Below are positions 1 through 64,000 of a DNA stretch of 64,000 nt, piece by piece; positions within the stretch are counted from its first letter, which is position 1, and each line of letters begins with the position of its first letter. The notes beneath the pieces are model-generated. The model saw nothing but the letters and a program-made list of their open reading frames with translations. It ran no database searches and was not told the DNA's origin. This DNA comes from Mesostigma viride. Its lineage: Eukaryota > Streptophyta > Mesostigmatophyceae > Mesostigmatales > Mesostigmataceae. A program made the translations under genes and the position numbers. The stretch lies in the NCBI GenBank assembly GCA_009746045.1, contig RPFO01001512.1:21001-85000 (forward strand), read 5' to 3'.

Positions 1-501
1 CCCCAGAACGGCCCAAGGTGTACTGGAGGGGCGGGGACCTGATGATCAACCACAAGATGTGGACGCCCCCAGCGGGCTAGAATAGCAATAGCCCTAGCCT
101 GTAACCATTGGCGTCACTGCCGCTAAGGCAGCCATGCCTAGAATGTTGCCTAGCTGTGCCAACACACCTAGTCACGTGCCGCCAACGCACGGTACACAAC
201 CAGCCATAGCCTTAGCCTAGCCCTAGTACAGCCATGCTACGCCCTGGCTATGTTCAGATTACTTGCCCACGCTCCTTGCTATGATATGCTCACATGGCCG
301 GTCTTATTGCACCCACAGACTGCCGGATCGTTAGCGTGTCCGTTTAGCTAGCGCGCCCGAATGCAGCTGTGGCATGCCTTTGGCATGAAGGAGACTGGGG
401 GTCTCTGCCCTTTCTCCTGTATAGTGCACACACAGGGATTAAAAGCACTTCGGTGCTCCGTGACTCCCCAACGGGAGCACGAGTTTAATTAATGAATTAA
501 T
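1..501 (+). mobile_element. ORF1-only LINE copy, 3' part (family A)
   Basis: The first 80 bases encode the last residues of an L1-type ORF1 protein (ending VYWRGGDLMINHKMWTPPAG, then TAG). A 3' UTR of about 400 bases follows directly, with no ORF2. The 3' end carries two hairpins: one with a UUCG loop (GCAC TTCG GTGC, about 447-458) and one pairing GTGCTCC with GGAGCAC around 455-481. A short TTAATTAAT-type tail follows (484-501). An inverted copy with the same order is at 4201-5000 and another at 30349-31865. The left end lies outside the window, so the 5' extent is unknown. Confidence 0.75.
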
Positions 502-830
502 TGGGGGGAGGGGGCTTCAATGCCCACAGGGGCGGCGGGCGTATGAGCCTGGACAATGGTCTTCCACCTCCTCTTGTCCTGCATAGCAGTCCAAGCAAGA
601 GAGAGGGAGTGAATGCGATTTTCAAACTGCGCTGGGCAGTGATGGGCCATACGCGATACGCGTCGTACGCGGCCCCAGGTGTATAATGTATAATACGCGG
701 TGTATAATGTATTATACGCTGATCGTACGCTAACCGTTGAAAACCCCTTTTTTGGCATGATTTTGAGGGGTTTTCAGCATTCTGAGCAACCAAGCATAGT
801 CTGCTGGTGTTTTTCCATACCTTTTGCCTA
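502..830 (-). pseudogene. LINE ORF2 C-terminal fragment with an insertion
   Basis: Read on the minus strand, about 650-502 encodes a stretch (PAQFENRIHSLS, WTAMQDK, IVQAHTP) that matches the C-terminus of the ORF2 copy at 39585-40704. About 829-770 encodes the preceding piece (YGKTPADYAW). Between them lies a foreign segment rich in TACGC and TATAATAC (about 645-770). The fragment has no catalytic domain and is a dead remnant. It abuts the tail of the plus-strand copy to its left. Confidence 0.6.
645..770. repeat. TACGC-rich insertion inside ORF2 relic
   Basis: This short AT-rich segment contains TACGC/GCGTA words and TATAATAC motifs. It interrupts the ORF2 C-terminal reading frame. A related segment ending GCGTATGGCACATCACTG lies at about 3900-4020, in the same part of another ORF2 copy but in the opposite relative orientation. 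This points to a small mobile or foldback sequence. No clear target duplication was identified. Confidence 0.4.
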
Positions 831-2665
831 TTAATTAATTAATTAATTAATTAATTAATTAGGAACATAACTCCGTTGGGAGTATATGTAGCACATAGCC
901 CTGAGAAGGGGCATATGAGCCTATAATACATTCTAAGCTACTTCCTGCAAGGGTGGGAATGTAAACAACACTTGCTCTAGGTGCACCAGGGCACCCGCAC
1001 CCTCATGGTCTATCACGCTATGCCCGGGTAAGGGGGGAGCATGCCTGTGAGGGGGAAGATCATCATGGCTATACAAGAGCTATGGCATGGCTTCTCAGCG
1101 CAGAGAGTGACTCCCTGCATGGGCACAACATTACTAAATAAGGCTAGGCATCGTCTGGAGTGTGGCACATCATAGGCACACATGTTCATGACTAAAAAGG
1201 CTAGGCCTCAGCTGGTATAGTGCCTGTAGTAGGCGGGCATGTACAAGGCCACTGTCTAACTATTCTACACTACTGCTGTATTCCCCTAGGCTGGGGCTGG
1301 AGTTGCTGGGGCCGCGGTGGTCGAGGGGGTCGCTTGCCAGGGCTTGTGGCCGACGTAGATGGCCGCCCCCTTCCAGTACACCGGCTGGCCCGCCTTGGTC
1401 TGCCGGAGCTGGAGGTAGGTCGACCATAGCTCCCGTCGCCGTTGTTGCTGTGCCAGGGTCAAGTCGTCGTCAAGGGTGAAGAGAGTCTTCTCGAGCCGCT
1501 TGCGGCGTCTGAGAAAAGAAATCTTGTCCGCCGGGGTCTTAAAGGTGAGAACTTAGGAGCGGGGGCGGCCCGGCCTTACCCCGCGCGCGGGGAAGGCGGT
1601 GGGCGGCCAGCTCGATCTCACCAGTAAGGCCCATGCGATCAAGGATTTCTCTCTCAAAAGCACGCGCAAGCTTCTCGGAATTCTCACCTTCCTCCATCTT
1701 GAGATTCTTGACAATGACGTTGAGGCTGCGCTTGGCGAGCTCGGCCTCCTCGCGGAGGTCAAGCGTCTGCCGCTGGAGCTGGGCTGCGACGGCGGAGGTG
1801 GTGGAGGTGGTATGTTGCTTAAGCATGTCCGCCCAGGTCGTGATGGGAGGAGCATCGCCGGCCAGGCCAGCCGGGGCTGGCTTGGCGGCAATGTCCTTCA
1901 CTGCCTGGGCGGTGAGGCCGGCTGTGTTCTGCAAGACCTCGATAGCGATTGCATTATCCTTGAGGCGCTGGTCGATGTCGCGGAGCTGGGCGGTGATGGA
2001 GTCGGTGGAGACGGAGGGGGGGGGATGGAGGCGAGGAGGGTGGCGGTGGCGGTGGGGATGGTGGGGAGCTCAGCAGCCAGCGTGCCGCCAAGTGCCGCCA
2101 CATCTGCGGCAAGAGGGGTCACGTGCTGCTCGAAAGCTTCCTTGAGGAGGGTGCGGATGGAGGCTTCGGAGGGGAAGGGGGGCGGTTTGGGAGCCCAGAG
2201 CTCGGATTCGGAGCGTCCAAGAAGGGAGCAGAGGGCGAAGCGTTGAAGCTTGGGGCGAGGCATGCGGTGAATGATTGGGAGAGCATCGGCGGGGTCGACA
2301 AGCCTGCCGTCACCAGGCCAGCGGCCACGGTTGTGGGACGTGAGGTACACGCACAGGGCTAGAAGCGAGGCGTGATTGCCGTAATAAAAGTCTTCCATAA
2401 TCCAATTGGGGCTGCGTTGCCAGAAGTCGGGGCTGTTGACGTCAAAGGAGCGCTCTTCCCAGGGCGGCTCAGCAGAGCGACTGCGCTTAGGTTCAGGCGA
2501 TGCTGATGGCGAGGCGAGCCCGGGAGGCTGGGCGAGCACCAGTGCCCTACTAGTGTCACCGTTGCCATCTGGGCCGGTGGGCGAAGCGGCAGCCGAAGCT
2601 GCAGGCGTATTTTCATTGCCGAGCGCAGCCGCCAGGCTGCGTTGCGTCGAGAGGCGTTTGCTCAT
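831..2665 (-). mobile_element. ORF1-only LINE copy (family B)
   Basis: On the minus strand the order is ORF1 (2665 to 1286), a 3' UTR (1285 to 862), and a tail of about eight TTAA/AATT units (861-831). The 3' UTR ends in a hairpin-forming ACTCCCAACGGAGT. The same 3' UTR recurs at 6297-6750 and in part at 41057-41296. No reverse transcriptase lies between ORF1 and the 3' UTR, so this copy is non-autonomous, comparable to half-L1 elements. Confidence 0.7.
1286..2665 (-). pseudogene. L1-like ORF1 protein, frameshifted
   Basis: The start codon is at 2665 and the stop at 1286-1288. The frame changes twice and the changes cancel. The first is probably in the G9 run at 2016-2024. The second is near 1548, next to the words LTFKTPADK. 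The N-terminal part is Pro/Ala-rich with a conserved central block. The middle has a short coiled coil (AQLRDIDQRLKDNAIAIEVL) followed by an RRM-like core (LNVIVKNLKMEEGENSEKLA). The C-terminal domain carries the family signature seen in other copies (RRRKRLEKTLFTLDDDLT, then QQQRRELW and VYWKG). ORF1 proteins of this class bind LINE RNA. The frameshifts make this copy inactive unless they are sequencing errors in homopolymers. Confidence 0.65.
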
Positions 2666-3039
2666 CGTATATTGCGTAATAGCGTCGGAAAATTATATCA
2701 GCATGTGCGTCTTAGAAAGACGAAGCGATTGTGATATTCACAGCTGAATTCGGCGCTCAAACGTGAAAGTTATGAGCTCCGACAGCCATGGCTACCTCGT
2801 GGCTCGTGGCTCGTGCATGGATGGATGGATGGATTGGCCTTTTGCCTATACATGAGATATATAGCATGACCTTTGGCATTGCCACCACTACCTAAATACA
2901 AGCTTAGTTTCTAACGGTCTAACTTGATAGTTTCTCTTCAAAATCGAGACAACATGCAACTAAGTATCAATACCAGCCAGTATCAATGCACAACTCACTG
3001 GAAAGGATAATAAATTTGTAGAACTCAAGATATGCATGC
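2666..3039. other. Non-coding spacer
   Basis: No coding signal is visible. It contains a short (ATGG)n microsatellite near 2817-2836. It may include the 5' UTR of the minus-strand ORF1 element, but no boundary is visible. Confidence 0.4.
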
Positions 3040-3600
3040 ACTATACATTGCCCCGAGGTGTCGATGACATTGAAGGGCGTCGATGGCATTGAAAGGCGCA
3101 AATGAATGCCTCGCACAGCTCCTCGTCCAGCTGCTCTTTGCTGAGCCCATAAGGTGCGGGCAAATTACCGTCGGTGGATTGGCCCTTTGATGATCCGCTT
3201 GGCCCAGCCGCCCCATGCAGCAGCGCGCCCCGAGGTGTTGCTGGCATGAGCGGACACCCAGTTAAAGGCGTCGGTTTCTACAACGTCTGCAAGCCTGTCT
3301 TTAAGTGCCGCTCGCACATCAGCCTGCTTCTTGGCGTCACTAGTCGCCTTCCTCCGTTCCTGGTATTGCTTTCCTTCTCCGCCTGCTCGACCTGCAGCCT
3401 GTAACGGAGTACTCCATCATCCATGTAGTAGTTATTTGTCTGCTGCCGATTCTTGAGGATGCGCTCTTTGCTAATGTATGTCCAGACAGTTTCGGATGTG
3501 GCCTCTTCTTCATCGGGCCGCACATCATCATCGTGTTCCATTGACTCACGTGTCAGCCATGCCTGGATGTCGATATGCTACGATCTAGGTGCCAGACGAC
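3040..3600 (-). pseudogene. Unrecognised protein-coding remnant
   Basis: On the minus strand two adjacent frames join into protein-like text. The first frame (from about 3541) includes ISKERILKNRQQTNNYYMDD and YRLQVEQAEKE. After a shift near 3330 the next frame reads DVRAALKDRLADVVETDAFN and then SGRAAAWGGWAKRIIKG. A third piece near 3190-3080 reads APYGLSKEQLDEELCEAF. The composition (charged helices, Trp-Gly-Trp patch) looks like a real protein broken by small indels. I do not recognise the family. It could be a transposon-encoded or host pseudogene. An upstream ORF of the neighbouring element is also possible. Confidence 0.35.
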
Positions 3601-3849
3601 CACGACGTTGCTGGCACACCTTATCACCTTCTTGATCCAGATAAATAGGTGTACGTTTATTCCAAATATACTGTTGCTTATCACCTTCTTGATGATGAAT
3701 CTTCAGCCTTCCCGCCTTCACCTTCCCACCTTCACAAGTCACAATGAACGCGCTTTTAGCTTTAGTGCACTATACACTAGCTAGCTCATCACGCAATTAT
3801 TTGTTCCTACTACAGGTCGGCGCGCCGCAGTCTAGGCAAGCAAATGCAC

Positions 3850-4020
3850 CCACCTCGTAAGCCAAAAATATGCCAAAAATACGCGAAAATAAGCAAAAAT
3901 GCGCAAAAATACGCGTTGCGTATGAAAGTACCCCATTTTCGTACGCACCGCTTGCGTATCGCGCATAATACGCTAAATACGGCGTATAATACGGCGTATG
4001 GCACATCACTGGCGCTGGGA
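3850..4020. repeat. AAAAATRCGC decamer repeats and TACGC segment
   Basis: About five imperfect 10-11-bp units of the form AAAAATACGC run from about 3864 to 3926. They are followed by a TACGC/TATAATAC-rich stretch related to the insertion at 645-770. Confidence 0.5.
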
Positions 4021-4059
4021 CCATGCACTAGGTCAGCCATCAACTGCTGTGGGTAGGTC

Positions 4060-4193
4060 ATGACATGTTTGCCTACCTTCTTAGGAATGTCCTTGGGGCC
4101 AGGCCAGGTCAGGATATGCCGTCCTGGCTGGCCAAGCCGCTGGGGGCAGGCCAGACCGAGGTCGGTGTCTACCTGGCTGGTGCGAGCAAGATG
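4060..4193 (-). pseudogene. LINE ORF2 C-terminal piece, downstream of nested insertion
   Basis: The minus strand encodes HLARTSQVDT, LGQPGRHILTWPGPK and VGKHVM. These match the tail of ORF2 in the copy at 39585-40704. It is the continuation of the reverse transcriptase remnant at 5008-6226, separated from it by the 800-bp insertion at 4201-5000. The frame runs into foreign TACGC-rich sequence beyond about 4030. Confidence 0.65.
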
Positions 4194-4200
4194 TCCTATG

Positions 4201-5000
4201 AATTAATTAATTAATTAATTAATTAAACTCGTGCTCCCGTTGGGGAGTCACGGAGCACCGAAGTGCTTTTAATCCCTGTGTGTGCACTACAGGAGAAAGG
4301 GCAGAGACCCCCAGTCTCCTTCATGCCAAAGGCATGCCACAGCTGCAATCGGGCGCGGCTAGCTAAAAGGACAGGCTAACGATCCGGCAAACTGTGGGTG
4401 CAATAAGACCCATGTGAGCATATCATAGCAAGGAGCGTGGGCAAGTAATCTGAACATAGCCAGGGCGTAGCATGGCTGTACTAGGACTAGGCTAAGGCTA
4501 TGGCTGGTTGTGTACCGTGCGTTGGCGGCACGAGACTAGGTGTGTTGGCACAGCTAGGCAACATTCTAGGCATGGCTGCCTTAGCGGCAGTGACGCCAAT
4601 GGTTACAAGCTAGGGCTATTGCTATTCTAGCCCGCTGGGGGCGTCCACATCTTGTGGTTGATCATCAGGTCCCCGCCCCTCCAGTACACCTTGGGCTTCT
4701 GGGGGTCCTGCTTATGGCGGAGGTATTCCGGCCACAGGTCGCGTCGCTGCTGTTGCTGAGCGGGGGTGAGGTCGTCATCCATCGTCCAGGTGAGGTCGTG
4801 CAACCGCTTGCGACGAGAGAGGAACCGCTGCTTATCCTCAGGGGAGGGGAAGGTGAGTAGGACTGGTGGGGGAGCCGCCTTGTCCCATGAGTGGGGAAGG
4901 CGGTGGCACCCACGCAGTTCTACCTCACCTACCAGGCCCATGAGGGTAAGAAGCTGGTTCTTGAGCTCGTCAGCAAGAGAGGTTGACGTCTCACCTGGCT
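4201..5000 (-). mobile_element. 5'-truncated ORF1-only LINE (family A) nested in ORF2
   Basis: On the minus strand the insert begins inside ORF1 at 5000, reaches the ORF1 stop at 4627, continues through the family A 3' UTR, and ends with the UUCG hairpin and an AATT tail (4227-4201). It is bounded by TCCTATG (4194-4200) and TCCTACG (5001-5007), a probable 7-bp target duplication with one mismatch. Removing the insert rejoins the ORF2 sequence exactly as in the uninterrupted copy near 40090-40115. Nested position, 5' truncation, tail and duplication fit target-primed reverse transcription. Confidence 0.8.
4627..4998 (-). pseudogene. L1-like ORF1 C-terminal domain
   Basis: The open reading frame begins inside ORF1 because the element is 5'-truncated, so no native start is present. 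It contains SLADELKNQLLTLMGLVGEV, then LTFPSPEDKQRFLSRRKRLH, the TMDDDLTPAQQQQRRDLW block and the C-terminus KMWTPPAG. The DDLT-R-LW pattern is the hallmark of the ORF1p C-terminal domain, which acts with the RRM-like core in RNA binding. It is truncated and not expected to be functional. Confidence 0.7.
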
Positions 5001-5007
5001 TCCTACG

Positions 5008-6226
5008 AATGCTATCCTACGCTGTCTAATCTCGTCCTAAATGCGAGGCATGCCCTGGTACAAAGATTCTAGATGCCTATGCGTGGAAAACCCGACATTC
5101 AGGGCCTGACGGAGCATCCTGGTTACCGTGCCGTTTAGCTTGGCCGCCAGCGTGTCCGTGAGCGTCCATGCCTCGGCGCCATACGTGAGCACCGTGAGGA
5201 CCAGGACCTTGAGGAGCATGCGCTTGCGGTGCTCGCCGAGGACCTTCGAGTGCCAGTAGGTTTTGAGCGAACGATGCCGAGCCCAGGCCAGGCCGATGCG
5301 GGTGTCCACATCGGCGGCGGTGTCAGGAAGCATGCTTCCCAGCAGTTTAAAGCGATCACGAAACGGGACCTCCGTCCCGTCTAGCAGCCGTGGTAGCGGC
5401 GGGCTACTGGAAGCCCCAATCACCATAGCCTCAGTTTTGACACTAATCTCCAACCCCACCGCCCGCGCCTCCAAGCCCAGACAGTCCAGCCAGGTCTGAA
5501 TGTGCTCGGGGCGCGCGATGAGGGTGGTGTCGTCCGCATAAATCAAGTCGGCCAGGCGGTAACCAGGTTTAACCCCGCCGTGCGCGCTCTCGTTAAGGAT
5601 GTGCAAGCCAGGCTCGAACCCCTTAAGAGCAGTAAAGAGCTAGCGCACGTGCCCGGCGCATGACGTGATCCACGACAATAATGAACAGATATGGGGACAG
5701 GACACAGCCTTGCCACACCCCGTGGTGAAGGGGGAATGGTGGGGTGGTGCCTTCCGCAGTCCGCACTACTGCCTGTGAGCCCTCATACAGTCGGCGAATG
5801 GCAGCAATAAACGCAGGTGGCACTCGATCCAGAGCTAGGATGGCCCAAAGAGCCTCCCAGAGGACCGTGTCAAAGGCCTTGATATATAGTAACAAAAATG
5901 AAGACCAGCGGCAAACTGTCAAGGGGAAGGCGACGCACCTCCTCCATCAACCGGCGCGCGACAAACACAGCCATGACAGTGTTACGACCACGACGGAAAC
6001 CCATCTGAGACTCACCCAGGTGTGGGTCCAGCGCGGCGCGGAGCCTGTGCAGCATCATGCGCATGAAGATCTTCAGCGCGGCGCTCTGGAGGCAGACACC
6101 CCGGTAGTTACCGGGGTCAGCAGCAGAGCCCTTCTCAGTCTTGTCGTACAGCATGACGCGGATGGCCGTCTGCCACTCAGCTGGCGGAGGCTCGAAACTG
6201 CCCAAGACTTCCCATAATTGTCTCAC
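5008..6226 (-). pseudogene. LINE ORF2 reverse transcriptase, broken
   Basis: Three overlapping minus-strand frames together encode a non-LTR reverse transcriptase. Visible motifs in order are NYRGVCLQSAALKIF (RT1), MGFRRGRNTVMAVF (RT2), KAFDTVLWEAL (motif A), GVWQGCVLSPYLF (motif B), LIYADDTTLIA (catalytic motif C), KTEAMVIG and FKLLGS. A thumb/connection region (VLTYGAEAW) follows, then the beginning of the C-terminal QRRIA block. Frame changes occur near 5900 and 5615, and a stop codon falls in the MPRI segment near 5037. The endonuclease domain is missing at the 5' side. The remainder of the C-terminus lies at 4193-4060 beyond the nested insertion. The copy is dead but shows the family that could have mobilised the ORF1-only copies. 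Confidence 0.8.
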
Positions 6227-6296
6227 TGGTCAGTACTTGGGTACGATACGCACGCCCAAGCAAACATACGGGAAGCACGCCAGACAGGTCCCCTAG

Positions 6297-6750
6297 AATT
6301 GAATTGAATTGAATTGAATTGTAACATAACTCCGTTGGGAGTATATGTAGCACATAGCCCAGAGAAGGGGCATATGGCCTATCATACATTCTAAGCTACT
6401 TCCTGCAAGGGTGGGAATGTAAACAACACTTGCTCTAGGTGCACTAGGGCACCTGCACCACCCAGAGTTTCAGGCAACACCCAGCGAAGGGGAGCCTGTC
6501 ATAGGTGGGGAAGATCATCATGGCTATACAAGAGCTAGGACATGGCTTCTCTACAGAGAGCATCTCTCTGCATGGCATAGCATGGCGAAATTCTTAATGC
6601 AACATCCATGGGGGTCCCGTTATAGGCAGGGCTTGGCTAAATTCTGTAGACAACATCCATGGGGGCCATTATGGGCGCACATGCGCGTGGGCCACATGCT
6701 AGGCTAAGCCTGACTAATCTACACTACTGGTATGAATTCCCTAGTCTGGG
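6297..6750 (-). mobile_element. LINE family B 3' UTR copy
   Basis: On the minus strand this is a complete family B 3' UTR, from the ORF1 stop position to the ACTCCCAACGGAGT hairpin, ending in five AATTG/AATTC units (6297-6320). It is closely similar to 862-1288. No ORF1 sequence remains upstream. It sits next to a plus-strand SINE-like unit, so the two 3' ends face outwards. Confidence 0.65.
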
Positions 6751-6945
6751 GTCCCCTAGAGTAGGGCTGATATTTGTGGCTAGAGTTGATAGATATAGAA
6801 TAGATGTAGATAGCTGTTGTAGATAGATTAGACCGGTAGGACTGCTTGCATGCACCCATCCATCCATCCATCCATCCATCGGGGTTAATGCTCCGTGACT
6901 CCCCAACGGGAGCACGAGTCTAATGATTAATCAATTAATTAATTA
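6751..6945 (+). mobile_element. SINE-like unit with LINE 3' tail
   Basis: It contains a TAGATA-rich body, a (CATC)n run (6846-6881), the sequence CGGGGTTAATGCTCCGTGAC, and the shared hairpin CTCCCCAACGGGAG followed by TTAATTAATT. An inverted copy of the same unit is at 37525-37770. No coding capacity was seen. It shares only the last 40 or so bases with the LINE families, as expected of an element that borrows LINE machinery. Confidence 0.5.
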
Positions 6946-8041
6946 AGCAAACAGGCAAGGTTCCCACCCTGGATGTCGTTTTCGGCGTCAGATTCCCCCC
7001 CTGGGTTTCTGACATTGGTTCCCCCCCCTGAGTTTCCGACTTTGCATACGTCTGACCCAACACGGGTGAAGAGTCTCCAGCGCCGCCAGGGTACGTAACG
7101 GAGAGCACATATACGTACTACGGTAATTATACGGTACATACTTTATAGGACACGTGGCGAATATTAATTTGGAGTGATCTAGGTGGCGTCGATACAAGTC
7201 CTGACTGTGCCGACTACCTCCCTAGCACATATAGTGCCATGGCCCATGTATCACACGTCCAACGTGCACTCCGTTTCGCCCTGACCGACCCATTTTGGCA
7301 AAGGTGTACGCTCAGCCATTTTTTACTTCGGCTGGTGACGGACGGCGCTGGACGTACGGTACAAAAAGGTGTGCAGCTGTGCGCTCAAGTATAGCAGAAT
7401 AGGCGGGTATGAACCCCCCCCCCCCCTTAGGAGTACTACACAAATGTTTTATAAGTGAGACATCGGTCCATGCACTGGATACCAAGTGTATCAAAACGTG
7501 GAATGGTTTGACCGGCCGCTGCTGTTCAAATCTGAACGGATCAGATCTGGTTCACTGAGGGGGCATAGCCGATGCAAGCTATACCAACCAATCTTATATG
7601 GTCGAGGCCAGCAACAAATAGTCAACTAAATGCTGCCGAGTACCAGGACGCGAAAAACGCTAAAGTTCAAATAGCTCCGACAGGTGCCACACCATCCGTC
7701 AGAAGGGGGTGAAGTGAGTGGAGCCGGGGAGACATGCACGCACTTAAGGCGGCGTTCAATCGCATGTATGCACACAAATGTAATGTGAGCATGTGCTGTG
7801 AATCATTTGGCACGATCTCTGGAGGCCATGATGGTCTCCACCATAGTTTCATTATCTGTAGTTTTGTTTACACTATAACCTGTGCACATGCTATACGTAC
7901 ATATAGTATTTGCTGTGCCAGGCCACGGGGTGACAGCTCATGAGGCGCTTGTGCATGGCTGATGAGGCATGTGTCTACATCTTATCCCACATAGATCTAT
8001 GATCCACTTAATGTGATCCAGCATGAATGTCCATCGACAGG
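6946..8041. other. Intergenic, CFAP298 3' flank
   Basis: No gene is visible. It includes a C11 run near 7417-7427. It lies downstream of the CFAP298 stop. TTACA at about 7868-7872 is TGTAA on the minus strand, the usual green-algal polyadenylation signal, about 170 bases past the stop. This would give a short 3' UTR, but it is only a candidate. Confidence 0.35.
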
Positions 8042-11000
8042 TCATCTGAACCGAATGCCCTGGCCGGTTCCTGCGAACTGTGCCTTGAGACTCTTGGGAT
8101 TCGCCCATGCAGAATTTGTAAAAGCGTCTTCATCATCGCCTTCCAATCTCTGCAGCCAAAGTTTGCACGTATGGCCACAACACAAGCAACTTGTAATCTC
8201 CAGCGGAAGTCCTAAACGACAGACCTTAGCTAAACAAGTGACCTCATAACTAAAGCGACTCTATTTGCTCCCCATCACTAGCCCCCCTCAAAAGAACAGA
8301 CCGAAGGTAATGAATGAGCTTGCGTGAATACAACTTTATCACTCAACAGGAGTGATGACCATCTCAGCAAAAGTCATCATGCTCTACCATCCCACCTCCT
8401 TGCTATCCAATGACAAAAATAGGATAAGATAGTATGCACAACAGATGGTCAATTGTCAAAATAGGACGCACTACTGTTAAGCACTTCTCATGTTGGGAAC
8501 ACTACAATTATCAATTTGCTGAAATTGATAAATGATCTAACGCATCTTGAATGTACTAGGTCACTCAATCTAGGTTCTTTACTTCCTGCAAATTCAGATG
8601 CATAGTACTGTTGTCACACAATAACGCGGCCTTTTCGTGTAATTTGGGGGCCTGTAAGTAAGAAAAGAAAACCATTTAGAGACCACGATGTGCTGAAATG
8701 TCCATCCAAACTTACCTGGCTTACCTGCATCTGCCCCACCGCACCCCACCAGTAAACCCGTGCTGCCATGAGCTCACCTTGGCCTCTTCCTGCTTCTTGT
8801 AGTAGAACGCCATCATGGCTTTCTGCGTCTCAGCATCCACGATCTGTTACCAACCACAAACACAATATGCAGCGAGCGTGCCAACCTCATCTGCATAGTT
8901 AGCCATTTCACATACACATCGTCATCTTGCAAGCAGCACACTGAGCACAGCAAGGAGCGCGGCAATGGTGACAGCCGATGCCAGGAGCATCACCGCCATG
9001 GTGACGGTATTATATGTCTTACAAGACTGGCGGGTAGATGCGTGCCGTACAGTATGACTCCCACTCCACAGAAGGATATCAAATTTGCGAACACCCCTTT
9101 GCCCATGTCCAGTAAGCAACGTCAGTTCCGACTGCTGTTTCATAGCGTGAGCTTGCTGTAAGACGGCTGTTTCAGTGTGCAAGATTGCTGTAAGACGACT
9201 GTTTCAGTGTGCAAGATTGCTGTAAGACGGCTGTTTCAGTGTGCAAGATTGCTGTAAGACGGCTGTTTCAGTGTGCAAGATTGCTGTAAGACGGCTGTTT
9301 CAGTGTGCAAGATTGCTGTAAGACGGCTGTTTCAGTGTGCAAGCTTGCTGTAAGACGGCTGTTTCAGTGTGCAAGCTTGCTGTAAGACGGCTGTTTCAGT
9401 GTGCAAGCTTGCTGTAAGACGGCTGTTTCAGTGTGCAAGACTGCTGTAAGACGGCTGTTTCAGTGTGCAAGCTTGCTGTAAGACGGCTGTTTCAGTGTGC
9501 AAGATTGCTGTAAGACGGCTGTTTCAGTGTGCAAGCTTGCTGTAAGACGGCTGTTTCACCGCGTTCCCGTTTGGTTCTTATGGTAACATGACATCAAATA
9601 GATATGGGTCCCATAGGCATCATGGGCACAGTTACCTCCCAGCCCGAACCTAGAGCGCATGCATATGCAAAGCTTACAAAAAAAAAAAAGGGTACCCTCA
9701 AAAAAGGAAACCTGATGCACGGGTTCACCAGGCATGGCACCTCCACTTCTACCCCTTTTAACAGGACACCGGATGCCAATACCTTGCAGAATACACGTTT
9801 CCGCTACCCAGATAGTTCACCGCCGTTAGCTATCCTACTAGTAAGGATACTGTATTACTTGAAACCATACTGGACAGGTAATCAAACAGATCGACTTTCT
9901 GGTGCAGACATATCTGCGCGATCCAAAGAGCACGCAAGTAGATCTCAAAGTGAGGTAACACATGCGGTTGGTGCCAGGAGGCTGGAAGCATAACCTCCCT
10001 CACTGTCAATGCACTTGTCTCTGGTAATCCACCATATTCCATTGATGACGAACATCTTGCATGTACCTACCGGTTCCCTCGTAGGCGCGCCCGCCCCTTT
10101 CTTCTGTAGCTTCACAACCACCTGGCAGAATGTACAGGAAGCAATGAACACACATCAGGAGTTGCAAAGAAACCGCATGAGGGTTAGTTCTCAATCGGCC
10201 AATAACCAATAGACTGTCAAACTTACACAACGTCTATAACATCGACTTTTCAAACACAGAAGGGCGCTCTGAGGCCAGTCACAAGATGTTGACTGTCTAC
10301 CTGCACATCAGCATAGTTGGATCGGCTATGACCAGACCAAATGCAGTCAAACAGCTCTTCTCCTTGAACGTCTGCTGCCGCAAGCAAACTTCCTTCTTGA
10401 CCTTGCCCACACCACCCTCAACTGCTGCACCAATAGAAACAGGTGACGACCTATTGTATGCACAGGTCCCATGCACACACTCAGTGACGTGTGTGCACAC
10501 AACTGGTCGGGTCCCCCCCCGTGCATGCAGCATCAACCTTGGCCTATTCGTTCACCCAGTGCCTAGTATAGCTTCGCAAGGCAATCCCTTTTATAGCACC
10601 CTTACCCACTAACTCACTGTAGTATGACTCCTGCCTTTGACTTCTCATTGAAAAAGCTGCACCATTTCCTGGGCCCTCTAACATGGGTTGTGATGACCTT
10701 GCACGGATAACTGATATTCTTGGTGACTCTGCTGGCAAGCCAGATATTTGGGGCAAAAAAGGCTTGGATGCTCGTCAGTGGGAAGAGTGGGAAGCCTTGT
10801 GCTTGCGTCCGCCACATGCCACATGCTAGTGCCTGAACCTTAACTTGACTTCTAATGCAAAACATGCACCTCTAGCCGAGGGGATCAGTAATTTTCAGTT
10901 CAGTTCTATTTGCCTGCTTAGGCGCCTATCTTTGCCCTCTCATTCACACAGCAAGGCGCCCACCTTTGTCTTCTCGTTCTTGCCCACGCTGTCCTTGAGC

Positions 11001-13436
11001 TGCTTCTCGGGCGGCACCTGCTTGCCGCAGAACCAGAGCGTGCTGCTCTCGGGGTCCAGCACGTCCAACGCGTACTGCAGGCCACGAACAATGGGGCACA
11101 CACAAAGGGTCAGTCCATGCATGGGCAGGGCCATATGAGTGTCACAATGAAAGAGCCGTTGCCTTGCAAAGCCAAAGCAGGCCATCTGCATGGCATGACC
11201 ATGGGTTGTGTCAGGCCATATGTGTGTCGGGCCATTTTGCGCCGAGCTGTGTGTGTGTCAGGCCGTGTGTGTGTGTGTGTGTGTCTGGCCATGTGTGCGT
11301 TGTACACCAGGCCACAGGAAAAGAGGGCGAAACACCCAGATAAATGCATGATATTAAAGAGACATGCCCAGCACTAAGGCAAGGGATCAACAGAAACGAT
11401 TAGGCATGGACAAGTTCAGATCTTCCTGTAACTGGCTATCCGTTTAGAGCCACTTTGGCAAGGCTCCCCTGGGGGTGGTGAGGGATGCAATGATGCGTGC
11501 ATGGCCTAGAAGAAAATGTGGATGGCATTTGTGTCCCTATTCCTTGTTATCCCGCCCCCGCATGAACGTACTGAAGTGCCCGCCAAGTCCTCCGTGCCGT
11601 CGAGGCACTCGCGGACCAGGTCGTACTCGGGCAGGCCCATCGGGTAGCAGATCATGACCGCGCCGAGGATGTTCTGGATCGCATCCCTGAGCGCGGCCGC
11701 GGTGAGGGCCACCTTGCGCTCCACTAGTTTCTGTGGCGTGTGAAGGCAGCGGCCGGGAAGGGTGACGGCAACGACCAGGGGGAAAGGGTGGAAGAGCGGC
11801 GGAGAGTGGGTGATGCATTTGGCTGGGAGACAACATGCGTAGTGTTTAAGAACTACAATACAGTCACTTGGATTTATTGCCTTGGAAAAGCTATAGAACC
11901 AGACGTAAAATTGGGCCACTGAGGATAACCCCTCTCTGCCTGAGAGGCCTTGAGTAGTTACAAGACAACCCACAAGTGCATGGCGAGAACAGGTATCAGA
12001 ATTGATTGCGAGGCGTGCTGCAGGATCCAACATGCTTGGCAAGCTACTGTGGCGGCATGGCACGGGCCAGGGGTGTAGTGGGAGAAATCACGGTTGGGGG
12101 CTGGAGACGACGACAACTAGTACGAAGAAACGCCACAATTTTTGCACCGAAATGTGTTCCCTGCATTGTGAATATGCAATAAACTTCCGGGACTCCAAGA
12201 ATCTCCCAGTTTGCGAACGATGAGATGCTGTCATCACATAAGGTACGTCGTCCCAGGGGCCTCTTACCCTGGAAAACAGGGAAAGCCCTCCAAACATATC
12301 GTCACTTTGAGTTGAACTGGAAAGCTTAAGCCCAAGGTTGAGCGCGCACGAGTATAGCATTATCAAGATGCACACTACCTGTGACTCCGTCCCTGGGCTG
12401 TCCACTGGTTGGCTACTGGCATAATGTCACCAGGCTGCATCAGAAAAGCCAGGATTAAGTCCCTCGTAGCTATGAGCACATCCGCCTTCCATGCCAGGAG
12501 GCTTTTCACCAATGCAGGACAAGATTCCGACATGACCGAACTCCTTAATAGAAGTATCTTTATGTTACACATTTGGCCATCAACTTTACTACTGTTTGGC
12601 TTGAGCGAGCACAGACTCCTCCCACTTCAGAGATTGGTGGACTAAACATCGCCATCCCATGGTTTAGCAACGAGGAGATTGAGTACCAGGAAAGAGACGG
12701 CCATCTTGCTGGTTTAATTGCCCTCGCTGATGCCATTTTGCCTTGCCCCCCCGAACATGACAATGTAGAAACGCCTCAGCGCATTGTCTTCAAACAGCAA
12801 CATTATCTGACATCGGTGAGGGAAATATTTACCTTGCTCGCTGCCTCCTCTGCGTCTTGTAGGGTTTTGAACAAAACTTTGGCAACCTCCGGATCGCAGG
12901 CTGCACACAGTTGATAAATAAGCGCAGTGCCCCCACACGAGGTATTCAGAGATCATGCTTATGACATGACATGCCATTATCCGTACTTAATAGAAGACAA
13001 CGCCGATACTCATACTTGGCAGAAACAAACCGACTACTAGATGCAAACCGAGAATCCCTAACAGCCAATTCATGAGGACATAAGACAAAAGCAACGGGGA
13101 TATACAAGGATAAAACACAACAGACAGTTGCTAACCTTCTCCCGTCCTCCGGCCAGTCGGATCTGGCTTGTAGAAAGGACCTCGTGTCGGCTTCGGTCCA
13201 TCATCAAGCGTCATGCCTTTCATGCCCTCCACCTCTTCGTCAAGCCCTTGCTTGTCTGGATGCTTCGCGGGGCCATACTTCGCAAGCTCTTCCCCTTCGA
13301 GCTTCAGCCTCTGTATTTGCAACCGAAGATTGTGCACCTCGCAAAGCTCTTGTATCAGCTGTCTCACCCCGATTTCTACCGTCGTTTCGTAGAGAAATTG
13401 GTGCTCCTCGCTTTTCTTCATGTGCAGAAGTACCAT
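8042..13436 (-). CDS. CFAP298: CFAP298 / FBB18 (C21orf59 family), axonemal dynein preassembly factor
   Basis: Seven minus-strand exons join in phase with GT-AG borders: 13436-13136, 12900-12833, 11730-11572, 11074-10964, 10121-10071, 8843-8778 and 8149-8042. The product is 287 residues, against about 290 in human. The N-terminus MVLLHMKKSEEHQFLYET is a strong family match. Later blocks are NILGAVMICYPMGLPEYD, DSVGKNEKTK, KLQKKGAGAPTREP, MMAFYYKKQEEAK and the C-terminal DDEDAFTNSAWANPKSLK. The family (kurly in fish, FBB18 in Chlamydomonas) acts in the cytoplasm to preassemble axonemal dyneins and is needed for motile cilia. Its presence implies a flagellated stage. The start ATG is the first in the exon and matches the family start. 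The intron after 10071 holds a 32-bp minisatellite. The gene is divergent to the coiled-coil gene. The full-length, conserved reading frame suggests it is functional. Confidence 0.95.
9151..9556. repeat. 32-bp minisatellite, 13 units
   Basis: Thirteen direct units with a constant 32-bp period contain GCTGTAAGACGGCTGTTTCA. The only common variation is GATT versus GCTT versus GACT at the join. It lies in the CFAP298 intron between exons 5 and 6. On the coding (minus) strand each unit carries two acceptor-like trinucleotides (CTTACAG, AAACAG). Confidence 0.95.
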
Positions 13437-14269
13437 GGCTGACCGGTTAAAAAATCCCCGAAATCAAGATAAATACCAGAATTGTTAAGAAGCAACGCTT
13501 ATTCAATAGAAACTGCGTTTATGGCGCAAGAAAATAGAAAATCAGGCGCAGCTAGCTACATATTGCGGGCACTGCTGGAGCCTGGAGGTCTCCCGATGGA
13601 AACTTATTAGCAGTGCGAGTGTGCAGAAATACCGAGCACGGGGCAGCTAGGTACTGGCATTCATTGCTATTTTCGTCTTTGCGCAGGTCAGTTCATCCCG
13701 GCGTGGCGCTTTCGGCGTGCTAAAAATGCGTCGGCCGACCCGGAAGTTGCCGTCTGTTCTCGGCAGCAGCTTCCCGCACCGGCCGGCCACTCGTGACCTC
13801 TCATTAGAAAGACGTGTCGCGGAGACGCGGTCGCCCGGTCTCCGGTCGTCCGGCCGCACATTGGCAGCCGGGACCGAGGCCGGGGGCTAAAGAGGAGCAG
13901 AGCAACTTGACGCTCGAAAATTCAAATTGATCGGTTACGGCCAGCAACTTGCTGTGGACAACGCAACAAGCCCGTTGCGTCCAAAAGGCTGTCATTGAGC
14001 GTTGTTGTTTAAGGCTTGAGGCCGCGAGCATCGAGCAAGCTATGATACCTTGCGGCCGTATAAGGGATTGACGGGGGTGCATGAGCGCAAGCCTGTTACC
14101 AATGGGCACATGGCGAAACCCTTTATGTGATGTGTAGTTGTATTGCTGTTAGCTTTAACCGGTAGGAAAAGACAGCAGGCTGAAGTGTTGTATTCGTTTG
14201 CGCAGACCTGGCAGTAACTCGCTGCCACAGGGGAACTTGAATCGAACACGCATATTATTCCCCAGCAAG
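13437..14269. promoter_or_regulatory. Shared divergent promoter region
   Basis: This 833-bp gap separates the start codons of CFAP298 (minus) and the coiled-coil gene (plus). It must hold both transcription start sites and 5' UTRs. No TATA box or known motif could be assigned with confidence. The assignment rests only on gene arrangement. Confidence 0.5.
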
Positions 14270-17200
14270 ATGGACTGGGACCGGAACCAGGCTCATCTTA
14301 AGGTGAGAAGCCTTGCCTTAGCAACGGGCCGTGTCTTTATGAAACCCTTGCACAGTTCCTAAGCCTTTCGGCTTTTAGACAGCCGTTTGTTTGTTTTTGC
14401 GGTTTCATGGACTTTTTTGCAAATCGACGAATTGCGCTCGTTTTACAAGTTTTTGCCAGCCTGCTGTTTCAGACACGTCTCGCATCGAATGCTACAACTC
14501 TTGGTCTGCCAATAACTTGCTACCTTATCTGGTGCCACCAAATTCAGATCCAGTCTTTAGAAGGTCATATATCCGGCCTTGAGAATGAGCTCAAGCAGCG
14601 GCGTTTGCAGTTCGAGAATTTGGAGGCCACTTTACACAAGAAAAAAGAGGAAATCAAGCTGGAGAAGGAAGAGCGGTGCAGCATCGAGAGGGTGAGTATA
14701 CCCCCCCCCCGCAAAAACATTTTGATGAGTACCGCGCCTTACCCTGCCTCTAAAAAGATCACGGCGCGAAGACATAACGCGGATTTGCGATCCGCATGCC
14801 AATGTTTTCTTTTCTTGGCGTCCCAGGCGTCTGTTCTCAAATTGTTGCCTCCAAATTAGACATTCTGGGCGATATCTGCTTGTACGCCCAGGTGTGCATC
14901 TCTTGATACTGTGATACATCCTATTGAATACACTATAACATCGGCTTTTGCATTTACCGGTTTTATTGATTCTATCATTTTGAAAGCACTTATGTGGTAT
15001 ATTTAAACAAAAGCCGATCCTATTCATCTTTTGGTTCATTTTTTTGATCTAATAGTAGTATATACTCAGGCGAAAATGATAACACCCGGCCTTCTTCTGG
15101 AAGATAACAAACTCCCCTGTCTCTAATTTGCTCTTAACCAACGTGTTATGTGATGAAATTTTTTGGGGGCATGGGGGGGGCACCTTAACATCGAGCCATC
15201 CACACATCTTTTTTCCTGAAAGCTCCCCATGTCATCCCAACTTGTAGAAAGGCTAGCGTGTCAATTTTGCAAAAGGTGTTCCTTTCCATTGCTCACTATG
15301 CCGCCAGCGTCGTTCACCTTTGCACATGCCTTGACGCTGCCTCACGTGGCTGCTTTGCTGGCAGGAGCTCATGGTGCGCGGGGATGAGCTGCACCGGTTG
15401 AAGACAACGTTGGAGACCAAAACCAAGGTACGGGGGTGCGACAGAGCCCTCATGCACTATCGGTCTCTAGGGCCTGCAGAGGTTAAGGTTTGGATCGGCG
15501 GAACCTGAAACCTTGAACAGCAAAAGAGAAATCCCACTCTATCTTCTCCGGGTTGTGCCCTACTATGCATCTCAGCTAGACATGTTTATATGGCACTGAA
15601 AACACTGCTATGGTCCTGCCATGCCCCAGTTAGGTTGCTCCCCGGTGGATATGAGGCCACTGTTTAGGTGATGGAGTTTGCAAAGTAGCACATCACAATG
15701 CAAAGTGCTTAGCAGGCTTGGAATTGCCAAGTGGTAAATGTGATCTATCACAATGCACCAAGTACCTGGCTTTGTTGCTATCGTGGCAATATTAAGATTG
15801 ATGTGTCAATTTAGTAGACCTTCCTAAGAGCACATGGTCCAAAAAACAAGAAGGTATGCCTGGTCTCCGCATGCCAAGTGGATGCCCAGTGAACATCCTT
15901 TCCGTGCCTTTATAGAATATCATGCTTTAACACTTACTTAGTAACGCTCCCTCATGACATTGTACGTAGCGTTCACTGTTGTAACCAACAAAGGGCGGTT
16001 GTCATCACCTTAAATTATCTGCACACATCCTCTGCACATGGCTTTCTTTGGCAGTTGCATCGCCAGAACGTTTGATGCTAATCCTTCTGGTAGTTTTATC
16101 CGTATTCTCAGGCCATAAACAACTGGGCATGCCTTGCCTTCAAAGCTTATGTTCCGTATGCTAGCTGCGAATGCATGCTGTGTTATGGCATGCTCTTTTT
16201 GCATGTGCAATGCGCACGTGACTGCGTCACGCGGGTACCAATAATGGAACCTTCAACCCATCTACTCAATTAGGAGGGAGGACGCCCTCGACTAAGTAGC
16301 ACTAGCGTCTCTGCTTGCATGGGTGCTTGCTCTCTATATCTTCTTTACATGCCACCCATAATTCTGCATGGGGTCATGCGTGCTCCACACCCGCCAGACA
16401 CAGAATGTACGCCTCATGTTTTCCCGTGTGCTGCTCTTCGTGCCCCGCGTATCGTCTTTGTTATCCCCGCGTGCCCCCCAGGAGCTCAAGTCTCGGACGG
16501 AGAGCTGCCGCGACCTGGAGGCGGCGATGGACCGTCTCAAGCACAAGGAGGCCGGCACCGACAAGAGGGAGGCGGAGCTGCGCGCCGCGCTGACGTCGCG
16601 CGAGGATGCACTGCACGTTTGCCACCAGGAGCTGGCCGAGGTGCGACCTGGGAGACAGCATTTGCAAACAATGGTGCCTTTACTTCATGCTGTGTCATGG
16701 CACATGACAAGGTGCGCCATGACGGTCAGTAGTACGGCGACTGCATGCTGTGTGGCAGACAACAGAGCGGCAAGTGCATGCATCACTGTGCTTGTCTGTG
16801 GTTTCTGTGGCGTGCATTACATCACACGGCTACGCCACAAGGAGCACGTTGTGCAGTTAGCGGTGGCATTAACACGAGTGCCTCTACTACATGCTGTGTC
16901 ATGGCACAGGATCGTGCCACGAGAAACTGTTTTGACACAGGAAGCGTTTGTGGTCTGCAGTGGTGTCCTTTCTTGACTGCTGCGTTCGTATACTCGTGTT
17001 TGAAGTCCAGTACATGGGCTAAGCTAACATTGCCAGAGCTACAAGTGATGGTGTTGACGCGAAGGGTGACTGCGTCAGGCCAGAACATTGTTCACATGAG
17101 GCCTCTTATGCCTTGACTTATGCACATGGTGTGTGTCATGCCTTGGTTTTTTCTATCCATTCTGAAGCCTTTCCGACCTGCAGTTGATGTGGGGGCCAAT

Positions 17201-20200
17201 GACCATAATGGCTCACTTCGGCTCTTTCATGGGGCGCACATAGTGGTGGCAATACTTCGTGGCAGTGTTACATCGGCCTTCAAAACCACTAGTGATTTTC
17301 TACCATGGCATCCACGCCTGCTTTCCGTCCCTGCCTGCAGCGAACTATTCTTCTTCCTTGGTCAGCTCCGTGGCATCCTTGCGAGGATATGTCCATGCTG
17401 CTACTTGGCCCCCCCTTCCCTTTTCCCAACCCCTTTTTTCAAACCCTGCTCGCTCTGGGTTTGACTGCAGGCGCGCGAGAGGGGTGAGCGGTCCCAGGTG
17501 CAGCTGCGCCAGGCGCAGGACCGGTTTGAGCGGGAGCACAAGGCGGCTGAGGCGACCATGCACAAGCAGCAGGAGACGTAAGTCGTGCATCAGCAGTTAG
17601 GGTGGATGATTGGGCCAGGAAGTGTCCTATGAGCGCCACATCCACGCACCGGTTTGTTTCGTGGTACACTGCCGTATTGGAAGTTTTAATTCATACCCAA
17701 TTTATGCCTTGGTACGATTTTGAATTACCCTGGATCGTTTGTTGGGAGCCAAGTAGGGTCCCCGACTTTTCTTTATTAAATTAAAATTCTTCGTTTGTTT
17801 TTCCGTCCTGCAGCCGTTCAATGCCGTCGGTAATTATTTACTACAGCGAATTGCCCTACTTTTCTGTTGTTTCCTTGCTGTTTGAAACACCCATGGCTGT
17901 CAAGATTTATTAGTTAAGTTACTTTGTTCGTTTGCTAGTTTCATCTATGATCCAGTTCACACCTCTGGGATGTAGTTATCAAAATGTCTTTGTTTGTTTA
18001 ACGCTCTCAGGCGGAAAGGTTGCAATTCTTTATTTATAAACCTCCTATGCGGGCGGTGTAGTTCCACTTCCAGGTGCGTTCGAATCTGCTTGTGTGTCAC
18101 ACGGCTATAGAGAAAGTAGATTGCAGGTGCAATTCCGGCCAGTGGTCCACCTCATGGTACGCTGGGATTTGTATGCATTGGGAGGGCCTTGCTGCAAAAG
18201 AAGCATGCATTAAGCTCCCAGGCATGACAAGCTACATAGCAGGAAATGGCGTTTTCCATAGTAGGAAAGGGCACATGTTGACAATGATGTGCCAGTCCTC
18301 ACCCACGCCTCTCGACCTGATGGCAGGGATGACCTTTGGACCTAAAAACCATTTAGCTTAGTATTTTCATAGTGGTCTCTTCGTGCATTCACCGTCACAT
18401 TACTTTTTCAAGAGTGGATATTTGCTCAGGGGTATGGCGAGGCGTGTAGTTCAAGGGTTCAAGATATTCTTGCCATCTATGCACATTGCGTGGGGGCATG
18501 GTATGGCACGCCCCGGGGAATGAAGAGGTCCGAAGTGGTCTTGGTTGCCTTTGCTGCTGTGGCCCTTTGCTCCATCTTTTCTTCACTCGCTGTGCCTGAT
18601 GCGGCGCTTTCCTTCGCCGCCTGCGCTGATGCGCACAGGATCCAGCGCCAAGAGGTCCAGCTGGAGGAGTTGCAGACGCAAGCAGCGAAGCGGGAGGAGG
18701 AGCACCAAGCGTCACTCATGGCCGCCCGCAAGGCCGCCGAGGCGGCAGCGGCGGAGCTCAAGCTCATCAAGCAGCGCTACGAGGAGGCAAGGGGCGCGAC
18801 CGAGGCACAGCAGGCTGACGTACGGCAGCTCCAGGCGCAGGTGGCCCAGCTGCAGAAGCAGGCGGAGGACGCGGAGAGGGCGGCTGAGGCTCATCAGGGG
18901 ATGCACACCAGCCTGCAGGAGCAGGTAATCGGGATGATGCAAGTGCACTGGATCAGGCTTCTTTCGGCAGGCATGCTTGTGTGCGTGTGGCGTTGATCAC
19001 ACATTCAACTTCTACAAAAGGAGCACCTTGTCTTGAGAAAATGTCGTTTACCGCATAGACTTTTATCTAGCTGTGGCATTCTTCAAATAGGCTAAAAACT
19101 TTTTCAAAGATGTTTGCTCTTTACTCGCATACAGCATCTTACAGCTTCTAACTCCCCCGCTGCCAACATGCCAAACAAGTGGGAGAGCTTGAGTTGACTT
19201 GAACTTCATTGATTAGATTTGATCGCAACCATACTCCCAGTCTAGCGCTCAAACTCCATTATGCCGGCTGCTCATGTGGGCGACCTGCCTCACACACTCT
19301 ATGCCTCCCATGCGTCCCGCTCGGCTTGCAGCTCAAATCCCTCACCGCCATGCTGGACGAAGAGAGATCCCTCTCGCAGCGGCTGCAAGGGCTGGTGGTC
19401 CATGAACAAGCCAAGTCCGCTGACCTCCAGTCCTCCATCACCATGCTCGACGAGGAACTTCGCGGTGCGGAGGACGAAAACGCGGCCCTCGCCAAGCAGG
19501 TCAAGGCGCTGACCGCCGCACGCGCCGCGCTTGAGCAGGAGAGGCGCCAGGTGGCGGAGCGGCTGGACGCGCTGGACGGCGCCAGCGCCACTGAGCGCGC
19601 CGAGGGCCTGCGAGCGGACCTCGAAGGAGCGCTCGCGCGGCAGCAGGGGCTGGAGGACGCGCTCGCCCGATCGCAGGCGCAGCTGGCCGACGCGGCCCAG
19701 CAGGTCGCGCAGCTGCGAAGGCAGGTGGAAATGCTCGCAGGGACCCTGGAGGAGGAGCGGGGCAGGGCAGATGCCGCGGAGGCCCTGGGGAAGCAGCTCA
19801 CGGAGCAAGTGGCCGCGATGACCGGGGCAGCGCAAGCCAGGGCGGCAGTGCAGGCGGACCTGGAGGTGGAGCTTGACGCGTCAAGGAAGGAGCTGGCCAG
19901 GCTGGAGGGTATGGTCGCGGAACATGAGGATGAGACCCGATCGCTCGAGGCGATGCTGGCGGACGCGAGGAATGCCTCAGGTGTGCTGGAGTCCCGGCTG
20001 GCCCAAGTGACCGAAGACAGCAGGGCCGCTGCGAAGCGAATCGAGGAGCTGGAGGCGGCCGGCAATGCGACCCAGGAAGAGTTCTCCCTGGCAACCGCCG
20101 CGCTGGAGCATGCGCATGCGGAGCTGGCTCGCAAGGATGCGGCCATGGCCGAGACAGTGGCGGCACTGGAGGCAAAACTTGCATCCGCACAGGCGGCACG

Positions 20201-23200
20201 TGCCGAGGCAGAGCAAGATGGTGTGGCCACCGAGGAGAAACTCTTGGCCGTGTTGGCGCGGATGGCAGAAGTGGAGGCAGCAGTCGCCAGTAGTCGCGAT
20301 GCTGCAGAGGCCGGAGCGAGCCAGCTGGCGCAGATGCTGGCAGCGCGAGAGGAAGAGCGCGCTGCGACCCGTGCGGAGTGCGAGCACATGGAAGAGGAGT
20401 TCTCGCAGCAAGCTTGCGCGCTGAGGGAGAGGGAGGCGGAGGTGGCGGAGTTGAAGGAGCGCGTCGAGGCGATCGAGGGGGCACTGGCGGCCAAGAGTGC
20501 TGCACTGGAGCGGATGCAAGCAGATCTGGCCTTGATGGAAGCCCAGCTGGGAGAGGTCAGCGGCGCCAGGGACAAGGAAGGCGAGGCTGCCAGGACGGCC
20601 CAGGGGCTCTTGAACGAGGCGATGGAGCACCAGCAGGCGCTTCAGGACCAGCTGGCAGACCTTCGCAGCAAGCTCCAAGAGGCCGTGAGTGAACTCTCCG
20701 CGGAGCAAGGCGTGGTGTCCGAGTTGTCACAGCAGCTGGACGCAGCCCGCCTCGAATGCGAAGCCAGGGGCGCCAGGGAGGGCCAGGCGCTTGACCAAGC
20801 ATCTGCCCTGGATGCTACGCTGAAGGCGCGGACGGCGGAGAGGGACTGTGCACGGCAGGAGCTGGAGGAGGCTTTCGCACAGGCCGGGGAGTTCGAGGGG
20901 CAGGTGAACAGTCACCGCCTCGAGCTGGGCGAGCTGAGGGCACAGCTTGCACAGAAGGAAGAGTCGTTGACCCTCAACGCGGCTGCTTTGACAAGTGCCA
21001 GGGAGGAGCTAGCGGCCACACAGTGCCAGATGGAAGCCGTGCTCGCGGAAGCCGCGAATGGCAAGGAGCAGCTGGATGCTGCTGGCCGCGACTTGGAGGT
21101 GGAAAGGGCCAAGTGGGCCGAGAGGGAGTTAGCACTTCTGGCTTCAGTGGCGGCACTGGAAGCAAGGGCAGCCTCGATGGATGCGGCGCTCACAGCTGCC
21201 AACGAGGCAGGCACCCGCACGGGCGAGCAGCTGTCCCTTGCGACGCAGGAAGCGCATGACCTGCGTGCCGAGGTGGCGGCATTTCTCGAGAAGCTCGCGG
21301 GGATGGAGGTGGCCATGGATGCGCTTAAAGGCAAGCTGTCTCTCTCAGAGGAAGCCGCATCGGCCCTGCAAGCTCGCGTCGAGGGCCTTGGGGAATGCCT
21401 CGCAGAGACCGAGGCCTCGCTCGTGATTGCCCGTGCGGCGGAGCGGTCACTCTCTGACCAGGTGGAACTTGGGAAGGTGGCGACAGCCAGTATTACAGCC
21501 GAGAGAGAACAGCTGCGGGCCGAACTGGGCGCAGTGAGGGACGAGCTTGCGGGCCTGCAGGAGAGGGCAGATGCCAAGGAGAAAGACAATGAGCAGCTCA
21601 CGGCAGTGCTGGCCCAGGAGCAGGCGTCAGTATCGGCCATGGCAGCAGCCCTCGGGGCAAAGAAAGAGGAGTGGGCGGTGTTGGTGGACAGGATAAAACA
21701 GTTGGAGGCGGAGGTGAGCGTCAAGGAGGAAGGCCTGGGGATGCTGCGACGGCAGCTGGAGGAAGAGAAGGCAGGCTGGGCGAGCCAAGCAGACCGCTTC
21801 TCTGCGAGCATCGCAGCATTTGAGGGCAGGCTTGCCGCTCGAGAAGCAGAGCTGGTCGACTTGGAGAAGGGGCGCGAGGATGCAGCAAGTCAGCTGTCTA
21901 TTGCCCTCGCAAGTGCCGCCGAGCTCAAGGCAGAGTTGGCGGGGATGGCCGAGAAGCGAGGGGAGCTGGAAGTTGTGTGCCAGGGGCTCAAGGAGCGATC
22001 GTCAGAGGCCTCGCGGATGCAAGAAGACCTTGAGCGCCGGCTGAAGGAGCTCGGGAGGGAGCTGGAGGAGGAACGTGCACGGGCGCAAGCGGCCACTTTG
22101 GCGGAGCAAGATCGTGCCCAGCAAGTGGGAGTATTGGAGGCCAAGGTGGAAGCGGGCATGGCTGAGCGAAGCAACTTGGTGAACGAGTTGAAGGGTGCAC
22201 AGGCGACCATTGCTGATCTCAAGGAGAGGGCTGATGCGGGCGCGTGCGAGGCGGAGGAGGCAAAGGCGGCCGTGGAAACCAAGCAGGAGCAGCTGGTGGC
22301 CGCCGATGTTTTGCTGCAGAAGGCACGGGAGGACCTCAAGGCAGCCCAAATGAACATTCAAGAGCTTGAATCGCAGATCGTGCAGGGCAAGGAGCAGCTG
22401 GATGCTGCCGGCCGCGACCTGGAGGCGGAAACGGCCAAATGGGCCGAGAGGGAGTCTTCACTTCTGGCAACTGTGGCGGCGCTGGATGCCAAGCTTGGTG
22501 CGGCGCAGGCGGAACTGAAGGACATGGAGGCCGGCCGGGGGGATGCGGGGGAGCGGCTGGCCGCGGCGTTGGCGAGGGCAGGCGAGGCTGAAGCCCTGGC
22601 CAAGGCCAACGGGGAGCGGGCGGAGGGAGAGGCAGCGCAGGTCGTCACCCTGCGCGCGGCCTTCGAAGGGGCCAGGGTTGAATGGGAGGCCGAGAGGGCA
22701 GAGATCTGCGAGGCTCTGGCCACCATGGAGGCGTCCAACGTGGAGCGCGACGAGAACGTGGCGGCGCTACTGGAGAGGGAGCAGGCGCTTCGGGGCGCGG
22801 TTGGGGCCTTGGAGATGAGGCTGGCGGAAGCGCAAATGCTGGCATCCAGCCATGAGGAGGACCGGGGCAGGCTCACCGAGGAGCTGTCAGGCCTCCAGCG
22901 GGAGCTCGCCGCCGCGCACGCTGACCTGGATGCCGCGGCGCACAAGGCGTCCGCAATGTACGCGGCGATGGAGGAGGTGAGGGCGCAGCTGGCATCTGCC
23001 ACGCAGGAAGCGGCCGCGGCGCAGTCCGCAGAGGGTGCGCTCGCAGAGAGACTCGAGTCGGAGCGGTCCAGGGCAGAGGCGGCCGTGCTTGCGGAGCGCC
23101 AGCTGGCAGAGCGGATGGCCGCGCTGCAGGAAGTGCTGCTGGCAAGGGAGGCGGAGAAAGGAGCGCTCCAGAAGGAGCTTGAGGAGCATATGGCGGAATT

Positions 23201-26200
23201 ATTTACCGCACAGCAAGGCTTGGACGCGAGGCAACAAGAGATCGAGGGCCTGCAGGCATCGCTGGCCGAAACAAGGGAGAAGTTGGGCGCTGTGGAGGTG
23301 GCGTTGGAGGCGGCGAGGGAGGCTATCCGGGCCAGCGAGGCGCAGGTGGAGGAGGCGATGATGCAAGGCCTGCAGACGCAAGAGAGCCACGCAGCACTGC
23401 AAGAGAAGTTCGAGGCGGCGCGTGTGGAATGGACAGGCAAGGAGGCATCGCTGCGGGATGCGGTGGCAGCACTGGAAGCCAAGGCAACAGCAGCCGGGGC
23501 AGCGCTGGCAGCGGCGGAAGCAGAGCAAGCATCGCTGGGCGAACGGCTGGCGAGTGCGGACCGTGCTGTCGAGGAGCTCCGCGCACAGGTGGCGGCGCTG
23601 CTGGATTCGCAGCACGACGGGCAAGGCGTGCTGCAAGGGCTGAGGGATCAGTTGGCATGTGCCGAGGGAGATCGTTGCCGACTCGAGGCTCGCGTCTCAG
23701 AGCTGGCAGCCGCATCAGAGGAGGAGCGGGCCAGGACCGCGGAGGCGTGCGTGCGCCAGCAGGCTCAGGTAGAGAAGCTAGCAGCATTAGAGACCGCATT
23801 GACGGCAGCCAAGGAAGAGGCGGCCGGGCTGCGGGGTCAGCTCGAGGTCGCCGTGGCGGACGCAAGGGACAAGGGCATGCGGGCAGATACCCTCGCAGCC
23901 GAGCTAGCCGAGGCCAAGGATCAGCTTGCACACAAGGTCGAGGTGATCATAGCCTTGGAGGCCGCGCTGGAGAAAGGGAGAGAGGAGCTCAAGGCAGCAC
24001 ACGTGAACATCCAAGAGCTGGAGTTGCAGATCGCGCAGGGCAAGGAGCAACTGGACGCTGCCGCCCGCGACTTGGAGGCAGAAACGGCCAAATGGGCCGA
24101 GAGGGAGTCTTCACTTCTGGCATCCGTCGCGGCGCTGGACGCCAAGCTTGGTGCGGCGCAGGCGGAACTGATAGACGCAGAGGCTGGCCGGGGGGATGCG
24201 GGGGAGCGGTTGGCCGTGGCGTTGGTGAGGGCAGGCGAGGCTGAAGCCCTGGCCAAGGCCAACGGGGAGCGGGCGGAGGGAGAGGCAGCACAGGTCGTCA
24301 CCCTGCGCACGACCTTTGAAGGGGCCAGGGTTGAATGGGAGGCCGAGAGGGCAGAAATATGCAAGGCATTGTCGGAGGTAGAGGCACGGCACGCAGACTT
24401 GGAAGCCGAGAAAGCCAGCGCCATGGAGAAGGAGGTCGCGATGCAGGGGGCTCTGGAGGAGCTGAAGTCCAGGCTGGCATCCGTCACTGCTGATGCGGCC
24501 CGCTTGGAGGACGAGAAAGCTCGCGTGGGCGAGGAGCTGTCTCAGGCCATGGAACAAGCGGCCACCGTGGGCGCCAAGTTGGTCGCTGCGAGGGAGCGGT
24601 GGGAGGCCGTGGAAGGCGTGCTGGCCGAGCGGGACCGCTGCCTGTTGTCCGTGCGGGAGCAGGTGTCAGAATTGCAAGGCCGGCTGGAGCAGGCCTCACG
24701 GGAGCTGGAGGAAAAGCGGGCGGAGCTAGCAGACGTTACTGCCAGGGAACAGTTGCTCTCAGATCAGGTGGCGTCGCTGCAAGCCACGCTGGCCTCGCGA
24801 GGCACGGACTTGGAGGCACAGCGAGCAGAGCTCGACGCGGCCATGGCTGAACAGGCATCGTTGAGGGAGGTCGTGGATTTGCACGAGGGAGAGGCGGCGC
24901 GGCTGCAAGCAGCGCTCACACTTGAAGAAGAGGCAGTGGCCGCGCTGCAGTCCGCATTGTCCGCTGCAAAAGAGCAAACGGCAGTTGTCGAGGGCAAGGT
25001 GGAGGCGCTGGAGGCGGCGTGTCAGGACCAGCAGGGCCAGAAGGAGGAGTCACGGAGGCAGCTGGAGGACAAGGCAGCCCAGTGGGCAGCCACCGAGGCT
25101 GCGCTCACCGACACGATATCCGCGCTGCAGGCGCGGCTGTCGGAGACGCGAGCAGATGCCGAGGGTGCAGACAGGCGCTGTGCGGCTGCCGGGGAGGAAC
25201 TTAGCGCGGTGCTGGCGCGGGTGGCGGCGCTGGAAGCCGCGGCGGCCAACAGTCGCGAGATGGCGGACGCGGGCGCGGCCCAGCTGGCACGCGTCACGGC
25301 ATTAAAGGAGGAGGAGCTCGCGTCGGCGGGTGCGAAGCGATCCCGCATGGAGCAGGAGCTGTCCGCACTGGCATCGGCGCTCAAGGAGGCAGAGGACAAG
25401 GCCGCGGCAGCCCATTCCCGCGTGGATGGCTTGATGGGTGCTCTGGCTGCCAAGGATGGAGCCATCGAGGCACTGCGCGAGGAGCTGGCAGTAGCACGGT
25501 CGCAGCTGGACGAGGCATCTGCCAGCTGGGCGCGCACGGAGGCAGAGCGCGCCGAACGCCAGGTCGCGGAGCACAGGCACGCGGCGCTGGCCGCGAGGAA
25601 GTTGGCCACCGAGGGCTCATCTCTCATGACAACTTCTGTGGAGGTGAGTCATAATGTCCACAAGGACATGGCCCTTGAGGCTCATTGTGAGATGCCGGAC
25701 ACCCGCGCGGTTGCAGTAGCCAAGCGTGCAGATAATGAACTGTCCGATGGCATGCCCTCGCTGTCATCCCCCATGGACGCGCTCCAAGGGGAGCTGCACT
25801 CGGCAAGGGACCGCGAGCTCCTTCTGGCGTCCACGGTGGCCAAGCTGCGGGAGCGAGTGGCGGAATTAGAGCAGGAGGCGTCCACCGCGCGCACCGCCAT
25901 GGCCTGCCTGTGCGACGAGCTGGATGCCTGCAAGGCCGAGCTGGTGAAGTCACGTGCCGCGCAGGCCGAGCTGTCCCTCGCGGTGGAGAACCTGTTGGTC
26001 GTACGCCAGAAGTACCGCGATGCCGAGCGGGAAGCCACGGAGCTGCGGTCCACGCTGGCATCTGCAACAACAGAACTGGCCCTGCTGCAGGAGCGCGCGC
26101 AGCGTGCCGAGGGTCAGTACGTGCGGGAGCACGACAAAGTGCGCATGCTGCGGCAGGCGGCCATGCAGCCCGACGAGGCCACCGCGCTGCGCCTAGCCGA

Positions 26201-28773
26201 GGAGGAAGCGTGCCGCCAGATCCGTGCGAGCCAAGAATTGATCGCTGCTGCCGCATTGACGCGAGATATAGGATCCGCTACAGTGTCATCATCCTCATGC
26301 CAGAAGGCCACGCCGGCCGGCACGGCCACGGTCCCATCAACTGCCGTGAGGTCTGTCGCCGGCAACGGCGCCCCGATACCCTCAGGTGCTTCTCTCTCAG
26401 ATGGCGCTGCCCGCGTCCCCGCCAACCCGTCAGACCGCTCGCAGCTCCTGCGCCGCAGCACCGAGGACATTCGGCGCGAGCTGGCGGACGAGCTTGCCAG
26501 TGAGAGGCGTGAGCACAACGCGACGCGGCAGCGGCTGGTGGAGGAGCAGGCCCGCTTCAACGCGGAAGTGGCCGCCATGCAGGCGCGACTGGCAGCCGCC
26601 ACCAACGCCCGGTCCCCTATCCCCACTCGCCCATCATCATCCTCCCCTGGGCCTGCAGTTTCACCGGGCAACACCAACAGCGGCTCGCCAGTGGACACGG
26701 GAAAGGCTGGCCATGGTGACGTCAGCCAGCTGCGTAGGCAGAGCTCGTCTGCCAGCCCTGACCGGCAGCTATCGGCGGAGGTGGCTCATCTGCGGGGGCA
26801 GGTAGCGGAGCTAGAGATGCGGCTGTCACGTGCGGAGGGTGACTCCCTGGCCCGCGAGGCGCTCGAGACGGAGGTGGCGCGCCTACGGGCGATCATCGCG
26901 GCACCATCGGGAGTGCCCGCGGAGCCACCAAGCGAGGGGGTGGTGGAGGGTAGCGGTGCTGCAGGGGATGTGGGCTCGCCGGGCAAGGCCACGCTCAGCG
27001 CGGGTGTGGCGGCCGCGGGCAGTAACGTCGCGGCGATGGAGGTGGAGGTGGCGGATTTGCAGGATGCGCTGGCGCGGAGGCAGGAGGAGGTGGACGAATA
27101 CGTGGAGATGTGCGACTCGTTGGTCAGGTGGGTTGTCCTGTACAAGTGGAGACGTGTGACTAGTTGGTCAGGTGTGTCTTGCACAAGCGGAGATGTGCGA
27201 CACGTTGGTCAGGTGGGCTGTCTTATACAAGTGGAGATGTGCGATGCGTTGGTCAGGTGGGTTGTCTTATACAAGTGGAGATGTGCGACGCGTTGGTCAG
27301 GTGGCTGGGCTGCTGATGTGGTATTGCGTGCGATGCATGTGCCTTAGACCGGAAGGGCGTGGCATCGTGCTCGTTCCCTCTCGGAAGGGACAGAAGGTTG
27401 TTTGTGATGATTGGCTCTGGGACATCAAGTGTTGAGGATGTCAACCATCTCTGACCCAGCAAACTGGATGTTCTGGTGTCTTTTCCTTGCTAAAGTCCGG
27501 CCACAAGATGCATGCCATCAGCACGCTCGTGGGGGTTGCACCTGTGTCACCATTATCAACAAGATCATGCAGCTCGCCCCTGGTAGCATCAAGAATAGCC
27601 CACCCTGGTAGTGGGTGGTGGCATCCACTGTGGACATTCCTCACAAACATCAGGCATGAGGTTATTAATTTGTTCTAGCTGTGTCAATGGCAATGTAGAT
27701 CAAAGCATGGCATGTTGATCTTGTTTTGCAGGGCCGATGTCTGTTCTTTGTATTTGATGAGATTACCGTGCTTAGAGCTTCTCCATAGTCTTAAAACTTG
27801 ACCGTCAGCCTTTCTAACCAACCCTGTTTATCTGACCCACCCGTGCTTAACCAACCCTTCTTATCTTGCAAATAATGTAACGTCACAACTCCCGAAACTT
27901 CTTCCCTGTCATGGCAGGGCTAACGCGGCGCTGAAGAAAAAGAACGAGGCGCTGCAGCAGCAGTTGCAGTGGGAATTCGTCAAGCTGGAGCTGAACAAGC
28001 AAGGGGCAGAGGGAGACAAGGGTACAGACCAGTTGCAGGGTGACACTGTCAGCCCAGGTGCTGCTGGCGCTGATGCAGCAGATGAGGCGGTGCATGCAGC
28101 TGATGCAGGAACTTCTTCTGATGACGGCTTGGCGGAGGGTGCTGCTTCTGTGCTACCTGATGCCGACGAGATCACAGGGCTGAGCTGCGCGCCAGGGTCG
28201 GGCCCCGAGCCAGTGCTCACGGAGCACCAGGAAGCCTTGCAGCCCCGCAAGAAGAGGGACATGCCGGGGGCCGCGGTCAGCACGGGCTGGAGCCCCGCGA
28301 GGAAGTCCACGCGGCTGGAGGATAGCAGGGCAAGCACACCTTCCCTACCGAAAGTCCTGGAGGCATGGTCTGGTGAGCCCGGTCCTGGCGTGGAATCGTC
28401 CTTCACCCAGGAGGGGGCGATGTCACGCCAGCATGGCTCTAGTGGCCTTCCCATAATGTCTGAGCTGGAGCCAGAAGGAGAGGAGACAGGGCAGGAGAAC
28501 TTGCATGACTCGCGTATGAGCGCGAATGGCTGTGATCTTGCACCTGTCCACGCGGAACCTTGTACCATAGTCGAGCCTGAGTTTGTCCCAATGGATGTTG
28601 CTAGAAAGGCAGTGTTTGGCAACCTGAGCAACTCAGCAAACCTGGCTGTGGGCAATGCGGTGCAGAAGACCGCCCCAGCAAAAGAGCAAAGTACTGCTGG
28701 GGCCATTCAAGGTGCACCCGCCTTGAACATCCAGGCAGGGTTGTGCAATGCAAAAGAGAATGTAGGCGTTTAA
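14270..28773 (+). CDS. Giant coiled-coil protein, function unknown
   Basis: Eight exons join in phase: 14270-14302, 14548-14691, 15365-15427, 16482-16640, 17471-17577, 18639-18924, 19332-27127 and 27918-28773 (TAA). They encode about 3147 residues. The start MDWDRNQAHLK forms a small first exon ending in a good GTGAGA donor. From residue 12 to about 2600 the protein is almost unbroken heptad-type helix, rich in Ala, Glu, Leu, Arg and Gln. An Ala/Ser/Pro spacer near residue 2690 (PTRPSSSSPGPAVSP) separates a last coil. The C-terminal exon is acidic and disordered, ending KENVGV. A block near residues 1270-1395 is repeated almost exactly 551 residues later. No motor, kinase, GRIP or membrane segment is seen. 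Such proteins act as scaffolds at basal bodies, Golgi or cytoskeleton. The head-to-head flagellar neighbour hints at a basal-body role, but this is inference only. The intron after exon 7 starts inside a 44-bp tandem repeat that multiplies the splice donor. Confidence 0.88.
22340..24370 (+). repeat. Internal coding duplication, 1653 bp apart
   Basis: About 22340-22720 and 23993-24370 are near-identical stretches of the large exon, offset by exactly 1653 bp (551 codons). They include GKEQLDAA, AETAKWAERESSLLA and AKANGERAEGEAAQVVTLR. A shorter, older relative starts at about 21061 (GKEQLDAAGRDLE). The duplication preserves frame and heptad phase. Confidence 0.85.
27102..27310 (+). repeat. 44-bp tandem repeat carrying the exon 7 splice donor
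   Basis: Five units contain the words GGAGATGTGCGAC and TTGGTCAGGTGGG. The first unit spans the end of exon 7 and its GT donor at 27128. The other donors are at 27172, 27213, 27257 and 27301, offsets of 44, 85, 129 and 173 bases. The offset of 129 is a multiple of three, so the fourth donor would keep frame and add 43 residues. The reading frame stays open through the array to 27345. Confidence 0.9.
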
Positions 28774-29179
28774 GCACTGGTGTTCATTACTTGAGGAGAC
28801 CCCTTTTGTGATTAGACGTGTTTGGGTATCTTGACAGCTATGCACATTGTTGCAAGATCAAGTTAAATGATAGACGGGTCATACGTAAGTGATAAACGCG
28901 GTCCCGTTGGGGAGCCACGAAGCATGATAACTCTCAGATTGATTATAAGAATACTAATCTAACCAGTTCCAATAGGCCTGTCTAACCGGTTTTCATTGCC
29001 TAGTCTCACGGACAGTAGCCCAATCTCACCGATGACGCAACGGAGTCCTTTATCGCCAACTTCACCACAAGGAGCGCCTGCTGGCTTTTGCCACCTGGCA
29101 CACCCAACAACGGAATGCTGCATTGTTTGACCCGCCAAGACCAGGCGAGCAAGTCGCGCCGCTTGCTTGGAGGGTGCCA
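28774..29179. other. Intergenic, 3' flank of coiled-coil gene
   Basis: No gene is visible. A relic of the shared LINE 3' hairpin (GTCCCGTTGGGGAGCCACGA) lies at about 28900-28920 in minus orientation, without a TTAA tail. Confidence 0.4.
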
Positions 29180-29269
29180 TTTGAGCGTTGAAAAGTCCTA
29201 TCAGTTATCTCACGTACGCCGCCCACACCCCGCCAGCCTCTCCCCAACCACCTGCCGATACCGCAGTCC

Positions 29270-29480
29270 CCGACGCCCCCCCTTGCTGGGTCAACGCCGG
29301 CACCACTCGCTGCGCATCGCTATCTACAATGTCCGCACCCTGCCCGGGGGGCATGCCCCCCGCGGGCCAACGAGGTTGCATCCACTACTGCCGCCTAAAT
29401 GGCGTTGATGTGCTCGGGGTTCAATGAGCACCGGCGCTCCTTTGAGGGCCCCGGCTCAAGGGTTCAGCGTGTCACCCTCG
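29270..29480 (+). pseudogene. LINE ORF2 endonuclease N-terminal fragment
   Basis: One frame encodes SLRIAIYNVRTLPGG and the next, after a one-base shift, encodes CRLNGVDVLGVQEHRRSFEG. These are the first strand and the catalytic-Glu region of the apurinic-like endonuclease of non-LTR ORF2 proteins. The rest of the domain is missing, so this is a dead fragment. It shows that the ORF2 partner carried an AP-type endonuclease, which would nick target DNA. Confidence 0.7.
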
Positions 29481-30054
29481 TGCACACTACAATGGCAACT
29501 GCTGTGCGGCCCGCCGCCTCGACAGAATCTGGACATGTCAAGCCTGAGTTGATTCTTTTCAAGGCGCCCCTTTTCCTCAGCCGATCCTCCTTTTATATCA
29601 AGGAGACAACCAGCGCAGGCCAGAAATCGGGAGAATCCGGACCATGGTAGCTCGAGCCTGCCGTTATGTTGTCCGCATTTTCGAGTCGTTTAGGATGATG
29701 AAAATGAATGGAGATGGAAATGTGTAGCCTTGTGCATTGAAATTATGGCTGCATGGCTTACGTGTAGAGCGACTAGATGACCTAGACGGCGGGGCCGGAA
29801 ACAGCTTGCTTGATCGGGGCGTGCCGGTGTTTCGAGCCTAACTGGCCGGGAGTGTCTAGTGGTGAGCCGACCATTGCTGCGATCGCTCTCCCACCATTTA
29901 CGAGGAAATACCCGCAAATGGAAAACCACTGAAAAGGTCTACTAGCTAGTCAGTCATTAGGTTAGCCATGCCATGATTCCAAACGTCCAAGAACTGGCTG
30001 CGAGGCGTGGGCCCTGCAGACCATGAGCAAGCAGCTTGACCGGGCAGCGTCATG

Positions 30055-30345
30055 CACTCGATTCAATTATAACTTGATTAAACAAACAGTCGTGCTCCCG
30101 TTGTGGAAGTTGCGGAGCACCGGAGTGCTTTTCTTTATCCCTGCATGCGCACAACAGGAAGAAAGGGCAGAGACAGACCCCCGTTCTCCTTCATGCCAGA
30201 GGCCATGCCAAAGCAGCAATCGGACACGATAGATGATCTGGCAAGTTCTGTGGGTGCAGTAAGACCCATGTGAGCATATCATAATTAACAAGGAGCGTGG
30301 GCAAGTAATCTGGTCATAGCCAGGACGTACCATGGCTGTACAAGG
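30055..30345 (-). mobile_element. LINE family A 3' UTR copy
   Basis: On the minus strand it contains the family A 3' UTR, ending in the hairpin (GTGCTCCG...ACGGGAGCACGA, with changes) and a short TTTAATCAAG-type tail near 30075. It is the leftmost of three family A copies lying head to tail. Confidence 0.6.
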
Positions 30346-30348
30346 GCT

Positions 30349-31865
30349 AATTAATTAATTAATTAATTAAACTCGTGCTCCCGTTGGGGAGTCACGGAAC
30401 ACCGAAGTGCTTTTAATCCCTGTCTATAATAATGTGCACAACAGGAAGAAAGGGCAGAGACCGCCCCTTTCTCCTTCATGCCTAAGGCATGCCACAGCAG
30501 TGCATGGTCAATCGGACACGATAAACGATCCGGCAAGGTCTGTGGGTGCAATAAGACCCGCGTCACGCTATCTATGCCGGCTCTATCTATGTATGCTCGG
30601 AGCATAGTTAGTACTAGTATCAAAACAAGGAGCCGTGGGCTGCCAACTAGAAGCTAAGCATAGCCAGCTAGGACGTAGCATGGCTGGCTGTACAAAGGCT
30701 CGCTTAAGCAAAGGCTAGGGCTGAAGTGTATACCGTGCGTTCAACGGTATAATAATGATTTTAGCTGTGCCGACGTGACTAGGTTTCAGTGCATTGGCAA
30801 GGTCTAGGCCAAATATTCTAGGCATCAGTGGCTGCCATCGCGGCAGTGACTACCAATGGTTATAGCTAGGGCTTAGTATTCTAGCATGCAGGGGGCGTCC
30901 ATGTGCATCTTGCTTGTGGTTGATCGATATCAGGTCCCCGCCCCTCCAGTATATACACCTTGGGCTTCTGGGGGTCCTGCTTGTGGCGGACGCCGGGGTA
31001 TTCCGGCCTCAGGTCGCGTCGCTGCTGCATGCTGCTGAGCGGGGGTCAGGTCGTCGTCCAGCGTCCAGGTGAGGTCGTGCAAGCTCATTGCGACGAGAAA
31101 GGAACCCGCTGCTTGTCCACACTGAGGGGCCCGGAGGGGATATAGTAGGAGGGGATATAGGTGAGCACTGAGGCCGGACTGCATGGTCGGTGGGGGAGCC
31201 GCCTTGTCCCGTGAGTGGGGAACTGAGGCGTTGCATGGCACCCACGCAGTTCTACCTCACCTACAGCTGTAGGCCTGCATGAGGGTAAGGAGCTGGTCCT
31301 TAAGCTCGTCGGCACGGGGTGGAACCTTGACCGGCGTCTCACCGGCCTGGCTTCTGGGGGAAGCGACGCAGCATCATTTGGCACTCGCGGCGAGCGCCGT
31401 CGGTGCATGGCCCGCTCCCGTTGTTTTGCCTGGCGATTGGCTAAGGTTATCAAGCTCCTGGAGTTTCCTAGCGATGGCGTAAGTGGTCAAGGCGGTCCCT
31501 GACCGCGCAGTAGGTCGACCGCGTAGGAGTGCTACGAGAGGCTATCATCTGCCGGTCGGGTGGGCTGGGATTCCGGGGCTGCGATGGTGGCCGTCTGTGC
31601 TGCAATCGCCAGGACCTGCGCGGCCAGGACGTCGGTTTGGGCGGTGATGGCTTCGAGCTTCTTGACGAGCAAGCCGCACTTAATTGCCCTCCACCTGATT
31701 TAGGCGAGAGACAAGTGCAGCATGCGCCTCAGATGCCTGCCCCGCGATCTGCAGCGCCGTGAACTGAGGTTGGAGCTTGTGGACGACCTTGGTTTCCACA
31801 TTGGAGACCCAGGCCTCCACCGTCGGTTCAAGCGTCGTGTTCAGCGAGGTAAGCTTCTCGGCCAT
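30349..31865 (-). mobile_element. ORF1-only LINE copy (family A), nearly complete
   Basis: On the minus strand ORF1 begins at ATG 31865 with a coiled-coil N-terminus (MAEKLTSLNTTLEPTVEAWV, then ETKVVHKLQPQFTALQ). Stops and shifts interrupt it. The C-terminal domain appears near 31240-30900 (SRDKAAPPP, DLTWTLDDDLTPAQQ). The 3' UTR, hairpin and TTAA tail (30371-30349) follow. No ORF2 is present. It abuts the tail of the next copy at 31866. Confidence 0.65.
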
Positions 31866-32110
31866 GCAATTAATTAATTAATTAATTCAACTCGTGCTCC
31901 CGGCCGTTGGGGAGTCACGGAGCACCGAAGTGCTGCCCTGTATGTGCCGGCACTGTCATGCAATGTGATCACTAGGAAGAAACGGCCTGGCAGAGACCCC
32001 CTTTCTCCTTCATGCAAGACGGGTGCATGCACGGCCAATGCAGGCCAATGGCCAGGTCACGTGCCGGCTCCGATCCACCACATGTAAGCACTGCTCGGAT
32101 GTCATCCTTG
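31866..32110 (-). mobile_element. LINE family A 3' UTR copy
   Basis: A TTAA tail (31866-31888) adjoins the shared hairpin and about 200 bases of family A 3' UTR on the minus strand. The 5' end is unclear. Confidence 0.55.
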
Positions 32111-35100
32111 TGAGAGCTAGGGAGGGAGCCGGCGATCACTGCCGGCTGCGCACGGGCCGGGCTGGGGTGCGGAGCTTATAGCGGTGAGCCGGCGACGGTC
32201 TTCAGTGAGCTGCATGGAAGTAGCTGCACAGGATAGCGAGGCGATGGCTGCATGTCGGTGCTCTGGCCGGGCGATCGAGGAACCTCTCCACGTACGTTCT
32301 CGTCGGAGACGGGCCCACTGGGCCCAAGGAGCTTGCAGTTCCTGTGCTAAGACTGCCACAGTACGTCTGAAAGTGCCAAAAAACACCCATCTTACTCCTC
32401 CTAGCTGCACTAATATTCTGATGATGGTCAAACTTGTTGGCTGGCTTCTCCATGGTACCCAGATTTACTGTGCCAAGTCACACCTTGGTTGGCCACTTGG
32501 TGCTCACAGAATGGTGACGTCCAAAAGCATAAAAAACGCCAAAATTGCCTGTTTTATTCATAATTAATTCCACAAACAACACAATTAATGTCGTTTTGAC
32601 CTGGAAATGGGCAGACACATTAAATATAACATATGCAGCTCAAGTACTAAGTTGCACCCGAAATAGAGATGGGATGGCCAGAAATTATGCTGTCAACCGT
32701 CACAAATACGGTCATTTGGAGCATTTTATGGATCATTAAATGCACCCAACAGTGCAAATGAGCTCAGATTAAGCTGGAAGTAAGCAAACACTTGCAACAT
32801 CTGCAGGCTGGCTGCAAAGTTGCACCTTGATTGAACACCAACTAGTTACATGATTCTGCTGTCACGCGTCACTCTCGCGCAAAATTTGGATATATAATGC
32901 ACCACAGGTAGCGCAAATGAGTTCAGACAGAGCTGAAATTTTTAATGCAATTTAAATAGAGCATGCTGAACATGATTGCCAAGTATTACCTCAGTCACAC
33001 CACAGATGACGATGTGTCACAGTGACACGTGACAGCAGCCAACATCATATAATATTTCCTTACAAGTTCATACCCCATAACAGTACGAGCTGAGGTAAGG
33101 TTGAACTCCAACTTGGTTATCTCCACCCATACATGTGGCATGCACTTCATCATGGAAATACATGAACAGTTGTCTCTTTGATACATCAATAGTATTAACT
33201 ACCAACATTCCAATGGTGGGGCGTGTTGAGAGAGAGCAACTAGTTGGCAAGTCAAATAGTGGTTCGAAGCAAACATGGCTGCACACTACATTTGCTTGCA
33301 GTTGCTATCTAACATCTCTAGCACATTAACTAGCCAGCTAGCTCGCATGCCAAACAATCTTCTAAAGGTGCATGGGCATTTTTTTATGTGTTGTTCATCG
33401 TGCACCCTGGACTACATCCTAGTGAAGCATGGATCCTAGTGAAGCATGGATCCTAGTGAAGCATGGATCCTAGTGAAGCATGGGCTATGCACGGCAGATG
33501 GAGGATGTGGCCATGGGCATGCCATGAGCAGATGCCAGCGAAGGTGCTGGCAGCAGGCAGGTCAGGCAGCAGTAGTGGGATCTAGTGATGCAGAAGAGAG
33601 TGGCACATGTGGTAGAAAGTAATGCAGATGGCAGTAGTATGGCCAGTGGCACGAGGCAGCGATCATGAAGGCTATCGTTATGCAGATAGACGTTATGGTC
33701 TAGCCTTGAGGTTATGTTGCTACTGCTGCATGATGGAAGGGAAATTTATGTGGCAGGTGGCACGGTACAGCCAACAGTGGTGTAGTGTGCAAACCAACTC
33801 ATTGGGGTGGGCTTGTGGTGAAAGCTCTCCATTCAGATTTCCGTGGCAACACACCAGGTCATGATATTCTGTGGTGCTGGCAAGTGGTAGTGACAGATTG
33901 ATCATGCCAGTGATTGATAGCAATGGTGAGCAGTAGGGTGCCTTCTTTGATACTACTGGCATTATCTGTTGTGCCAGGTGCCAGCTATGTCAGCTGCCGA
34001 TGCTGCTAAATGTGGCCCCAGTTTCTGGTGCTACGATAGAAGAGATGAAGAGGGCCGGCAGGAACTTGTGGCTGCAATCACGATCAAGGCTGCGATGGGC
34101 GAAGTCAATATGGCAGATTGTGGCAGCAATGGTGCAGGGCCTGGCGTTATCGTTAATGGCAGATTCCATACTGAGTTGTAGGGACACTGCCAGCAGTTAC
34201 ACCAACAGGCGAGACTCATGGTGGTGGACGTTGCTCCTGGTGGGAGTCTATAATATCTGTCACATGGGTATGCGCACACGATGCACCTGGTGGTCCTCCA
34301 TGCTAACGACAGGAATGTTGGTATTGCTATGCAATCGTGGCACTGCTAACAACGGCGTAACAGTGGTAGGTGTGTTGGGGTGGTGGGGAGTGATGTGGCA
34401 GTGGTGTGGCAGCAAGCACTTTGGTAATCGTTATTGTGATGTTGTTGTGAGCCCGTAGAAGGTGTCCTGGTGAGATTCATGCCTCTTACGCAATGCTGTA
34501 AGCCCATTGTGCACTCTGTTGTGCCCGCAACAATATTCATCATCATAGGCAGCAACCATATCAAAGACAAATCAGCCCCCTTCCATGTATAGTACTTAAT
34601 TCTCAGCCTGCTTCAACATATCTGAATGTAACAAGGGCAATGAATCCTGGGTTTCCCAAGGCAGCAACAACATCTGCGCACTTCACATACCTGGGCTCCC
34701 CCCTGGTTTCTTCGTGCCTCCCAGCCCCAGATCAGAACACGCCGCCCATCATTGATAAACATGGTGCATTATAATCTGGCCAAGGAAAGAGGTTGAAATA
34801 CTTACCAACAGGTCCGCTAAAGTGGAGCCCCAGCAGCGTGTTGTATGGCCTGTGAAAGCTGGATAAGCTCCAGGGTTGCACATCAACACACCTATATGTG
34901 CTGACTGTTGAATACAGGACATGTACCTTCTGTTTGTTGCCTTCAGGCTCAGCTTCCTACGCCATGAATTACACTTGGAAGAATGAACAGGCGCACATCA
35001 CGCTGTTTGGGGAGGCTGGCCATGGCTTACGTCTCCCTCTCGAGCAGCGATGCTTGACGAGGCGTCCGGCGTAACATGAACGAGGCGCTTTCACGAGCCT

Positions 35101-37524
35101 CGGGGAAAGAGACAGGCAGAAAATCTGGAAGGGGAACGGGGCTGGCTTCACCCTACCTTGGATCCGGATGCCGAAAAAGCAGGTTCCACTGTACAGCGTC
35201 GACTCAACCAGCGCAATGCGTATTCATGCTTCATTTCGCAACGATCGCAGGCGATATTCAGTGATGAGCGCAGGTCTACACTACAGAGCCAGCAAAAAAT
35301 CAGGCTGGGCTTCGCTCTAGAAGTTGTTGAAGCGCCCTGCGCAAATGGGATGACAAAAATGAAAGAAACGAGGGAGTGGCATATTTTTACGTGCGTTGCC
35401 ATGATCAGCCCCGCACGCACCCTCCCGGCAGTTCCAACTGCTGCGGCAACGAGGCATTTACAATGGCAGTCGTTTTAACAAAAAGTTTTTCGGTCAAAAT
35501 TTTTTGAATTAGTCATAGAATCGTGCGAGCGGCTTACCTTGAACTACACTGTCGCCGTTTTCGATAAGTTTCCGGTGTGACTTTTTGGGGGTCCACTGCA
35601 AAATGCAGCGGACCTGACCCGACCTCGCGAAAATGCCCGCCCTTTTTCTGTTTTCCTGAAAAAATGGACCGATTTCTTTAGGATAAAAAAATATCTACGT
35701 GAAGTAGATGAGTTATGAAGGCTCAAAATCAATTCGCTGTCCGTAATGTGTTCTCAGGACGGTCGCTAGGATTTTCACGGCCGCCATGGGTGCTGCGTGA
35801 CTTTTTGCCTCGTCGTCACCTTCCCGCCCACCAGATTTTCGGGATCTCGCGCCAATTTGGTGACGGAGTAAGATGGTCGTTTTTGGCGGGGCTCGGACCG
35901 TTGTCGCGCGTCTAGACTATTTCGGCGCATTCTTCCTTTATGTCAGTCAGGGCCAGCCATGCAGCGAAGGAAAGATTAGAATTCGTGGCTTAATTGGGAG
36001 GAAAGAAACTTCACCATTTGTGGTCGTGGCAGGGTTTCTTGTGGCTCAGGCCGCTCTGGTGAGGTGCTTGACAATGGCTTTGCCGGCGATGGGTTGATTG
36101 CGGGCCTGGCCAGACGGCTGGGCAAGGACGATGGCGAGTGGGTTGGGCTGAGAGCCGGAAAGCTCCTTTTCCAAACCTCGTTTTGCTTTTGGAGTACGTC
36201 GTCACACTTCACAGCTGCAGTGTCACGTGCGTAACTTTTTCGATACTGCGTTTCAGCCGTAACCGATTATAAACTGGCGAGACTGTGCGTAAAGGCGCAT
36301 CGAGTCTGGCGAGTGCGTAGTAAAGGCGCATCGAATGCAAGCATGATCTTAAGCAGACAACCAGCGCAGGCCAGAAATCGGGAGAATCAAGCATGATCTT
36401 CAGGACTGAATTTGGGGCTCAGACTGCGACGCAAAAGATCTGAGCTCCGCTGTCAGCCATACCGCCGTCAGCCATTTTATTATGTGACGCCGCACGGGCC
36501 TGCGCCTCCAAGGGCTAAGCTAAGGCTATGGACTTATGCTCACGTGACGCAGTCGCGGGTCTATTAATTAATTAATGGAGCCTTGCACTCGAATATTAGT
36601 CCGTCTCTATCCTCGGCGTCCCGACTACTCCAAGAGCGCCGCACCCGGCAGAGCTCTACTGCATGCGCGCGCTCTTCCTCTTGTCACCCATGCATACCAT
36701 CCGACACCACCGCCCGCGTCTTTGCCGGCCATCTTGCCCGCACTGTCAGGACCATGTGAATACCGATGCCGCATGGGCCGGCCCTGCGGGCGGGCTTATA
36801 GGACGCAACCAACCAGGAAGACACCTCCTCCCGAATATGGCAGGGTCACCCTGTTGTCCCGGCGTCGCAATTAACCCACTTGCGAACTTGCGCGCGCCCC
36901 GCCGGCACGTACAACGCGGCGCAACGTTGCCCGATGTAGGGTACCCGGGCCTAGATGTAGACACAACTGCTTGAGGATGCAGGGCTTCTCGGTGACTAGT
37001 GATCTGTACTCAGTGCCCGCATGATGAACAACCTGGAGCAATGCAGGGCTGCATGCCGTCTGCGATAAGCACCTTCTCGAGGGGCATGCTCCTGTTTTCT
37101 CCCCACGGTCCCCACGGCCCATTGCAGTAGCACGCGCAGGGTAGAAGCCCGCAGGCGGGAGGTTATTGCATGCCCCTGAGGATAGCCACTACACTACCGG
37201 TTCCGGGATCTGCAATTACAGACTATCAGATGATCACCATAAACTGCCGCCGACAGCTCGAAGATGAGGATTCCCTTTCTAGTGACTATGTCACTGGTTG
37301 GCCGGCCGGGCATGATGCAGACGATATTTGTAACTTTCGTGTACGTGATTATTTTCCAATGAGCCTTAGCATAGTACTCGATCCGTGGCATGCCCACTGC
37401 GCATGGCACATGCATGGCACGCGCAAGGTTTCATCTTACCATTCACTCATATATCCATCATCCTGCATGAACGACCCGAAAACGCGGAAACGGGTAGCTG
37501 GTCCGGCAGGCTCGAGCTACCAGC
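32111..37524. other. Repeat-rich intergenic region without clear genes
   Basis: Reading frames here are short and show no family resemblance. Visible structures include a 17-bp direct repeat with four units (TAGTGAAGCATGGATCC, about 33420-33484) and short TTAA runs near 36564. The base composition is more AT-rich than in the flanking genes. Splice-like signals on the minus strand at 35024-34690 do not build a long frame. Confidence 0.45.
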
Positions 37525-37900
37525 CATTAATTAATTAAACTCTTGCTCCCGTTGGGGAGTCACGGGAGCATTAACCCCGATGGAATATGGATGGATGGAT
37601 GGATGGATGGACGGATGGGTATACACGCAATCCTACCGGTCTAATAAGCTATCTATGTACATGCTAATAATCTACATGCACTATCTACATGCTATCTTCA
37701 AAACAATCCTATTCTATATCTATATGGCCATGTATGCCTACGTGATGGGCCCACAGCAGACCTTGCAATAGCTGTAGCAGTTATGAGTCATGCTTAATTG
37801 CCCATGCAGAGCTAGAGTTACTCTCTGCTGAGATGCCATGCACCAGCTATAGCTAGCCTAGCCATACATCATATATTAATTGAGAATGATAAGCTACGGA
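37525..37900 (-). mobile_element. Composite SINE-like unit plus family B fragment
   Basis: 37525-37770 on the minus strand is the same SINE-like unit as 6751-6945, ending in the shared hairpin and a TTAA tail. It also has a (GGAT)n run at 37583-37613. About 37790-37870 resembles family B 3' UTR in the opposite orientation. The pair is therefore an inverted version of 6297-6945. Confidence 0.45.
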
Positions 37901-38955
37901 GGTGAGTGGGGCATGCAACATTATGAATTAACCCGGAAAAGAAGAACAACCGGCTTAAGAAATTAATAGGAATCTGACACGGGCATCCAAGGATCACGCC
38001 AGCTGCACATGCGAGGTACAAGTCCACAACTACATCACAAAACTAGAACACGCAGCAACATCGCTGCCGGCCCACCACCATGCAGGCCTGGGAGGGATCT
38101 AGAGTCTGTCCGCATGGGTCGCGAGAAAGTCCGCCCGGGTGCGGCGGAATAACACATCAGCCGGCCACGGTGCGAGTTAGGGCGAGTGACAGGCGCTGCC
38201 GCCAATAAGTAGGACCACGTGCGGGCAGACCACGGGGCGGCCTGACCCTCGAGGTTAAGGTGCATGGTCTTCACGGCGCTGGCAGCACTCGTGGAAAAAC
38301 TCTGCTGTCAGTTGGGGCCCATGGCCCCGAACTCCTCAAGGACAATCGAAGGGGATGACCCGGTGGGGCCCCACATTGCCGTACTAAGGAGGCAAACTTG
38401 TCGCGCGCTCAGCCACAGCGGCAGCAGCGCCGGCATCCACAGCCGCCTGGAGGATGTGGCGACCGGAGAGCGGCCGAGCCACGGAGACATCGATGAGCAG
38501 GTGGCAACCCTGCCCGTCATCATAGTCAAGCACGGTAATGTACGTCGGGGCGGTGTCCTGGTTGGGTGAGTAGAGCTAGGGCGGCCCCATCCGCGTCCTC
38601 GCGCACTTGATGGTGGAGTGGGGAAAGACCAACCGAACCATGGCACACACCACCCGGAGGAGAGCGGTATGGAGATAGAGGAACCAGTTCTGGTTCGATC
38701 TACATATATCGTCCAGACAGAGTTGTCTCAGTTCATCTTCCACCCCATGTGTCATGCAGGCCTTCGATCGACCTATAGGCCATCTCCCCAAGGCGCCCCA
38801 GCGTGCATGATCAGGATGCATGATCCATCATGGTGGTGCAGGTGACAGTTTACATTCTCCACCTGCACTGGCTGTAGCCCAGACTGTATTAAAACCCCAT
38901 AGATGCCCCTTCCTACTAAGGGCTATGTGTTACATATGCTCCCCACGGAGCTAAG
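37901..38955. other. Intergenic spacer
   Basis: No gene or repeat was identified with confidence. A minus-strand frame of 112 codons near 38308-38646 has no recognised similarity and a composition typical of chance frames in GC-rich DNA. Confidence 0.35.
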
Positions 38956-39181
38956 TTAGGTCGATATGGTGCGGAAACCTTTTGCCACTCGGCTTAATTC
39001 TAAGGTTCCGCACAATATTACCAGCGATAACCACTCGCTGGTACACTCAATCAAGCGGCACTGATGCCGGCATGCATGAACTTGATTGTACCAGCGAGTG
39101 GTTATCGCTGGTAATATTGTGCGGAATTGCTTAGAAGCCGTCGGAGTGGCAAAAGGTACGTTCTGTACAATATTGACCTAA
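38956..39181. mobile_element. Fold-back (MITE-like) element with nested hairpins
   Basis: Ends TTAGGTC and GACCTAA bound about 100-bp inverted arms. A 39-bp core of the arms (39006-39044 and 39088-39126) is perfectly complementary. Each arm contains its own small hairpin, ACCAGCGA with TCGCTGGT around a 7-base loop. There is no coding capacity. The target duplication is unclear, with TA a possibility. Confidence 0.75.
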
Positions 39182-39584
39182 CTACGAGCCGATTTTACCC
39201 CGACTAGGTTGTCCCCAGTTCACAAATTAACAAATTAACAAGTTGTCACTAGTCAGTGACGCCGGCGGACTACCTGCGGACTGAGCACTTGACGCGGAGT
39301 CGCCGGGCGACAAGTTCCGTAACTTACCAAACTCGCCCCCTGTTGCCGCCGCACCCATTTCTACTCAGTCTTTTCGTCACATGGCTTGCGTTGGGTTCAT
39401 CGACGAGCATCGACGCTCATCGACGGTGCAATCTGACGGCGGAGAATAAGTTCGCCGCGGCACAGCGCGACGCCGAAAGGCTCTTTTCCATGTACAACGT
39501 GAGATGCAAAGCCTGCATTGAGCGCTGACCGGACATGCATTCCGTCCAACACCCTCGCACAGTACTACCAGTCGACCGCATTAA

Positions 39585-40704
39585 ATTAAATTAAACTAAA
39601 TTAAATTAAATTAATTAAATTAAATTATTAAATTATAACATGCCTCCATTGGGAGATCATGTAGCACATATTCCATGATGGATGGGTGCCGGGGGTGGAG
39701 GAAGCCGCGTAATCGAACTATCCTAACTCTAAGCTATCTTGTCTAGAAAATCGATCCTAACTACACTACTCATCAAAACGCCTCCTCCTCTTGGGGGGAG
39801 GGGGCTTGCCCACAGCCGGTCGGGCGTGTGAGCCTTGACAATCTTCTGCCACCGCGTCTTGTCCTGCATGGCAGTCCAAAGACGGGAGAGAGAGTGGATG
39901 CGGTTCTCAAACTGGGCTGGGACCACTAGGTCGTCCAGCAACATCTGGATGTAGTTCGTGACAGGTTTCCCTACCCTTTTGGGAATGCCCTTGGGGCCAG
40001 GCCAGGTCAGAATGTGTCGCCCTGGCTGGCCAAGCCGCTGGGGGCCGGCCAGACCAAGGGCGGTGTCGACCTGGCTGGTGCGAGCAAGGTGTCCTACAAT
40101 GCTATCCTACGCTGCCTAATCTCGTCCGAAATACGAGGCATACCATGATACAAAGACTCTGATGACGGGCGCTTGGAAAACCCTACGTTAAGGACCTGTC
40201 GGAGCATCCTGTAAACCGTGCCGTTGAGCCTAGCTGCCAGTTTGGGTGTGATTGTCCACGCCTCGGCGCCATTATGTGAGCACCGTGAGGACGAGGACCT
40301 TGAAGAGCATGCGCTTGCAGTGCTCGCCCAGGCCCTTCGAGCGCCAGTAGGTGTTGAGCGAACGGAGCCTGGCCCAGGCCAGGCCGATGCGGGTGTCCAC
40401 ATCGTCTGCGGTGTCAGGAAGCCAACTCCCCAACAGTTTGAAGCGATCGCGGAACGGGACCTCCGTCCCGTCAAGCAGGTGCGGCAGCGGTGGTGTACTG
40501 GAGGCCCCAATCACCATCGCCTGCAATGTGTGAGTGTTGAAAGCGGCAAGGGCCAAGGATGCCTGCTGGCCCACCAGGGGAGAACGGCGATGGATGATGG
40601 AGGTGGATGCGGCGGGGGGTGGAGGTGGGGGTGGAACGGAGGGGGGAAGGGAAGCGGAGGAAATAGTGCTTTTCATTGCATTTATTTTGTCCTGCAAGCG
40701 TAGG
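39585..40704 (-). mobile_element. 5'-truncated LINE with ORF2 C-terminus
   Basis: On the minus strand it encodes the end of ORF2: EVPFRDRFKLLGS, RIGLAWARLRSLNTYW, then GAEAWTITPKLAARLNGTVY, PRISDEIRQRRIA, LGQPGRHILTWPGPK and WTAMQDKTRWQKIVKAHTP. A short 3' UTR, a hairpin-like CTCCCAATGGAG and a long TTTAA/TTAAA tail (39639-39585) follow. It is flanked by 15-bp direct repeats AGTCGACCGCATTAA at 39570-39584 and 40705-40719, a clear target duplication. Frameshifts are present, including one in LTYGAEAW near 40275. Confidence 0.8.
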
Positions 40705-40719
40705 AGTCGACCGCATTAA

Positions 40720-41296
40720 TTAATTGTGTTCAGCCCGTCTCACGGTGCGAGACTGAACAAGTCTCGCGTGCAGACACGTGTGTAGTACTCCTACACACAG
40801 ATCTCGAGTGATTTATCTAGTACCAAATCCGAAAGGCTTGCATCACTCCCCGGACAGGAGAACTTTTGCGGATGACTGTAGGTGTAAGTTGGCGATGCCA
40901 TGGTAACCGGAGACGTCCGTCCTATAGTCAGCAAAATTGGTGCGAGAGGTCCCCAGTTCGATTCCGGTCGGATTCCTTTGCAGATCGCGTTTTTCCGCGT
41001 TTTCCGCGGCCCGGCACTGAACGCAAATGGTTTTCACCTTTGCGGAATGCCTGATCAGAATATGGCTTTTAATACATCCTAGGCTACTTCATGCAAGGGT
41101 GGGAATGTAAGCTACCCTTGCTCTAGGTGCACCAGGGCACCCGCACCACCATGCTGTCTCAGGTTCAACCCGCCTAAGGGGGGGATCCTGGCACGGGGGA
41201 GGAAGATCATCATGGCTATACAAGGGCTAGGGCATGGCTTCTCGGCAGAGAGCATCTCTCTGCATAGGCATAGCATGGCTAAATTCTTAATGCAAC
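40720..41296 (-). mobile_element. SINE-like composite inserted at the same target
   Basis: On the minus strand it starts with family B 3' UTR sequence (41296-41057). A unique stretch follows, then a hairpin (GTTCAG and GTCTC arms, 40727-40757) and a short TTAATT tail. AGTCGACCGCAT occurs on both sides (40705-40716 and 41297-41308), so this copy appears to have inserted at the site later reused by the LINE to its left. Confidence 0.55.
40885..40985 (+). other. tRNA-derived relic
   Basis: A B-box-like GTTCGATTCC lies at 40956-40965 within AGGTCCCCAGTTCGATTCCG, typical of the T arm of a tRNA. An A-box-like TGGCGATGCCATGG lies at about 40890. The T stem and acceptor stem do not pair well, so it is not a functional tRNA gene. 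It may be a SINE head. Confidence 0.35.
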
Positions 41297-41308
41297 AGTC
41301 GACCGCAT

Positions 41309-43023
41309 CTCTGCCTTTTAACCGTCGAATGCGCAATCGATTTAGAAAGTCGAAACGTATCCGCGACACTTCCGCGACTTCAGTACTTTCCGTCGCCCTT
41401 GACATGTTTTCGTACAATACTACAAATTCACGCCAATCGCAATTCGCCTCTAAACATATATCTCGATAGAGTCATGCCTCTTATTTAATTTCAAGGTACC
41501 TCTTAATTAATCTCGGCCCCCGCCTTCCGCTAATGTGCTAATTTGCTAAAAAGGAGCCAATTTTACCCCGACTAGCTATGTTCTTAATTAATTAATTATT
41601 TAATATCTATATGGCTACCGGCGCCATGGTCTGGATTCTCCAGATATTTCTGGCCTGCGCTGGTTGTCTCGAATTGATAGGTAGGCTGATCAACGCATAG
41701 CCATATTGTTTTTCTTTGTTACATGTTTATGGATCAACGAACATGTGGTCCACCTCCATTCAATTTCAACTTCATACTGGATGACGTTAATTCAACCAAA
41801 TTAATGCAAGCAAGAGAGCTAGACTTATTACGAGTCTAACTTAGTCTGGATGACGACTAAGTTGTTCTAACAGACTTTTCGAGACCGTCCCGGAGATATC
41901 GCCCAAAGCCCGGGGGGGTCCCATTGGCCATGGGGGGGGGGAGAGGTGGTGGGTCAGAACCCCCCACGTACCCCGAAGATTTACGAGCTAGTGTGTGTGT
42001 ACATGTGGTGGTGGTGGGGTGTTCCCCCCCCCCCCCCCCCCCCCCCCCCCAACTCCCCCTGGGGCCCGTTACCTTTGCCGCCCATCTTTTTCCCGCCCAG
42101 GATTTTCCGCCCAGGCTTTGCCGCCTAGGTTTGTCGCGAATATGCTGGTAGGTTGTGATAACAGAAGGCTCGAGCTACCATGGTCCAGACGGATTCTTGA
42201 TCCAGATTTAAGGCTGCAGCTGTAGCCTGTACTGGTTGTCCAATCATTTCAATACGTAGCATACGTACAGATCGAGGTCGCGCGCGATTAAATTCTTGCC
42301 TCAGCCTCGGCCGTACTCCTTCATACTACAATATAACCTTGCATGCATGCACAGTGCATTGATGCACATGTTCCTGCATTATATTGTGCCTGCATGCAAA
42401 AGGCATGGAGGCACATAGCGATGATTCAGTAGTTCGCAGTTGGCGCTGGAGAAGTATGCGTGCAACATGTCTAGAACAACTATGCCTGGACGCATGTATA
42501 GTTCTTCATGACAATCCCCATGATATAGAAACTGACATACAGATTCGATTCAAGAAAAAAGAAATAAAAGAAAAATCACAAAAGTATATTTACACGAGAG
42601 AGAATTTGACATGCATGGCTGCAACAGCCTTGTTCGCGAACTAAGAAGCTGTTGTCTGAATCTCTCCAGTCAAAGGAAAAAAAAAAAGCTCCAGCTCGAA
42701 TCCAACATGTAAGCCATTGGCTGTTTACAAACAGAAAATGGCACTTCTATTTCCCTCATATTCTACCCCCCTGTCCCCATCCCCGTTTCCATCCCTGTTC
42801 CCGTCCCTCTTTCCTCTATACACATGGTTTGTAGTTTCCCCAGGCTGGGCTGCATCCTCGAAGCATACAATCCCCAAACGAAAAATAACAGTATACTAAG
42901 CAATGAGCTAACAGTAGTAGTATCAAGATAAATCCCTGGGCCCCATTACGATACAGATGGGTGGCAGTAAAGACCCTGACCCTGCCCTAAGTCAGTGCCT
43001 CTGCATATTGCCATGCTGCACCC
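41309..43023. other. Intergenic spacer with C-run
   Basis: No gene is visible. It contains a long C homopolymer (about 42022-42050) and short TTAA runs. It also has a copy of a dispersed repeat at about 41622-41665, with a second fragment at 42165-42186. The right part is the 3' flank of the HSP20 gene. Confidence 0.4.
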
Positions 43024-46000
43024 TCACTTTGCCTTCACGTTGGTCTTGGGGAACACGACGAGCAGGATGCCATCCCTGCAACAGGCACGCATCCAACGAA
43101 CAACGTAGTTCAGAAAGAAGGTAGTTCAGCTCCATGTTGGGAACGCCTTCACCAGCCCGTGTTGAAACGCCGCTGCATACCACCCCACCCACACGCGCAA
43201 AGGGACAGAAAGATCAGCACCATATATACGGCTTCGCAACGCAACCAGGTCCAAGCGTGGGCATGCATATCACACAGGGTGCGGTACAGATGTGAGGAAA
43301 GCTGCAAACGAATGTCAGGAAAGCTGCAAACGAATGTCAGGAAAGCTGCAAACGAATGTCAGGAAAGCTGCCAGCTGATCCAGAAATGCATGGGTATGTA
43401 TATCAGTACAACAGGCCACCTGTCCTACCTCCCCCCCCCCCCCTTCACCCCTTTCTGCCACATGGGGCCACAAGGAAGCCCCCAAATGCCCACGCCCACA
43501 CACACAAGCGCGCTTGCATGCTTGCACCCAACTCTGCCTGCATGGAGCCTCTGACGGCCAGGGCGGCCAGGTGCCAGATGGCAAGGCACGTGAACCCAGG
43601 GCCACTGTACAGCATGTACATCCACAGACACAATGTCGTCAAAATGATGATTACAGCAAGAGAGGAGGTCTGAGTGAAGAACAACAATCAAAAGCGATGC
43701 AGCATCTCCTCGGGTAATAAAAAAAAAAATGTTGTAACTTGCCAAACAACTCCAAGAATGGAGCAAAAAGAGAGACAAACCTGCTGCAAATGTCGAGACA
43801 TCCTGGCATGCTGGCTGCCCATAGTCAGCGCACACCATGCCGTAACACATGCCCAGCCAATGCCAAAAGTCGCCATCAAGGCACCCACTTCCATGATTTG
43901 TCCACACAAGGTATGGTATCCCCGTTGCAAGAATTCCACCAAACGACGCCATGTACGTTCGCTAGGCCTTGTACCAAAGCACGCAACAAGCAGAGTGCTT
44001 CTGCTGTCTTGGTTTCACATCAGTCTGCTAAACCCTAAACCATAAAACAGCAGGCTGATGTGAAACCAAGACAGCAGACACATGAACAATAAATATTACA
44101 AATACACACAAGTTATTACAACAAGGGATATGAAAACAAGATATTTAACCAACCACGTATTTAACCACACAAAAAGCGCATCATACTAACACACGACCAC
44201 GCCACGCCACGTACACTAGCTCCGCGCTGACGGCCTCCTTCTCCACCGTCTTAGGCACCTTCCACGTGACCAGGAAGGGACCCTGCGGCAGCTCGCATGC
44301 CTGGTAGTGGTAGGTGGACCAAGGGGAGGCGTCGGCGCCCGTGCTAAAGATGGCATCGCGGCCCCTGCCCGCGACGCGGTCGCCAGAAATGCTCAACCTG
44401 CCCATGTGCCGCACGCCACGGTGGCAGCAGGGAAGCGGGCATTGGCGAGAGAGCAGACATTGGCAGCAGGGGAACCGCGACGGTAAGAAACGAGACGCTG
44501 ATATTTGTAGGGTTGCCTTGAAGGGCCTGTCCTGAAGGCGCCACATTTGAAGGAATCGCCGTGCCAAGCGGTGAAGGGGTGAAGTGAGACTTGCACATAT
44601 ACAGGGTGTCCTGATGTAAATGCAGTTCTCGCCACCATGGCTTGAGAACAAACCGCAACCCCTCACATCCACCCCAGAGGGAATGAAACACCCTATCGGA
44701 GACGAAACGGATGGGAGGTGAGGCACCCTATGGGCGCTGAAGCATTGCATGGACGCATGGATTCATTAACGGGGAGACAAGACACAGCGCCCTTACCGGC
44801 GCCCCAAGCGCCACACGGATACGTCCAATCCACCAAGCGATGGGTCCAGCACAAATGGACCAATCCAGCGCATGGACCGTGCACACATGCATGACCACAG
44901 GGATGTCATCACCGAGTGGCCACACACCGACAACCATGGCGACAATCATGGCGACGACCACCACGGCGACAATCATGGTGACAACAACCATGGCAACAAC
45001 AAGCACGCCCATGGAGACACGCATGCTGATGTATGGGACGCTCACCCGAATGTTGGGAAATGACGATCGACCACAACAACAAACGGATCACCCACAAACA
45101 GACAAATACCAGCGACCACCCGCGCACCCACAGCCATGGCTTGGTCCCTGCGCGCCACCTTGGCTGCATGGCTGCTGCTGGAAACACGCCACAACAGCTG
45201 CCCTACCCAGCCCGGCCGACTGGTCATTATATGATACTAATGTCATTATATGATACTAATGTCATCCACGGCACGAAATAACGCCGCATTTTCCAAAGTC
45301 TATTTCCTTTTAGAGCATCGCTTATAATAGTAGATGCAGCGCTTGCATCGCGAAGGTGAAGTCCTGGCGCGGCCAAGCCACTCGCACGTCATCCACCAGC
45401 TCTACTACACAAGCAGGGGTCGCAGTGCAAAGCCATCTATAGGCCAAACCACTCGCACGTCATCCACCAGCTCTACTACACAAGCAGGGGTCGCAGTGCA
45501 AAGCCATCTATAGGCCAAACCACTCGCACGTCATCCACCAGCTCTACTACACAAGCAGGGGTCGCGGTGCAAAGCCATCTATAGGCCAAACCACTCGCAC
45601 GTCATCCACCAGCTCTACTACACAAGCAGGGGTCGCAGTGCAAAGCCATCTATAGGCCAAACCACTCGCACGTCATCCACCAGCTCTACTACACAAGCAG
45701 GGGTCGCAGTGCAAAGCCATCTATAGGCCAAACCACTCGCACGTCATCCACCAGCTCTACTACACAAGCAGGGGTCGCGGTGCAAAGCCATCTATAGGCC
45801 AAACCACTCGCACGTCATCCACCAGCTCTACTACACAAGCAGGGGTCGCAGTGCAAAGCCATCTATAGGCCAAACCACTCGCACGTCATCCACCAGCTCT
45901 ACTACACAAGCAGGGGTCGCGGTGCAAAGCCATCTATAGGCCAAACCACTCGCACGTCATCCACCAGCTCTACTACACAAGCAGGGGTCGCGGTGCAAAG

Positions 46001-47229
46001 CCATCTATAGGCCAAACCACTCGCACGTCATCCACCAGCTCTACTACACAAGCAGGGGTCGCGGTGCAAAGCCATCTATAGGCCAAACCACTCGCACGTC
46101 ATCCACCAGCTCTACTACACAAGCAGGGGTCGCGGTGCAAAGCCATCTATAGGCCAAACCACTCGCACGTCATCCACCAGCTCTACTACACAAGCAGGGG
46201 TCGCAGTGCAAAGCCATCTATAGGCCAAGCCACTCGCACGTCATCCACCAGCTCTACTACACAAGCACGGGTCGCGGTGCAAAGCTATATTGCAGACAGC
46301 TCAAGTCTTTGTTTGAGGAGTCAGTTCCCCCGGCCCCCGGCAGTCTCTGGTCTAGCGCTCACATGTCATCCACCAGCTCCACGCGAAGGCTGCGAGTGGT
46401 CACCCCAGGGAGCTCCACGCACAGGCGCAGGTCCGCCGCCGTCTCGATCACGTCCAGCCGCGGCCGCCACGGGGTGGACAGGTCACGGGGGAAGCCCTCG
46501 TGGATGATGCGCGGTTCAGGGGCGGCCTCCCCTGCAGGGACCTGGAGATCCCTGGGCATGTTCGTGGCAGCCGATGTTTGTGGCAGAGTTGTGGCGGTCG
46601 ATTGCAGCCTTGGAGCTGGCGCCACGGCAACGCTTGCGGATGCATCGGGCCGAGAAAACGTGGGCGCTGGTTCCTCTTCCGCATCTGCCTTTTGCGCGGG
46701 CCGATTGCTTGGCGAGGGCTTGGTTCCGACCGTTTTATCGGAGTGCGTTAAGGAGGACTCGTGGGGCGCATTACATGAAGTGGATGTGGGGGGCGAGGAC
46801 AGCGCCGGGCGGGATTTGGCATGAACGTCCGATTTGCCATAATGAGACTCGGGCCTGGCGAAATTAAGTCGGTTGATCTTGGGCTTCCGGAATACCGATG
46901 TCGCTGCAAGCGTCGGAGCGCGATCTTGCGAGCCCCGGCGTACGCACACGATGGCGCGACACGAGGCTCGGGCAGCGCCATCATCGTAATTACCCTGCAC
47001 GGTTCAAGAATTCATCCATGCACGCATCCAAGCCACACAAATAAGCGCATGATTAATTGCACGATTCGCAATGTCACACCGGCAAGCAATAGCCCGTAAA
47101 CAAGCCCCGACCACGCACCTCTGGTAGGGTATGGATGTAGCTGGCAGTGATATGCCGGGCTATGACATTTGTTCGCCGCAGACAGGATCGCGGCAAGAAG
47201 CTATCATCGTCGAAATTTCCGCTCGCCAT
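43024..47229 (-). CDS. Small heat-shock protein, HSP20/alpha-crystallin domain
   Basis: Four minus-strand exons join in phase: 47229-47119, 46994-46363, 44397-44215 and 43075-43024 (TGA). They encode 325 residues. The start MASGNFDDDSFLPR is the first ATG of an open exon ending in a GTGCGT donor. Residues 1 to about 205 are a long, low-complexity extension. The alpha-crystallin domain follows: WRPRLDVIETAADLRLCVEL, PGVTTRSLRVELVDDM, LSISGDRVAG, then GPFLVTWKVPKTVEKEAVSA and ELVDGILLVVFPK. The consensus LPxxV/GxL features are present. The protein should form oligomers that hold unfolding proteins. The usual C-terminal I-x-I/V tail motif is not visible (the end is TNVKAK), and the N-terminal arm is unusually long. 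The targeting of the arm is unclear. The second intron holds a 71-bp array related to the exon 2 donor. Confidence 0.88.
43296..43372. repeat. 22-bp tandem repeat, about 3.5 units
   Basis: GGAAAGCTGCAAACGAATGT repeats head to tail inside the last intron of the HSP20 gene. Confidence 0.9.
44000..44078. repeat. 30-bp inverted repeat with telomere-like loop
   Basis: Arms 44000-44029 and 44049-44078 are complementary at 29 of 30 positions. The 19-base loop contains CTAAACCCTAAACC-type sequence on the plus strand. It lies in the last intron of the HSP20 gene, so the transcript would form a long hairpin. Confidence 0.85.
45371..46287. repeat. 71-bp minisatellite, 13 units, related to exon donor
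   Basis: Thirteen units with an exact 71-bp period vary mainly at one A/G position. Each contains CTCGCACGTCATCCACCAGC, which resembles the HSP20 exon 2 end and donor (CTCACATGTCATCCACCAGC at 46359-46378 on the plus strand). On the coding strand every unit therefore carries GATGAC followed by GTGCGAG, a donor-like site. Confidence 0.95.
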
Positions 47230-47877
47230 TCCGCGAGCTCGTCGTCGACTGCTGCCCAACCCCTACAAAAAGCGCCGGACAATACCTACGCTTTGAATAC
47301 GCTTGGTTGCTGCAATCAAGCTACACGAGCAGCAAAAAAGAAAGGCAGGCCACCATGAAGGAAAACTTCCGTGACATCATGTCTTCTACTTCCGTTAACA
47401 GCAAAGCGGTCATTATGGGGGGTAATTGGCTACGTCGACCGTGTTACTTGTGAACTTGGTATCTGGCCACGCGTTCTGGGGATCGTGGCATCACGTTGGG
47501 GTCATTGCAAAGGCCAACGTGGCATGGCGTTGTGCCCGTTGGAGATGTTTGCGGCTTTGCGCAACACAAAACTCTGCCATGTGTCCTGGCTTTGGTGAAA
47601 TGAGTTACTGACTTACAGTAGGGCTTTTCCCCGGCCCGGCCCGGCCCCATGATCAACCCGTACCATTCCGGCTCGGCCCCGTATAGATACCGATATAACC
47701 CCGGATATAATATACATATCGATCGTATATTGGCCCGGATGATGGCGGTCTTGCACAGACCCCAAGGCACTGAAGGCAGCCGTACAGTATAATCCTCAGT
47801 GCCGTATGGGAAAGCCTGTACTGCCGTCCAAACCGCGGGTCAAAGATCGGGAATGTGCATAGAAATCTCTGCTGCCC
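47230..47877. promoter_or_regulatory. Region between HSP20 and the possible TRAPPC10 start
   Basis: This is the upstream flank of HSP20 (minus). If the candidate first exon at 47878 is right, it is also the upstream flank of TRAPPC10 (plus). No convincing heat-shock element (GAAnnTTC) array was found. A GGCCC-rich run lies near 47630-47650. Confidence 0.35.
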
Positions 47878-47938
47878 ATGATGTGCGGCGTGAGCATTGA
47901 GCAACAACAACAACAACAACAACAACAACAGCAAGAAG
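47878..47938 (+). CDS. Candidate first exon of TRAPPC10/TRS130
   Basis: ATG at 47878 opens a frame with a polyglutamine run encoded by (CAA)n and ends at AAG before GTAGAA. Its phase (one extra base) is what exon 50462 requires. It gives a glutamine-rich N-terminus in place of the usual short helix. The assignment rests on phase and arrangement only, and a different first exon is possible. Confidence 0.22.
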
Positions 47939-49838
47939 GTAGAATTTCCGAGTTGCTGGCAGCTGATGCGGTGGAAGAGCTGCAGCCTGCATGAGGGTCA
48001 GCGGGTTGCGCGCATGCCAGTCGACACTAATTCTAAAGGTGGTTCTTCGCTGGTTGGCGTACCGTTAAAACTGCCGAAGTAACATGCAAATAATAGCGAG
48101 ATCAGGGCGAGATTATCGGACAACGATCAACTCGCGCATGGCGTTAGCTTGTCTGGGATGGATGCAACGGGCCCTAGTCTTCCGCGATTCTAGCCGTTTT
48201 GGTAGTTATTAGTATTCAGTAATGTATCGCGTTTCTCTGTAGCAATCCGCCCGTTAATTAGGGTTACTTAATTGCCAGTGCTGCTGGGTGAATTATAGAC
48301 GTGAAAATGAGATACCACTTGGATGAGCTCACCCATTTGAAGCAAGGCGGAAGGGGGCTCGCATTTTTTTTAATAGGACGCATTAATATTAATTTTACGC
48401 ATTAACAGACTGCCCTCAATTTGCTGTTTATCCTTCAGTGAGCGTACAGTGACAAATGCCGCACAAAGCGAAGGGAGCCATATGGTTTACTCTGGCGTGC
48501 GCTCGCGAAGGTCAATGAATGCGTAGCATATCAATTCGCGAAAAACCATGTCGCAGCAGCAACCTCCACCAGCCGTACAAGAGTCCACTCGTCGGACGAC
48601 GGCATGTCCTCCCATGCTGGTCTGCGGTAAGCCAAGTTCCCCCAAAACACAGGCAATGGGCGGCATGTTCTCTATCACCCATGACTGCTGAGCCTTACTG
48701 GTGTTTTCATGGGTTGTTGAATCAAGGTGCCACCTTCCTTGAGTTTGACCTTTCCGTTTATAGAAGCTGCCTTGCTTTCCTGGGTCTTGTGGGGCCTCCG
48801 TTTACCCCACTGTTTGCAAAAACCGTGCAACAATCAGCAGGTCCACCTGAACTACGCCTTGTCTGCTGGCAGAACTCCGTCCCTACGCATGCAATTACTC
48901 GCTGCCTATCCCTTGTCTTTCTAGTTATCCTCACCAGTTCAGTGCCATGCCTTGACAGTCTGCCAACTTGGTGGCTGTGCTATGCCCGTGATTGTAAGGG
49001 TTTCTTTACAAGAGGCGCACAACAGTGTTACTCAAGGTGTTTACTGGACCAGTTACCAACAGAGTTTTGCACAACTGCCCAAGTTCTAGTTCCGGGTGGC
49101 CTCGTCTTTCCCGTACGCTGCAGCTATGGCTCACCCGGGCATTAAACTGGGTATCCCGCCAATGCAGATAATGCTCCCTTATTAGACAACCTGTCCAGTA
49201 TTACTATGTGTCGGTTGTACTCTGGGGCGGTCTTCGTTTTCATGTTTACATGAACATGAGGAAGACCCTTTTTAGAGGACACAGGTTATAACTTGAATAC
49301 CTGGAAACATGGGCTTCGCAAGGCAGCCCCTATTCCAATGTTGTAGAATTGGCGGTCATAATTACCCACACACATTCAAGCATGCTGGCTTTCTTCCCTG
49401 ATCCAACTGCTCGCTTGCACAATCTGTGCACACTGACATAAATAGCGCACACATAAATACCGCACATCGTGCTATATATGAAAATGGGTGTGGGGGACAA
49501 ATGACTGTTATGCAGTGCCTACGTGTTGTAGGCAGCAGAGGGCTATCTTTAGCAGCGCAGTGCACTTGAGTTATAAAACACATGCCGTGGCATGCAACAT
49601 AATATTGACTATTTTAATGGCCGGAGGGCAACCATCACTGTTGGCATTGCCTATTCAACTCTCTCCCCATGGCTATTCAAGAGCCAGCCATGGACCATGC
49701 ACTACAAATGGCCTCCTCGTGTGCGCCTATTTTGGCCCTTCCGAAATCCCGTAGAGGCTTTTGTATGGTGTATATGCCCTTGCGTGCCACGGTGGGCGTC
49801 TATCATGGGCTGGGCCATAGACCATACCTCCTCATGTC

Positions 49839-50064
49839 CTCGCCCTCGCCCTCGCCCTCGCCCTCGCCCTCGCCCTCGCCCTCGCCCTCGCCCTCGCCCT
49901 CGCCCTCGCCCTCGCCCTCGCCCTCGCCCTCGCCCTCGCCCTCGCCCTCGCCCTCGCCCTCGCCCTCGCCCTCGCCCTCGCCCTCGCCCTCGCCCTCGCC
50001 CTCGCCCTTGCCCTCGCCCTCGCCCTCGCCCTCGCCCTCGCCCTCGCCCTCGCCCTCGCCCTCG
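49839..50064. repeat. (CCCTCG)n hexanucleotide array
   Basis: About 37 nearly perfect CCCTCG units with one CCCTTG variant lie about 400 bp upstream of TRAPPC10 exon 50462. They are followed by two copies of a unit containing CTCCACCCCCCGCTCCCGCT. All reading frames stay open through it (Ser-Pro, Arg-Pro, Gly-Glu, Ala-Arg dipeptides), so long frames here are not evidence of genes. Confidence 0.95.
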
Positions 50065-50461
50065 CTCCACCCCCCGCTCCCGCTCTGGCTCTCGCCCTCG
50101 CCCTCGCCCTCGCCCTCGCTCCACCCCCCGCTCCCGCTCTGGCTCTCGCTTCTTGCTCCTTCCTCCCTGCCGCGCTCTCTCCATGCATGCTCATCCCCAT
50201 GCATTTTCCCTTTGCTTTCCAATGCCCCCGGCCTGTGGTTGGCCACCATACTGTCAACTACGCATCGTGCTGCAGTGATGCCCCGTGCTTGGCTTTTCCC
50301 ACGCGCTGGCCTGTGCTCCCCGTCTCATCATGGCCCCTGCCCCCCATGGTTTGGTGCGTCCGCCCCCCTCCCCCCTTATTGTTCTATTCCCCTCCCCCTC
50401 CCCTGTTGCCTTGTCCCCGCCTCTCCCATGTTGCCCTACACCCCCCCGCCCCCCCCCTCAG

Positions 50462-53400
50462 TGGAGGACCTGGACGGGCTGTGGCCGTGGCTCAGGCCTC
50501 AGATCGAGGCGCGCGTCCCCCTGCGCGGCGTGATCCTGAGCAACAAGTACCACCGCAGCGCATTGGTGGACCGCTTGCCGCTGGAGTTTGTCACGTCGGC
50601 CGACCGGCGCGTCACGTGGCTGCTGGAGCGCGCGCACGACCCTGTCCACTGGTTCCGGATACCCTACGCCAAGATCTACCTGATCACATGCCAGGTGGGC
50701 GCGCGTATGCATGCATGCACGAACCGACCGCACTGATTCCACATCCCCTGCTCGAAAGTTGCATTCTTTGCTCTGTCACCTGCCAACCGGGCAAACACAG
50801 CCATGGCCCATGGCGCTGGTTATGCATGCCTTGCGCTAGATGGTTATTTACCCCATCACCTGCCAACTGGGCGCGCGAGGTGGACTGAGGGAGGCAGCCT
50901 AAGGGCCTCCCAAGCGTATATCAATGAACACGGTTTTATCCTTATACAACTGGTTTATAGCTGGTTTATTCCCTTCCTTCCATTCCTGTAACAAGGGCAC
51001 AGGCGGGCAGTGTCGAATCATGAGTCGTTCCAGACCGGTCCTGGGTGGGGCGCGTCTGGTTTGGGTGGGTGAATGGGGGGGGTTGGTGCAGTGTGCCTGC
51101 GGGGTTTCCAGGGTGGGCTGGTGTGACGGTAGCCTTCCTGCCAAGCATGAGCAGCATGGGTGCCGCTTCAGGCTGGGCTATATCCACTGCCAGGGGTGTT
51201 GGGTGACTAGCCAGCATCGCCATGGTCGCGTTCTCATTCCTGTGGTGATACGCTGCACGGCTGCCACCTTCACTGCATGATTTCTGCCATCCATTAACCC
51301 TCGCCTCACCTTGCCATTGAGTATATTTAGTATACTGCAGTGCTGTAGTGTTTCCTTTGTTTCTTTTTTCTCTCGCTTGTTTGCTTTTTATCTTGTTTCC
51401 TTCTTTCTTACTGTTATTCCTGTATTCCTTCTTCCCCTCCTTTGCCTTCCCCTCCGTCTCCCCCTCCTTTGCCTTCCCCTCCTTCTACCCCTCCTTTGCC
51501 TTCCCCTCCTTCCTTCTGGCCCTTCTTCCACCCTGCCCCCCTGGATGCATGTGCCAGCCTATTTTTTCTCATTTCCGGTCTCTTGCCTCTTGTTTTCTAT
51601 GTTTCCTCCATCTTTTTAAATCTCACGCTGCCCCCCCTTCAATGCCGCGCCCGCCAGGACGTGGAGGACCCCAAGATGCACTACCGGCAGACCATGCGCC
51701 CCAAGCTGCAGGCAATGCTGGAGCGCGAACCCGCCGAGTGGCTGCTCGTCTACGTGGTCACCCGCGCGCTGCTGGTCGCGCAGCCGCGGTCCTCCCGCCG
51801 GCTGTACGAGAAGATCAAGAACGACTTCAACGTGAAGAAGCAGAAGAAGTGAGTGGTGAAGGGGTTGGGGAAAAATATATCCAGAAGCTGAAGAAGTAGG
51901 CGGTGCTGATGATATTAGCCGCGCTTCTATGATGGCAGCAGGTGTAACGACTTCAACGTGATAAAGGTGAAGACATAAGCCATGTTCCCTTGATGGTAGC
52001 AATGGTAACAACTTAAGGTGAACAAGCACAATAAGTGAGTGGAGAAGAGGAAGAAGTAAATTAAGAAGCAGAAGAAGTAAGCAGCCGTAGCGACTTCATC
52101 GTAAAGAAGCGGAAGCAGTTAACCATGCACGTTAAACACGTTGCATCTACATGCGTATGTCTTCCCCGATGCTGGTAGTGTCAAGAGGCGCAAGAAATGA
52201 GCCTTGCACGGGGCACGATCATCAGGACACCATCATGAGGACACCACCATCAGGACACCACCATCAGGACACCACCATCAGGACACCACCATCAGGACAC
52301 CACCATCAGGACACCACCATCAGGACAGCACCATCAGGACACCACCATCAGGACACCACCATCAGGACACGATCTCCTTTCAAATTATTAATGTCTGCTC
52401 CGATGGTTAATGGCAATAATAGAACTGATGATGAGCACCATGATCGTTATCATGGCCCGTTTTATATGTATGTTATCATTTATTATATATAATATATGTT
52501 ATCATGGCCCGTTTTTTGCTTGTATCAAACCCTTCGATTTGGAGGGAAGGGCTGCCCCTGCACTCCCACTGCATCGTGCACTCGCCCTCCCTGGTCAACA
52601 CCCGCTATGCCCTGCTCTGACGGAGCCTGTCCTGCCCAGTTGTATATGGCCGTGCTCCTTGATCAATGCCCCCTTCTCTTCACCTACAACGCCCACCTCA
52701 CCATCTCTACTCATCGTGCACTCTAGTGCCACCCGTGCACGCTTCACCTGCTCTATTTCTGTTCCCGTCACTCTGCCGATGTGCCTGTGCTAGCTGGTCC
52801 TACGCCGCCGCCTATGACACCAATCTCACCAACTCCAGTCTCCACCAAGCTCACCAACTCCATCAATACTGCCTACCCCTGCTTCCCCTATTGCCACCCC
52901 CGCCCCCGCGGTGCCTTCCCCTGCTCTTTGGCTCTCCTCTTCCCCCCGTGCCCTCTCCCCCCCCCAGCCGGTGCTTCATGCTGGACGCAGGGATTGGCGT
53001 GACACAGCAAGCAGAAGTGTGGGAGGAGCTCGAGGAGCGCCTGGCCGAGGGCGTGCAGCTGGCATTCAACCAGCGGCGCATGCTGTATGAGGAGGAGGTG
53101 CGGCGGCTGTCCTCCAGCCGGCTCATGCCGGGGTGGGACTTCTGCCGCTTCTTCCTTGTCAAGGTGGGGCGCCATTGATGATCGGCTGTCATGATCTCTG
53201 CCTGCTCAGGCAGTTCCCCGGCTTGTCGTCCGCGCCTTGTTGTGTTGTCCCTACTTCTTGATGTTTCTCACCCAACAGTCAGTCATGGGGCGGCATCTTT
53301 CTGTGGGATGTATGCGTACTGCCACCTGCGTGCTGCCTGCAACTGCCCCGCTCATGCGGCTTCCCTGGGTAATGCATCGGAGGCCGATCACATTCTATTC

Positions 53401-55271
53401 TATCTCTGCGAGCAAGTTTGCAACCAGTTGCCAGTGTAAACTAAACCTTTGTTTCTGTGGCCTGCTGGGGATCCGTCTAGAGACTGCTTGTGTGTACCCG
53501 CCAGGCATTTGACATTTCTAGGGAGAAAAAGACTCCTCAAAATTGTGCAATCTAGTACACTTTTGCTTTGCAGTGGTCTGCCCTGCGTTTCCCCACCGTT
53601 GCCCCTCTCGCATTCTGCCCTGTCACCCCCGGGCACAACCTCATATGTCTGTTTGTTGCTGCTCCCCGCTGCTTTTTATGTATGCTGCTCCTCTGTCATC
53701 CCTAGCTCTCCCCCATCTCTCCCCCATCTCGCCCCCATCTCGCCCCCATCTCTCCCCCACCTCTCCCTTCCCATCCCGCCGTGCAGGAGAGCTTCGCGTT
53801 CCTGTTCGAGGCCGCCACGCTGTACGACGACGCGCTGCGCGAGTACGACGAGCTCGAGATGGTCTTCACCGAGAGCTGTGCGTACAGGTTTTACTGTATT
53901 ATCATACAGGGGGGTGGAATATATGCGGACTTTGCCAGGAGCAGTGCGTAGGGTGTGGGTTGGCCGCCGTGACGCGCATAGCCAGCGGGTGTGATGGCAG
54001 AGCCCACTGGGTTGATGCGGTCAATATTGGCTTTGTCTTTAGGCTCCTTTCTTGTGCCATCTGGACCCCGTCAGCCCGTGTTGCCACGACTCTATCCAGG
54101 GACAAACTGGCCTATACACATAGTTGTACGAATGGCCGCTGCCCCGTATGGGCGCCCACGTTGCTTGCTATCCGCCGCAGCTCACAGCGCATGTGATGCT
54201 GCTATCCGTACCCGTGTTGTACGCCTGCCACCGTACACGCGTCATCAGCGTCGGCGGGTCTATTTGCGGCCAGCGGGTTTGGCTCCCTGGAGGACGGCGA
54301 CACCAAGCTGGCGCTGCTGGAGTACTTCAAGAAACCCATCCGTCAGGCGATCGCGCGCAAGTCAGTGGTGGAGGCCGACTGTCGCCAGTACTTCTTCGCG
54401 CGGCAAGCGGTGGTGCGTGCGTGCCTGCGTGCTGGGGCAAGCGTAGTGGCCAGCCACCACTGTTCACTAAAGTCCCTCCCTCCCTCTCTCCCTCCCTCCC
54501 TCCCTCCCTCCCTCCCTCCCTCCCTGGAAGTAAAATGCGCAGCTACTGCCTGCCCACCAGGTGAAGTTTCGGTCACTGTCCTGCCTTGTGAGCCCAGTGG
54601 GCCCTAGTTGGACTGTGTTTTGTGTCTCTCGTGTGCGGTAGACTCGATTAGTTTTCAGGGAGCCATGGTTCTTCCGATTCAGGCTGTAACACCGTGCCAA
54701 GTTTGTGTCGTCTGGACAAACGCAGCGTCACTCAAGAGCACACATACTTGTGTGTGGCATGTGCGCGTTTTTGTGTGCCTTCCCCTTCTTTCCGTCACCT
54801 CCCTGTTCGCTCCGCAAACCGTCCTTCGCCAGCAACTGTTGGCCAATCCTGCTGCACCTACTGGCACCCATGAAACCTGATTGCTTGGTATCCGTCTCTT
54901 CCTGGGTCTGCGTGCGCAGCTGCTGATGGCGCTGGACCAGCCGCTGGAGGTGGTGGAGCGAGGCATCACGCTCATCCGCACGCTGGGGCATGGCTTCCGC
55001 CTGCGCATGGTAGGGTACCCATGCCCTCCCCTGCTCGCATCGCCCGCTACAGCTTTTTGCTATGGAAAATGCAGAACCCCACAAGCTCACTGTCCTTGCC
55101 ATGGCTAGGAAGCCCTTTTCCTTGATGCTTTTATAATATAAGTAGGTGCCGTAATAGGCTTGTTATGGTAGGTGCAAGTTAATTACGTAACAAGTGGGCA
55201 ACTTGGTACAAGTTTGTCGCTTTCCAGGTAAGCGTCCCCTTGTACAGGTGTGACATGCACAGAAGGGTGCG

Positions 55272-55319
<48 letters not shown>

Positions 55320-58300
55320 GAGGTACGCGCCTTTGGCCATCGCGTAACCGCCGACTATATATATCAACTACACTTATTGCTGTGTACTGTGAATTGGCAA
55401 GGAAAAATGGCAAGCACTACCTCATGCATGTTGGCTAGCGGTGAGAAAATGGACAGCCGATGTTGTCCACGCTTGTATAAATGGCTTGGCTGATCTTGCA
55501 GCGTCGGCGTTCCTTGGAAAGGGATGCATCCTCCTTGACATCCGCTGTTGGTCTTTCATAATTGATCTTTGTTTTTTTCTCTGTTCAATGGCAACAGGCT
55601 GGCTCCATGGACGGCACGGTGGAGGGCTGGGTTCTCTCGGCCTGCCTCTCACTGGGGGCGCTCGCGGGGGAGCATCTGCAGGCGCTAGAAGCCAGCTCGC
55701 GCGGCCGCAAGGAGCAGGAGCGCGCGCACATGCACCGCCTGCTGGGAGACATCTACGCGTTTGCGCGCCAAAAGGTAGGCGGTTCCCCTTGATGGGGATG
55801 CTATTGGGGGGCCTGGGCGATTTTAGTCTCTTCCTGGCGCTGAAGGGTAGGTAGTCACCCTTTGGCGGGCCTGAGGTGGCTTGGGTATTGTCTACGTAAG
55901 AGCAGATACTTGGAAGAAGTAAAGTCATCGCCGTGCCTGAGATGGTGCGTGTGCCAAATGTTGCGGTGAATTTTGCGAAATTTGTGTGTCTTGGACAACC
56001 CCAGGCGTGTTGCATGGTGAGAAGTCACAAGGAGGGAGGAGGGAACTACCTACGTGGCTGGAAATAGAGCCTCGAGTTTATCAGAACGTGCGTTTTTACA
56101 ACCCTGGCCCAATGAGCTAACGCGCTGTGCTACAGAACGTCTCCACTGGTGTGCAACTCAGCCAAGGCCGCACCAGCTCTGCGCTTCCGACTCTCAAACC
56201 CACATCACGCCGTGATCTCGACTTGACTTCCACGCTGCCCAATCCCTAACGACCCCCTCGCCACCCCCTCCCCATGCCCGCACCCTATCTCACATCACAT
56301 CCTCATCAGGCTCTCATGTGCTCTCACTGCGTTCCACGCGTTGCCCTCACAACGCTCTCACCACCCACCCATGGCAGCTGCTGGTGCTGGGCGTGCTGTG
56401 TGGCTTCGTCGACGAGTCATGGGTGGCCGCGCTCAACATCACGCTGCTGCACGCGGGGTCCTCTGCGTAAGTGACCACACCCTACCAGCAGACAGCCAGG
56501 AGCGGCCAGGAGCAGTCCTTGTCGTGAACACTGCCGGGCGCAGGCGTGCAGATCTCTGGATGCCCACAGGCCCGGTGCTTGAATTTTTAATAACCATGAG
56601 CTGGTCGAGAGCTCGGATTTTCAAGTGCTTGGATCGGTCATGTGTTTCAAAACAAGGTTGCTTTTCCCCCGGCAATGCTGTGATTGCCGTTCAGATGGGC
56701 AACTTCAGCATCGCCTTCTGCCCAACTTAGCAGCCTCGCTTTGAGCTCCCTTGGCTGCATGTTTTTTCAGCTCCCGCACTGCCCAGCGCGGCTGGCTCTC
56801 CATGGCTGTTTGCTGGTGGCACTTAAGTCTGGCACGGGACGCGGTGATTGCTTTCCTTTTATTTCATTCGACTGCTGACAAGCCACACCACGCGACGCCC
56901 CGCTCCTTCCACGGGCTGTTTTCATGCCCTGTGTCACGTGGTAGGCTGCGCGTTCCTCGCATCCCACCCTCCCCTTCGCTTGACGTGTTCGCACTTGCCA
57001 TGGCTTTGCTGTTGTTGCTTCCCATCCCAGTGTCCACTGTCTTGTCATTGCCTTGCCATGGTCGTGTCATTGTCTTATCATTGCTTGCCATTGCCTTGCC
57101 ATGGTCGTGTCATTGTCTTATCATGGCTTGCCATTGTCTTGCCATGTCACCACGGTGCCCTCCTGACGGATGAACGGATGCAGGGAGTTCTTGAGAGGGG
57201 GTTACCTGGGCTCCCCGACGGCAGGGGTCAACGTGAAAGTAAGTTCCCTGGGCATCATCGAATCTCTGCACGGCCGCCCTTTCTCTTTGTGGGCTGTAGC
57301 TGCATCCTTTGCCACCAGGTATGAATAATTGCCAGGGATATATATATATATCATATATATATTGCGACGAGGGATGAACAATTGTTAGCCTTCCAGGCCT
57401 TATTGTTGTAGTTTTGACAGTGTTCTGCCTTCGTACCAAGATGTGATGCATGGGCTTGTGTGCTGGCTTCGCTGACAGTGACCTAGATGTCGCAACACAT
57501 CCAGATACTGCCTGCCTGCCGTACTAGGGGTTCACTGTAGTATTTCTTGGGGTTCACTTTACTATCGCGCAGCATGTGCATGCCAAAGAATGCGGCTGCT
57601 GCGGTGTGTAGGCTTGGATGGGTTCAACAGTGACAATCTTCAAAGAAGTGCCTCGTTGAAAGGCTTGGCCCATCGAAGGCAGATGGTTAAAGTCACACTT
57701 CACACAATAATACGCCTATCTCTAATAATAATACGCCTATCACTTCACACAATAATACGCCTATCGCACGCGGTCGTATTCACCCACAAAGAACACAATA
57801 ATACGCCTATCGCACGCGGTCGTATTCACCCACAAAGAACACAATACTACGCCTATCGCACGCGGTCGTATTCACCCACAAAGAACACAATAATACGCCT
57901 ATCGCACGCGGTCGTATTCACCCACAAAGAACACAATAATACGCCTATCGCACGCGGTCGTATTCACCCACAAAGAACACAATAATACGCCTATCGCACG
58001 CGGTCGTATTCACCCACAAAGAACACAATAATACGCCTATCGCACGCGGTCGTATTCACCCACAAAGAACACAATAATACGCCTATCGCACGCGGTCGTA
58101 TTCACCCACAAAGAACACAATAATACGCCTATCGCACGCGGTCGTATTCACCCACAAAGAACACAACAATACGCCTATCGCACGCGGTCGTATTCACCCA
58201 CAAAGAACACAATAATACGCCTATCGCACGCGGTCGTATTCACCCACAAAGAACACAACAATACGCCTATCGCACGCGGTCGTATTCACCCACAAAGAAC

Positions 58301-61300
58301 ACAATGATACGCCTATCGCACGCGGTCGTATTCACCCACAAAGAACATAATAATACGCCTATCGCACGCGATCGTATTCACCCACAAAGAACACAATAAT
58401 ACGCCTATCGCACGCGGTCGTATTCACCCACAAAGAACACAATAATACGCCTATCGCACGCGGTCGTATTCACCCACAAAGAACACAATAATACGCCTAT
58501 CGCACGCGGTCGTATTCACCCACAAAGAACACAATAATATGCCTATCGCACGCGGTCGTATTCACCCACAAAGAACACAACAATACGCCTATCGCACGCG
58601 GTCGTATTCACCCACAAAGAACACAATAATACGCCTATCGCACGCGGTCGTATTGACCCACAAAGAACACAACAATACGCCTATCGCACGCGGTCGTATT
58701 CACCCACAAAGAACACAATGATACGCCTATCGCACGCGGTCGCATTCACCCACAAAGAACATAATAATACGCCTATCGCACGCGATCGTATTCACCCACA
58801 AAGAACACAATAATACGCCTATCGCACGCGGTCGTATTCACCCACAAAGAACACAATAATACGCCTATCGCACGCGGTCGTATTCACCCACAAAGAACAC
58901 AATAATACGCCTATCGCACGCGGTCGTATTCACCCACAAAGAACACAATTATACGCCTATCGCACGCGGTCGTATTCACCCACAAAGAACACAATAATAC
59001 GCCTATCGCACGCGGTCGTATTCACCCACAAAGAACACAATAATACGCCTATCGCACGCGGTCGTATTCACCCACAAAGAACACAACAATACGCCTATCG
59101 CACGCGGTCGTATTCACCCACAAAGAACACAATAATACGCCTATCGCACGCGGTCGTATTCACCCACAAAGAACATAATAATACGCCTATCGCACGCGGT
59201 CGTATTCACCCACAAAGAACATAATAATACGCCTATCGCACGCGGTCGTATTCACCCACAAAGAACACAACAATACGCCTATCGCACGCGGTCGTATTCA
59301 CCCACAAAGAACACAACAATACGCCTATCGCACGCGATCGTATTCACCCACAAAGAACACAATAATACGCCTATCGCACGCGGTCGTATTCACCCACAAA
59401 GAACACAATAATACGCCTATCGCACGCGGTCGTATTCACCCACAAAGAACACAACAATACGCCTATCGCACGCGGTCGTATTCACCCACAAAGAACACAA
59501 CAATACGCCTATCGCACGCGGTCGTATTCACCCACAAAGAACACAATACTACGCCTATCGCACGCGGTCGTATTCACCCACAAAGAACACAATAATACGC
59601 CTATCGCACGCGGTCGTATTCACCCACAAAGAACACAACAATACGCCTATCGCACGCGGTCGTATTCACCCACAAAGAACACAATAATACGCCTATCGCA
59701 CGCGGTCGTATTCACCCACAAAGAACACAACAATACGCCTATCGCACGCGGTCGTATTCACCCACAAAGAACACAATAATACGCCTATCGCACGCGGTCG
59801 TATTCACCCACAAAGAACACAATAATACGCCTATCGCACGCGGTCGTATTCACCCACAAAGAACGGCTCCCTGGTCGTGATGGACGGAACTCCTGTTGGC
59901 AAGCGGTGGCACCCGCCTTGGCACCATGGTGTTTCCCATGTAATGTCTGACCATTTGCACCAGCAGGAAAAGCCAACCATTTGCCAAGCTGTACCTGGGG
60001 CGTCCTGGGAACGCGTCCTGTGGAACCCACAAGCATGCCCATTCGGCATCTGTCATCCGGTCCCAGATATATTTCAGCGTTTAGCCTATGCACCACTGGT
60101 CACCGAACCAACCCCTTCATTCTCATTCCCCCTCCTCTGTGGTGCCAACTCCCCCTCGCTGTGGTGCTGACTCCCGCAGTCTGCCTTTGCTCGCGGGAGG
60201 GGCACCCGTATCAACACAGAGAACGTGGTAATACCGGCCTCCGTCACTGCGGAGGGTGCCACGGATGCCACTGGTGGGCCGCTGCACACAAGCTCGATGC
60301 CTGCCACTACCGCAGGGGGGGTACCCACCGAGGGTGGCACCGCGCCACCATCATCATCATCACCATCATCCGACGCCCATCCCCCGCTGCCCACTGGCGA
60401 GATTGTCTTGCGCCAGATCAGCATGACCTCGGAGGCGCCGCAGCCACCGGCCGAGACGGGGGCAGAGGGCGATGAGAATGCCAGGTATTTTTAGATGCCG
60501 TTGGTTTGGGGATATCGGCACGGCTTCACTTCCCTGCCATCGTTACTGTCCGCGGGTGCTACCATAGACGCTGTGGGTGGACAGATAGACAATAGGGGAC
60601 ATAGCTAAGAGTAATGGTCATATATTGTATTTGTATGCCTTGCTACCTGCTGCCCCTGTCACCTGTTAATGCAAAGCCATTGAATTGCAAAACCCTGCCA
60701 GGTGGCTCGCAAGAAGGCACAACCATGGCTTTGGCTCGCTGTCTTGGTGGTGCTGGCGAGGTTACAACGTGGTCACCTATGCCTTAGCACGATAACATTC
60801 ATTGCACACATGCCCGCCCGCCCCTCCGCCCCCCCCCCCCTTCCCACCTCCACCACCCCTCTCCCTTGAATTATTTTTGTTTCCCCCCCCCCTACCCCCA
60901 GCGTGTCCGGCATGTCCACCAGCCTGCTGCACGCCGAGGAGCCGCTGTCCACTGTCACGGTCAACACGAGTGAGTACCACACGGAGGCACGGCTGGGCAT
61001 CGCAGGGAAGGACCTGCTGACCATGCCGCCCATGACGTCCGACGGCAGTAGCACGCTTGACGACGACTCGTCCTCGCAGGGCGGGCCCCACCTTCTGTCC
61101 CCACGGGCCCACTCGAGCGAGAGCAGCTACGGGAGCAGCCACATCGTCCCCCCGATCTTAGATGCCCCAATCCCAGGGAGCCCCCGCGCATCCCGGTCCA
61201 GCTGGGGCGCACGTTCGGGACTGGACAGCCTGGCCGGCAGCATCCCCGGAAGTCCCCGGTCGGCTCTAGGGGGTCGCCCCAGCGGCGCGTTTGACAGCGG

Positions 61301-62408
61301 GGGTGGGCTGAGCAGCCCCCGGGGCCCCCGGTGCGCACCCCTTGACATGCTGGTCCCGGGGAGTCCGAGGGGGTCCATGCGTGGGGGCGGGTTTGAGGGC
61401 AGCAACCCGCTCAGCCCGCGCGGCAGCCACGGCATGCGTGGGTTGGACTCAATGGGGAACGCGTTTGGGTGCGGTGACGCGGGCGGGGCGATTGCTGGCT
61501 TCTTGGCCACGTTGGAGCCCAGCACGGCGCTGCAGCACCTGCGGAGCACGTCCGAGGCGCGGCGCGCTCGGATCCTCGCGCGCGTCGCCGATGCATCGCT
61601 GCAGGCGGCGCTGGGGTCGCAGGAGCAGTTTGAGGTGGGGGTTGGGCAGGAGCAGGTTGAGGTGGAGGTTCGCACATAAGTGGTTTGAGGGGAGGGTTGT
61701 TGCAGGAGCGGTTTGAGGGGAGGGTTGGCGGAGGAGCGGTCTGATGTGAGGGTTGGCGCAGGGGCAGGTGGAGTTCAGTGTAGCCCTCCAGTCTACGTAA
61801 TTTGAATTGCAGGACATCTCTTGAAGTGTTCCAGGAGTCACCGCTTGCTCCCCGCCGCGCCTTTCTTGTTCAACTGCAGTGTCCTGGCACTGGCCCTGGG
61901 AATGTGCCTTAAATGTGTTATGTCCCTGCCCCCCCGGCTTGCCTGCATCCTAAATGTGTCATGCGCCTCACCCACCCACCCCAGGGGCCCTGCGTCTTAA
62001 ATATCCTATTCCCCCCCCGCGCCCCCCCGGCGTACCTGCGTCCTAGATGTATCATGCGCCCCCCTAGCCAACAAACCGGGCAGCTGCATTTGAAACGTGT
62101 CATGTCCCCCCCGACCTCCTCCCCCTGGCGTGCCTGCGTCTCAAATGGATCATGCCCCCCGCACGCACACACCAGGGACCTGCGTCTTAAACGTGTCATG
62201 TCCCTCTGCCGCCGCGCTCCCCCCCCCCAACGCCCCGTATGCCTGCGTCGTGAATGTGTCATGGCACCACCACCACCACCACCACCACCACCACCACCAC
62301 CACCACCACCACCACCACCACCACCACCACCACCACCACCACCACCACCACCACCACCACCACCACCACCACCACCACCACCACCACCACCACCACCACC
62401 ACCACCAT

Positions 62409-62445
<37 letters not shown>

Positions 62446-63346
62446 ACCACCACCACCACCACCTGTGTGCCTGTGTCCCAACTGTGCGGCAGGCGTCCTA
62501 CGAGGATGTGACCAGTAAGGCGGCGTACCACTTCCGTGCGTGCGGGTGGATGCGCAGCGCACGAGTGCTGCAGGGGGAGCTCGCCACGCTGCGCAGCCGA
62601 GAGCGCAACTACGCAGAGGTAAGTGGTCTCGGAGTCGGGCAGGCGGCTGCGAGCGCAACTAGGCGCAGATAAATGATGTATGGAGAGAGAGAGAGGCGGT
62701 TGTGAGCGCCACGAGGCAGAGGCAGAGTCATGTGGGGAGATGCTAAATGCGCAGAGGCAAGTGACTTAGGTAGAGGGCAAGTGGCAGAGGTAAAGTGGCA
62801 AAGTAACGGGGGGCTGCAAGTTACCTAGGCAGGGGCCAGTGGTGCGGCAGGGGCGCTGGCAGGGTGTTTATCTCTGGGCCTAGTGCGCGGGCTGGGCGGG
62901 TTGTGGAATGAATGGTGGGACGCTTCTCCCGCCTGCACCTAGCTGAGACCAGATAAGAAGGCAAGTCGGCTGACGTGCATCGTGTCACCCTAACACATAT
63001 TGGAGATCCTATGGATGGGTCATAGGAGCAAGGGTTAATTTGGTATGTTTTACTGCTAGTGCACATAGTAGTGAAGATGACGAGCGAGCAATCCCAATTT
63101 TCTGTTCTCTCTGCGCTTTGTGCACACCCACTCCCTCAACGTTGTCCCACCGTTTTGTCCCCACATGCGACAACGCCAAATCCCCAATTGCTGTTTCCCA
63201 TCACATGAATTACGCAATTCCTTTAATGCCTCTCTGTTTTGTCCCCACAGGCGGCGTCCCTCTTGCTGGAGCAGTGCCAGCAGTACGAGCGCGAGCGCTG
63301 GTACTTGCCGCTGTCGTACGCGCTCCCGCAGCTGCACGGCGCGCAG
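50462..63346 (+). CDS. TRS130: TRAPPII complex subunit TRAPPC10 / TRS130, partial
   Basis: Thirteen exons join in phase: 50462-50694, 51658-51848, 52968-53163, 53787-53881, 54274-54412, 54920-55009, 55598-55774, 56378-56466, 57184-57238, 60180-60484, 60902-61634, 62493-62618 and 63251-63346. They give about 842 residues. The 3' end is outside the window and the first exon is uncertain. Family matches in order are [76 protein letters not shown] and [20 protein letters not shown]. They follow the plant TRS130 (CLUB) and human TRAPPC10 order. The protein is a TRAPPII-specific subunit that helps activate Rab11/Ypt31-type GTPases at late Golgi and in cytokinesis. Exon 60902-61634 encodes a Ser/Pro/Gly-rich insert with repeated PGSPR motifs. 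Introns are long and hold many minisatellites. Several introns begin with copies of the exon end. Confidence 0.92.
50679..50881 (+). repeat. Degenerate copies of exon end and donor (intron after 50694)
   Basis: The exon end and donor ATCACATGCCAGGTGGGC (about 50683-50700) are echoed by GTCACCTGCCAACCGGGC (about 50777-50794) and ATCACCTGCCAACTGGGC (about 50857-50874). In both copies the GT is changed, so they are not donors. Flanking TATGCATGC words are also shared. Confidence 0.7.
51420..51530. repeat. Pyrimidine-rich repeat CCTCCTTTGCCTTCC
   Basis: About three units of roughly 30 bp built on CCTCCTTTGCCTTCCCCTCC lie in the intron before exon 51658. Confidence 0.8.
51822..52124 (+). repeat. 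Copies of exon end and donor (intron after 51848)
   Basis: The exon end AACGACTTCAACGTGAAGAA with the following GTGAGT is echoed at about 51945-51981 (AACGACTTCAACGTG), 52005-52043 (ending AAGTGAGTGG), 52060-52082 (AAGCAGAAGAAGTAAGC) and 52088-52124 (GCGACTTCATCGTAAAGAAG). A shorter copy lies near 51880-51903. Several keep a GTGAGT, GTAAGC or GTAGGC donor. Confidence 0.8.
52219..52372. repeat. 14-bp tandem repeat, about 11 units
   Basis: The unit ATCAGGACACCACC repeats head to tail with few variants, in the intron before exon 52968. Confidence 0.95.
54474..54527. repeat. (CCCT)n microsatellite
   Basis: A run of CCCT units lies in the TRAPPC10 intron after 54412. Confidence 0.95.
55272..55321. 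repeat. (ATC)n microsatellite
   Basis: About sixteen ATC units lie in the TRAPPC10 intron after 55009. Confidence 0.95.
57749..59864. repeat. 46-bp satellite-like array, 46 units
   Basis: Forty-six head-to-tail units, each exactly 46 bp (no indels), contain ACAATAATACGCCTATCGCA and CGCGGTCGTATTCACCCACA. Variation is limited to a few positions (AATAAT/CAACAAT/AATGAT, ACATAAT, CGGTC/CGATC). A shared variant pattern recurs 414 bp apart (58301 and 58715), a nine-unit duplication. The array fills most of the intron between exons 57184-57238 and 60180-60484. Partial units precede it from about 57698. Confidence 0.97.
61617..61776 (+). repeat. Copies of exon end and donor (intron after 61634)
   Basis: The exon end GCAGGAGCAGTTTGAG with GTGGGGGTTGG is followed by about four degenerate copies of roughly 27-30 bp (GCAGGAGCAGGTTGAGGTGG, GTTTGAGGGGAGGGTTG and others). 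The first copy keeps the GT and most others have GG. Confidence 0.8.
61900..62260. repeat. Degenerate C-rich minisatellite
   Basis: Six or seven imperfect units of roughly 50 bp are built around CTTAAATGTGTCATGTCCCC and C-runs. They lie in the intron between exons 60902-61634 and 62493-62618. Confidence 0.7.
62262..62462. repeat. (CAC)n with (CCG)n core
   Basis: About 48 CAC units, then about ten CCG units and further CAC units lie just upstream of the acceptor at 62492. The long proline, histidine or glycine frames across it are repeat artefacts. Confidence 0.95.
62597..62800 (+). repeat. Degenerate copies of exon end and donor (intron after 62618)
   Basis: The exon end GAGCGCAACTACGCAGAG with GTAAGTG is echoed by GAGCGCAACTAGGCGCAGAT (about 62650-62669), GAGCGCCACGAGGCAGAGGC (about 62704-62723), GCGCAGAGGCAAGTG (about 62749) and GGCAGAGGTAAAGTGG (about 62784). 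Only the last keeps a GT. Confidence 0.75.
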
Positions 63347-63376
63347 GTGAGCGCGGCTGGCATGCATGGGGCACCT

Positions 63377-63560
63377 GGACTATGATATATACGTAGCAGT
63401 ACTGTATACTATACATTATGGACTATGATGTATACATAGTAGTACTATATACATTATGGACTACACTATATACGTAGAAGTACTATATACCATACATTAT
63501 GGACTATGATGCATACGTAGAAGTACTATATACCATACATTATACATAGTAGTATGATGC
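63377..63560. repeat. AT-rich tandem repeat, about four units
   Basis: Units containing GGACTATGAT, TACGTAG and TATACATTAT repeat every 40-50 bp with changes, in the intron after exon 63251-63346. Confidence 0.8.
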
Positions 63561-64000
63561 TGGGTCGCCCTGGCTTTTGTAGAATCCTTGCACTCTGTTA
63601 GGTGTGTCTGAAAAGGCTCGGCAATAGCGGCAACACAAGGACGGTGGTGGCCCTCAGGATAGCACCGTGAAGGTCGCTAGCTGCTGTGAACAGACTCAAC
63701 TTCAGTCACGCAGTAATTTAGTTATAAACGATTGGTGTGCTTGGGGAAGCGTTGGGTAAGCCACAAGGCCTTGTGTGCTTGAAAAGGTGGTTAAGGCGGT
63801 GGGTCTTTGTCAGATTTTTGAGGGTATGGGGTAGGTTAGCTGATTTCCTTGGGATGGATGCTTCCAGCGATGCAGTGGGTATTTCTTGTGAGTACATGAC
63901 AAGAAGACCAAGCAGCATGACCCAGTACTCGGAGCATTTTGCACACGGCTCCCCCGGCTGTTTCGTCATGTAGAACAGTCAACATGTCTCCTTCCCCCCC
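63561..64000 (+). other. TRAPPC10 intron continuing past the window edge
   Basis: No further TRAPPC10 exon could be recognised before the end. The C-terminal part of the family (several hundred residues) should lie to the right. Confidence 0.5.

Follow-up and report, generated by a model that had tools for sequence, protein, structure and literature searches.

Decayed tandem copies of exon ends and splice donors at the start of about a quarter of the introns in a genomic window of Mesostigma viride

Introduction

Why should introns of unrelated genes begin with what looks like a repeat of the exon end that precedes them, 5' splice site included? The question is raised by a stretch of 64,000 nucleotides from the streptophyte Mesostigma viride (GenBank assembly GCA_009746045.1, contig RPFO01001512.1, positions 21,001 to 85,000 of the forward strand), which was analysed as a whole and is referred to below as the window; all coordinates are positions within it. 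The original prediction was that in a coiled-coil gene, an HSP20 gene and TRAPPC10, exon ends and their donors had been copied into the starts of introns, perhaps by a process that repeatedly duplicates DNA around donor sites.

Related arrangements have been published. In human IFI6 a minisatellite at the end of an exon supplies splice donors from its repeat units, according to a 1995 report as cited in an available passage of PMC4526556. In the available passages of Zhao et al. (2013), tandem repeats are enriched near the intron-exon junctions of Chlamydomonas and Volvox, and a role in splicing is suggested (PMC3887541). Intron gain by tandem genomic duplication of AGGT-containing sequence is reviewed in PMC3443670, as far as its available passages go.

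Materials and Methods

Four genes were modelled in the window (coiled-coil, TRAPPC10, HSP20 and CFAP298) from reading frames, GT-AG borders and protein families, with acceptors chosen by frame and motif. The coiled-coil gene (plus strand, 8 exons) was drawn from frame and splice sites alone; its predicted product is a very long coiled-coil protein of 3147 residues, most of which is encoded by a single 7.8-kb exon (19332-27127). TRAPPC10 (plus strand) has 14 exons and continues past the window edge; Pfam places the TRAPPC10_1st domain at residues 24-329 (E 1e-52), and beyond residue 329 parts of the model are based on frame and splice sites alone. A PDB search with the TRAPPC10 product was empty at E 0.001, and relaxing the limit to E 10 brought in just two chance-level matches. 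HSP20 (minus strand, 4 exons) contains the Pfam HSP20 domain (E 5e-9). CFAP298 (minus strand) has 7 exons, the first 4 of which made up an early model, and the full model contains the Pfam CFAP298 domain at residues 188-280 of 287 (E 1.6e-39); its first 213 residues found no related locus in viral_contigs. The models held 26 introns at first, all GT-AG with open reading frames, and 29 after CFAP298 was completed.

The donor query consisted of the exon end plus donor (-30 to +10); in its own intron it was compared with the 490 bases that follow, so that the first 500 were covered. Controls were 1000 Markov shuffles, the starts of other introns and a mirrored query at the acceptor. For the count of retained GT dinucleotides, two copies that do not cover the donor were set aside, and the copy in CFAP298 intron 4, which has lost its GT, was not included.

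Results and Discussion

In six of the 26 introns modelled at first, the exon end plus donor recurs downstream (p 0.001 in each, 1000 Markov shuffles). These are intron 7 of the coiled-coil gene, introns 2, 3, 12 and 13 of TRAPPC10 and intron 2 of HSP20, so that the copying foreseen by the original prediction was found in all three genes. For each of the six arrays, none of 22 other introns compared matched the intron's own score. The mirrored test at the acceptors of the same 26 introns gave no value below 0.05, the lowest being 0.057. A seventh case came from CFAP298 intron 4, in a gene that had not been listed before, and here none of 26 other intron starts matched the intron's own score. 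It had also been proposed that the units differ between unrelated genes and do not represent one mobile element, and the failure of other introns to match (0/22, and 0/26 for CFAP298) agrees with this. Aligning each donor to its own intron and comparing the result with the acceptor side had been suggested as a check; over the 29 modelled introns, 7/29 donors and 0/29 acceptors were positive at p<=0.002 (Fisher one-sided p=0.005). The donor of TRAPPC10 intron 14, the acceptor of which lies beyond the window, was negative, giving 7/30 donors overall. The six first cases are presumably those that prompted the prediction, which gave no list, and CFAP298 is therefore the sole held-out estimate, with one of its six introns positive. 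With these seven cases, it is confirmed that about a quarter of the introns in the window begin with decayed tandem copies of the preceding exon end and its splice site.

The copy signal is confined to the donor junction and fades away from it. When a 40-base query was slid along the sequence and matches with a score of at least 34 were counted, 6/25 windows were positive at -30, 2/24 at -40 and 1/24 at -50, and no query that began at -60 or farther upstream was positive; those starting between 0 and +40 from the donor gave 2-4 of 25. A scan in 15-base steps with shuffles for each window likewise gave 6/25 at -30, 1/23 at -60 and none further upstream. On the acceptor side, windows with 15-30 exon bases gave 1/25 or 0 in both sliding scans; in the 15-base-step scan, 2/25 were positive at the acceptor itself and 1/25 when 15 exon bases were included, and an exon window at +75 stood out in isolation (1/21). 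Two further donors were not counted as cases: that of TRAPPC10 intron 5, which is weak (p 0.032 over 500 bases, 0.007 over 150), and that of TRAPPC10 intron 8, where there is an alignment only (p 0.382 over 500 bases, 0.098 over 150). The lowest acceptor-side values were 0.019 for TRAPPC10 intron 13 (150 bases) and 0.048 for CFAP298 intron 6.

One of the plus-strand arrays belongs to the coiled-coil gene, where the end of exon 7 (27102..27127, aligned from -26, with the donor at 27128) acts as copy 0 and the start of intron 7 (27128..27321) holds four further copies at 27146-27193, 27194-27222, 27225-27281 and 27282-27321 (score 66, p 0.001), making five with the exon's own, in steps of 44 bases (unit about 44 bp). 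The open reading frame of the 7.8-kb exon continues into this array, to 27344. In TRAPPC10, the end of exon 2 (50674..50694) is the source of one clear copy in intron 2 (50846..50877), 172 bases from the true donor, which is degenerate (26/32 identical) and has lost its GT. The end of exon 3 (51820..51848) is repeated in intron 3 (51883..52212) as degenerate, unevenly spaced copies at 51883-51905, 51946-51973, 52007-52050, 52063-52081 and 52091-52119, with a weak one at 52180-52212. Both of these exon ends lie inside the TRAPPC10_1st domain. Intron 12 of the same gene follows an exon end at 61616..61634 (copy 0, donor at 61635) and contains copies of a unit of about 27-28 bp over 61646..61769, at 61646-61670, 61683-61698, 61699-61740 and 61742-61769, the first copied donor lying 27 bases from the true one; intron 13 follows an exon end at 62593..62618 (copy 0, donor at 62619), and its copies (62643..62854) are again degenerate and unevenly spaced, at 62643-62685, 62704-62728, 62737-62763 and 62772-62798, with a weak one at 62825-62854.

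On the minus strand, the end of HSP20 exon 2 (46363..46382, copy 0, donor at 46362) lies inside the HSP20 domain and is followed in intron 2 by an array (45371..46285) of about 13 near-identical 71-bp units. Every unit contains 20 bp of exon end, and its donor position reads GC where GT once stood; the first copied donor stands 125 bases from the true one and the rest follow in 71-base steps. CFAP298 intron 4 has a single tandem copy (10920..10945, minus strand, 21/26 identical) of the exon 4 end (10964..10979, donor at 10963), which lies inside the CFAP298 domain; the offset is 34 bp and GT has become AT. With a query reaching to -40, the exon share of the copies is 16-29 bases in all seven cases, and the offsets from true to copied donor range from 27 to 172. 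Queries reaching to -120 extend some matches, to -65 in the coiled-coil gene, -74 in TRAPPC10 intron 13, -84 in TRAPPC10 intron 2 and -105 in HSP20, but on inspection the deeper extensions in the coiled-coil gene, TRAPPC10 intron 2 and HSP20 are gappy, and the gain in intron 2 is the least clear. Exon sequence and donor are fully present in each tandem unit of coiled-coil intron 7; elsewhere GT has been lost in some or all copies. Overall, the arrays resemble ordinary degenerate minisatellites, with the first unit lying across the exon-intron junction.

The direction of copying can be judged from the conservation of the exon ends. Masking the 8 residues at the exon end before TRAPPC10 intron 2 costs 20 bits of the TRAPPC10_1st match, and masking the 9 before intron 3 costs 18 bits, compared with 8 bits for a control mask of 8 residues. 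The HSP20 match falls from 40.3 to 29.4 bits when six exon-end residues are masked, a figure obtained without a control mask, and HSP20 aligns ungapped across the intron 2 junction with solved small heat-shock proteins in two alignments. For CFAP298, masking the last six residues of exon 4 lowers the match from 134.6 to 115, and a control mask of six residues in the same domain lowers it to 119.2; the control costs nearly as much, so it is the whole domain that is conserved and the junction is not special. As judged by these matches, the exon ends at TRAPPC10 introns 2 and 3, HSP20 intron 2 and CFAP298 intron 4 (four of the seven) are shown to be ancestral coding sequence. Those at TRAPPC10 introns 12 and 13 may be ancestral as well, and the indication is weak: a TR130 match of 17.4 bits, below the curated cutoff of 25, vanishes when either exon end is masked, with no neutral mask for comparison. 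This conservation, clear at four of the seven exon ends and weak at two others, implies that copying ran from exon to intron. Identity between copies is 82% in their intron parts and 88% in their exon parts, as expected if selection holds the exon alone.

Acceptors differ from donors in their surroundings. In the 29 introns, no AG was seen 5-40 bases upstream of the acceptor, where 25 were expected from base composition, which is what a first-AG rule predicts, although picking acceptors by frame and motif may inflate this exclusion. Over the same 5-40 bases, GA occurs at 0.76 of expectation, and at 40-80 bases AG occurs at 0.50 of expectation. The AG preceding the acceptor AG lies at a minimum of 38 and a median of 85 bases (29/29 introns), versus 29 in shuffles of 25-base blocks. 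No corresponding exclusion of GT was found after donors, where the next GT has a median distance of 4 bases. Donor-like sites at a threshold of 6 were sparser in the exon before the donor (2) than in the following intron (7), numbers too small to carry weight. Two minisatellites in TRAPPC10 approach acceptors and end short of the exon, one at 53706-53767, 19 bases from the intron 4 acceptor, and one at 60127-60175, 4 bases from that of intron 10; intron 10 also holds an array at 57747-59864 of about 46 copies of a 46-bp unit, with 97% matches.

Given the copies themselves, their position at the junction, the conservation of several source exon ends, the asymmetry between donors and acceptors and the exclusion of AG, we consider it reasonably likely that these arrays are ordinary tandem duplications, or minisatellites, that by chance extended across the border between an exon and its intron. 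Each such duplication would take in some 16-29 bases of the exon's end, the donor and part of the intron, and splicing would keep to the first, ancestral donor. If that donor stays in use, all copies are spliced out, and nothing hinders them from multiplying, diverging or losing their GT. A duplication across an acceptor would instead place an additional AG, with a second exon start, ahead of the true acceptor; as the first AG after the long AG-free zone is used, it would add bases to the mRNA and be removed by selection. The first-AG rule would in this way account for the contrast between donors and acceptors. We infer that the first donor is the one used in vivo and that the copies are neutral.

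Tolerance alone, however, has to contend with the donor rate of 6/25 testable introns (24%), which is about three times the typical density of intronic arrays outside the donor arrays (7-9%). The exon share found with the short query is narrow (16-29 bases) although offsets run from 27 to 172, where random breakpoints would probably spread it more widely. Both observations favour a second reading, namely that donor junctions are mutational hotspots at which transcription or the donor DNA itself (R-loops, G-rich donor strands or breaks, for example) starts duplications. The extra case in the previously unlisted CFAP298 points the same way. How far the rate counts depends on the background chosen. 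Repeat-covered intron windows outside the donor arrays make up 8.8% when averaged per intron (6/25 donors higher, P 0.019) and 7.0% when pooled without the intron that holds a 2-kb array (P 0.0066), whereas the full pooled background outside the donor arrays is 21.4%, over which 6/25 donors are in no excess (P 0.45). With the donor arrays included, the background rises to 11.8% per intron (P 0.065) or to 25.7% pooled by length (P 0.65). Moreover, selection preserves the exon half of the unit, so that arrays spanning a donor are easier to detect, and the sample is limited to 29 introns, with 1/6 in the held-out gene. The donor-directed process of the original prediction thus keeps an excess over a background of 7-9% (P 0.007-0.02), becomes unclear against 12% and loses its excess against 21-26%; it is not needed to explain the arrays, and we hold a hotspot at donors to be possible but improbable. 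A lineage-specific form, in which a process linked to transcription or to donors copies the last 16-29 exon bases and the donor into about a quarter of the introns and a strict first-AG rule leaves marks at donors only, seems to us just as doubtful.

Could the copies be functional, so that as tandem donors or as decoys they give rise to alternative isoforms or adjust splicing? Human IFI6 is described as using such repeats in the available passage of PMC4526556, and two of the arrays here offer some scope for it. In the coiled-coil array the frame stays open to +218 after the first donor, and the copy at +130 keeps the phase and scores 9.4 with the position weight matrix, the same full donor strength as the true site; in TRAPPC10 intron 12 the copy at +28 is in frame. 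Array introns are also richer in donor-like sites over their first 350 bases (5.0 per kb against 2.1, threshold 6), as copying would be expected to make them anyway. These two copies are, however, the only scored ones able to give in-frame products. In five of the six arrays examined an in-frame stop follows the first donor, at +2, +2, +40, +43 and +52, so most later donors would give truncated products, and the other four of six scored arrays have no GT-keeping copy before the stop. The form of TRAPPC10 that gains nine residues from the next intron 12 donor copy loses the weak TR130 match (17.4 bits, cutoff 25) that the first-donor form has. GT survives in 10/29 scored copies, 13 of the 29 belonging to the HSP20 array, where all read GC, and in 10/16 outside that array. 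It had been proposed that some copies keep GT and others have lost it, which the count bears out, and that decoys are later silenced, for which the count by itself is compatible with plain drift. Taken together, these data make a function in splicing very unlikely.

That the pattern is an artefact of chance, low complexity or wrongly placed exon ends is more improbable still. In favour of an artefact count the small sample, the presumable pre-selection of the first six cases, the abundance of tandem repeats in the window and a coiled-coil exon end that homology does not back up. On the other side, each of the six reaches p 0.001 with a score that the other introns compared do not match, domain matches support six of the seven exon ends (two of them weakly), and CFAP298 supplied a case that had not been listed. 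The AG-GT duplications invoked by the original prediction as a route to new introns find the least backing of all, since although the mechanism exists (available passages of PMC3443670) and some copies read AG|GT, in not one of the seven introns did the acceptor region rank first among the matches to that intron's donor region, with 7 to 28 of 28 other introns equalling or beating it, and we give almost no credence to the arrays as marks of introns born from an AGGT-containing exon stretch. An introner or other mobile element was rejected, as related sequence shared between introns was not found in the comparisons with other introns (0/22; 0/26 for CFAP298 intron 4).

The arrays differ from each of the published systems. 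Like them, the IFI6 repeat is tandem and lies at an exon end, with splice donors in its units, but the passage available concerns one human gene and reports the use of two of its downstream units, whereas here a single window holds seven introns in four genes, with mostly decayed copies known from their sequence. The Chlamydomonas and Volvox introns resemble ours in being rich in repeats that lie toward intron ends, but the profile in the available passages of PMC3887541 is U-shaped, rising toward both ends, whereas the exon-including copies found here pass the test at donors only. The text of that paper contains no word beginning with 'donor' or 'splice', and its available passages mention no copying of exon ends together with the donor. 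The original prediction knew of no description of such a genome-wide pattern in algae; tandem repeats near junctions are published there, with exon copying absent from the passages available. Among the titles and abstract openings listed from the open-licence literature there were no exon ends copied into algal introns, and none with recurrent exon-end copies across genes and a contrast between donors and acceptors. AGGT intron gain shares with our arrays a tandem duplication that copies splice-site sequence, but as its available passages (PMC3443670) describe it the outcome is a new intron with matching donor and acceptor, whereas our copies sit within an intron that already existed, the acceptor of which does not match. 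Exon-end arrays bear on intron lengthening and shifts of exon ends more than on intron origin. If the pattern is genome-wide, it would offer many natural tandem-donor experiments with known ancestral donors, in which one could ask which copy the spliceosome chooses. It would also mean that the spread of minisatellites is channelled by the rules of splicing, which are tolerant at donors and demand the first AG at acceptors.

Other Features of the Window

By eye, tracts of TTAATTAA were noted around 30374, 31888 and 37538, each followed by related sequence (CTCGTGCTCCCGTTGGGGAGTCACGG and variants); a 20-base piece of this repeated TTAATTAA/CTCGTGCTCCCGTTGGGGAGTCACGG element had no exact match in viral_contigs. 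On the minus strand, reverse-transcriptase open reading frames occupy 5626-6229 in two frames, one matching RVT_1 at 2e-8 and the other at 4e-6, which is below the curated cutoff. Two neighbouring open reading frames gave no match up to 0.01, and the frames at 5626-6229 are probably the remains of a decayed retrotransposon.
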